A stretch of 64,000 nt of DNA, taken from the NCBI GenBank assembly GCA_036172665.1, contig CM069873.1, positions 42,378,001 to 42,442,000 on the forward strand. Reading direction: 5' to 3'. Origin of the DNA: Prosopocoilus inquinatus (taxonomy: Eukaryota > Arthropoda > Insecta > Coleoptera > Lucanidae). Made by a program: the position numbers and the translations under genes. Positions 1 through 64,000 of this stretch are shown in pieces. The notes under the pieces were generated by a model. It did no database searches. It had not been told where the DNA came from and saw only the letters and a list, made by a program, of their open reading frames with translations. Every line of letters begins with the position of its first letter. The stretch's first letter is position 1.

Positions 1-101
1 TAAAACTATTTCCAGCTTCAGCTGCGTCCGAAAACTTCGTATCTCACTTCAGAGTTACTGGAGCCCATCCAAACGTCAAATAACATGATAGATGAGTAAG
101 G

Positions 102-107
102 ATCGAT
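102..107. other. ATCGAT palindrome once per monomer (representative)
   Basis: The ATCGAT hexamer at bases 102-107 of the unit lies within GGATCGATT and is present in most monomers. Particular types have lost it through one substitution: GGATCTATT (monomers 63, 89 and relatives), GGATCAATT (10, 47, 73 and relatives) and GGATCGTTT (137, 190 and relatives). Its pattern of loss follows the HOR and could be used to check the predicted order. Confidence 0.8.
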
Positions 108-122
108 TACATTCATCACAGG

Positions 123-144
123 AACAACGCTAATACGTGTTGTT
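123..144. other. Dyad-symmetric element in each monomer (representative)
   Basis: Bases 123-144 of the monomer are an inverted repeat: an 8-base left arm AACAACGC, a 6-base centre TAATAC and an 8-base right arm GTGTTGTT. Seven of eight pairs are Watson-Crick and one is a G-T wobble. The element recurs in almost every monomer with small changes. It could form a cruciform or hairpin in single-stranded DNA or in a transcript. Use as a protein-binding site is not shown by the sequence. Confidence 0.6.
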
Positions 145-159
145 TCGTTTAAAACTATT
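143..159 (+). other. CENP-B-box-like 17-mer across the monomer junction (weak)
   Basis: The junction TTTCGTTTAAAACTATT matches 11 of 17 positions of the mammalian CENP-B box (YTTCGTTGGAARCGGGA). It keeps TTCG, the central A and the C of the essential core but lacks the final GGG. Six monomers with a G at the junction, starting at 1193, 6706, 10580, 34420, 37698 and 57965, reach 12 of 17. The GGG is important for binding in mammals, so this is a resemblance only and may be chance. Confidence 0.25.
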
Positions 160-271
160 TCCAGCTTATGCTGCGTCCGAAAACGTCGTATCTCACTTCA
201 GAGTTACTGGAGTCCATCGAAACGTCAAATAACATGATAGATAAGTAAGGATCGATTAGATACAGCACAGG

Positions 272-293
272 AACAACACTAATGCGTGTTGTT
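272..293. other. Perfect-arm version of the dyad element (representative)
   Basis: In monomers that read AACAACAC instead of AACAACGC, the wobble becomes an A-T pair and the 8-base arms AACAACAC and GTGTTGTT are perfect around TAATGC. This form is first seen here and recurs at many monomers, for example those with ACACTAATGCG near 1,768, 2,365, 10,111 and 13,388. The change is a single substitution that improves the symmetry. Confidence 0.6.
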
Positions 294-3200
294 TCGTTTA
301 AAACTATTTCCAGCTCCTGCTGCGGCCAAAAACTTCGTATCTCACATCAGAGTTACTAGAGTCCATCGAAACGTCAAATAACATGATAGATGAGTAACGA
401 TCGATTAGATACATCACAGGAACAACGCTAATACGTGTTGTTTCGTTTAAAACTATTTCCAGCTTCTGCTGCGTCCGAAAATTTCGTATCTCACATTAGA
501 GTTATTGGAGTCCATCGAAACGTCAAATAACATAGTAGCTAAGTAAGGATCGATTAGGTACATCACAGGAACAACGCTAATACGTGTTGTTTCGTTCAAA
601 ACTATTTCCAGCTTCTGCTGCGTCCGAAAACTTTGTATCTCACATCAGAGTTACTAGAGTCCATCGAAACGCCAAATAACATGATAGATGGGTAAGGATC
701 GATTAGATACATCACAGGAACAACTCTAATGCGTGTTGTTTCGTTTAAAACTATCTCCAGCTTCTGCTGCGTCCGAAAACTTTGTATCTCACATCAGAGT
801 TACTGGAGTCCATCCAAACGTCAAATAACATGATAGATAAGTAAAGATCGATTAGATACATCACAGGAACAACGCTAATACGTGTTGTTTCGTTCAAAAC
901 TATTTCCAGCTTCTGCTGGGTAAGAGAACTTTGTATCTCACATCAGAGTTACTGGAGTCCATCCAAACGTCAAATACCATGATAGATGAGTAAGGATCGA
1001 TTAGACACATCACAGGAACAACGCTAATACGTATTGTTTCGTTTAAAACTATTTCCAGCTTCTGCTGCGTCCGAAAATTTCGTATCTCACATTAGAGTTA
1101 CTGGAGTCCATCGAAACGTCAAATAACATAGTAGCTAAGTAAGGATCGATTAGATACATCACAGGAACAACGCTAATACGTGTTGTTTCGTTGAAAACTA
1201 TTTCCAGCTCCTGCTGCGTCCAAAAACTTCGTATATCACATCAGAGTTACTAGAGTCCATCGAAACGTCAAATAACATGATAGATGAGTAAGGATCGATT
1301 AGTTACATCACAGGAACAATGCTAATGCGTGTTGTTTCATTTAAAACTATTTCCAGCTTCTGCTGCGTCCGAAAATTTCGTATCTCACATTAGAGTTACT
1401 GGAGTCCATCGAAACGTCAAATAACATAGTAGCTAAGTAAGGATCAATTAGATACATCACAGGAACAACGCTAATACGTGTTGCTTCGTTTAAAACTATT
1501 TCCAGCTCCTGCTGCGCCCAAAAACTTCGTATCTTACATCAGAGTTACTAGAGTCCATCGAAACGTCAAATAACATGATAGATAAATAAGGATCGATTAG
1601 ATACATCACACGAACAACGCTAATGCGTGTTGTTTCGTTTAAAACTATTTCCAGCTCCTGCTGCGTCCAAAAACTTCGTATCTCACATCAGAGTTACTAG
1701 AGTCCATCCAAACGTCAAATAACATGATAGATGAGTAAGGATCGATTAGATACATCACAGGAACAACACTAATGCGTGCTGTTTCGTTTAAAACTATTTC
1801 CAGCTCCTGCTGCGTCCAAAAACTTCGTATCTCACATCAGAGTTACTAGAGTCCATCGAAACTTCAAATAACATGATAGGTGAGTAAGGATCGATTAGAT
1901 ACATCACAGGAACAACGCTAATACGTGTTGTTTTGTTTAAAACTATTTCCAGCTTCTGCTGCGTCTGAAAATTTCGTATCTCACATTAGAGTTATTGGAG
2001 TCCATCGAAACGTCAAATAACATGATAGATGAGTAAGGATCGATTAGATACATCACAGGAACAACGCTAATGCGTGTTGTTTCGTTTAAAACTATCTCCA
2101 GCTTCTGCTGCGTCCGAAAACTTTGTATCTCACATCAGAGTTACTGGAGACCATCCAAACGTCAAATAACATGATAGATAAGTAAGGATCGATTAGATAC
2201 ATCACAGGAACAACGCTAATACGTGTTGTTTCGTTCAAAACTATTTCCAGCTTCTGCTGCGTCCGAAAATTTCCTATCTCACATTAGAGTTACTGGAGTC
2301 CATCGAAACGTCAAATAACATCGTAGCTAAGTAAGGATCGATTAGATACATCACAGGAACAACACTAATGCGTGCTGTTTCGTTTAAAACTATTTCCAGC
2401 TCCTGCTGCGTCCAAAAACTTCGTATCTCACATCAGAGTTACTAGAGTCCATCGAAACGTCAAATAACATGATAGATGAGTAAGGATCGATTAGATACAT
2501 CACAGGAACAACGCTAATACGTGTTGTTTCGTTCAAAACTATTTCCAGCTTCTGCTGCGTCCGAAAACTTTGTATCTCACATCAGAGTTACTGGAGTCCA
2601 TCGAAACGCCAAATAACATGATAGATGAGTAAGGATCGATTAGATACATCACAGGAACAACGCTAATGCGTGTTGTTTCGTTTAAAACTATCTCCAGCTT
2701 CTGCTGCGTCCGAAAACTTTGTATCTCACATCAGAGTTACTGGAGTCCATCCAAACGTCAAATAACATGATAGATAAGTAAGGATCGATTAGATACATCA
2801 CAGGAACAACGCTAATACGTGTTGTTTCGTTCAAAACTATTTCCAGCTTCTGCTGCGTCCGAGAACTTTGTATCTCACATCAGAGTTACTGGAGTGCATC
2901 CAAACGTCAAATAACATGATAGATAAGTAAGGATCGATTAGATACATCACAGGAACAACGCTAATGCGTGTTGTTTCTTTTAAAACTATTTCCAGCTTCT
3001 GCTGCGTCCGAAAATTTCGTATCTCACATCAGAGTTACTGGAGTCCATCGAAACGTCAAATAACATGATAGATGAGTAAGGATCGATTAGATACATCACA
3101 GGAACAACGCTAATACGTGTTGTTTCGATCAAAACTATTTCCAGCTTCTGCTGCGTCCGAGAACTTTGTATCTCACATCAGAGTTACTGGAGTCCATCCA

Positions 3201-5513
3201 AACGTCAGATAACATGATAGATAAGTAAGGATCGATTAGATACATCACAGGAACAACGCTAATACGTGTTGTTTCGTTCAAAACTATTTCCAGCTTCTGC
3301 TGCGTCCGAGAACTTTGTATCTCACATCAGAGTTACTGGAGTCCATCCAAACGTCAAATAACATGATAGATGAGTAAGGATCGATTAGACACATCACAGG
3401 AACAACGCCAATACGTGTTGTTTCGTTTAAAACTATTTCCAGCTTCTGCTGCGTCCGAAAATTTCGTATCTCACATTAGAGTTACTGGAGTCCATCGAAA
3501 CGTCAAATAACATGATAGATGAGTAAGGATCGATTAGATACATCACAGGAACAACGCTAATACGTGCTGTTTCATTTAAAACTATTTCCAGCTTCAACTG
3601 CGTCCGAGAACTTCGTATCTCACATCAAAGTTACTGGAGTTCATCGAAACGCCAAATAACATGATAGATGAGTAAGGATCGATTAGATACATCACAGGAA
3701 CAACGCTAATGCGTGTTGTTTCATTTAAAACTATTTCCAGCTTCAGCTGGGTCCGAGAACTTCGTATCTCACTTCAGAGTTGCTGGAGCCCATCCAAACG
3801 TCAAATAACATGATAGATGAGTAAGGATCGATTACATTCATCACAGGAACTACGCTAATACGTGTTGTTTCATTTAAAACTATTTCCAGCTTCTGCTGCG
3901 TCCGAAAACTTTGTATCTCACATCAGAGTTACTGGAGTCCATCGAAACGTCAAATAACATAGTAGATAAGTAAGGATCGATTAGATACATCACAGGAACT
4001 GCGCTAATACGTGTTGTTTCGTTCAAAACTATTTCCAGCTTCTGCTGCCTCCGAGAACATTGTATCTCACATCAGAGTTACTGGAGTCCATTCAAACGTC
4101 AAATAACATGATAGATGAGTAAGGATCGATTAGATACATCACAGGAACAACGCTAATGCGTGTTGTTTCGTTTAAAACTATTTCCAGCTTCAGCTGCGCC
4201 CGAGAACTTCGTATCTCACATCAAAGTTACTGGAGTCCATCGAAACGCCAAATAACATGACAAATGAGTAAGGATCGATTAGATACATCACAGGAACAAC
4301 GCTAATGCGTGTTGTTTCGTTTAAAGATATTTCCAGCTTCTGCTGCGTCCGAAAATTTCGTATCTCACATTAGAGTTACTGGAGTCCATCGAAACGTCAA
4401 ATAGCATGATAGATGAGTAAGGATCGATTAGATACATCACAGGAACAACGCTAATGCGTGTTGTTTCATTTAAAACTATTTCCAGCTTCTGCTGCGTCCG
4501 AAAATTTCGTATCTCACATCAGAGTTACTGGAGTCCATCGAAACGTCAAATAACATAGTAGATAAGAAAGGATCGATTAGATACAGCACAGGAACAACAC
4601 TAATGCGTGTTGTTTCGTTTAAAACTATTTCCAGCTCCTGCTGCGTCCAAAAACTTCGTATCTCACATCAGAGTTACTAGAGTCCATCGAAACGTCAAAT
4701 AACATAGTAGCTAAATAAAAATCGATTAGATACATCACAGGAACAACGCTAGTACGTGTTGTTTCGTTCAAAACTATTTCCAGCTTCTGCTGCGTCCGAA
4801 AACTTTGTATCTCACATCAGAGTTACTGGAGTCCATCGAAACGCCAAATAACATGATAGATGAGTAAGGATCGATTAGATACATCACAGGAACAACGCTA
4901 ATGCGTGTTGTTTCGTTTAAAATTATCTCCAGCTTCTGCTGCGTCCGAAAACTTTGTATCTCACATCAGAGCTACTGGAGTCCATCCAAACGTCAGATAA
5001 CATGATAGATAAGTAAGGATCGATTAGATACATCACAGGAACAACGCTAATACGTGTTGTTTCGTTCATAACTATTTCCAGCTTCTGCTGCGTCCGAGAA
5101 CTTTGTATCTCACATCAGAGTTACTGGAGTCCATCCAAACGTCAAATAACATGATAGATGAGTAAGGATCGATTAGATACATCACAGGAACAACGCTAAT
5201 ACGTGTTGTTTCGTTTAAAACTATTTCCAGCTTCTGCTGCGTCCGAAAATTTCGTATCTCACATTAGAGTTACTGGAGTCCATCGAAACGTCAAATAACA
5301 TGATAGATGAGTAAGGATCGATTAGATACATCACAGGAACAACGCTAATACGTGCTGTTTCATTTAAAACTATTTCCAGCTTCAGCTGCGTCCGAGAACT
5401 TCGTATCTCACATCAAAGTTACTGGAGTCAATCGAAACGCCAAATAACATGATAGATAAGTAAGGATCGATTTGATACATCACAGGAACAACGCTAATGC
5501 GTGTTGTTTCATT

Positions 5514-8493
5514 TAAAACTATTTCCAGCTTCAGCTGCGTCCGAAAACTTCGTATCTCACTTCAGAGTTACTGGGGCCCATCCAAACGTCAAATAACATG
5601 ATAGATGAGTAAGGATCGATTACATTCATCACAGGAACAACGCTAATACGTGTTGTTTCGTTTAAAACTATTTCCAGCTTATGCTGCGTCCGAAAACGTC
5701 GTATCTCACTTCAGAGTTACTGGAGTCCATCGAAACGTCAAATGACATGATAGATAAGTAAGGATCGATTAGATACAGCACAGGAACAACACTAATGCGT
5801 GTTGTTTCGTTTAAAACTATTTCCAGCTCCTGCTGCGGCCAAAAACTTCGTATCTCACATCAGAGTTACTAGAGTCCATCGAAACGTCAAATAACATGAT
5901 AGATGAGTAACGATCGATTAGATACATCACAGGAACAACGCTAATACGTGTTGTTTCGTTTAAAACTATTTCCAGCTTCTGCTGCGTCCGAAAACGTCGT
6001 ATCTCACATTAGAGTTATTGGAGTCCATCGAAACGTCAAATAACATAGTAGCTAAGTAAGGATCGATTAGGTACATCACAGGAACAACGCTAATACGTGT
6101 TGTTTCGTTCAAAACTATTTCCAGCTTCTGCTGCGTCCGAAAACTTTGTATCTCACATCAGAGTTACTAGAGTCCATCGAAACGCCAAATAACATGATAG
6201 ATGGGTAAGGATCGATTAGATACATCACAGGAACAACGCTAATGCGTGTTGTTTCGTTTAAAACTATCTCCAGCTTCTGCTGCGTCCGAAAACTTTGTAT
6301 CTCACATCAGAGTTACTGGAGTCCATCCAAACGTCAAATAACATGATAGATAAGTAAAGATCGATTAGATACATCACAGGAACAACGCTAATACGTGTTG
6401 TTTCGTTCAAAACTATTTCCAGCTTCTGCTGGGTAAGAGAACTTTGTATCTCACATCAGAGTTACTGGAGTCCATCCAAACGTCAAATACCATGATAGAT
6501 GAGTAAGGATCGATTAGACACATCACAGGAACAACGCTAATACGTATTGTTTCGTTTAAAACTATTTCCAGCTTCTGCTGCGTCCGAAAATTTCGTATCT
6601 CACATTAGAGTTACTGGAGTCCATCGAAACGTCAAATAACATAGTAGCTAAGTAAGGATCGATTAGATACATCACAGGAACAACGCTAATACGTGTTGTT
6701 TCGTTGAAAACTATTTCCAGCTCCTGCTGCGTCCAAAAACTTCGTATATCACATCAGAGTTACTAGAGTCCATCGAAACGTCAAATAACATGATAGATGA
6801 GTAAGGATCGATTAGTTACATCACAGGAACAATGCTAATGCGTGTTGTTTCATTTAAAACTATTTCCAGCTTCTGCTGCGTCCGAAAATTTCGTATCTCA
6901 CATTAGAGTTACTGGAGTCCATCGAAACGTCAAGTAACATAGTAGCTAAGTAAGGATCAATTAGATACATCACAGGAACAACGCTAATACGTGTTGCTTC
7001 GTTTAAAACTATTTCCAGCTCCTGCTGCGCCCAAAAACTTCGTATCTTACATCAGAGTTACTAGAGTCCATCGAAACGTCAAATAACATGATAGATAAAT
7101 AAGGATCGATTAGATACATCACACGAACAACGCTAATGCGTGTTGTTTCGTTTAAAACTATTTCCAGCTCCTGCTGCGTCCAAAAACTTCGTATCTCACA
7201 TCAGAGTTACTAGAGTCCATCCAAACGTCAAATAACATGATAGATGAGTAAGGATCGATTAGATACATCACAGGAACAACACTAATGCGTGCTGTTTCGT
7301 TTAAAACTATTTCCAGCTCCTGCTGCGTCCAAAAACTTCGTATCTCACATCAGAGTTACTAGAGTCCATCGAAACTTCAAATAACATGATAGGTGAGTAA
7401 GGATCGATTAGATACATCACAGGAACAACGCTAATGCGTGTTGTTTTGTTTAAAACTATTTCCAGCTTCTGCTGCGTCTGAAAATTTCGTATCTCACATT
7501 AGAGTTATTGGAGTCCATCGAAACGTCAAATAACATGATAGATGAGTAAGGATCGATTAGATACATCACAGGAACAACGCTAATGCGTGTTGTTTCGTTT
7601 AAAACTATCTCCAGCTTCTGCTGCGTCCGAAAACTTTGTATCTCACATCAGAGTTACTGGAGACCATCCAAACGTCAAATAACATGATAGATAAGTAAGG
7701 ATCGATTAGATACATCACAGGAACAACGCTAATACGTGTTGTTTCGTTCAAAACTATTTCCAGCTTCTGCTGCGTCCGAAAATTTCCTATCTCACATTAG
7801 AGTTACTGGAGTCCATCGAAACGTCAAATAACATCGTAGCTAAGTAAGGATCGATTAGATACATCACAGGAACAACACTAATGCGTGCTGTTTCGTTTAA
7901 AACTATTTCCAGCTCCTGCTGCGTCCAAAAACTTCGTATCTCACATCAGAGTTACTAGAGTCCATCGAAACGTCAAATAACATGATAGATGAGTAAGGAT
8001 CGATTAGATACATCACAGGAACAACGCTAATGCGTGTTGTTTCGTTTAAAACTATTTCCAGCTTCTGCTGCGTCCGAAAATTTCGTATCTCACATTAGAG
8101 TTACTGGAGTCCATCGAAACGTCAAATAACATGATAGATGAGTAAGGATCGATTAGATACATCACAGGAACAACGCTAATACGTGCTATTTCATTTAAAA
8201 CTATTTCCAGCTTCAACTGCGTCCGAGAACTTCGTATCTCACATCAAAGTTACTGGAGTTCATCGAAACGCCAAATAACATGATAGATGAGTAAGGATCG
8301 ATTAGATACATCACAGGAACAACGCTAATGCGTGTTGTTTCATTTAAAACTATTTCCAGCTTCAGCTGGGTCCGAGAACTTCGTATCTCACTTCAGAGTT
8401 GCTGTAGCCCATTCAAACGTCAAATAACATGATAGATGAGTAAGGATCGATTACATTCATCACAGGAACTACGCTAATACGTGTTGTTTCATT
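5514..8493 (+). repeat. Second copy of the 37-monomer unit, internally deleted (U2)
   Basis: Monomers 38-54 follow monomers 1-17 one for one with few substitutions. Monomer 55 then matches monomer 24, so six whole monomers (894 bp) present in U1 are absent here. Monomers 55-57 match 24-26, after which the order departs from U1 at monomer 58, which has CTTTTTATC and GTCCGTCC. Small differences from U1 include GGGGCCC for GGAGCCC near 5573 and AAAACGTCG for AAAATTTCG near 5996. The missing block is a whole number of monomers, as expected for unequal exchange in register. Confidence 0.85.
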
Positions 8494-9387
8494 TAAAACT
8501 ATTTCCAGCTTCTGCTGCGTCCGAAAACTTTTTATCTCACATCAGAGTTACTGGAGTCCGTCCAAACGTCAAATAACATGATAGATGAGTAAGGATCGAT
8601 TACATTCATCACAGGAACTACGCTAATACGTGTTGTTTCGTTTAAAACTATTTCCAGTTTCTGCTGCGTCCGAAAACGTCGTATCTCACATCAGAGTTAC
8701 TGGAGTCCATCGAAACGTCAAATAACATGATAGATAAGTAAGGATCGATTAGATACAGCACAGGAACAACAGTAATGCGTGTGGTTTCGTTTAAAACTAT
8801 TTCCAGCCCCTGCTGCGTCCAAAACCTTCGTATCTCAGATCAGAGTTACTAGAGTCCATCGAAGCGTCAAATAACATGATAGATGAGTAAGGATCGATTA
8901 GATACATCACAGGAACAACGCTAATGCGTGTTGTTTCGTTTAAAACTATTTCCAGCTCCTGCTGCGTCCGAAAATTTCGTATCTCACATTAGAGTTACTG
9001 GAGTCCATCGAAACGTCAAATAACATGATAGATGAGTAAGGATCGATTAGATACATCACAGGAACAACGCTAATGCGTGTTGTTTCGTTTAAAACTATTT
9101 CCAGCTTCTGCTGCGTCCTAAAATTTCGTATCTCACATTAGAGTTACTGGAGTCCATCGAAACGTCAAATAACATGATAGATGAGTAAGGATCGATTAGA
9201 TACATCACAGGAACAACGCTAATGCGTGTTGTTTCGTTTAAAACTATTTCCAGCTTCTGCTGCGTCCGAAAATTTCGTATCTCACATTAGAGTTACTGGA
9301 GTCCATCGAAACGTCAAATAACATGGTAGCTAAGTAAGGATCTATTAGATACATCACAGGAACAACGCTAATACGTGTTGCTTCGTT
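6408..9387 (+). repeat. 20-monomer run, first copy (26-monomer HOR)
   Basis: Monomers 44-63 run from the CTGGGTAAGAG type through the TTCAACTG and CTTCAGCTGGG types to the ATGGTAGCTAAG / GGATCTATTAG type. The same 20 variants in the same order start again 26 monomers (3,874 bp) later at 10,282. Differences are isolated substitutions, for example CAAGTAAC for CAAATAAC near 6,930. This is a local HOR nested inside the larger duplicated segment. Confidence 0.82.
8196..9387 (+). repeat. Eight-monomer cassette, occurrence 1
   Basis: Monomers 56-63 form a fixed series of eight: TTCAACTG; CTTCAGCTGGG with GCTGTAGCCC; CTTTTTATC with GTCCGTCC; CAGTTTCTG with AAAACGTCG; CAGCCCCTG with CTCAGATC; CTCCTGCTG with AAAATTTCG; GTCCTAAAATTTCG; and ATGGTAGCTAAG with GGATCTATT. 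The series recurs at monomers 82-89, 127-134, 180-187, 242-249, 264-271, 309-316 and 423-430, the last cut by the window edge. It is the most often reused block in the window. Confidence 0.82.
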
Positions 9388-9983
9388 TAAAACTATTTCC
9401 AGCTTCTGCTGCGTCCGAAACCTTTGTATCTCACATCAGAGTTACTGGAGTCCATCCAAACGTCTAATAACATGATAGATAAGTAAAGATCGATTAGATA
9501 CATCACAGGAACAACGCTAATACGTGTTGTTTCGTTCAAAACTATTTCCAGCTTCTGCTGGGTAAGAGAACTTTGTATCTCACATCAGAGTTACTGGAGT
9601 CCATCCAAACGTCAAATACCATGATAGATGAGTAAGGATCGATTAGACACATCACAGGAACAACGCTAATACGTATTGTTTCGTTTAAAACTATTTCCAG
9701 CTTCTGCTGCGTCCGAAAATTTCGTATCTCACATTAGAGTTACTGGAGTCCATCGAAACGTCAAATAACATAGTAGCTAAGTAAGGATCGATTAGATACA
9801 TCACAGGAACAACGCTAATACGTGTTGTTTCGTTTAAAACTATTTCCAGCTTCTGCTGCGTCCTAAAATTTCGTATCTCACATTAGAGTTACTGGAGTCC
9901 ATCGAAACGTCAAATAACATGATAGATGAGTAAGGATCGATTAGATACATCACAGGAACAACGCTAATGCGTGTTGTTTCGTT
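9388..9983 (+). repeat. Four-monomer segment present in X1, absent from X2
   Basis: Monomers 64-67 have no counterpart in the second copy of the large duplication: monomer 63 matches 249, while the next matched monomer, 68, pairs with 250. Monomer 64 (AAACCTTTG in its first half, CAAACGTCTAATAAC and AAGTAAAGATCG in its second) is nearly the same as monomer 69, and 65 as 70. The segment therefore looks like a small local duplication of five monomers kept here and lost, or never formed, in the other copy. Confidence 0.72.
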
Positions 9984-10281
9984 TAAAACTATTTCCAGCT
10001 CCTGCTGCGCCCAAAAACTTCGTATCTCACATCAGAGTTACTAGAGTCCATCGAAACGTCAAATAACATGATAGATGAGTAAGGATCGATTAGATACATC
10101 ACAGGAACAACACTAATGCGTGTTGTTTCGTTTAAAACTATTTCCAGCTTCTGCTGCGTCCGAAACCTTTGTATCTCACATCAGAGTTACTGGAGTCCAT
10201 CCAAACGTCTAATAACATGATAGATAAGTAAAGATCGATTAGATACATCACAGGAACAACGCTAATACGTGTTGTTTCGTT

Positions 10282-13261
10282 CAAAACTATTTCCAGCTTC
10301 TGCTGGGTAAGAGAACTTTGTATCTCACATCAGAGTTACTGGAGTCCATCCAAACGTCAAATACCATGATAGATGAGTAAGGATCGATTAGACACATCAC
10401 AGGAACAACGCTAATACGTATTGTTTCGTTTAAAACTATTTCCAGCTTCTGCTGCGTCCGAAAATTTCGTATCTCACATTAGAGTTACTGGAGTCCATCG
10501 AAACGTCAAATAACATAGTAGCTAAGTAAGGATCGATTAGATACATCACAGGAACAACGCTAATACGTGTTGTTTCGTTGAAAACTATTTCCAGCTCCTG
10601 CTGCGTCCAAAAACTTCGTATATCACATCAGAGTTACTAGAGTCCATCGAAACGTCAAATAACATGATAGATGAGTAAGGATCGATTAGTTACATCACAG
10701 GAACAATGCTAATGCGTGTTGTTTCATTTAAAACTATTTCCAGCTTCTGCTGCGTCCGAAAATTTCGTATCTCACATTAGAGTTACTGGAGTCCATCGAA
10801 ACGTCAAATAACATAGTAGCTAAGTAAGGATCAATTAGATACATCACAGGAACAACGCTAATACGTGTTGCTTCGTTTAAAACTATTTCCAGCTCCTGCT
10901 GCGCCCAAAAACTTCGTATCTTACATCAGAGTTACTAGAGTCCATCGAAACGTCAAATAACATGATAGATAAATAAGAATCGATTAGATACATCACACGA
11001 ACAACGCTAATGCGTGTTGTTTCGTTTAAAACTATTTCCAGCTCCTGCTGCGTCCAAAAACTTCGTATCTCACATCAGAGTTACTAGAGTCCATCCAAAC
11101 GTCAAATAACATGATAGATGAGTAAGGATCGATTAGATACATCACAGGAACAACACTAATGCGTGCTGTTTCGTTTAAAACTATTTCCAGCTCCTGCTGC
11201 GTCCAAAAACTTCGTATCTCACATCAGAGTTACTAGAGTCCATCGAAACTTCAAATAACATGATAGGTGAGTAAGGATCGATTAGATACATCACAGGAAC
11301 AACGCTAATACGTGTTGTTTTGTTTAAAACTATTTCCAGCTTCTGCTGCGTCTGAAAATTTCGTATCTCACATTAGAGTTATTGGAGTCCATCGAAACGT
11401 CAAATAACATGATAGATGAGTAAGGATCGATTAGATACATCACAGGAACAACGCTAATGCGTGTTGTTTCGTTTAAAACTATCTCCAGCTTCTGCTGCGT
11501 CCGAAAACTTTGTATCTCACATCAGAGTTACTGGAGACCATCCAAACGTCAAATAACATGATAGATAAGTAAGGATCGATTAGATACATCACAGGAACAA
11601 CGCTAATACGTGTTGTTTCGTTCTAAACTATTTCCAGCTTCTGCTGCGTCCGAAAATTTCCTATCTCACATTAGAGTTACTGGAGTCCATCGAAACGTCA
11701 AATAACATCGTAGCTAAGTAAGGATCGATTAGATACATCACAGGAACAACACTAATGCGTGCTGTTTCGTTTAAAACTATTTCCAGCTCCTGCTGCGTCC
11801 AAAAACTTCGTATCTCACATCAGAGTTACTAGAGTCCATCGAAACGTCAAATAACATGATAGATGAGTAAGGATCGATTAGATACATCACAGGAACAACG
11901 CTAATGCGTGTTGTTTCGTTTAAAACTATTTCCAGCTTCTGCTGCGTCCGAAAATTTCGTATCTCACATTAGAGTTACTGGAGTCCATCGAAACGTCAAA
12001 TAACATGATAGATGAGTAAGGATCGATTAGATACATCACAGGAACAACGCTAATACGTGCTGTTTCATTTAAAACTATTTCCAGCTTCAACTGCGTCCGA
12101 GAACTTCGTATCTCACATCAAAGTTACTGGAGTTCATCGAAACGCCAAATAACATGATAGATGAGTAAGGATCGATTAGATACATCACAGGAACAACGCT
12201 AATGCGTGTTGTTTCATTTAAAACTATTTCCAGCTTCAGCTGGGTCCGAGAACTTCGTATCTCACTTCAGAGTTGCTGTAGCCCATTCAAACGTCAAATA
12301 ACATGATAGATGAGTAAGGATCGATTACATTCATCACAGGAACTACGCTAATACGTGTTGTTTCATTTAAAACTATTTCCAGCTTCTGCTGCGTCCGAAA
12401 ACTTTTTATCTCACATCAGAGTTACTGGAGTCCGTCCAAACGTCAAATAACATGATAGATGAGTAAGGATCGATTACATTCATCACAGGAACTACGCTAA
12501 TACGTGTTGTTTCGTTTAAAACTATTTCCAGTTTCTGCTGCGTCCGAAAACGTCGTATCTCACATCAGAGTTACTGGAGTCCATCGAAACGTCAAATAAC
12601 ATGATAGATAAGTAAGGATCGATTAGATACAGCACAGGAACAACAGTAATGCGTGTGGTTTCGTTTAAAATTATTTCCAGCCCCTGCTGCGTCCAAAACC
12701 TTCGTATCTCAGATCAGAGTTACTAGAGTCCATCGAAGCGTCAAATAACATGATAGATGAGTAAGGATCGATTAGATACATCACAGGAACAACGCTAATG
12801 CGTGTTGTTTCGTTTAAAACTATTTCCAGCTCCTGCTGCGTCCGAAAATTTCGTATCTCACATTAGAGTTACTGGAGTCCATCGAAACGTCAAATAACAT
12901 GATAGATGAGTAAGGATCGATTAGATACATCACAGGAACAACGCTAATGCGTGTTGTTTCGTTTAAAACTATTTCCAGCTTCTGCTGCGTCCTAAAATTT
13001 CGTATCTCACATTAGAGTTACTGGAGTCCATCGAAACGTCAAATAACATGATAGATGAGTAAGGATCGATTAGATACATCACAGGAACAACGCTAATGCG
13101 TGTTGTTTCGTTTAAAACTATTTCCAGCTTCTGCTGCGTCCGAAAATTTCGTATCTCACATTAGAGTTACTGGAGTCCATCGAAACGTCAAATAACATGG
13201 TAGCTAAGTAAGGATCTATTAGATACATCACAGGAACAACGCTAATACGTGTTGCTTCGTT
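10282..13261 (+). repeat. 20-monomer run, second copy (26-monomer HOR)
   Basis: Monomers 70-89 repeat monomers 44-63 at an offset of 26. The CTGGGTAAGAG monomer (70), GTATATCAC (72), GTTTTGTTT with GTCTGAAAA (77), TTTCCTATC (79), TTCAACTG (82), CTTTTTATC (84) and ATGGTAGCTAAG (89) all fall where expected. Private changes include ATAAGAATCG near 10,975, GTTCTAAAC at 11,620 and AAAATTATTTCC near 12,668. The eight-monomer cassette occupies its last eight units, 12070-13261. Confidence 0.82.
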
Positions 13262-16200
13262 TAAAACTATTTCCAGCTCCTGCTGCGCCCAAAAACTTCG
13301 TATCTCACATCAGAGTTACTAGAGTCCATCGAAACGTCAAATAACATGATAGATGAGTAAGGATCGATTAGATACATCACAGGAACAACACTAATGCGTG
13401 TTGTTTCGTTTAAAACTATTTCCAGCTTCTGCTGCGTCCGAAACCTTTGTATCTCACATCAGAGTTACTGGAGTCCATCGAGACGCCAAATAACATGATA
13501 GATGAGTAAGGATCGATTAGATACATCACAGGAACAACGGTAATGCGTGTTGTTTCGTTTAAAACTATTTCCAGCTTATGCTGCGTCCGAAAACTTTGTA
13601 TCTCACATCAGAGTTACTGGAGTCCATCCAAACGTCAAATAACATGATAGATGAGTAAGGATCGATTAGATACATCACAGGAACAACGCTAATACGTGTT
13701 GTTTCGTTCAAAACTATTTCCAGCTTCAGCTGCGTCCGAGAACTTCGTATCTCACATCAAAGTTTCTGGAGTCCATCGAAACGCCAAATAACATGATAGA
13801 TGAGTAAGGATCGATTAGATACATCACAGGAACAACGCTAATGCGTGTTGTTTCGTTTAAAACTATTTCCAGCTTCTGCTGCGTCCGAAAATTTCGTATC
13901 TCACATTAGAGTTACTGGAGTCCATCGAAACGTGAAATAACATAGTAGCTAAGTAAGGATCGATTAGATACATCACAGGAACAACGCTAATACGTGTTGC
14001 TTCGTTTAAAACTATTTCCAGCTCCTGCTGCGTCCGAAAACTTTGTATCTCACATCAGAGTTACTGGAGTCCATCCAAACGTCAAATAACATGATAGATG
14101 AGTAAGGATCGATTAGATACATCACAGGAACAACGCTAATACGTGTTGTTTCGTTCAAAACTATTTCCAGCTTCTGCTGCGTCCGAGAACTTTGTATCTC
14201 ACATCAGAGTTACTGGAGTCCATCCAAACGTCAAATAACATGATAGATGAGTAAGGATCGATTAGATATATCACAGGAACAACGCTAGTACGTGTTGTTT
14301 AATTTAAAACTATTTCCAGCTTCAGCTGCGTCCGAGAACTTCGTATCTCACATCAAAGTTTCTGGAGTCCATCGAAACGCCAAATAACATGATAGATGAG
14401 TAAGGATCGATTAGATACATCACAGGAACAACGCTAATGCGTGTTGTTTCGTTTAAAACTATTTCCAGCTTCTGCTGCGTCCTAAAATTTCGTATCTCAC
14501 ATTAGAGTTACTGGAGTCCATCGAAACGTCAAATAACATGATAGATGAGTAAGGATCGATTAGATACATCACAGGAGCAATGCTAATACGTGTTGTTTCG
14601 TTTAAAACTATTTCCAGCTTCTGCTGCGTCCGAAAATTTCGTATCTCACATTAGAGTTACTGTAGTCCATCGAAACGTCAAATAACTTAGTAGCAAAGTA
14701 AGTATCGATTCGGTACATCACAGGAACAACGCTAATACGTGTTGTTTCGTTCAAAACTATTTCCAGCTTCTGCTGCGTCCGAAAACTTCGTATCTCACAT
14801 CAGAGTTACTGGAGTCCATCGAAACGCCAAATAACATGATAGATGTGTAAGGATCGATTAGATACATCACAGGAACAACGGTAATGCGTGTTGTTTCGTT
14901 TAAAACTATTTCCAGCTTCTGCTGCGTCCGAAGACTTTGTATCTCACATCAGTGTTACTGGAGCCCATCCAAACGTCAAATAACATGATAGATGAGTAAG
15001 GATCGATTAGATACATCACAGGAACAACGCTAATACGTGTTGTTTCGTTCAAAACTATTTCCAGCTTCTCCTGCGTCCGAGAACTTTTTATCTCACATCA
15101 GAGTTACTGGAGTCAATCGAAACGTCAAATAACATGATAGATAAGTAAGGATCGATTAGATACAGCACAGGAACAACGCTAATGCGTGTTGTTTCGTTTA
15201 AAACTATTTCCAGCTTCTCCTGCGTCCGAAAATTTCGTATCTCACATCAGAGTTACTGGAGTCCATCGAAACGTCAAATAACATAGTAGATAAGTAAGGA
15301 TCGATTAGATACATCACAGGAACAACGCTAATACGTGTTGTTTCGTTCAAAACTATTTCCAGCTTCTGCTGCGTCCGAGAACATTGTATCTCACATCAGA
15401 GTTACTGGAGTCCATTCAAACGTCAAATAACATGATAGATGAGTAAGGATCGATTAGGTACAGCACAGGAACAACGGTAATGCGTGTTGTTTCGTTTAAA
15501 ACTATTTCCAGCTTCTGCTGCGTCCGAAAACTTTGTATCTCACATCAGAGTTACTGGAGTCCATCCAAACGTCAAATAACATGATAGATGAGTAAGGATC
15601 GATTAGATACATCACAGGAACAACGCTAATACGTGTTGTTTCGATCAAAACTATTTCCAGCTTCTGCTGCGTCCGAGAACTTTGTATCTCACATCAGAGT
15701 TACTGGAGTCCATCCAAACGTCAAATAACATGATAGATGAGTAAGGATCGATTAGATATATCACAGGAACAACGCTAGTACGTGTTGTTTAATTTAAAAC
15801 TATTTCCAGCTTCAGCTGCGTCCGAGAACTTCGTATCTCACATCAAAGTTTCTGGAGTCCATCGAAACGCCAAATAACATGATAGATGAGTAAGGATCGA
15901 TTAGATACATCACAGGAACAACGCTAATGCGTGTTGTTTCGTTTAAAACTATTTCCAGCTTCTGCTGCGTCCGAAAATTTCGTATCTCACATTAGAGTTA
16001 CTGGAGTCCATCGAAACGTGAAATAACATAGTAGCTAAGTAAGGATCGATTAGATACATCACAGGAACAACGCTAATACGTGTTGCTTCGTTTAAAACTA
16101 TTTCCAGCTCCTGCTGCGCCCAAAAACTTCGTATCTTACATCAGAGTTACTAGAGTCCATCGAAACGTCAAATAATATGATAGATAAATAAGGATCGATT

Positions 16201-18625
16201 AGATACATCACAGGAAAAACGCTAATGCGTGTTGTTTCATTTAAAACTATTTCCAGCTCCTGCTGCGTCCAAAAACTTCGTATCTCACATCAGAGTTACT
16301 AGAGTCCATCGAAACGTCAAATAACATGATAGATGAGTAAGGATCGATTAGATACATCACAGGAACAACGCTAATACGTGTTGTTTCGTTTAAAACTATT
16401 TCCAGCTTCTGCTGCGCCCGAAAATTTCGTATCTCACATTAGAGTTACTGGAGTCCATCGAAACGTCAAATAACATGATAGATGAGTAAGGATCGATTAG
16501 ATACATCACAGGAACAACGCTAATACGTGTTGTTTCGTTCAAAACTATTTCCAGCTTCTCCTGCGTCCGAGAACTTTGTATCTCACATCAGAGTTACTGG
16601 AGTCCATCCAAACGTCAAATAACATGATAGATGAGTAAGGATCGATTAGATACATCACAGGAACAACGCTAATACGTGTTGTTTCGTTCAAAACTATTTC
16701 CAGCTTCTCCTGCGTCCGAGAACTTTGTATCTCACATCAGAGTTACTGGAGTCCATCGAAACGTCAAATAACATGATAGATGAGTAGGGATCGATTAGAT
16801 ACATCACAGGAACAACGCTAATGCGTGTTGTTTCGTTTAACACTATTTCCAGCTTCTGCTGCGCCCGAAAATTTCGTATCTCACATTAGAGTTACTGGAG
16901 TCCATCGAAACGTCAAATAACATGATAGATGAGTAAGGATCGATTAGATACATCACAGGAACAACGCTAATGCGTGTTGTCTCGTTTAAAACTATTTCCA
17001 GCTTCTGCTGCGTCCGAAAATTTCGTATCTCACATTAGAGTTACTGGAGTCCATCGAAACGTCAAATAACATAGTAGCTAAGTAAGGATCTATTAGATAC
17101 ATCACAGGAACAACGCTAATATGTGTTGCTTCGTTTAAAACTATTTCCAGCTCCTGCTTCGCCCAAAAACTTCGTATCTCACATCAGAGTTACTAGAGTC
17201 CATCGATACGTCAAATAACATGATAAATAAATAAGGATCGATTAGATACATCAAAGGAACAATGCTAATACGTGTTGTTTCGTTTAAAACTATTTCCAGC
17301 TCCTGCTGCGTCCAAAAACTTCGTATCTCACATCAGAGTTACTAGAGTGCATCGAAACGTCAAATAACATGATAGATAAATAAGGATCGATTAGATACAT
17401 CACAGGAACAACGCTAATACGTGTTGTTTCGTTTAAAACTATTTCCAGCTCCTGCTGCGTCCAAAAACTTCGTATCTCACATCAGAGTTAATAGAGTCCA
17501 TCGAAACGTCAGATAACATGATAGATGAGTGAGGATCGATTAGATACATCACAGGAACAACACTAATGCGTGTTGTTTCGTTTAAAACTATTTCCAGCTT
17601 CTGCTGCGTCCGAAACCTTTGTATCTCACATCAGAGTTACTGGAGTCCATCGAGACACCAAATAACATGATAGATGAGTAAGGATCGATTAGATACATCA
17701 CAGGAACAACGGTAATGCGTGTTGTTTCGTTTAAAACTATTTCCAGCTTCTGCTGCGTCCGAAAACTTTGTATCTCACATCAGAGTTACTGGAGTCCATC
17801 CAAACGTCAAATAACATGATAGATGAGTAAGGATCGATTAGATACATCACAGGAACAACGCTAATACGTGTTGTTTCCTTCAAAACTATTTCCAGCTTCT
17901 GCTGCGTCCGAGAACTTTGTATCTCACATCAGAGTTACTGGAGTCCATCCAAACGTCAAATAACATGATAGATGAGTAAGGATCGATTAGATATATCACA
18001 GGAACAACGCTAGTACGTGTTGTTTAATTTAAAACTATTTCCAGCTTCAGCTGCGTCCGAGAACTTCGTATCTCACATCAAAGTTTCTGGAGTCCATCGA
18101 AACGCCAAATAACATGATAGATGAGTAAGGATCGATTAGATACGTCACAGGAACAACGCTAATGCGTGTTGTTTCGTTTAAAACTATTTCCAGCTTCTGC
18201 TGCGTCCGAAAATTTCGTATCTCACATTAGAGTTACTGGAGTCCATCGAAACGTGAAATAACATAGTAGCTAAGTAAGGATCGATTAGATACATCACAGG
18301 AACAACGCTAATACGTGTTGCTTCGTTTAAAACTCTTTCCAGCTCCTGCTGCGCCCAAAAACTTCGTATCTTACATCAGAGTTACTAGAGTCCATCGAAA
18401 CGTCAAATAATATGATAGATAAATAAGGATCGATTAGATACATCACAGGAACAACACTAATGCGTGCTGTTTCGTTTAAAACTATTTCCAGCTCCTGCTG
18501 CGTCCAAAAACTTCGTATCTCACATCAGAGTTACTAGAGTCCATCGAAACGTCAAATAACATGATAGATGAGTAAGGATCGATTAGATACATCACAGGAA
18601 CAACGCTAATGCGTGTTGTTTCGTT
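13262..18625 (+). repeat. 36-monomer block of further variants, template of later units
   Basis: Monomers 90-125 introduce variants not seen earlier in the window: CTTCTCCTG, GTTTAATTTAAAAC with CAAAGTTTCTGG, GATATATCAC with GCTAGTACG, CGTGAAATAAC, ACTGTAGTCC with AACTTAGTAGC, and CAGTGTTACTGG. Many of them recur about 44 monomers (6,556 bp) later in the next unit, for example the ACTGTAG / AACTTAG monomer at 14,603 and 21,160, although that copy lacks the equivalents of monomers 97 and 98. The matching block in X2 is near 40.4-45.7 kb. Confidence 0.75.
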
Positions 18626-21600
18626 TAAAACTATTTCCAGCTTCTGCTGCGTCCGAAAATTTCGTATCTCACATTAGAGTTACTGGAGTCCATCGAAACG
18701 TCAAATAACATGATAGATGAGTAAGGATCGATTAGATACATCACAGGAACAACGCTAATACGTGCTGTTTCATTTAAAACTATTTCCAGCTTCAACTGCG
18801 TCCGAGAACTTCGTATCTCACATCAAAGTTACTGGAGTTCATCGAAACGCCAAATAACATGATAGATGAGTAAGGATCGATTAGATACATCACAGGAACA
18901 ACGCTAATGCGTGTTGTTTCATTTAAAACTATTTCCAGCTTCAGCTGGGTCCGAGAACTTCGTATCTCACTTCAGAGTTGCTGTAGCCCATTCAAACGTC
19001 AAATAACATGATAGATGAGTAAGGATCGATTACATTCATCACAGGAACTACGCTAATACGTGTTGTTTCATTTAAAACTATTTCCAGCTTCTGCTGCGTC
19101 CGAAAACTTTTTATCTCACATCAGAGTTACTGGAGTCCGTCCAAACGTCAAATAACATGATAGATGAGTAAGGATCGATTACATTCATCACAGGAACTAC
19201 GCTAATACGTGTTGTTTCGTTTAAAACTATTTCCAGTTTCTGCTGCGTCCGAAAACGTCGTATCTCACATCAGAGTTACTGGAGTCCATCGAAACGTCAA
19301 ATAACATGATAGATAAGTAAGGATCGATTAGATACAGCACAGGAACAACAGCAATGCGTGTGGTTTCGTTTAAAACTATTTCCAGCCCCTGCTGCGTCCA
19401 AAACCTTCGTATCTCAGATCAGAGTTACTAGAGTCCATCGAAGCGTCAAATAACATGATAGATGAGTAAGGATCGATTAGATACATCACAGGAACAACGC
19501 TAATGCGTGTTGTTTCGTTTAAAACTATTTCCAGCTCCTGCTGCGTCCGAAAATTTCGTATCTCACATTAGAGTTACTGGAGTCCATCGAAACGTCAAAT
19601 AACATGATAGATGAGTAAGGATCGATTAGATACATCACAGGAACAACGCTAATGCGTGTTGTTTCGTTTAAAACTATTTCCAGCTTCTGCTGCGTCCTAA
19701 AATTTCGTATCTCACATTAGAGTTACTGGAGTCCATCGAAACGTCAAATAACATGATAGATGAGTAAGGATCGATTAGATACATCACAGGAACAACGCTA
19801 ATGCGTGTTGTTTCGTTTAAAACTATTTCCAGCTTCTGCTGCGTCCGAAAATTTCGTATCTCACATTAGAGTTACTGGAGTCCATCGAAACGTCAAATAA
19901 CATGGTAGCTAAGTAAGGATCTATTAGATACATCACAGGAACAACGCTAATACGTGTTGCTTCGTTTAAAACTATTTCCAGCTCCTGCTGCGCCCAAAAA
20001 CTTCGTATCTCACATCAGAGTTACTAGAGTCCATCGAAACGTCAAATAACATGATAGATGAGTAAGGATCGATTAGATACATCACAGGAACAACACTAAT
20101 GCGTGTTGTTTCGTTTAAAACTATTTCCAGCTTCTGCTGCGTCCGAAACCTTTGTATCTCACATCAGAGTTACTGGAGTCCATCGAGACGCCAAATAACA
20201 TGATAGATGAGTAAGGATCGATTAGATACATCACAGGAACAACGGTAATGCGTGTTGTTTCGTTTAAAACTATTTCCAGCTTCTGCTGCGTCCGAAAACT
20301 TTGTATCTCACATCAGAGTTACTGGAGTCCATCCAAACGTCAAATAACATGTTAAATAAGTAAGGATCGTTTAGATACATAACAGGAACAACGCTAATAC
20401 GTGTTGTTTCGTTCAAAACTATTTCCAGCTTCTGCTGCGTCCGAGAACTTTGTATCTCACATCAGAGTTACTGGAGTCCATCCAAACGTCAAATAACATG
20501 ATAGGTGAGTAAGGATCGATTATATATATCACAGGAACAACGCTAGTACGTGTTGTTTAATTTAAAACTATTTCCAGCTTCAGCTGCGTCCGAGAACTTC
20601 GTATCTCACATCAAAGTTTCTGGAGTCCATCGAAACGCCAAATAACATGATAGATGAGTAAGGATCGATTAGATACATCACAGGAACAACGCTAATGCGT
20701 GTTGTTTCGTTTAAAACTATTTCCAGCTTCTGCTGCGTCCGAAAATTTCGTATCTCACATTAGAGTTACTGGAGTCCATCGAAACGTGAAATAACATAGT
20801 AGCTAAGTAAGGATCGATTAGATACATCACAGGAAAAACGCTAATACGTGTTGCTTCGTTTAAAACTATTTCCAGCTCCTGCTGCGTCCGAAAACTTTGT
20901 ATCTCACATCAGAGTTACTGGAGTCCATCCAAACGTCAAATAACATGATAGATGAGTAAGGATCGATTAGATACATCACAGGAACAACGCTAATACGTGT
21001 TGTTTCGTTCAAAACTATTTCCAGCTTCTGCTGCGTCCGAGAACTTTGTATCTCACATCAGAGTTACTGGAGTCCATCCAAACGTCAAATAACATGATAG
21101 ATGAGTAAGGATCGATTAGATATATCACAGGAACAACGCTAATACGTGTTGTTTAATTTAAAACTATTTCCAGCTTCTGCTGCGTCCGAAAATTTCGTAT
21201 CTCACATTAGAGTTACTGTAGTCCATCGAAACGTCAAATAACTTAGTAGCAAAGTAAGTATCGATTCGGTACATCACAGGAACAACGCTAATACGTGTTG
21301 TTTCGTTCAAAACTATTTCCAGCTTCTGCTGCGTCCGAAAACTTCGTATCTCACATCAGAGTTACTGGAGTCCATCGAAACGCCAAATAACATGATAGAT
21401 GTGTAAGGATCGATTAGATACATCACAGGAACAACGGTAATGCGTGTTGTTTCGTTTAAAACTATTTCCAGCTTCTGCTGCGTCCGAAGACTTTGTATCT
21501 CACATCAGTGTTACTGGAGTCCATCCAAACGTCAAATAACATGATAGATGAGTAAGGATCGATTAGATACATCACAGGAACAACGCTAATACGTGTTGTT

Positions 21601-24600
21601 TCGTTCAAAACTATTTCCAGCTTCTCCTGCGTCCGAGAACTTTTTATCTCACATCAGAGTTACTGGAGTCAATCGAAACGTCAAATAACATGATAGATAA
21701 GTAAGGATCGATTAGATACAGCACAGGAACAACGCTAATGCGTGTTGTTTCGTTTAAAACTATTTCCAGCTTCTGCTGCGTCCGAAAATTTCGTATCTCA
21801 CATCAGAGTTACTGGAGTCCATCGAAACGTCAAATAACATAGTAGATAAGTAAGGATCGATTAGATACATCACAGGAACAACGCTAATACGTGTTGTTTC
21901 GTTCAAAACTATTTCCAGCTTCTGCTGCGTCCGAGAACATTGTACCTCACATCAGAGATACTGGAGTCCATTCAAACGTCAAATAACATGATAGATGAGT
22001 AAGGATCGATTAGGTACAGCACAGGAACAACGGTAATGCGTGTTGTTTCGTTTAAAACTATTTCCAGCTTCTGCTGCGTCCGAAAACTTTGTATCTCACA
22101 TCAGAGTTACTGGAGTCCATCCAAACGTCAAATAACATGATAGATGAGTAAGGATCGATTAGATACATCACAGGAACAACGCTAATACGTGTTGTTTCGA
22201 TCAAAACTATTTCCAGCTTCTGCTGCGTCCGAGAACTTTGTATCTCACATCAGAGTTACTGGAGTCCATCCAAACGTCAAATAACATGATAGATGAGTAA
22301 GGATCGATTAGATATATCACAGGAACAACGCTAGTACGTGTTGTTTAATTTAAAACTATTTCCAGCTTCAGCTGCGTCCGAGAACTTCGTATCTCACATC
22401 AAAGTTTCTGGAGTCCATCGAAACGCCAAATAACATGATAGATGAGTAAGGATCGATTAGATACATCACAGGAACAACGCTAATGCGTGTTGTTTCGTTT
22501 AAAACTATTTCCAGCTTCTGCTGCGTCCGAAAATTTCGTATCTCACATTAGAGTTACTGGAGTCCATCGAAACGTGAAATAACATAGTAGCTAAGTAAGG
22601 ATCGATTAGATACATCACAGGAACAACGCTAATACGTGTTGCTTCGTTTAAAACTATTTCCAGCTCCTGCTGCGCCCAAAAACTTCGTATCTTACATCAG
22701 AGTTACTAGAGTCCATCGAAACGTCAAATAATATGATAGATAAATAAGGATCGATTAGATACATCACAGGAAAAACGCTAATGCGTGTTGTTTCATTTAA
22801 AACTATTTCCAGCTCCTGCTGCGTCCAAAAACTTCGTATCTCACATCAGAGTTACTAGAGTCCATCGAAACGTCAAATAACATGATAGATGAGTAAGGAT
22901 CGATTAGATACATCACAGGAACAACGCTAATACTTGTTGTTTCGTTTAAAACTATTTCCAGCTTCTGCTGCGCCCGAAAATTTCGTATCTCACATTAGAG
23001 TTACTGGAGTCCATCGAAACGTCAAATAACATGATAGATGAGTAAGGATCGATTAGATACATCACAGGAACAACGCTAATACGTGTTGTTTCGTTCAAAA
23101 CTATTTCCAGCTTCTCCTGCGTCCGAGAACTTTGTATCTCACATCAGAGTTACTGGAGTCCATCCAAACGTCAAATAACGTGATAGATGAGTAAGGATCG
23201 ATTAGATACATCACAGGAACAACGCTAATACGTGTTGTTTCGTTCAAAACTATTTCCAGCTTCTGCTGCGTCCTAAAATTTCGTATCTCACATTAGAGTT
23301 ACTGGAGTCCATCGAAACGTCAAATAACATGATAGATGAGTAAGGATCGATTAGATACATCACAGGAACAACGCTAATGCGTGTTGTTTCGTTTAAAACT
23401 ATTTCCAGCTTCTGCTGCGTCCGAAAATTTCGTATCTCACATTAGAGTTACTGGAGTCCATCGAAACGTCAAATAACATAGTAGCTAAGTAAGGATCTAT
23501 TAGATACATCACAGGAACAACGCTAATATGTGTTGCTTCGTTTAAAACTATTTCCAGCTCCTGCTGCGCCCAAAAACTTCGTATCTCACATCAGAGTTAC
23601 TAGAGTCCATCGATACGTCAAATAACATGATAAATAAATAAGGATCGATTAGATACATCAAAGGAACAACGCTAATACGTGTTGTTTCGTTTAAAACTAT
23701 TTCCAGCTCCTGCTGCGTCCAAAAACTTCGTATCTCACATCAGAGTTACTAGAGTGCATCGAAACGTCAAATAACATGATAGATAAATAAGGATCGATTA
23801 GATACATCACAGGAACAACGCTAATACGTGTTGTTTCGTTTAAAACTATTTCCAGCTCCTGCTGCGTCCAAAAACTTCGTATCTCACATCAGAGTTACTA
23901 GAGTCCATCGAAACGTCAAATAACATGATAGATGAGTGAGGATCGATTAGATACATCACAGGAACAACACTAATGCGTGTTGTTTCGTTTAAAACTATTT
24001 CCAGCTTCTGCTGCGTCCGAAACCTTTGTATCTCACATCAGAGTTACTGGAGTCCATCGAGACACCAAATAACATGATAGATGAGTAAGGATCGATTAGA
24101 TACATCACAGGAACAACGGTAATGCGTGTTGTTTCGTTTAAAACTATTTCCAGCTTCTGCTGCGTCCGAAAACTTTGTATCTCACATCAGAGTTACTGGA
24201 GTCCATCCAAACGTCAAATAACATGATAGATGAGTAAGGATCGATTAGATACATCACAGGAACAACGCTAATACGTGTTGTTTCCTTCAAAACTATTTCC
24301 AGCTTCTGCTGCGTCCGAGAACTTTGTATCTCACATCAGAGTTACTGGAGTCCATCCAAACGTCAAATAACATGATAGATGAGTAAGGATCGATTAGATA
24401 TATCACAGGAACAACGCTAGTACGTGTTGTTTAATTTAAAACTATTTCCAGCTTCAGCTGCGTCCGAGAACTTCGTATCTCACATCAAAGTTTCTGGAGT
24501 CCATCGAAACGCCAAATAACATGATAGATGAGTAAGGATCGATTAGATACATCACAGGAACAACGCTAATGCGTGTTGTTTCGTTTAAAACTATTTCCAG

Positions 24601-26522
24601 CTTCTGCTGCGTCCGAAAATTTCGTATCTCACATTAGAGTTACTGGAGTCCATCGAAACGTGAAATAACATAGTAGCTAAGTAAGGATCGATTAGATACA
24701 TCACAGGAACAACGCTAATACGTGTTGCTTCGTTTAAAACTCTTTCCAGCTCCTGCTGCGCCCAAAAACTTCGTATCTTACATCAGAGTTACTAGAGTCC
24801 ATCGAAACGTCAAATAATATGATAGATAAATAAGGATCGATTAGATACATCACAGGAAAAACGCTAATGCGTGTTGTTTCATTTAAAACTATTTCCAGCT
24901 CCTGCTGCGTCCAAAACCTTCGTATCTCACATCAGAGTTACTAGAGTCCATCGAAGCGTCAAATAACATGATAGATGAGTAAGGATCGATTAGATACATC
25001 ACAGGAACAGCGCTAATGCGTGTTGTTTCATTTAAAACTATTTCCAGATTCTGCTGCGTTCGAAAATTTCGTCTCTCACATCAGAGTTACTGGAGTCCAT
25101 CGAAACGTCAAATAACATGATAGATGAGTAAGGATCGATTAGATACATCACAGGAACAACGCTAATACGTGCTGTTTCATTTAAAACTATTTCCAGCTTC
25201 AGCTGCGTCCGAGAACTTCGTATCTCACATCAAAGTTACTGGAGTCAATCGAAACGCCAAATAACATGATAGATAAGTAAGGATCGATTTGATACATCAC
25301 AGGAACAACGCTAATGCGTGTTGTTTCATTTAAAACTATTTCCAGCTTCAGCTGCGTCCGAAAACTTCGTATCTCACTTCAGAGTTACTGGAGCCCATCC
25401 AAACGTCAAATAACATGATAGATGAGTAAGGATCGATTACATTCATCACAGGAACAACGCTAATACGTGTTGTTTCGTTTAAAACTATTTCCAGCTTATG
25501 CTGCGTCCGAAAACGTCGTATCTCACTTCAGAGTTACTGGAGTCCATCGAAACGTCAAATAACATGATAGATAAGTAAGGATCGATTAGATACAGCACAG
25601 GAACAACACTAATGCGTGTTGTTTCGTTTAAAACTATTTCCAGCTCCTGCTGCGGCCAAAAACTTCGTATCTCACATCAGAGTTACTAGAGTCCATCGAA
25701 ACGTCAAATAACATGATAGATGAGTAACGATCGATTAGATACATCACAGGAACAACGCTAATACGTGTTGTTTCGTTTAAAACTATTTCCAGCTTCTGCT
25801 GCGTCCGAGAATTTCGTATCTCACATTAGAGTTATTGGAGTCCATCGAAACGTCAAATAACATAGTAGCTAAGTAAGGATCGATTAGGTACATCACAGGA
25901 ACAACGCTAATACGTGTTGTTTCGTTCAAAACTATTTCCAGCTTCTGCTGCGTCCGAAAATTTCGTATCTCACATTAGAGTTACTGGAGTCCATCGAAAC
26001 GTCAAATAACATAGTAGCTAAGTAAGGATCGATTAGATACATCACAGGAACAACGCTAATGCGTGTTGTTTCGTTTAAAACTATCTCCAGCTTCTGCTGC
26101 GTCCGAAAACTTTGTATCTCACATCAGAGTTACTGGAGTCCATCCAAACGTCAAATAACATGATAGATAAGTAAAGATCGATTAGATACATCACAGGAAC
26201 AACGCTAATACGTGTTGTTTCGTTCAAAACTATTTCCAGCTTCTGCTGGGTAAGAGAACTTTGTATCTCACATCAGAGTTACTGGAGTCCATCCAAACGT
26301 CAAATACCATGATAGATGAGTAAGGATCGATTAGACACATCACAGGAACAACGCTAATACGTATTGTTTCGTTTAAAACTATTTCCAGCTTCTGCTGCGT
26401 CCGAAAATTTCGTATCTCACATTAGAGTTACTGGAGTCCATCGAAACGTCAAATAACATAGTAGCTAAGTAAGGATCGATTAGATACATCACAGGAACAA
26501 CGCTAATGCGTGTTGTTTCGTT
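18626..26522 (+). repeat. 53-monomer tandem duplication, copy C
   Basis: Monomers 126-178 are followed directly by a second copy of the same 53 variants (7,897 bp). Fixed-offset markers are ATGTTAAATAAG (20,351 and 28,248), the ACTGTAG monomer (21,217 and 29,114), AGATTCTG (25,046 and 32,943), TTCAACTG (monomers 127 and 180) and CTGGGTAAGAG (177 and 230). Reading both by eye I found fewer than ten differences, including ACAGCAATG near 19,329, TATATATATC near 20,521, ATACTTGTTG near 22,931 and GAGAATTTCG near 25,807 in this copy. The last monomer is a hybrid that marks the exchange point. Confidence 0.88.
26468..26508 (+). other. Inferred exchange junction of the 53-monomer duplication
   Basis: Monomer 178 (26374-26522) is a hybrid. 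Up to AGTAGCTAAG it has the variant bases of monomer 231, which ends D; after that it has GCTAATGCG and CGTTTAAAAC like the monomer preceding copy C, not GCTAATACG and CGTTGAAAAC as in 231. The switch lies between the last base specific to one parent, near 26,468, and the first specific to the other, at 26,508. The bases between are common to both types. This is the footprint expected of an unequal crossover in register. Confidence 0.65.
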
Positions 26523-29500
26523 TAAAACTATTTCCAGCTTCTGCTGCGTCCGAAAATTTCGTATCTCACATTAGAGTTACTGGAGTCCATCGAAACGTCA
26601 AATAACATGATAGATGAGTAAGGATCGATTAGATACATCACAGGAACAACGCTAATACGTGCTGTTTCATTTAAAACTATTTCCAGCTTCAACTGCGTCC
26701 GAGAACTTCGTATCTCACATCAAAGTTACTGGAGTTCATCGAAACGCCAAATAACATGATAGATGAGTAAGGATCGATTAGATACATCACAGGAACAACG
26801 CTAATGCGTGTTGTTTCATTTAAAACTATTTCCAGCTTCAGCTGGGTCCGAGAACTTCGTATCTCACTTCAGAGTTGCTGTAGCCCATTCAAACGTCAAA
26901 TAACATGATAGATGAGTAAGGATCGATTACATTCATCACAGGAACTACGCTAATACGTGTTGTTTCATTTAAAACTATTTCCAGCTTCTGCTGCGTCCGA
27001 AAACTTTTTATCTCACATCAGAGTTACTGGAGTCCGTCCAAACGTCAAATAACATGATAGATGAGTAAGGATCGATTACATTCATCACAGGAACTACGCT
27101 AATACGTGTTGTTTCGTTTAAAACTATTTCCAGTTTCTGCTGCGTCCGAAAACGTCGTATCTCACATCAGAGTTACTGGAGTCCATCGAAACGTCAAATA
27201 ACATGATAGATAAGTAAGGATCGATTAGATACAGCACAGGAACAACAGTAATGCGTGTGGTTTCGTTTAAAACTATTTCCAGCCCCTGCTGCGTCCAAAA
27301 CCTTCGTATCTCAGATCAGAGTTACTAGAGTCCATCGAAGCGTCAAATAACATGATAGATGAGTAAGGATCGATTAGATACATCACAGGAACAACGCTAA
27401 TGCGTGTTGTTTCGTTTAAAACTATTTCCAGCTCCTGCTGCGTCCGAAAATTTCGTATCTCACATTAGAGTTACTGGAGTCCATCGAAACGTCAAATAAC
27501 ATGATAGATGAGTAAGGATCGATTAGATACATCACAGGAACAACGCTAATGCGTGTTGTTTCGTTTAAAACTATTTCCAGCTTCTGCTGCGTCCTAAAAT
27601 TTCGTATCTCACATTAGAGTTACTGGAGTCCATCGAAACGTCAAATAACATGATAGATGAGTAAGGATCGATTAGATACATCACAGGAACAACGCTAATG
27701 CGTGTTGTTTCGTTTAAAACTATTTCCAGCTTCTGCTGCGTCCGAAAATTTCGTATCTCACATTAGAGTTACTGGAGTCCATCGAAACGTCAAATAACAT
27801 GGTAGCTAAGTAAGGATCTATTAGATACATCACAGGAACAACGCTAATACGTGTTGCTTCGTTTAAAACTATTTCCAGCTCCTGCTGCGCCCAAAAACTT
27901 CGTATCTCACATCAGAGTTACTAGAGTCCATCGAAACGTCAAATAACATGATAGATGAGTAAGGATCGATTAGATACATCACAGGAACAACACTAATGCG
28001 TGTTGTTTCGTTTAAAACTATTTCCAGCTTCTGCTGCGTCCGAAACCTTTGTATCTCACATCAGAGTTACTGGAGTCCATCGAGACGCCAAATAACATGA
28101 TAGATGAGTAAGGATCGATTAGATACATCACAGGAACAACGGTAATGCGTGTTGTTTCGTTTAAAACTATTTCCAGCTTCTGCTGCGTCCGAAAACTTTG
28201 TATCTCACATCAGAGTTACTGGAGTCCATCCAAACGTCAAATAACATGTTAAATAAGTAAGGATCGTTTAGATACATAACAGGAACAACGCTAATACGTG
28301 TTGTTTCGTTCAAAACTATTTCCAGCTTCTGCTGCGTCCGAGAACTTTGTATCTCACATCAGAGTTACTGGAGTCCATCCAAACGTCAAATAACATGATA
28401 GGTGAGTAAGGATCGATTAGATATATCACAGGAACAACGCTAGTACGTGTTGTTTAATTTAAAACTATTTCCAGCTTCAGCTGCGTCCGAGAACTTCGTA
28501 TCTCACATCAAAGTTTCTGGAGTCCATCGAAACGCCAAATAACATGATAGATGAGTAAGGATCGATTAGATACATCACAGGAACAACGCTAATGCGTGTT
28601 GTTTCGTTTAAAACTATTTCCAGCTTCTGCTGCGTCCGAAAATTTCGTATCTCACATTAGAGTTACTGGAGTCCATCGAAACGTGAAATAACATAGTAGC
28701 TAAGTAAGGATCGATTAGATACATCACAGGAACAACGCTAATACGTGTTGCTTCGTTTAAAACTATTTCCAGCTCCTGCTGCGTCCGAAAACTTTGTATC
28801 TCACATCAGAGTTACTGGAGTCCATCCAAACGTCAAATAACATGATAGATGAGTAAGGATCGATTAGATACATCACAGGAACAACGCTAATACGTGTTGT
28901 TTCGTTCAAAACTATTTCCAGCTTCTGCTGCGTCCGAGAACTTTGTATCTCACATCAGAGTTACTGGAGTCCATCCAAACGTCAAATAACATGATAGATG
29001 AGTAAGGATCGATTAGATATATCACAGGAACAACGCTAATACGTGTTGTTTAATTTAAAACTATTTCCAGCTTCTGCTGCGTCCGAAAATTTCGTATCTC
29101 ACATTAGAGTTACTGTAGTCCATCGAAACGTCAAATAACTTAGTAGCAAAGTAAGTATCGATTCGGTACATCACAGGAACAACGCTAATACGTGTTGTTT
29201 CGTTCAAAACTATTTCCAGCTTCTGCTGCGTCCGAAAACTTCGTATCTCACATCAGAGTTACTGGAGTCCATCGAAACGCCAAATAACATGATAGATGTG
29301 TAAGGATCGATTAGATACATCACAGGAACAACGGTAATGCGTGTTGTTTCGTTTAAAACTATTTCCAGCTTCCGCTGCGTCCGAAGACTTTGTATCTCAC
29401 ATCAGTGTTACTGGAGTCCATCCAAACGTCAAATAACATGATAGATGAGTAAGGATCGATTAGATACATCACAGGAACAACGCTAATACGTGTTGTTTCG

Positions 29501-32500
29501 TTCAAAACTATTTCCAGCTTCTCCTGCGTCCGAGAACTTTTTATCTCACATCAGAGTTACTGGAGTCAATCGAAACGTCAAATAACATGATAGATAAGTA
29601 AGGATCGATTAGATACAGCACAGGAACAACGCTAATGCGTGTTGTTTCGTTTAAAACTATTTCCAGCTTCTGCTGCGTCCGAAAATTTCGTATCTCACAT
29701 CAGAGTTACTGGAGTCCATCGAAACGTCAAATAACATAGTAGATAAGTAAGGATCGATTAGATACATCACAGGAACAACGCTAATACGTGTTGTTTCGTT
29801 CAAAACTATTTCCAGCTTCTGCTGCGTCCGAGAACATTGTACCTCACATCAGAGATACTGGAGTCCATTCAAACGTCAAATAACATGATAGATGAGTAAG
29901 GATCGATTAGGTACAGCACAGGAACAACGGTAATGCGTGTTGTTTCGTTTAAAACTATTTCCAGCTTCTGCTGCGTCCGAAAACTTTGTATCTCACATCA
30001 GAGTTACTGGAGTCCATCCAAACGTCAAATAACATGATAGATGAGTAAGGATCGATTAGATACATCACAGGAACAACGCTAATACGTGTTGTTTCGATCA
30101 AAACTATTTCCAGCTTCTGCTGCGTCCGAGAACTTTGTATCTCACATCAGAGTTACTGGAGTCCATCCAAACGTCAAATAACATGATAGATGAGTAAGGA
30201 TCGATTAGATATATCACAGGAACAACGCTAGTACGTGTTGTTTAATTTAAAACTATTTCCAGCTTCAGCTGCGTCCGAGAACTTCGTATCTCACATCAAA
30301 GTTTCTGGAGTCCATCGAAACGCCAAATAACATGATAGATGAGTAAGGATCGATTAGATACATCACAGGAACAACGCTAATGCGTGTTGTTTCGTTTAAA
30401 ACTATTTCCAGCTTCTGCTGCGTCCGAAAATTTCGTATCTCACATTAGAGTTACTGGAGTCCATCGAAACGTGAAATAACATAGTAGCTAAGTAAGGATC
30501 GATTAGATACATCACAGGAACAACGCTAATACGTGTTGCTTCGTTTAAAACTATTTCCAGCTCCTGCTGCGCCCAAAAACTTCGTATCTTACATCAGAGT
30601 TACTAGAGTCCATCGAAACGTCAAATAATATGATAGATAAATAAGGATCGATTAGATACATCACAGGAAAAACGCTAATGCGTGTTGTTTCATTTAAAAC
30701 TATTTCCAGCTCCTGCTGCGTCCAAAAACTTCGTATCTCACATCAGAGTTACTAGAGTCCATCGAAACGTCAAATAACATGATAGATGAGTAAGGATCGA
30801 TTAGATACATCACAGGAACAACGCTAATACGTGTTGTTTCGTTTAAAACTATTTCCAGCTTCTGCTGCGCCCGAAAATTTCGTATCTCACATTAGAGTTA
30901 CTGGAGTCCATCGAAACGTCAAATAACATGATAGATGAGTAAGGATCGATTAGATACATCACAGGAACAACGCTAATACGTGTTGTTTCGTTCAAAACTA
31001 TTTCCAGCTTCTCCTGCGTCCGAGAACTTTGTATCTCACATCAGAGTTACTGGAGTCCATCCAAACGTCAAATAACGTGATAGATGAGTAAGGATCGATT
31101 AGATACATCACAGGAACAACGCTAATACGTGTTGTTTCGTTCAAAACTATTTCCAGCTTCTGCTGCGTCCTAAAATTTCGTATCTCACATTAGAGTTACT
31201 GGAGTCCATCGAAACGTCAAATAACATGATAGATGAGTAAGGATCGATTAGATACATCACAGGAACAACGCTAATGCGTGTTGTTTCGTTTAAAACTATT
31301 TCCAGCTTCTGCTGCGTCCGAAAATTTCGTATCTCACATTAGAGTTACTGGAGTCCATCGAAACGTCAAATAACATAGTAGCTAAGTAAGGATCTATTAG
31401 ATACATCACAGGAACAACGCTAATATGTGTTGCTTCGTTTAAAACTATTTCCAGCTCCTGCTGCGCCCAAAAACTTCGTATCTCACATCAGAGTTACTAG
31501 AGTCCATCGATACGTCAAATAACATGATAAATAAATAAGGATCGATTAGATACATCAAAGGAACAACGCTAATACGTGTTGTTTCGTTTAAAACTATTTC
31601 CAGCTCCTGCTGCGTCCAAAAACTTCGTATCTCACATCAGAGTTACTAGAGTGCATCGAAACGTCAAATAACATGATAGATAAATAAGGATCGATTAGAT
31701 ACATCACAGGAACAACGCTAATACGTGTTGTTTCGTTTAAAACTATTTCCAGCTCCTGCTGCGTCCAAAAACTTCGTATCTCACATCAGAGTTACTAGAG
31801 TCCATCGAAACGTCAAATAACATGATAGATGAGTGAGGATCGATTAGATACATCACAGGAACAACACTAATGCGTGTTGTTTCGTTTAAAACTATTTCCA
31901 GCTTCTGCTGCGTCCGAAACCTTTGTATCTCACATCAGAGTTACTGGAGTCCATCGAGACACCAAATAACATGATAGATGAGTAAGGATCGATTAGATAC
32001 ATCACAGGAACAACGGTAATGCGTGTTGTTTCGTTTAAAACTATTTCCAGCTTCTGCTGCGACCGAAAACTTTGTATCTCACATCAGAGTTACTGGAGTC
32101 CATCCAAACGTCAAATAACATGATAGATGAGTAAGGATCGATTAGATACATCACAGGAACAACGCTAATACGTGTTGTTTCCTTCAAAACTATTTCCAGC
32201 TTCTGCTGCGTCCGAGAACTTTGTATCTCACATCAGAGTTACTGGAGTCCATCCAAACGTCAAATAACATGATAGATGAGTAAGGATCGATTAGATATAT
32301 CACAGGAACAACGCTAGTACGTGTTGTTTAATTTAAAACTATTTCCAGCTTCAGCTGCGTCCGAGAACTTCGTATCTCACATCAAAGTTTCTGGAGTCCA
32401 TCGAAACGCCAAATAACATGATAGATGAGTAAGGATCGATTAGATACATCACAGGAACAACGCTAATGCGTGTTGTTTCGTTTAAAACTATTTCCAGCTT

Positions 32501-34419
32501 CTGCTGCGTCCGAAAATTTCGTATCTCACATTAGAGTTACTGGAGTCCATCGAAACGTGAAATAACATAGTAGCTAAGTAAGGATCGATTAGATACATCA
32601 CAGGAACAACGCTAATACGTGTTGCTTCGTTTAAAACTCTTTCCAGCTCCTGCTGCGCCCAAAAACTTCGTATCTTACATCAGAGTTACTAGAGTCCATC
32701 GAAACGTCAAATAATATGATAGATAAATAAGGATCGATTAGATACATCACAGGAAAAACGCTAATGCGTGTTGTTTCATTTAAAACTATTTCCAGCTCCT
32801 GCTGCGTCCAAAACCTTCGTATCTCACATCAGAGTTACTAGAGTCCATCGAAGCGTCAAATAACATGATAGATGAGTAAGGATCGATTAGATACATCACA
32901 GGAACAGCGCTAATGCGTGTTGTTTCATTTAAAACTATTTCCAGATTCTGCTGCGTTCGAAAATTTCGTCTCTCACATCAGAGTTACTGGAGTCCATCGA
33001 AACGTCAAATAACATGATAGATGAGTAAGGATCGATTAGATACATCACAGGAACAACGCTAATACGTGCTGTTTCATTTAAAACTATTTCCAGCTTCAGC
33101 TGCGTCCGAGAACTTCGTATCTCACATCAAAGTTACTGGAGTCAATCGAAACGCCAAATAACATGATAGATAAGTAAGGATCGATTTGATACATCACAGG
33201 AACAACGCTAATGCGTGTTGTTTCATTTAAAACTATTTCCAGCTTCAGCTGCGTCCGAAAACTTCGTATCTCACTTCAGAGTTACTGGAGCCCATCCAAA
33301 CGTCAAATAACATGATAGATGAGTAAGGATCGATTACATTCATCACAGGAACAACGCTAATACGTGTTGTTTCGTTTAAAACTATTTCCAGCTTATGCTG
33401 CGTCCGAAAACGTCGTATCTCACTTCAGAGTTACTGGAGTCCATCGAAACGTCAAATAACATGATAGATAAGTAAGGATCGATTAGATACAGCACAGGAA
33501 CAACACTAATGCGTGTTGTTTCGTTTAAAACTATTTCCAGCTCCTGCTGCGGCCAAAAACTTCGTATCTCACATCAGAGTTACTAGAGTCCATCGAAACG
33601 TCAAATAACATGATAGATGAGTAACGATCGATTAGATACATCACAGGAACAACGCTAATACGTGTTGTTTCGTTTAAAACTATTTCCAGCTTCTGCTGCG
33701 TCCGAAAATTTCGTATCTCACATTAGAGTTATTGGAGTCCATCGAAACGTCAAATAACATAGTAGCTAAGTAAGGATCGATTAGGTACATCACAGGAACA
33801 ACGCTAATACGTGTTGTTTCGTTCAAAACTATTTCCAGCTTCTGCTGCTTCCGAAAATTTCGTATCTCACATTAGAGTTACTGGAGTCCATCGAAACGTC
33901 AAATAACATAGTAGCTAAGTAAGGATCGATTAGATACATCACAGGAACAACGCTAATGCGTGTTGTTTCGTTTAAAACTATCTCCAGCTTCTGCTGCGTC
34001 CGAAAACTTTGTATCTCACATCAGAGTTACTGGAGTCCATCCAAACGTCAAATAACATGATAGATAAGTAAAGATCGATTAGATACATCACAGGAACAAC
34101 GCTAATACGTGTTGTTTCGTTCAAAACTATTTCCAGCTTCTGCTGGGTAAGAGAACTTTGTATCTCACATCAGAGTTACTGGAGTCCATCCAAACGTCAA
34201 ATACCATGATAGATGAGTAAGGATCGATTAGACACATCACAGGAACAACGCTAATACGTATTGTTTCGTTTAAAACTATTTCCAGCTTCTGCTGCGTCCG
34301 AAAATTTCGTATCTCACATTAGAGTTACTGGAGTCCATCGAAACGTCAAATAACATAGTAGCTAAGTAAGGATCGATTAGATACATCACAGGAACAACGC
34401 TAATACGTGTTGTTTCGTT
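26523..34419 (+). repeat. 53-monomer tandem duplication, copy D
   Basis: Monomers 179-231 repeat 126-178 at an offset of exactly 7,897 bp. Changes private to this copy include CTTCCGCTG near 29,370, GCGACCG near 32,060 and CTGCTTCCG near 33,847. After monomer 231 the sequence does not begin a third copy. It goes on with a GTATATCA-type monomer (232), the order found after monomer 45 in U2. The final part of D, from about 33,079, is therefore also the start of the second copy of the 20-kb segment. Confidence 0.88.
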
Positions 34420-37101
34420 GAAAACTATTTCCAGCTCCTGCTGCGTCCAAAAACTTCGTATATCATATCAGAGTTACTAGAGTCCATCGAAACGTCAAAT
34501 AACATGATAGATGAGTAAGGATCGATTAGTTACATCACAGGAACAATGCTAATGCGTGTTGTTTCATTTAAAACTATTTCCAGCTTCTGCTGCGTCCGAA
34601 AATTTCGTATCTCACATTAGAGTTACTGGAGTCCATCGAAACGTCAAGTAACATAGTAGCTAAGTAAGGATCAATTAGATACATCACAGGAACAACGCTA
34701 ATACGTGTTGCTTCGTTTAAAACTATTTCCAGCTCCTGCTGCGCCCAAAAACTTCGTATCTTACATCAGAGTTACTAGAGTCCATCGAAACGTCAAATAA
34801 CATGATAGATAAATAAGGATCGATTAGATACATCACACGAACAACGCTAATGCGTGTTGTTTCGTTTAAAACTATTTCCAGCTCCTGCTGCGTCCAAAAA
34901 CTTCGTATCTCACATCAGAGTTACTAGAGTCCATCCAAACGTCAAATAACATGATAGATGAGTAAGGATCGATTAGATACATCACAGGAACAACACTAAT
35001 GCGTGCTGTTTCGTTTAAAACTATTTCCAGCTCCTGCTGCGTCCAAAAACTTCGTATCTCACATCAGAGTTACTAGAGTCCATCGAAACTTCAAATAACA
35101 TGATAGGTGAGTAAGGATCGATTAGATACATCACAGGAACAACGCTAATACGTGTTGTTTTGTTTAAAACTATTTCCAGCTTCTGCTGCGTCTGAAAATT
35201 TCGTATCTCACATTAGAGTTATTGGAGTCCATCGAAACGTCAAATAACATGATAGATGAGTAAGGATCGATTAGATACATCACAGGAACAACGCTAATGC
35301 GTGTTGTTTCGTTTAAAACTATCTCCAGCTTCTGCTGCGTCCGAAAACTTTGTATCTCACATCAGAGTTACTGGAGACCATCCAAACGTCAAATAACATG
35401 ATAGATAAGTAAGGATCGATTAGATACATCACAGGAGCAACGCTAATACGTGTTGTTTCGTTCAAAACTATTTCCAGCTTCTGCTGCGTCCGAAAATTTC
35501 CTATCTCACATTAGAGTTACTGGAGTCCATCGAAACGTCAAATAACATCGTAGCTAAGTAAGGATCGATTAGATACATCACAGGAACAACACTAATGCGT
35601 GCTGTTTCGTTTAAAACTATTTCCAGCTCCTGCTGCGTCCAAAAACTTCGTATCTCACATCAGAGTTACTAGAGTCCATCGAAACGTCAAATAACATGAT
35701 AGATGAGTAAGGATCGATTAGATACATCACAGGAACAACGCTAATGCGTGTTGTTTCGTTTAAAACTATTTCCAGCTTCTGCTGCGTCCGAAAATTTCGT
35801 ATCTCACATTAGAGTTACTGGAGTCCATCGAAACGTCAAATAACATGATAGATGAGTAAGGATCGATTAGATACATCACAGGAACAACGCTTATACGTGC
35901 TGTTTCATTTAAAACTATTTCCAGCTTCAACTGCGTCCGAGAACTTCGTATCTCACATCAAAGTTACTGGAGTTCATCGAAACGCCAAATAACATGATAG
36001 ATGAGTAAGGATCGATTAGATACATCACAGGAACAACGCTAATGCGTGTTGTTTCATTTAAAACTATTTCCAGCTTCAGCTGGGTCCGAGAACTTCGTAT
36101 CTCACTTCAGAGTTGCTGTAGCCCATTCAAACGTCAAATAACATGATAGATGAGTAAGGATCGATTACATTCATCACAGGAACTACGCTAATACGTGTTG
36201 TTTCATTTAAAACTATTTCCAGCTTCTGCTGCGTCCGAAAACTTTTTATCTCACATCAGAGTTACTGGAGTCCGTCCAAACGTCAAATAACATGATAGAT
36301 GAGTAAGGATCGATTACATTCATCACAGGAACTACGCTAATACGTGTTGTTTCGTTTAAAACTATTTCCAGTTTCTGCTGCGTCCGAAAACGTCGTATCT
36401 CACATCAGAGTTACTGGAGTCCATCGAAACGTCAAATAACATGATAGATAAGTAAGGATCGATTAGATACAGCACAGGAACAACAGTAATGCGTGTGGTT
36501 TCGTTTAAAACTATTTCCAGCCCCTGCTGCGTCCAAAACCTTCGTATCTCAGATCAGAGTTACTAGAGTCCATCGAAGCGTCAAATAACATGATAGATGA
36601 GTAAGGATCGATTAGATACATCACAGGAACAACGCTAATGCGTGTTGTTTCGTTTAAAACTATTTCCAGCTCCTGCTGCGTCCGAAAATTTCGTATCTCA
36701 CATTAGAGTTACTGGAGTCCATCGAAACGTCAAATAACATGATAGATGAGTAAGGATCGATTAGATACATCACAGGAACAACGCTAATGCGTGTTGTTTC
36801 GTTTAAAACTATTTCCAGCTTCTGCTGCGTCCTAAAATTTCGTATCTCACATTAGAGTTACTGGAGTCCATCGAAACGTCAAATAACATGATAGATGAGT
36901 AAGGATCGATTAGATACATCACAGGAACAACGCTAATGCGTGTTGTTTCGTTTAAAACTATTTCCAGCTTCTGCTGCGTCCGAAAATTTCGTATCTCACA
37001 TTAGAGTTACTGGAGTCCATCGAAACGTCAAATAACATGGTAGCTAAGTAAGGATCTATTAGATACATCACAGGAACAACGCTAATACGTGTTGCTTCGT
37101 T
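34122..37101 (+). repeat. 20-monomer run, third copy (22-monomer spacing in X2)
   Basis: Monomers 230-249 match 44-63, from CTGGGTAAGAG to ATGGTAGCTAAG. In this copy the next repetition starts only 22 monomers later, at 37,400, instead of 26, because the four-monomer segment present at 9388-9983 is missing. The eight-monomer cassette occupies 35910-37101. Confidence 0.8.
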
Positions 37102-37399
37102 TAAAACTATTTCCAGCTCCTGCTGCGCCCAAAAACTTCGTATCTCACATCAGAGTTACTAGAGTCCATCGAAACGTCAAATAACATGATAGATGAGTAA
37201 GGATCGATTAGATACATCACAGGAACAACACTAATGCGTGTTGTTTCGTTTAAAACTATTTCCAGCTTCTGCTGCGTCCGAAACCTTTGTATCTCACATC
37301 AGAGTTACTGGAGTCCATCCAAACGTCTAATAACATGATAGATAAGTAAAGATCGATTAGATACATCACAGGAACAACGCTAATACGTGTTGTTTCGTT

Positions 37400-40379
37400 C
37401 AAAACTATTTCCAGCTTCTGCTGGGTAAGAGAACTTTGTATCTCACATCAGAGTTACTGGAGTCCATCCAAACGTCAAATACCATGATAGATGAGTAAGG
37501 ATCGATTAGACACATCACAGGAACAACGCTAATACGTATTGTTTCGTTTAAAACTATTTCCAGCTTCTGCTGCGTCCGAAAATTTCGTATCTCACATTAG
37601 AGTTACTGGAGTCCATCGAAACGTCAAATAACATAGTAGCTAAGTAAGGATCGATTAGATACATCACAGGAACAACGCTAATACGTGTTGTTTCGTTGAA
37701 AACTATTTCCAGCTCCTGCTGCGTCCAAAAACTTCGTATATCACATCAGAGTTACTAGAGTCCATCGAAACGTCAAATAACATGATAGATGAGTAAGGAT
37801 CGATTAGTTACATCACAGGAACAATGCTAATGCGTGTTGTTTCATTTAAAACTATTTCCAGCTTCTGCTGCGTCCGAAAATTTCGTATCTCACATTAGAG
37901 TTACTGGAGTCCATCGAAACGTCAAATAACATAGTAGCTAAGTAAGGATCAATTAGATACATCACAGGAACAACGCTAATACGTGTTGCTTCGTTTAAAA
38001 CTATTTCCAGCTCCTGCTGCGCCCAAAAACTTCGTATCTTACATCAGAGTTACTAGAGTCCATCGAAACGTCAAATAACATGATAGATAAATAAGGATCG
38101 ATTAGATACATCACACGAACAACGCTAATGCGTGTTGTTTCGTTTAAAACTATTTCCAGCTCCTGCTGCGTCCAAAAACTTCGTATCTCACATCAGAGTT
38201 ACTAGAGTCCATCCAAACGTCAAATAACATGATAGATGAGTAAGGATCGATTAGATACATCACAGGAACAACACTAATGCGTGCTGTTTCGTTTAAAACT
38301 ATTTCCAGCTCCTGCTGCGTCCAAAAACTTCGTATCTCACATCAGAGTTACTAGAGTCCATCGAAACTTCAAATAACATGATAGGTGAGTAAGGATCGAT
38401 TAGATACATCACAGGAACAACGCTAATACGTGTTGTTTTGTTTAAAACTATTTCCAGCTTCTGCTGCGTCTGAAAATTTCGTATCTCACATTAGAGTTAT
38501 TGGAGTCCATCGAAACGTCAAATAACATGATAGATGAGTAAGGATCGATTAGATACATCACAGGAACAACGCTAATGCGTGTTGTTTCGTTTAAAACTAT
38601 CTCCAGCTTCTGCTGCGTCCGAAAACTTTGTATCTCACATCAGAGTTACTGGAGACCATCGAAACGTCAAATAACATGATAGATAAGTAAGGATCGATTA
38701 GATACATCACAGGAACAACGCTAATACGTGTTGTTTCGTTCAAAACTATTTCCAGCTTCTGCTGCGTCCGAAAATTTCCTATCTCACATTAGAGTTACTG
38801 GAGTCCATCGAAACGTCAAATAACATCGTAGCTAAGTAAGGATCGATTAGATACATCACAGGAACAACACTAATGCGTGCTGTTTCGTTTAAAACTATTT
38901 CCAGCTCCTGCTGCGTCCAAAAACTTCGTATCTCACATCAGAGTTACTAGAGTCCATCGAAACGTCAAATAACATGATAGATGAGTAAGGATCGATTAGA
39001 TACATCACAGGAACAACGCTAATGCGTGTTGTTTCGTTTAAAACTATTTCCAGCTTCTGCTGCGTCCGAAAATTTCGTATCTCACATTAGAGTTACTGGA
39101 GTCCATCGAAACGTCAAATAACATGATAGATGAGTAAGGATCGATTAGATACATCACAGGAACAACGCTAATACGTGCTGTTTCATTTAAAACTATTTCC
39201 AGCTTCAACTGCGTCCGAGAACTTCGTATCTCACATCAAAGTTACTGGAGTTCATCGAAACGCCAAATAACATGATAGATGAGTAAGGATCGATTAGATA
39301 CATCACAGGAACAACGCTAATGCGTGTTGTTTCATTTAAAACTATTTCCAGCTTCAGCTGGGTCCGAGAACTTCGTATCTCACTTCAGAGTTGCTGTAGC
39401 CCATTCAAACGTCAAATAACATGATAGATGAGTAAGGATCGATTACATTCATCACAGGAACTACGCTAATACGTGTTGTTTCATTTAAAACTATTTCCAG
39501 CTTCTGCTGCGTCCGAAAACTTTTTATCTCACATCAGAGTTACTGGAGTCCGTCCAAACGTCAAATAACATGATAGATGAGTAAGGATCGATTACATTCA
39601 TCACAGGAACTACGCTAATACGTGTTGTTTCGTTTAAAACTATTTCCAGTTTCTGCTGCGTCCGAAAACGTCGTATCTCACATCAGAGTTACTGGAGTCC
39701 ATCGAAACGTCAAATAACATGATAGATAAGTAAGGATCGATTAGATACAGCACAGGAACAACAGTAATGCGTGTGGTTTCGTTTAAAACTATTTCCAGCC
39801 CCTGCTGCGTCCAAAACCTTCGAATCTCAGATCAGAGTTACTAGAGTCCATCGAAGCGTCAAATAACATGATAGATGAGTAAGGATCGATTAGATACATC
39901 ACAGGAACAACGCCAATGCGTGTTGTTTCGTTTAAAACTATTTCCAGCTCCTGCTGCGTCCGAAAATTTCGTATCTCACATTAGAGTTACTGGAGTCCAT
40001 CGAAACGTCAAATAACATGATAGATGAGTAAGGATCGATTAGATACATCACAGGAACAACGCTAATGCGTGTTGTTTCGTTTAAAACTATTTCCAGCTTC
40101 TGCTGCGTCCTAAAATTTCGTATCTCACATTAGAGTTACTGGAGTCCATCGAAACGTCAAATAACATGATAGATGAGTAAGGATCGATTAGATACATCAC
40201 AGGAACAACGCTAATGCGTGTTGTTTCGTTTAAAACTATTTCCAGCTTCTGCTGCGTCCGAAAATTTCGTATCTCACATTAGAGTTACTGGAGTCCATCG
40301 AAACGTCAAATAACATGGTAGCTAAGTAAGGATCTATTAGATACATCACAGGAACAACGCTAATACGTGTTGCTTCGTT
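37400..40379 (+). repeat. 20-monomer run, fourth copy
   Basis: Monomers 252-271 match 70-89 at an offset of 182 monomers (27,118 bp). The hybrid monomer directly before it (251, at 37,251, with AAACCTTTG and CAAACGTCTAATAAC) is identical in structure to monomer 69, so this junction was already present before the 27-kb amplification. A private difference is GACCATCGAAAC near 38,655, where the other copies have CATCC. Confidence 0.8.
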
Positions 40380-43300
40380 TAAAACTATTTCCAGCTCCTG
40401 CTGCGCCCAAAAACTTCGTATCTCACATCAGAGTTACTAGAGTCCATCGAAACGTCAAATAACATGATAGATGAGTAAGGATCGATTAGATACATCACAG
40501 GAACAACACTAATGCGTGTTGTTTCGTTTAAAACTATTTCCAGCTTCTGCTGCGTCCGAAACCTTTGTATCTCACATCAGAGTTACTGGAGTCCATCGAG
40601 ACGCCAAATAACATGATAGATGAGTAAGGATCGATTAGATACATCACAGGAACAACGGTAATGCGTGTTGTTTCGTTTAAAACTATTTCCAGCTTATGCT
40701 GCGTCCGAAAACTTTGTATCTCACATCAGAGTTACTGGAGTCCATCCAAACGTCAAATAACATGATAGATGAGTAAGGATCGATTAGATACATCACAGGA
40801 ACAACGCTAATACGTGTTGTTTCGTTCAAAACTATTTCCAGCTTCTGCTGCGTCCGAGAACTTTGTATCTCACATCAGAGTTACTGGAGTCCATCCAAAC
40901 GTCAAATAACATGATAGGTGAGTATGGATCGATTAGATATATCACAGGAACAACGCTAGTACGTGTTGTTTAATTTAAAACTATTTCCAGCTTCAGCTGC
41001 GTCCGAGAACTTCGTATCTCACATCAAAGTTTCTGGAGTCCATCGAAACGCCAAATAACATGATAGATGAGTAAGGATCGATTAGATACATCACAGGAAC
41101 AACGCTAATGCGTGTTGTTTCGTTTAAAACTATTTCCAGCTTCTGCTGCGTCCGAAAATTTCGTATCTCAGATTAGAGTTACTGGAGTCCATCGAAACGT
41201 GAAATAACATAGTAGCTAAGTAAGGATCGATTAGATACATCACAGGAACAACGCTAATACGTGTTGCTTCGTTTAAAACTATTTCCAGCTCCTGCTGCGT
41301 CCGAAAACTTTGTATCTCACATCAGAGTTACTGGAGTCCATCCAAACGTCAAATAACATGATAGATGAGTAAGGATCGATTAGATACATCACAGGAACAA
41401 CGCTAATACGTGTTGTTTCGTTCAAAACTATTTCCAGCTTCTGCTGCGTCCGAGAACTTTGTATCTCACATCAGAGTTACTGGAGTCCATCCAAACGTCA
41501 AATAACATGATAGATGAGTAAGGATCGATTAGATATATCACAGGAACAACGCTAGTACGTGTTGTTTAATTTAAAACTATTTCCAGCTTCAGCTGCGTCC
41601 GAGAACTTCGTATCTCACATCAAAGTTTCTGGAGTCCATCGAAACGCCAAATAACATGATAGATGAGTAAGGATCGATTAGATACATCACAGGAACAACG
41701 CTAATGCGTGTTGTTTCGTTTAAAACTATTTCCAGCTTCTGCTGCGTCCTAAAATTTCGTATCTCACATTAGAGTTACTGGAGTCCATCGAAACGTCAAA
41801 TAACATGATAGATGAGTAAGGATCGATTAGATACATCACAGGAGCAATGCTAATACGTGTTGTTTCGTTTAAAACTATTTCCAGCTTCTGCTGCGTCCGA
41901 AAATTTCGTATCTCACATTAGAGTTACTGTAGTCCATCGAAACGTCAAATAACTTAGTAGCAAAGTAAGTATCGATTCGGTACATCACAGGAACAACGCT
42001 AATACGTGTTGTTTCGTTCAAAACTATTTCCAGCTTCTGCTGCGTCCGAAAACTTCGTATCTCACATCAGAGTTACTGGAGTCCATCGAAACGCCAAATA
42101 ACATGATAGATGTGTAAGGATCGATTAGATACATCACAGGAACAACGGTAATGCGTGTTGTTTCGTTTAAAACTATTTCCAGCTTCTGCTGCGTCCGAAG
42201 ACTTTGTATCTCACATCAGTGTTACTGGAGTCCATCCAAACGTCAAATAACATGATAGATGAGTAAGGATCGATTAGATACATCACAGGAACAACGCTAA
42301 TACGTGTTGTTTCGTTCAAAACTATTTCCAGCTTCTCCTGCGTCCGAGAACTTTTTATCTCACATCAGAGTTACTGGAGTCAATCGAAACGTCAAATAAC
42401 ATGATAGATAAGTAAGGATCGATTAGATACAGCACAGGAACAACGCTAATGCGTGTTGTTTCGTTTAAAACTATTTCCAGCTTCTCCTGCGTCCGAAAAT
42501 TTCGTATCTCACATCAGAGTTACTGGAGTCCATCGAAACGTCAAATAACATAGTAGATAAGTAAGGATCGATTAGATACATCACAGGAACAACGCTAATA
42601 CGTGTTGTTTCGTTCAAAACTATTTCCAGCTTCTGCTGCGTCCGAGAACATTGTATCTCACATCAGAGTTACTGGAGTCCATTCAAACGTCAAATAACAT
42701 GATAGATGAGTAAGGATCGATTAGGTACAGCACAGGAACAACGGTAATGCGTGTTGTTTCGTTTAAAACTATTTCCAGCTTCTGCTGCGTCCGAAAACTT
42801 TGTATCTCACATCAGAGTTACTGGAGTCCATCCAAACGTCAAATAACATGATAGATGAGTAAGGATCGATTAGATACATCACAGGAACAACGCTAATACG
42901 TGTTGTTTCGATCAAAACTATTTCCAGCTTCTGCTGCGTCCGAGAACTTTGTATCTCACATCAGAGTTACTGGAGTCCATCCAAACGTCAAATAACATGA
43001 TAGATGAGTAAGGATCGATTAGATATATCACAGGAACAACGCTAGTACGTGTTGTTTAATTTAAAACTATTTCCAGCTTCAGCTGCGTCCGAGAACTTCG
43101 TATCTCACATCAAAGTTTCTGGAGTCCATCGAAACGCCAAATAACATGATAGATGAGTAAGGATCGATTAGATACATCACAGGAACAACGCTAATGCGTG
43201 TTGTTTCGTTTAAAACTATTTCCAGCTTCTGCTGCGTCCGAAAATTTCGTATCTCACATTAGAGTTACTGGAGTCCATCGAAACGTGAAATAACATAGTA

Positions 43301-44104
43301 GCTAAGTAAGGATCGATTAGATACATCACAGGAACAACGCTAATACGTGTTGCTTCGTTTAAAACTATTTCCAGCTCCTGCTGCGCCCAAAAACTTCGTA
43401 TCTTACATCAGAGTTACTAGAGTCCATCGAAACGTCAAATAATATGATAGATAAATAAGGATCGATTAGATACATCACAGGAAAAACGCTAATGCGTGTT
43501 GTTTCATTTAAAACTATTTCCAGCTCCTGCTGCGTCCAAAAACTTCGTATCTCTCATCAGAGTTACTAGAGTCCATCGAAACGTCAAATAACATGATAGA
43601 TGAGTAAGGATCGATTAGATACATCACAGGAACAACGCTAATACGTGTTGTTTCGTTTAAAACTATTTCCAGCTTCTGCTGCGCCCGAAAATTTCGTATC
43701 TCACATTAGAGTTACTGGAGTCCATCGAAACGTCAAATAACATGATAGATGAGTAAGGATCGATTAGATACATCACAGGAACAACGCTAATACGTGTTGT
43801 TTCGTTCAAAACTATTTCCAGCTTCTCCTGCGTCCGAGAACTTTGTATCTCACATCAGAGTTACTGGAGTCCATCCAAACGTCAAATAACATGATAGATG
43901 AGTAAGGATCGATTAGATACATCACAGGAACAACGCTAATACGTGTTGTTTCGTTCAAAACTATTTCCAGCTTCTCCTGCGTCCGAGAACTTTGTATCTC
44001 ACATCAGAGTTACTGGAGTCCATCGAAACGTCAAATAACATGATAGATGAGTAGGGATCGATTAGATACATCACAGGAACAACGCTAATGCGTGTTGTTT
44101 CGTT

Positions 44105-44253
44105 TAACACTATTTCCAGCTTCTGCTGCGCCCGAAAATTTCGTATCTCACATTAGAGTTACTGGAGTCCATCGAAACGTCAAATAACATAGTAGCTAAG
44201 TAAGGATCTATTAGATACATCACAGGAACAACGCTAATATGTGTTGCTTCGTT
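44105..44253 (+). repeat. Hybrid monomer joining two types by a one-monomer deletion
   Basis: Monomer 297 begins like monomer 114 of X1 (GTTTAACAC, GCGCCCGAAAATTTCG) and ends like monomer 115 (AGTAGCTAAG, GGATCTATTAG, TATGTGTTGCTTCG). In X1 these are two separate consecutive monomers, at 16,838 and 16,987. X2 is shorter by one monomer here and the offset between copies drops from 183 to 182. This is a clear single-monomer deletion, or the matching gain in the other copy. Confidence 0.7.
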
Positions 44254-47200
44254 TAAAACTATTTCCAGCTCCTGCTGCGCCCAAAAACTTCGTATCTCAC
44301 ATCAGAGTTACTAGAGTCCATCGATACGTCAAATAACATGATAAATAAATAAGGATCGATTAGATACATCAAAGGAACAATGCTAATACGTGTTGTTTCG
44401 TTTAAAACTATTTCCAGCTCCTGCTGCGTCCAAAAACTTCGTATCTCACATCAGAGTTACTAGAGTGCATCGAAACGTCAAATAACATGATAGATAAATA
44501 AGGATCGATTAGATACATCACAGGAACAACGCTAATACGTGTTGTTTCGTTTAAAACTATTTCCAGCTCCTGCTGCGTCCAAAAACTTCGTATCTCACAT
44601 CAGAGTTAATAGAGTCCATCGAAACGTCAAATAACATGATAGATGAGTGAGGATCGATTAGATACATCACAGGAACAACACTAATGCGTGTTGTTTCGTT
44701 TAAAACTATTTCCAGCTTCTGCTGCGTCCGAAACCTTTGTATCTCACATCAGAGTTACTGGAGTCCATCGAGACACCAAATAACATGATAGATGAGTAAG
44801 GATCGATTAGATACATCACAGGAACAACGGTAATGCGTGTTGTTTCGTTTAAAACTATTTCCAGCTTCTGCTGCGTCCGAAAACTTTGTATCTCACATCA
44901 GAGTTACTGGAGTCCATCCAAACGTCAAATAACATGATAGATGAGTAAGGATCGATTAGATACATCACAGGAACAACGCTAATACGTGTTGTTTCCTTCA
45001 AAACTATTTCCAGCTTCTGCTGCGTCCGAGAACTTTGTATCTCACATCAGAGTTACTGGAGTCCATCCAAACGTCAAATAACATGATAGATGAGTAAGGA
45101 TCGATTAGATATATCACAGGAACAACGCTAGTACGTGTTGTTTAATTTAAAACTATTTCCAGCTTCAGCTGCGTCCGAGAACTTCGTATCTCACATCAAA
45201 GTTTCTGGAGTCCATCGAAACGCCAAATAACATGATAGATGAGTAAGGATCGATTAGATACGTCACAGGAACAACGCTAATGCGTGTTGTTTCGTTTAAA
45301 ACTATTTCCAGCTTCTGCTGCGTCCGAAAATTTCGTATCTCACATTAGAGTTACTGGAGTCCATCGAAACGTGAAATAACATAGTAGCTAAGTAAGGATC
45401 GATTAGATACATCACAGGAACAACGCTAATACGTGTTGTTTCGTTTAAAACTCTTTCCAGCTCCTGCTGCGCCCAAAAACTTCGTATCTTACATCAGAGT
45501 TACTAGAGTCCATCGAAACGTCAAATAATATGATAGATAAATAAGGATCGATTAGATACATCACAGGAACAACACTAATGCGTGCTGTTTCGTTTAAAAC
45601 TATTTCCAGCTCCTGCTGCGTCCAAAAACTTCGTATCTCACATCAGAGTTACTAGAGTCCATCGAAACGTCAAATAACATGATAGATGAGTAAGGATCGA
45701 TTAGATACATCACAGGAACAACGCTAATGCGTGTTGTTTCGTTTAAAACTATTTCCAGCTTCTGCTGCGTCCGAAAATTTCGTATCTCACATTAGAGTTA
45801 CTGGAGTCCATCGAAACGTCAAATAACATGATAGATGAGTAAGGATCGATTAGATACATCACAGGAACAACGCTAATACGTGCTGTTTCATTTAAAACTA
45901 TTTCCAGCTTCAACTGCGTCCGAGAACTTCGTATCTCACATCAAAGTTACTGGAGTTCATCGAAACGCCAAATAACATGATAGATGAGTAAGGATCGATT
46001 AGATACATCACAGGAACAACGCTAATGCGTGTTGTTTCATTTAAAACTATTTCCAGCTTCAGCTGGGTCCGAAAACTTCGTATCTCACTTCAGAGTTGCT
46101 GTAGCCCATTCAAACGTCAAATAACATGATAGATGAGTAAGGATCGATTACATTCATCACAGGAACTACGCTAATACGTGTTGTTTCATTTAAAACTATT
46201 TCCAGCTTCTGCTGCGTCCGAAAACTTTTTATCTCACATCAGAGTTACTGGAGTCCGTCCAAACGTCAAATAACATGATAGATGAGTAAGGATCGATTAC
46301 ATTCATCACAGGAACTACGCTAATACGTGTTGTTTCGTTTAAAACTATTTCCAGTTTCTGCTGCGTCCGAAAACGTCGTATCTCACATCAGAGTTACTGG
46401 AGTCCATCGAAACGTCAAATAACATGATAGATAAGTAAGGATCGATTAGATACAGCACAGGAACAACAGTAATGCGTGTGGTTTCGTTTAAAACTATTTC
46501 CAGCCCCTGCTGCGTCCAAAACCTTCGTATCTCAGATCAGAGTTACTAGAGTCCATCGAAGCGTCAAATAACATGATAGATGAGTAAGGATCGATTAGAT
46601 ACATCACAGGAACAACGCTAATGCGTGTTGTTTCGTTTAAAACTATTTCCAGCTCCTGCTGCGTCCGAAAATTTCGTATCTCACATTAGAGTTACTGGAG
46701 TCCATCGAAACGTCAAATAACATGATAGATGAGTAAGGATCGATTAGATACATCACAGGAACAACGCTAATGCGTGTTGTTTCGTTTAAAACTATTTCCA
46801 GCTTCTGCTGCGTCCTAAAATTTCGTATCTCACATTAGAGTTACTGGAGTCCATCGAAACGTCAAATAACATGATAGATGAGTAAGGATCGATTAGATAC
46901 ATCACAGGAACAACGCTAATGCGTGTTGTTTCGTTTAAAACTATTTCCAGCTTCTGCTGCGTCCGAAAATTTCGTATCTCACATTAGAGTTACTGGAGTC
47001 CATCGAAACGTCAAATAACATGGTAGCTAAGTAAGGATCTATTAGATACATCACAGGAACAACGCTAATACGTGTTGCTTCGTTTAAAACTATTTCCAGC
47101 TCCTGCTGCGCCCAAAAACTTCGTATCTCACATCAGAGTTACTAGAGTCCATCGAAACGTCAAATAACATGATAGATGAGTAAGGATCGATTAGATACAT

Positions 47201-49099
47201 CACAGGAACAACACTAATGCGTGTTGTTTCGTTTAAAACTATTTCCAGCTTCTGCTGCGTCCGAAACCTTTGTATCTCACATCAGAGTTACTGGAGTCCA
47301 TCGAGACGCCAAATAACATGATAGATGAGTAAGGATCGATTAGATACATCACAGGAACAACGGTAATGCGTGTTGTTTCGTTTAAAACTATTTCCAGCTT
47401 CTGCTGCGTCCGAAAACTTTGTATCTCACATCAGAGTTACTGGAGTCCATCCAAACGTCAAATAACATGTTAAATAAGTAAGGATCGTTTAGATACATAA
47501 CAGGAACAACGCTAATACGTGTTGTTTCGTTCAAAACTATTTCCAGCTTCTGCTGCGTCCGAGAACTTTGTATTTCACATCAGAGTTACTGGAGTCCATC
47601 CAAACGTCAAATAACATGATAGATGAGTAAGGATCGATTAGATATATCACAGGAACAACGCTAGTACGTGTTGTTTAATTTAAAACTATTTCCAGCTTCA
47701 GCTGCGTCCGAGAACTTCGTATCTCACATCAAAGTTTCTGGAGTCCATCGAAACGCCAAATAACATGATAGATGAGTAAGGATCGATTAGATACATCACA
47801 GGAACAACGCTAATGCGTGTTGTTTCGTTTAAAACTATTTCCAGCTTCTGCTGCGTCCGAAAATTTCGTATCTCACATTAGAGTTACTGGAGTCCATCGA
47901 AACGTGAAATAACATAGTAGCTAAGTAAGGATCGATTAGATACATCACAGGAACAACGCTAATACGTGTTGCTTCGTTTAAAACTATTTCCAGCTCCTGC
48001 TGCGTCCGAAAACTTTGTATCTCACATCAGAGTTACTGGAGTCCATCCAAACGTCAAATAACATGATAGATGAGTAAGGATCGATTAGATACATCACAGG
48101 AACAACGCTAATACGTGTTGTTTCGTTCAAAACTATTTCCAGCTTCTGCTGCGTCCGAGAACTTTGTATCTCACATCAGAGTTACTGGAGTCCATCCAAA
48201 CGTCAAATAACATGATAGATGAGTAAGGATCGATTAGATATATCACAGGAACAACGCTAGTACGTGTTGTTTAATTTAAAACTATTTCCAGCTTCAGCTG
48301 CGTCCGAGAACTTCGTATCTCACATCAAAGTTTCTGGAGTCCATCGAAACGCCAAATAACATGATAGATGAGTAAGGATCGATTAGATACATCACAAGAA
48401 CAACGCTAATGCGTGTTGTTTCGTTTAAAACTATTTCCAGCTTCTGCTGCGTCCTAAATTTTCGTATCTCACATTAGAGTTACTGGAGTCCATCGAAACG
48501 TCAAATAACATGATAGATGAGTAAGGATCGATTAGATACATCACAGGAGCAATGCTAATACGTGTTGTTTCGTTTAAAACTATTTCCAGCTTCTGCTGCG
48601 TCCGAAAATTTCGTATCTCACATTAGAGTTACTGTAGTCCATCGAAACGTCAAATAACTTAGTAGCAAAGTAAGTATCGATTCGGTACATCACAGGAACA
48701 ACGCTAATACGTGTTGTTTCGTTCAAAACTATTTCCAGCTTCTGCTGCGTCCGAAAACTTCGTATCTCACATCAGAGTTACTGGAGTCCATCGAAACGCC
48801 AAATAACATGATAGATGTGTAAGGATCGATTAGATACATCACAGGAACAACGGTAATGCGTGTTGTTTCGTTTAAAACTATTTCCAGCTTCTGCTGCGTC
48901 CGAAGACTTTGTATCTCACATCAGTGTTACTGGAGTCCATCCAAACGTCAAATAACATGATAGATGAGTAAGGATCGATTAGATACATCACAGGAACAAC
49001 GCTAATACGTGTTGTTTCGTTCAAAACTATTTCCAGCTTCTCCTGCGTCCGAGAACTTTTTATCTCACATCAGAGTTACTGGAGTCAATCGAAACGTCA

Positions 49100-49320
49100 A
49101 ATAACATGATAGATAAGTAAGGATCGATTAGATACATCACAGGAACAACGCTAATGCGTGTTGTTTCGTTTAAAACTATTTCCAGCTTCTGCTGCGTCCG
49201 AAAATTTCGTATCTCACATCAGAGTTACTGGAGTCCATCGAAACGCCAAATAACATGATAGATGTGTAAGGATCGATTAGATACATCACAGGAACAACGC
49301 TAATGCGTGTTGTTTCGTTT
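49100..49320 (+). repeat. Extra monomer within X2
   Basis: Between the GAGTCAATCG monomer and the AGTAGATAAG monomer, X2 carries one additional unit. It has AAAATTTCG, CACATCAG, CGAAACGCC and GATGTGTAAGG, and is a mix of the flanking type and the GATGTGTAAGG type found nearby at about 48.8 kb. Neither C nor D has it. The change raises the X1-to-X2 offset from 184 to 185 monomers. Confidence 0.6.
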
Positions 49321-52300
49321 AAAACTATTTCCAGCTTCTGCTGCGTCCGAAAATTTCGTATCTCACATCAGAGTTACTGGAGTCCATCGAAACGTCAAAT
49401 AACATAGTAGATAAGTAAGGATCGATTAGATACATCACAGGAACAACGCTAATACGTGTTGTTTCGTTCAAAACTATTTCCAGCTTCTGCTGCGTCCGAG
49501 AACATTGTACCTCACATCAGAGATACTGGAGTCCATTCAAACGTCAAATAACATGATAGATGAGTAAGGATCGATTAGGTACAGCACAGGAACAACGGTA
49601 ATGCGTGTTGTTTCGTTTAAAACTATTTCCAGCTTCTGCTGCGTCCGAAAACTTTGTATCTCACATCAGAGTTACTGGAGTCCATCCAAACGTCAAATAA
49701 CATGATAGATGAGTAAGGATCGATTAGATACATCACAGGAACAACGCTAATACGTGTTGTTTCGATCAAAACTATTTCCAGCTTCTGCTGCGTCCGAGAA
49801 CTTTGTATCTCACATCAGAGTTACTGGAGTCCATCCAAACGTCAAATAACATGATAGATGAGTAAGGATCGATTAGATATATCACAGGAACAACGCTAGT
49901 ACGTGTTGTTTAATTTAAAACTATTTCCAGCTTCAGCTGCGTCCGAGAACTTCGTATCTCACATCAAAGTTTCTGGAGTCCATCGAAACGCCAAATAACA
50001 TGATAGATGAGTAAGGATCGATTAGATACATCACAGGAACAACGCTAATGCGTGTTGTTTCGTTTAAAACTATTTCCAGCTTCTGCTGCGTCCGAAAATT
50101 TCGTATCTCACATTAGAGTTACTGGAGTCCATCGAAACGTGAAATAACATAGTAGCTAAGTAAGGATCGATTAGATACATCACAGGAACAACGCTAATAC
50201 GTGTTGCTTCGTTTAAAACTATTTCCAGCTCCTGCTGCGCCCAAAAACTTCGTATCTTACATCAGAGTTACTAGAGTCCATCGAAACGTCAAATAATATG
50301 ATAGATAAATAAGGATCGATTAGATACATCACAGGAAAAACGCTAATGCGTGTTGTTTCATTTAAAACTATTTCCAGCTCCTGCTGCGTCCAAAAACTTC
50401 GTATCTCACATCAGAGTTACTAGAGTCCATCGAAACGTCAAATAACATGATAGATGAGTAAGGATCGATTAGATACATCACAGGAACAACGCTAATACGT
50501 GTTGTTTCGTTTAAAACTATTTCCAGCTTCTGCTGCGCCCGAAAATTTCGTATCTCACATTAGAGTTACTGGAGTCCATCGAAACGTCAAATAACATGAT
50601 AGATGAGTAAGGATCGATTAGATACATCACAGGAACAACGCTAATACGTGTTGTTTCGTTCAAAACTATTTCCAGCTTCTCCTGCGTCCGAGAACTTTGT
50701 ATCTCACATCAGAGTTACTGGAGTCCATCCAAACGTCAAATAACGTGATAGATGAGTAAGGATCGATTAGATACATCACAGGAACAACGCTAATACGTGT
50801 TGTTTCGTTCAAAACTATTTCCAGCTTCTGCTGCGTCCTAAAATTTCGTATCTCACATTAGAGTTACTGGAGTCCATCGAAACGTCAAATAACATGATAG
50901 ATGAGTAAGGATCGATTAGATACATCACAGGAACAACGCTAATCCGTGTTGTTTCGTTTAAAACTATTTCCAGCTTCTGCTGCGTCCGAAAATTTCGTAT
51001 CTCACATTAGAGTTACTGGAGTCCATCGAAACGTCAAATAACATAGTAGCTAAGTAAGGATCTATTAGATACATCACAGGAACAACGCTAATATGTGTTG
51101 CTTCGTTTAAAACTATTTCCAGCTCCTGCTGCGCCCAAAAACTTCGTATCTCACATCAGAGTTACTAGAGTCCATCGATACGTCAAATAACATGATAAAT
51201 AAATAAGGATCGATTAGATACATCAAAGGAACAACGCTAATACGTGTTGTTTCGTTTAAAACTATTTCCAGCTCCTGCTGCGTCCAAAAACTTCGTATCT
51301 CACATCAGAGTTACTAGAGTGCATCGAAACGTCAAATAACATGATAGATAAATAAGGATCGATTAGATACATCACAGGAACAACGCTAATACGTGTTGTT
51401 TCGTTTAAAACTATTTCCAGCTCCTGCTGCGTCCAAAAACTTCGTATCTCACATCAGAGTTACTAGAGTCCATCGAAACGTCAAATAACATGATAGATGA
51501 GTGAGGATCGATTAGATACATCACAGGAACAACACTAATGCGTGTTGTTTCGTTTAAAACTATTTCCAGCTTCTGCTGCGTCCGAAACCTTTGTATCTCA
51601 CATCAGAGTTACTGGAGTCCATCGAGACACCAAATAACATGATAGATGAGTAAGGATCGATTAGATACATCACAGGAACAACGGTAATGCGTGTTGTTTC
51701 GTTTAAAACTATTTCCAGCTTCTGCTGCGTCCGAAAACTTTGTATCTCACATCAGAGTTACTGGAGTCCATCCAAACGTCAAATAACATGATAGATGAGT
51801 AAGGATCGATTAGATACATCACAGGAACAACGCTAATACGTGTTGTTTCCTTCAAAACTATTTCCAGCTTCTGCTGCGTCCGAGAACTTTGTATCTCACA
51901 TCAGAGTTACTGGAGTCCATCCAAACGTCAAATAACATGATAGATGAGTAAGGATCGATTAGATATATCACAGGAACAACGCTAGTACGTGTTGTTTAAT
52001 TTAAAACTATTTCCAGCTTCAGCTGCGTCCGAGAACTTCGTATCTCACATCAAAGTTTCTGGAGTCCATCGAAACGCCAAATAACATGATAGATGAGTAA
52101 GGATCGATTAGATACATCACAGGAACAACGCTAATGCGTGTTGTTTCGTTTAAAACTATTTCCAGCTTCTGCTGCGTCCGAAAATTTCGTATCTCACATT
52201 AGAGTTACTGGAGTCCATCGAAACGTGAAATAACATAGTAGCTAAGTAAGGATCGATTAGATACATCACAGGAACAACGCTAATACGTGTTGCTTCGTTT

Positions 52301-52680
52301 AAAACTCTTTCCAGCTCCTGCTGCGCCCAAAAACTTCGTATCTTACATCAGAGTTACTAGAGTCCATCGAAACGTCAAATAATATGATAGATAAATAAGG
52401 ATCGATTAGATACATCACAGGAAAAACGCTAATGCGTGTTGTTTCATTTAAAACTATTTCCAGCTCCTGCTGCGTCCAAAACCTTCGTATCTCACATCAG
52501 AGTTACTAGAGTCCATCGAAGCGTCAAATAACATGATAGATGAGTAAGGATCGATTAGATACATCACAGGAACAGCGCTAATGCGTGTTGTTTCATTTAA
52601 AACTATTTCCAGATTCTGCTGCGTTCGAAAATTTCGTCTCTCACATCAGAGTTACTGGAGTCCATCGAAACGTCAAATAA

Positions 52681-54984
52681 CATAGTAGATAAGTAAGGAT
52701 CGATTAGATACATCACAGGAACAACGCTAATACGTGTTGTTTCGTTCAAAACTATTTCCAGCTTCTGCTGCGTCCGAGAACTTTGTATCTCACATCAGAG
52801 TTACTGGAGTCCATTCAAACGTCAAATAACATGATAGATGAGTAAGGATCGATTAGATACATCACAGGAACAACGCTAATGCGTGTTGTTTCGTTTAAAA
52901 CTATTTCCAGCTTCTGCTGCGTCCTAAAATTTCGTATCTCACATTAGAGATACTGGAGTCCATCGAAACGTCAAATAACATGATAGATGAGTAAGGATCG
53001 ATTAGATACATCACAGGAACAACGCTAATACGTGTTGTTTCGTTCAAAACTATTTCCAGCTTCTGCTGCGTCCGAAAATTTCGTATCTCACATTAGAGTT
53101 ACTGGAGTCCATCGAAACGTCAAATAACATCGTAGCTAAGTAAGGATCGATTAGATACATCACAGGAACAACACTAATGCGTGCTGTTTCGTTTAAAACT
53201 ATTTCCAGCTCCTGCTGCGTCCAAAAACTTCGTATCTCACATCAGAGTTACTAGAGTCCATCGAATCGTCAAATAACATGATAGATGAGTAAGGATCGAT
53301 TAGATACATCACAGGAACAACGCTAATGCGTGTTGTTTCGTTTAAAACTATCTCCAGCTTCTGCTGCGTCCGAAAACTTTGTATCTCACATCAGAGTTAC
53401 TGGAGTCCATCCAAACGTCAAATAACATGATAGATAAGTAAGGATCGATTAGATACATCACAGGAACAACGCTAATACGTGTTGTTTCGTTCAAAACTAT
53501 TTCCAGCTTCTGCTGCGTCCGAGAACTTTGTATCTCACATCAGAGTTACTGGAGTCCATTCAAACGTCAAATAACATGATAGATGAGTAAGGATCGATTA
53601 GATACATCACAGGAACAACGCTAATGCGTGTTGTTTCGTTTAAAACTATTTCTAGCTTCAGCTGCGCCCGAGAACTTCGTATCTCACGTCACACAAGTTA
53701 CTGGAGTCTATCGAAACGCCAAATAACATGATAAATGAGTAAGGATCGATTAGATACATCACAGGAACAACGCTAATGCGTGTTGTTTCGTTTAAAACTA
53801 TTTCCAGCTTCTGCTGCGTCCGAAAATTTCGTATCTCACATTAGAGTTACTGGAGTCCATCGAAACGTCAAATAACATGATAGATGAGTAAGGATCGATT
53901 AGATACATCACAGGAACAACGCTAATACGTGCTGTTTCATTTAAAACTATTTCCAGCTTCAACTGCGTCCGAGAACTTCGTATCTCACATCAAAGTTACT
54001 GGAGTTCATCGAAACGCCAAATAACATGATAGATGAGTAAGGATCGATTAGATACATCACAGGAACAACGCTAATGCGTGTTGTTTCATTTAAAACTATT
54101 TCCAGCTTCAGCTGGGTCCGAGAATTTCGTATCTCACTTCAGAGTTGCTGGAGCCCATCCAAACGTCAAATAACATGATAGATGAGTAAGGATCGATTAC
54201 ATTCATCACAGGAACTACGCTAATACGTATTGTTTCGTTTAAAACTATTTCCAGTTTCTGCTGCGTCCGAAAACGTCGTATCTCACATCAGAGTTACTGG
54301 AGTACATCGATACGTCAAATAACATGATAGATAAGTAAGGATCGATTAGATACAGCACAGGAACAACACTAATGCGTGTTGTTTCGTTTAAAACTATTTC
54401 CAGCTCCTGCTGCGTCCAAAACCTTCGTATCTCACATCAGAGTTACTAGAGTCCATCGAAACGTCAAATAACATGATAGATGAGTAAGGATCGATTAGAT
54501 ACATCACAGGAACAACGCTAATACGTGTTGTTTCGTTCAAAACTATTTCCAGCTTCTGCTGCGTCCGAGAACTTTGTATCTCACATCAGAGTTACTGGAG
54601 TCCATCCAAACGTCAGATAACATGATAGATAAGTAAGGATCGATTAGATACATCACAGGAACAACGCTAATACGTGTTGTTTCGTTCAAAACTATTTCCA
54701 GCTTCTGCTGCGTCCGAGAACTTTGTATCTCACATCAGAGTTACTGGAGTCCATCCAAACGTCAAATAACATGATAGATGAGTAAGGATCGATTAGATAC
54801 ATCACAGGAACAACGCCAATACGTGTTGTTTCGTTTAAAACTATTTCCAGCTTCTGCTGCGTCCGAAAATTTCGTATCTCACATTAGAGTTACTGGAGTA
54901 CATCGAAACGTCAAATAACATGATAGATGAGTAAGGATCGATTAGATACATCACAGGAACAACGCTAATGCGTGTTGTTTCATT
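52681..54984 (+). repeat. Mosaic block between the large copies
   Basis: After monomer 354 the variant order no longer follows one earlier unit for long. It holds runs resembling parts of U1 (for example AGTAGATAAG, ACATCGTAGCTAAG with GCGTGCTGTTTCG, and CTATCTCCAG), the TTCAACTG and CTTCAGCTGGG pair at monomers 363-364, and private changes such as GAATCGTC near 53,264, AGTACATCGATACG near 54,302 and AGTACATCG near 54,898. The block contains the only length change in the array. It is the least regular part of the window. Confidence 0.65.
53641..53792 (+). repeat. 152-bp monomer with the only insertion in the array
   Basis: Monomer 361 is three bases longer than every other unit. Where related monomers read CACATCAAAGTTACTGG, this one reads CACGTCACACAAGTTAC, explained by an added CAC at 53,692-53,694 and one A-to-G change at 53,688. 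The added bases make a short CACAC run, so slippage or a small templated duplication is a simple cause. Neighbouring changes in the same unit (TTTCTAGC, GAGTCTATCG) are private or shared only with the monomers near 61.1 and 62.6 kb. Confidence 0.93.
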
Positions 54985-57900
54985 TAAAACTATTTCCAGC
55001 TTCAGCTGGGTCCGAGAACTTCGTATCTCACTTCAGAGTTGCTGGAGCCCATCCAAACGTCAAATAACATGATAGATGAGTAAGGATCGATTACATTCAT
55101 CACAGGAACTACGCTAATACGTGTTGTTTCATTTAAAACTATTTCCAGCTTCTGCTGCGTCCGAAAACTTTGTATCTCACATCAGAGTTACTGGAGTCCA
55201 TCGAAACGTCAAATAACATAGTAGATAAGTAAGGATCGATTAGATACATCACAGGAACTGCGCTAATACGTGTTGTTTCGTTCAAAACTATTTCCAGCTT
55301 CTGCTGCCTCCGAGAACATTGTATCTCACATCAGAGTTACTGGAGTCCATTCAAACGTCAAATAACATGATAGATGAGTAAGGATCGATTAGATACATCA
55401 CAGGAACAACGCTAATGCGTGTTGTTTCGTTTAAAACTATTTCCAGCTTCAGCTGCGCCCGAGAACTTCGTATCTCACATCAAAGTTACTGGAGTCCATC
55501 GAAACGCCAAATAACATGATAAATGAGTAAGGATCGATTAGATACATCACAGGAACAACGCTAATGCGTGTTGTTTCGTTTAAAGCTATTTCCAGCTTCT
55601 GCTGCGTCCGAAAATTTCGTATCTCACATTAGAGTTACTGGAGTCCATCGAAACGTCAAATAGCATGATAGATGAGTAAGGATCGATTAGATACATCACA
55701 GGAACAACGCTAATGCGTGTTGTTTCGTTTAAAACTATTTCCAGCTTCTGCTGCGTCCGAAAATTTCGTATCTCACATCAGAGTTACTGGAGTCCATCGA
55801 AACGTCAAATAACATAGTAGATAAGAAAGGATCGATTAGATACAGCACAGGAACAACACTAATGCGTGTTGTTTCGTTTAAAACTATTTCCAGCTCCTGC
55901 TGCGTCCAAAAACTTCGTATCTCACATCAGAGTTACTAGAGTCCATCGAAACGTCAAATAACATAGTAGCTAAATAAAAATCGATTAGATACATCACAGG
56001 AACAACGCTAGTACGTGTTGTTTCGTTCAAAACTATTTCCAGGTTCTGCTGCGTCCGAAAACTTTGTATCTCACATCAGAGTTACTGGAGTCCATCGAAA
56101 CGCCAAATAACATGATAGATGAGTAAGGATCGATTAGATACATCACAGGAACAACGCTAATGCGTGTTGTTTCGTTTAAAATTATCTCCAGCTTCTGCTG
56201 CGTCCGAAAACTTTGTATCTCACATCAGAGCTACTGGAGTCCATCCAAACGTCAGATAACATGATAGATAAGTAAGGATCGATTAGATACATCACAGGAA
56301 CAACGCTAATACGTGTTGTTTCGTTCATAACTATTTCCAGCTTCTGCTGCGTCCGAGAACTTTGTATCTCACATCAGAGTTACTGGAGTCCATCCAAACG
56401 TCAAATAACATGATAGATGAGTAAGGATCGATTAGATACATCACAGGAACAACGCTAATACGTGTTGTTTCGTTTAAAACTATTTCCAGCTTCTGCTGCG
56501 TCCGAAAATTTCGTATCTCACATTAGAGTTACTGGAGTCCATCGAAACGTCAAATAACATGATAGATGAGTAAGGATCGATTAGATACATCACAGGAACA
56601 ACGCTAATACGTGCTGTTTCATTTAAAACTATTTCCAGCTTCAGCTGCGTCCGAGAACTTCGTATCTCACATCAAAGTTACTGGAGTCAATCGAAACGCC
56701 AAATAACATGATAGATAAGTAAGGATCGATTTGATACATCACAGGAACAACGCTAATGCTTGTTGTTTCATTTAAAACTATTTCCAGCTTCAGCTGCGTC
56801 CGAAAACTTCGTATCTCACTTCAGAGTTACTGGAGCCCATCCAAACGTCAAATAACATGATAGATGAGTAAGGATCGATTACATTCATCACAGGAACAAC
56901 GCCAATACGTGTTGTTTCGTTTAAAACTATTTCCAGCTTATGCTGCGTCCGAAAACGTCGTATCTCACTTCAGAGTTACTGGAGTCCATCGAAACGTCAA
57001 ATAACATGATAGATAAGTAAGGATCGATTAGATACAGCACAGGAACAACACTAATGCGTGTTGTTTCGTTTAAAACTATTTCCAGCTCCTGCTGCGGCCA
57101 AAAACTTCGTATCTCACATCAGAGTTACTAGAGTCCATCGAAACGTCAAATAACATGATAGATGAGTAACGATCGATTAGATACATCACAGGAACAACGC
57201 TAATACGTGTTGTTTCGTTTAAAACTATTTCCAGCTTCTGCTGCGTCCGAAAATTTCGTATCTCACATTAGAGTTATTGGAGTCCATCGAAACGTCAAAT
57301 AACATAGTAGCTAAGTAAGGATCGATTAGGTACATCACAGGAACAACGCTAATACGTGTTGTTTCGTTCAAAACTATTTCCAGCTTCTGCTGCGTCCGAA
57401 AACTTTGTATCTCACATCAGAGTTACTAGAGTCCATCGAAACGCCAAATAACATGATAGATGGGTAAGGATCGATTAGATACATCACAGGAACAACGCTA
57501 ATGCGTGTTGTTTCGTTTAAAACTATCTCCAGCTTCTGCTGCGTCCGAAAACTTTGTATCTCACATCAGAGTTACTGGAGTCCATCCAAACGTCAAATAA
57601 CATGATAGATAAGTAAAGATCGATTAGATACATCACAGGAACAACGCTAATACGTGTTGTTTCGTTCAAAACTATTTCCAGCTTCTGCTGGGTAAGAGAA
57701 CTTTGTATCTCACATCAGAGTTACTGGAGTCCATCCAAACGTCAAATACCATGATAGATGAGTAAGGATCGATTAGACACATCACAGGAACAACGCTAAT
57801 ACGTATTGTTTCGTTTAAAACTATTTCCAGCTTCTGCTGCGTCCGAAAATTTCGTATCTCACATTAGAGTTACTGGAGTCCATCGAAACGTCAAATAACA

Positions 57901-59752
57901 TAGTAGCTAAGTAAGGATCGATTAGATACATCACAGGAACAACGCTAATACGTGTTGTTTCGTTGAAAACTATTTCCAGCTTGTGCTGCGTCCAAAAACT
58001 TCGTATATCACATCAGAGTTACTAGAGTCCATCGAAACGTCAAATAACATGATAGATGAGTAAGGATCGATTAGTTACATCACAGGAACAATGCTAATGC
58101 GTGTTGTTTCATTTAAAACTATTTCCAGCTTCTGCTGCGTCCGAAAATTTCGTATCTCACATTAGAGTTACTGGAGTCCATCGAAACGTCAAATAACATA
58201 GTAGCTAAGTAAGGATCAATTAGATACATCACAGGAACAACGCTAATACGTGTTGCTTCGTTTAAAACTATTTCCAGCTCCTGCTGCGCCCAAAAACTTC
58301 GTATCTTACATCAGAGTTACTAGAGTCCATCGAAACGTCAAATAACATGATAGATAAATAAGGATCGATTAGATACATCACACGAACAACGCTAATGCGT
58401 GTTGTTTCGTTTAAAACTATTTCCAGCTCCTGCTGCGTCCAAAAACTTCGTATCTCACATCAGAGTTACTAGAGTCCATCCAAACGTCAAATAACATGAT
58501 AGATGAGTAAGGATCGATTAGATACATCACAGGAACAACACTAATGCGTGCTGTTTCGTTTAAAACTATTTCCAGCTCCTGCTGCGTCCAAAAACTTCGT
58601 ATCTCACATCAGAGTTACTAGAGTCCATCGAAACTTCAAATAACATGATAGGCGAGTAAGGATCGATTAGATACATCACAGGAACAACGCTAATACGTGT
58701 TGTTTTGTTTAAAACTATTTCCAGCTTCTGCTGCGTCTGAAAATTTCGTATCTCACATTAGAGTTATTGGAGTCCATCGAAACGTCAAATAACATGATAG
58801 ATGAGTAAGGATCGATTAGATACATCACAGGAACAACGCTAATGCGTGTTGTTTCGTTTAAAACTATCTCCAGCTTCTGCTGCGTCCGAAAACTTTGTAT
58901 CTCACATCAGAGTTACTGGAGACCATCCAAACGTCAAATAACATGATAGAAGAGTAAGGATCGATTAGATACATCACAGGAACAACGCTAATACGTGTTG
59001 TTTCGTTCAAAACTATTTCCAGCTTCTGCTGCGTCCGAAAATTTCCTATCTCACATTAGAGTTACTGGAGTCCATCGAAACGTCAAATAACATCGTAGCT
59101 AAGTAAGGATCGATTAGATACATCACAGGAACAACACTAATGCGTGCTGTTTCGTTTAAAACTGTTTCCAGCTCCTGCTGCGTCCAAAAACTTCGTATCT
59201 CACATCAGAGTTACTAGAGTCCATCGAAACGTCAAATAACATGATAGATGAGTAAGGATCGATTAGATACATCACAGGAACAACGCTAATACGTGTTGTT
59301 TCGTTCAAAACTATTTCCAGCTTCTGCTGCGTCCGAAAACTTTGTATCTCACATCAGAGTTACTGGAGTCCATCGAAACGCCAAATAACATGATAGATGA
59401 GTAAGGATCGATTAGATACATCACAGGAACAACGCTAATGCGTGTTGTTTCGTTTAAAACTATCTCCAGCTTGTGCTGCGTCCGAAAACTTTGTATCTCA
59501 CATTAGAGTTACTGGAGTCCATCCAAACGTCAAATAACATGATAGATAAGTAAGGATCGATTAGATACATCACAGGAACAACGCTAATACGTGTTGCTTC
59601 GTTCAAAACTATTTCCAGCTTCTGCTGCGTCCGAGAACTTTGTATCTCACATCAGAGTTACTGGAGTGCATCCAAACGTCAAATAACATGATAGATAAGT
59701 AAGGATCGATTAGATACATCACAGGAACAACGCTAATGCGTGTTGTTTCATT
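54985..59752 (+). repeat. Return of the U1/U2 variant order (block E)
   Basis: Monomers 370-398 match monomers 26-54 at a constant offset of 344 monomers (51,256 bp, plus the 3-bp insertion). They include the U1/U2 boundary itself: the CTGCCTCCGAGAACATTG monomer (near 4,043 and 55,302), monomer 38 (5,514 and 56,773), CTGGGTAAGAG (44 and 388) and TTTCCTATC. Monomers 399-401 then match 18-20 of U1, so the six-monomer segment missing from U2 is at least partly present here. Private changes include AATGCTTGTTG near 56,757, CCAGGTTCTG near 56,040 and ATAGGCGAG near 58,650. Confidence 0.82.
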
Positions 59753-60050
59753 TAAAACTATTTCCAGCTTCTGCTGCGTCCGAAAATTTCGTATCTCACA
59801 TCAGAGTTACTGGAGTCCATCGAAACGTCAAATAACATAGTAGATAAGTAAGGATCGATTAGATACATCACAGGAACAACGCTAATACGTGTTGTTTCGT
59901 TCAAAACTATTTCCAGCTTCTGCTGCGTCCGAGAACATTGTATCTCACATCAGAGTTACTGGAGTCCATTCAAACGTCAAATAACATGATAGATGAGTAA
60001 GGATCGATTAGATACATCACAGGAACAACGCTAATGCGTGTTGTTTCGTT
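59753..60050 (+). repeat. Two monomers linking block E to the ten-monomer duplication
   Basis: Monomer 402 (AAAATTTCG, CACATCAG, AGTAGATAAG) and monomer 403 (GAGAACATTG, CCATTCAAACG) form a pair seen in the same order elsewhere, for example near 15.2-15.5 kb and, as a related pair, inside each copy of the following duplication near 60.8-61.0 and 62.3-62.5 kb. Confidence 0.7.
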
Positions 60051-61540
60051 TAAAACTATTTCCAGCTTCTGCTGCGTCCGAAAATTTCGTATCTCACATT
60101 AGAGTTACTGGAGTCCATCGAAACGTCAAATAACATGATAGATGAGTAAGGATCGATTAGATACATCACAGGAACAACGCTAATACGTGCTGTTTCATTT
60201 AAAAGTATTTCCAGCTTCAACTGCGTCCGAGAACTTCGTATCTTACATCAAAGTTACTGGAGTTCATCGAAACGCCAAATAACATGATAGATGAGTAAGG
60301 ATCGATTAGATACATCACAGGAACAACGCTAATGCGTGTTGTTTCATTTAAAACTATTTCCAGCTTCAGCTGGGTCCGAGAACTTCGTATCTCACTTCAG
60401 AGTTGCTGGAGCCCATCCAAACGTCAAATAACATGATAGATGAGTAAGGATCGATTACATTCATCACAGGAACTACGCTAATACGTGTTGTTTCGTTTAA
60501 AACTATTTCCAGCTTCTGCTGCGTCCGAAAACTTTGTATCTCACATCAGAGTTACTGGAGTCCATCCAAACGTCAAATAACATGATAGATAAGTAAGGAT
60601 CGATTAGATACATCACAGGAACAACGCTAATACGTGTTGTTTCGTTCAAAACTATTTCCAGTTTCTGCTGCGTCCGAGAACTTTGTATCTCACATCAGAG
60701 TTACTGGAGTGCATCCAAACGTCAAATAACATGATAGACAAGTAAGGATCGATTAGATACATCACAGGAACAACGCTAATGCGTGTTGTTTCATTTAAAA
60801 CTATTTCCAGCTTCTGCTGCGTCCGAAAATTTCGTATCTCACATCAGAGTTACTGGAGTCCATCGAAACGTCAAATAACATAGTAGATAAGTAAGGATCG
60901 ATTAGATACATCACAGGAACAACGATAATACGTGTTGTTTCGTTCAAAACTATTTCCAGCTTCTGCTGCGTCCGAGAACATTGTATCTCACATCAGAGTT
61001 ACTGGAGTCCATTCAAACGTCAAATAACATGATAGATGAGTAAGGATCGATTAGATACATCACAGGAACAACGCTAATGCGTGTTGTTTCGTTTAAAACT
61101 ATTTCTAGCTTCAGTTGCGCCCGAGAACTTCGTATCTCACATCAAAGTTACTGGAGTTCATCGAAACGCCAAATAACATGATAAATGAGTAAGGATCGAT
61201 TAGATACATCACAGGAACAACGCTAATGCGTGTTGTTTCGTTTAAAACTATTTCCAGCTTCTGCTGCGTCTGAAAATTTCGTATCTCACATTAGAGTTAC
61301 TGGAGTCCATCGAAACGTCAAATAACATGATAGATGAGTAAGGATCGATTAGATACATCACAGGAACAACGCTAATACGTGCTGTTTCATTTAAAACTAT
61401 TTCCAGCTTCAACTGCGTCCGAGAACTTCGTATCTCACATCAAAGTTACTGGAGTTCATCGAAACGCCAAATAACATGATAGATGAGTAAGGATCGATTA
61501 GATACATCACAGGAACAACGCTAATGCGTGTTGTTTCATT
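60051..61540 (+). repeat. Ten-monomer tandem duplication, first copy
   Basis: Monomers 404-413 (1,490 bp) are followed directly by a nearly identical second set. Markers at exactly 1,490 bp offset are AAAAGTATTTCC, GATAGACAAG, AACGATAATACG, TTTCTAGCTTCAGTTGCG and GTCTGAAAATTTCG. I saw only one or two differences between copies; here GAACTTCGTATC near 60,229 is GAACTACGTATC in the second copy. Such low divergence marks it as one of the youngest events in the window. Confidence 0.9.
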
Positions 61541-63030
61541 TAAAACTATTTCCAGCTTCTGCTGCGTCCGAAAATTTCGTATCTCACATTAGAGTTACTG
61601 GAGTCCATCGAAACGTCAAATAACATGATAGATGAGTAAGGATCGATTAGATACATCACAGGAACAACGCTAATACGTGCTGTTTCATTTAAAAGTATTT
61701 CCAGCTTCAACTGCGTCCGAGAACTACGTATCTTACATCAAAGTTACTGGAGTTCATCGAAACGCCAAATAACATGATAGATGAGTAAGGATCGATTAGA
61801 TACATCACAGGAACAACGCTAATGCGTGTTGTTTCATTTAAAACTATTTCCAGCTTCAGCTGGGTCCGAGAACTTCGTATCTCACTTCAGAGTTGCTGGA
61901 GCCCATCCAAACGTCAAATAACATGATAGATGAGTAAGGATCGATTACATTCATCACAGGAACTACGCTAATACGTGTTGTTTCGTTTAAAACTATTTCC
62001 AGCTTCTGCTGCGTCCGAAAACTTTGTATCTCACATCAGAGTTACTGGAGTCCATCCAAACGTCAAATAACATGATAGATAAGTAAGGATCGATTAGATA
62101 CATCACAGGAACAACGCTAATACGTGTTGTTTCGTTCAAAACTATTTCCAGTTTCTGCTGCGTCCGAGAACTTTGTATCTCACATCAGAGTTACTGGAGT
62201 GCATCCAAACGTCAAATAACATGATAGACAAGTAAGGATCGATTAGATACATCACAGGAACAACGCTAATGCGTGTTGTTTCATTTAAAACTATTTCCAG
62301 CTTCTGCTGCGTCCGAAAATTTCGTATCTCACATCAGAGTTACTGGAGTCCATCGAAACGTCAAATAACATAGTAGATAAGTAAGGATCGATTAGATACA
62401 TCACAGGAACAACGATAATACGTGTTGTTTCGTTCAAAACTATTTCCAGCTTCTGCTGCGTCCGAGAACATTGTATCTCACATCAGAGTTACTGGAGTCC
62501 ATTCAAACGTCAAATAACATGATAGATGAGTAAGGATCGATTAGATACATCACAGGAACAACGCTAATGCGTGTTGTTTCGTTTAAAACTATTTCTAGCT
62601 TCAGTTGCGCCCGAGAACTTCGTATCTCACATCAAAGTTACTGGAGTTCATCGAAACGCCAAATAACATGATAAATGAGTAAGGATCGATTAGATACATC
62701 ACAGGAACAACGCTAATGCGTGTTGTTTCGTTTAAAACTATTTCCAGCTTCTGCTGCGTCTGAAAATTTCGTATCTCACATTAGAGTTACTGGAGTCCAT
62801 CGAAACGTCAAATAACATGATAGATGAGTAAGGATCGATTAGATACATCACAGGAACAACGCTAATACGTGCTGTTTCATTTAAAACTATTTCCAGCTTC
62901 AACTGCGTCCGAGAACTTCGTATCTCACATCAAAGTTACTGGAGTTCATCGAAACGCCAAATAACATGATAGATGAGTAAGGATCGATTAGATACATCAC
63001 AGGAACAACGCTAATGCGTGTTGTTTCATT
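61541..63030 (+). repeat. Ten-monomer tandem duplication, second copy
   Basis: Monomers 414-423 repeat 404-413. The join is placed within the first 20 or so bases of monomer 414: monomer 413 ends in CATTTAAAAC as monomer 423 does, but is followed by CTTCTGCTG instead of CTTCAGCTGGG. After 63,030 the order moves to the eight-monomer cassette in its GCTGTAGCCCATTC form, which differs from the GCTGGAGCCCATCC form inside this duplication. Confidence 0.9.
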
Positions 63031-64000
63031 TAAAACTATTTCCAGCTTCAGCTGGGTCCGAGAACTTCGTATCTCACTTCAGAGTTGCTGTAGCCCATTC
63101 AAACGTCAAATAACATGATAGATGAGTAAGGATCGATTACATTCATCACAGGAACTACGCTAATACGTGTTGTTTCATTTAAAACTATTTCCAGCTTCTG
63201 CTGCGTCCGAAAACTTTTTATCTCACATCAGAGTTACTGGAGTCCGTCCAAACGTCAAATAACATGATAGATGAGTAAGGATCGATTACATTCATCACAG
63301 GAACTACGCTAATACGTGTTGTTTCGTTTAAAACTATTTCCAGTTTCTGCTGCGTCCGAAAACGTCGTATCTCACATCAGAGTTACTGGAGTCCATCGAA
63401 ACGTCAAATAACATGATAGATAAGTAAGGATCGATTAGATACAGCACAGGAACTACAGTAATGCGTGTGGTTTCGTTTAAAACTATTTCCAGCCCCTGCT
63501 GCGTCCAAAACCTTCGTATCTCACATCAGAGTTACTAGAGTCCATCGAAGCGTCAAATAACATGATAGATGAGTAAGGATCGATTAGATACATCACAGGA
63601 ACAACGCTAATGCGTGTTGTTTCGTTTAAAACTATTTCCAGCTCCTGCTGCGTCCGAAAATTTCGTATCTCACATTAGAGTTACTGGAGTCCATCGAAAC
63701 GTCAAATAACATGATAGATGAGTAAGGATCGATTAGATACATCACAGGAACAACGCTAATGCGTGTTGTTTCGTTTAAAACTATTTCCAGCTTCTGCTGC
63801 GTCCTAAAATTTCTTATCTCACATTAGAGTTACTGGAGTCCATCGAAACGTCAAATAACATGATAGATGAGTAAGGATCGATTAGATACATCACAGGAAC
63901 AACGCTAATGCGTGTTGTTTCGTTTAAAACTATTTCCAGCTTCTGCTGCGTCCGAAAATTTCGTATCTCACATTAGAGTTACTGGAGTCCATCGAAACGT
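62882..64000 (+). repeat. Eight-monomer cassette, last occurrence, cut by the window end
   Basis: Monomers 423-430 show the series TTCAACTG, CTTCAGCTGGG with GCTGTAGCCC, CTTTTTATC, CAGTTTCTG, CAGCCCCTG, CTCCTGCTG, GTCCTAAAATTTC and the start of the next type. Private changes include GGAACTACAGTAATG near 63,450, TCTCACATC for TCTCAGATC near 63,520 and TTTCTTATC near 63,812. The cassette first marked at 8196 is joined here directly to the end of the ten-monomer duplication. Confidence 0.8.
63925..64000 (+). repeat. Partial final monomer
   Basis: Only the first 76 bases of monomer 430 lie in the window, ending at GAAACGT. It is an AAAATTTCG / CACATTAG type. The array clearly continues beyond the window. 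Confidence 0.95.

What the first reader, a model, noticed from the sequence alone, without database searches (positions are those of the whole stretch)
1..64000. Nested higher-order repeats at 10, 22/26, 37, 44/45, 53 and about 182 monomers
The order of variant monomers recurs at several whole-monomer periods layered inside each other: 1.49, 3.3/3.9, 5.5, 6.6/6.7, 7.9 and about 27 kb. There is no single HOR length, unlike classic human alpha-satellite arrays. It looks like successive amplification of ever larger blocks, with older HORs carried inside newer ones.
Basis: seen in the sequence. Interest (0 to 1): 0.75.

Follow-up and report, generated by a model that had tools for sequence, protein, structure and literature searches.

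The report
Satellite array built by block duplications
This stretch is nothing but about 430 copies of a 149-base repeat, and the apparent nested periods are mostly the traces of a handful of one-off tandem block copies that can be put in order of age, which is ordinary satellite-DNA evolution seen unusually clearly.

Summary
They are not reiterated periods: for no offset from 1 to 214 do three same-class monomers follow each other. The 429 complete monomers fall into 119 homology classes and read as a few single tandem duplications with in-register breakpoints; the two best-resolved junctions lie in chimeric monomers.

Several "periods" are composites: 26 is a 22-monomer duplication plus a 4-monomer insertion; 43-46 is one 45-monomer duplication with monomer indels; 182-186 is a ~133-monomer (19.8 kb) duplication later stretched by the 53-monomer one.

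Site patterns and a shared junction give the order: 37, 45 and 22 first, then 133, then 53. Older blocks are carried inside the 133 block, but block size does not keep growing. A simulation of random single duplications and deletions resembles the pattern; multi-copy amplification rarely does. A weak 14-monomer signal (z 4.7) is left unexplained.

The organism is unidentified; the own-genome search did not complete. Verdict: a new member of a known kind, with a legible duplication history.

The parts
1..64000 (.). uninterrupted 149-bp satellite array, all units in one orientation (429 complete monomers plus a 76-bp tail)
   Evidence: TRF; monomer cut
1..5513 (.). block P, first copy (37 monomers, 0-based indices 0-36)
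5514..8046 (.). block P, partial second copy (monomers 37-53); offset 37; 8 differences in 17 monomers; its junction is not resolved
5365..25181 (.). ~133-monomer (19.8 kb) duplication, copy 1 (monomers 36-168)
   Evidence: 33 differences in 122 monomer pairs
33079..52597 (.). ~133-monomer duplication, copy 2 (monomers 222-352); offset from copy 1 is now 182-186 because of the later 53-monomer insertion
6259..9387 (.). 22-monomer duplication, left member in copy 1 (monomers 42-62)
9388..9983 (.). 4-monomer insertion (monomers 63-66, identical to monomers 68, 69, 70 and 61) that turns the 22 offset into 26
10133..13261 (.). 22-monomer duplication, right member in copy 1 (monomers 68-88)
33973..37250 (.). 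22-monomer duplication, left member in copy 2 (monomers 228-249)
37251..40528 (.). 22-monomer duplication, right member in copy 2 (monomers 250-271); length equals offset to within 35 bp; breakpoint at bp 34-69 of monomer 250 (chimera 1 mismatch, single parents 8 and 3)
11772..18476 (.). 45-monomer duplication, left member in copy 1 (monomers 79-123); junction monomer 123 is chimeric, break at bp 96-124
18477..25181 (.). 45-monomer duplication, right member in copy 1 (monomers 124-168)
38890..45594 (.). 45-monomer duplication, left member in copy 2 (monomers 261-305); junction monomer 305 chimeric at the same place
45595..52597 (.). 45-monomer duplication, right member in copy 2 (monomers 306-352)
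18626..26522 (.). 53-monomer (7.9 kb) duplication, first copy (monomers 125-177)
   Evidence: 9 differences in 53 monomers
26523..34419 (.). 53-monomer duplication, second copy (monomers 178-230); junction at bp 94-134 of monomer 177
25033..25181 (.). chimeric junction monomer of the 133 duplication (monomer 168): 5' part like monomer 353, 3' part like monomer 35, break at bp 50-86
   Evidence: 0 mismatches as a chimera versus 5 and 4 for single parents
32930..33078 (.). the same chimeric junction carried in the second 53-monomer copy (monomer 221)
   Evidence: 168 and 221 identical
25927..26075 (.). monomer 174 (like 227 at 33824-33972 but for one base): in-place patch, likely gene conversion
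54985..59752 (.). distant copy of block P sequence (monomers 369-400), offsets 344 and 381, most diverged resolved copy
60051..61540 (.). 10-monomer duplication, first copy (monomers 403-412)
   Evidence: 1 difference in 10 monomers
61541..63030 (.). 10-monomer duplication, second copy (monomers 413-422)

Best explanation
A satellite array of eukaryotic type, possibly (peri)centromeric, that has turned over by single tandem block duplications of about 10 to 133 monomers (1.5-20 kb), small monomer gains and losses, and short in-place gene conversions, guided by homology between misaligned 149-bp units. Shown here: block pairs, in-register junctions, chimeric junction monomers for the 45 and 133 events, relative order. 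Inferred: that the exchange was unequal sister-chromatid or break-induced recombination, that the host is a eukaryote, and that the array is centromeric. Reading: an early array with block P (37 monomers) and block Q (about 45 monomers); then P, Q and a 22-monomer P+Q stretch were each duplicated (order among these three not resolved); then about 133 monomers containing the Q and 22-monomer duplications were duplicated; one monomer was converted; then 53 monomers spanning the 133 junction were duplicated, stretching its offset from about 133 to 182-186. The 10-monomer duplication is separate and probably young.
For: Block edges are sharp: mismatches go from 0-3 per monomer inside blocks to typically about 10 outside. 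For the 53, 22 and 10 events block length exceeds the offset by only 40, 35 and 92 bp, as a tandem duplication requires. Junction monomers of the 45 and 133 events fit as two-parent chimeras with 0 mismatches, against 4 and 15-16, and 5 and 4, for single parents; 0-0.03% of 4000 random parent pairs do as well. Breakpoints differ between events (bp 94-134, 50-86, 34-69, 96-124), so no single cut site is needed. Order: patterns 7:0 (45 before 133), 4:0 (22 before 133), 2:0 (37 before 133), and the 133 junction present in both 53 copies. Divergence agrees: 53 1.14/kb, 133 1.82, 22 2.75 and 3.05, 45 2.49 and 3.36, 37 3.16, the 344/381 copy 4.40 and 4.03. Monomer 227 is class 4 with a class-7-like patch, 1 residual difference; it lies in both 53 copies but not at monomer 41, so it falls between the 133 and 53 events. 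A random single duplication/deletion simulation brackets the observed counts.
Against: Divergence intervals of neighbouring events overlap (53: 0.52-2.16/kb, 133: 1.25-2.55/kb), and pairs in differing classes were dropped (9 of 44 in the 45 event, copy 1), which lowers the figure; only site patterns and junctions order the events, and the informative sites are few (7, 4, 2). The 53 junction's chimera rests on one base (1 mismatch to one parent alone), and the 10 and 37 junctions show no chimera at all (a single parent fits as well). A weak excess at lag 14 (z 4.7; 34 pairs with at most 3 mismatches and one run of four triples at monomers 273-276) suggests an older short-range layer that this scheme does not cover. 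Monomers 20-24, 353-368 and 401-402 are not explained. No reads or relatives were available, so very young duplications could be assembly artefacts. The simulation's size range was my choice, its median number of offsets is 33 against 48 observed, and it gives zero triples in only 30% of runs.
Confidence: 0.8

Rival explanations
1. True nested higher-order repeats: successive amplification of ever larger units, each reiterated many times.
For: All named offsets exist; the 22 and 45 duplications are carried inside the 133 block; a weak lag-14 excess may be the remnant of an older, shorter layer.
Against: 0 offsets of 1-214 with three same-class monomers in a row; looser triples are within permuted counts; a multi-copy amplification simulation gave zero triples in 3% of 40 accepted runs against 30% of 40 for single duplications; the 53 event is smaller and younger than the 133 event.
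Confidence: 0.1
2. Assembly artefact: some block pairs are haplotypes or mis-joined overlaps written twice.
For: The 53 and 10 pairs differ by only 9 and 1 bases, a level that allelic copies could show; in-register joins are what an assembler would also make.
Against: The 45 and 22 junctions occur twice, in diverged copies of the 133 block, and share site patterns, so at least those look biological; a conversion separates the 133 and 53 events.
Confidence: 0.1
3. Long gene-conversion or transposition-like copying of blocks to distant places, rather than tandem duplication.
For: Short in-place conversions do occur, and the 344/381 copy is far away.
Against: For the 53, 22 and 10 events length equals offset, and for the 133 event the copies abut once the 53 insert is discounted; copying to a distant place does not require that.
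Confidence: 0.08

Closest known systems
Arabidopsis thaliana CEN178 satellite arrays (as described in the TRASH paper, PMC10199239, passages read)
   Same: Monomer of nucleosome-like length; higher-order structure reported as very many pairs of multi-monomer blocks (9,795,284 instances) rather than one fixed HOR; [quoted passage not shown]
   Different: Different unit length; sequences were not compared here. In this window few enough events lie in 64 kb to be ordered one by one.
Human alpha-satellite HOR arrays
   Same: Monomer of similar size class, multi-monomer blocks more alike than neighbouring monomers.
   Different: Human HORs repeat many times in tandem, with reported periods per chromosome (many-fold reiteration recalled; periods from TRASH passages); here no block exceeds two copies in a row and no complete CENP-B box is present.
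Trypanosoma brucei ~147-bp centromere repeats (CIR147), PMC1868937 (section 9 and passages read) and PMC3292466 (passages read)
   Same: Unit of about 147 bp (one passage says 149 bp for chromosome 4), AT content 59-62% against about 61% here, units over 90% alike, arrays of 20 to over 100 kb.
   Different: Two published 15-base CIR147 target sequences (PMC12975129, passages read) match the consensus monomer at only 9 and 11 of 15 bases, reached by 1680 and 46 of 2000 shuffles. Not the canonical repeat; a diverged relative is neither shown nor excluded.
Prunus pseudocerasus 149-bp satellite (PMC9653872, passages read)
   Same: Monomer length 149 bp.
   Different: Described there as lying at chromosome ends; its sequence is in a supplement I could not open, so it was not compared.

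Membership tests
Satellite DNA array | long head-to-tail array of similar units | tested here: met
   TRF whole window, period 149, 92% matches; 428 of 429 complete units exactly 149 bp
Classical higher-order repeat (alpha-satellite type) | multi-monomer unit reiterated three or more times in tandem | tested here: not met
   0 of offsets 1-214 with three same-class monomers in a row (units under 8 monomers not covered); looser triples within permuted counts
Higher-order repeat in the pairwise sense of TRASH | two blocks of at least 3 monomers with at most 5 variants per monomer pair | tested here: met
   the longest run has 53 monomers with at most 1 mismatch per monomer; definition from PMC10199239
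CENP-B-box satellites | 17-bp box with nine essential bases | tested here: not met
   best score 7 of 9 on either strand (1 site on +, 299 on -), none with 8 or 9; box consensus recalled
T. brucei canonical CIR147 | published target 15-mers present in the repeat | tested here: not met
   9 of 15 and 11 of 15 matches to the consensus; 10 and 11 in the first 6000 bases of the window
Prunus pseudocerasus 149-bp satellite | sequence identity | not tested
   sequence not in the text seen
Centromeric satellite | occupied by centromere or kinetochore chromatin | not testable with these tools
   no chromatin data, organism unknown

The most novel reading that the evidence does not exclude
The array is a datable record of satellite turnover: 310 of its 429 monomers are extra copies of the 119 classes, made by single homology-guided block duplications while the resolved copies diverged by only about 0.7-4.4 differences per kb, with breakpoints spread along the monomer and no preferred block size. 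That would make satellite growth a one-step random-duplication process, consistent with break-induced replication or unequal sister exchange, with no need for a HOR-forming mechanism.
Probability: 0.35. Interest if true: 0.45.

Novelty: new member of a known kind. Interest (0 to 1): 0.32.

Why it matters
How satellite arrays expand is usually argued from static patterns. Here one 64-kb stretch keeps enough variants to place several block duplications in order, map four of their breakpoints to intervals of 28-40 bp, and show that several apparent higher-order periods are sums of others. It is a caution against reading each off-diagonal of an identity plot as a separate HOR level.

Tried and rejected
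Identifying the organism failed. A conserved 24-base piece has 0 exact matches in viral contigs and genome contigs (the tool says records of the window's own or very near genomes may be left out), the consensus has no match among plasmids, and 12 conserved k-mers of 13-16 bases (both strands) appear in no paper held. Literature searches for a 149-bp satellite: one search listed one human paper (not opened), none, a Beta vulgaris paper (its 149 bp is a contig size) and a Prunus paper (a 149-bp satellite at chromosome ends, sequence not seen), another the T. brucei paper. The CIR147 comparison did not support identity. The ~48 and ~30 bp sub-repeats reported for CIR147 were looked for: lags 48 and 31 rank second and third inside the monomer but do not exceed shuffles. 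No Rfam match in 1-6000; the rest was not searched.

Germline CpG methylation decay was tested and not seen: CpG observed/expected 1.35, and of 52 private changes (classes of three or more copies only) 5 fall at CpG, 1 of them a transition. That argues mildly against a heavily CpG-methylated genome; it does not name one.

Raw base-level autocorrelation falls with lag, which I put down to the 3-bp insertion near 53692 breaking the register; monomer-level offsets were used instead. Rows dropped because classes differed: 1 of 123 pairs for the 133 event, 9 of 44 and 2 of 44 for the 45 event in copies 1 and 2, 1 of 32 slots in the 45 quartet and 1 of 17 in the P quartet (denominators follow from the ranges given to that call). 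Runs shorter than 8 monomers were not used for classes.
Full report
What is there. The window is a single uninterrupted array of a 149-bp unit in one orientation, 39% GC. Cutting at a conserved anchor gives 429 complete monomers, 428 of exactly 149 bp and one of 152 bp with a 3-bp insertion near 53692. Monomers average 92.4% identity to each other, and 159 are distinct. Monomer numbers below are 0-based; monomer i starts at 1+149i (plus 3 after monomer 360).

Check of the observation. The best score is 203; the maximum over 20 random orders was 12. There are also offsets 344 and 381 linking the two ends of the window, and many others that follow from these.

Why these are not periods. I joined monomers linked by runs of eight or more into homology classes: 119 classes, 29 of them single. 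For no offset 1-214 do three same-class monomers follow each other. That test cannot see units under 8 monomers. Under a looser cut (at most 3 mismatches between neighbours) offsets 11, 14, 22 and 172 show 3-6 triples; permuted orders give 4.4 such offsets on average, and 8 of 200 reach 6 at some offset. Lag 14 does stand out in mean identity (z 4.7), with 34 close pairs and one run of four triples at monomers 273-276; I read it as a faint older layer and do not explain it. Read in classes, the window is mainly two ancestral blocks, P (classes 0-36) and Q (about 45 classes), cut and repeated in pairs.

Which offsets are composite. In copy 2 of the large block the 22-monomer repeat is exact; in copy 1 four extra monomers (63-66) sit inside it and make the offset 26. 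Offsets 43-46 are one 45-monomer duplication with small gains and losses of monomers. Offset 182-186 equals about 133 plus 53: discounting the 53-monomer duplication, the block 36-168 and its copy abut.

Order of events. The 45 duplication predates the 133 one: at 7 sites the left members agree with each other and the right members with each other across the two copies, and 0 sites support another grouping (31 of 32 slots used). The 22 duplication likewise, 4 to 0 (21 slots); the 37 one 2 to 0 (16 of 17 slots used). The 133 junction lies in monomer 168, a chimera of a 353-like 5' part and a 35-like 3' part with 0 mismatches against 5 and 4 for either parent alone; monomer 221, its partner in the second 53 copy, is identical. 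The 53 duplication therefore came after the 133 one. A converted monomer (174/227), present in both 53 copies but not at 41, falls between them. Divergence follows the same order: 53 1.14 per kb (0.52-2.16), 133 1.82 (1.25-2.55), 22 2.75 and 3.05, 45 2.49 and 3.36, 37 3.16, 344/381 4.40 and 4.03; the 10-monomer pair has 1 difference in 10 monomers. Neighbouring intervals overlap, so the site patterns and the junction carry the argument. By themselves the three-way counts for 53 against 133 (4 shared against 3 private, and 1 against 2, in the two well-aligned stretches) do not decide that order.

Mechanism. Junctions stay in register, and at four of them the two parents share 28-40 bp of identity around the break: bp 94-134 (53), 50-86 (133), 34-69 (22) and 96-124 (45). 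The chimera is clear for 133 and 45, fair for 22 (1 mismatch against 8 and 3), rests on one base for 53, and is not seen for 10 and 37. There is no single cut site. This fits unequal homologous exchange or break-induced replication; sequence alone does not separate these. A simulation of random single tandem duplications and deletions (block sizes 1-150, my choice), stopped at 110-125 classes, gave 16-50 offsets with runs of eight (median 33, observed 48), a longest run of 37-131 (observed 53), up to 5-21 copies (observed 9) and zero triples in 30% of 40 accepted runs; amplification by 2-5 extra copies gave zero triples in 3% of 40.

What it is like. [quoted passage not shown] By that definition this array has HORs, as Arabidopsis CEN178 does; by the classical reiterated definition none was found. 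HOR structure was reported in 76 of 171 species with Sanger data (PMC4053949, passages). [quoted passage not shown] I see no new kind of system here.

Identity. The organism remains unknown. The T. brucei ~147-bp repeats are close in length, AT content and array size (PMC1868937, PMC3292466), but two published CIR147 15-mers match the consensus at only 9 and 11 of 15 bases; the second is reached by 46 of 2000 shuffles, so a distant link is not excluded. A 149-bp Prunus satellite is on record but its sequence was not seen. No decay of CpG is seen. The search of the window's own genome did not complete.

Noticed in passing
53641-53792: The only complete monomer out of 149-bp register: 152 bp, with a 3-bp insertion near 53692 that looks like local slippage.
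   Followed up: partly
25927-26075 and 33824-33972: Monomers 174 and 227 are class-4 units whose middle (at least bp 35-95) was replaced in place by class-7-like sequence: a probable short gene conversion. Monomers 112/156 and 295/341 differ by a similar patch (7 and 8 differences).
   Followed up: yes
1-64000: CpG observed/expected is 1.35 and CpG is not a hotspot among private changes (5 of 52), which would be unusual for a heavily CpG-methylated genome.
   Followed up: partly
52598-54984: Monomers 353-368 are mostly close relatives of scattered single monomers (several of monomers 18-24), and no block duplication found here explains them.
   Followed up: partly
1-64000: Weak periodicity at 14 monomers (mean-identity z 4.7; one run of four triples at monomers 273-276), possibly an older layer inside block Q.
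   Followed up: partly
1-64000: On the minus strand 299 sites match 7 of the 9 essential CENP-B box bases, none 8 or 9; probably chance.
   Followed up: partly
9388-9983: Four-monomer insertion (63-66) in which each monomer is identical to a nearby one (68, 69, 70 and 61), as if two small exchanges followed each other.
   Followed up: partly
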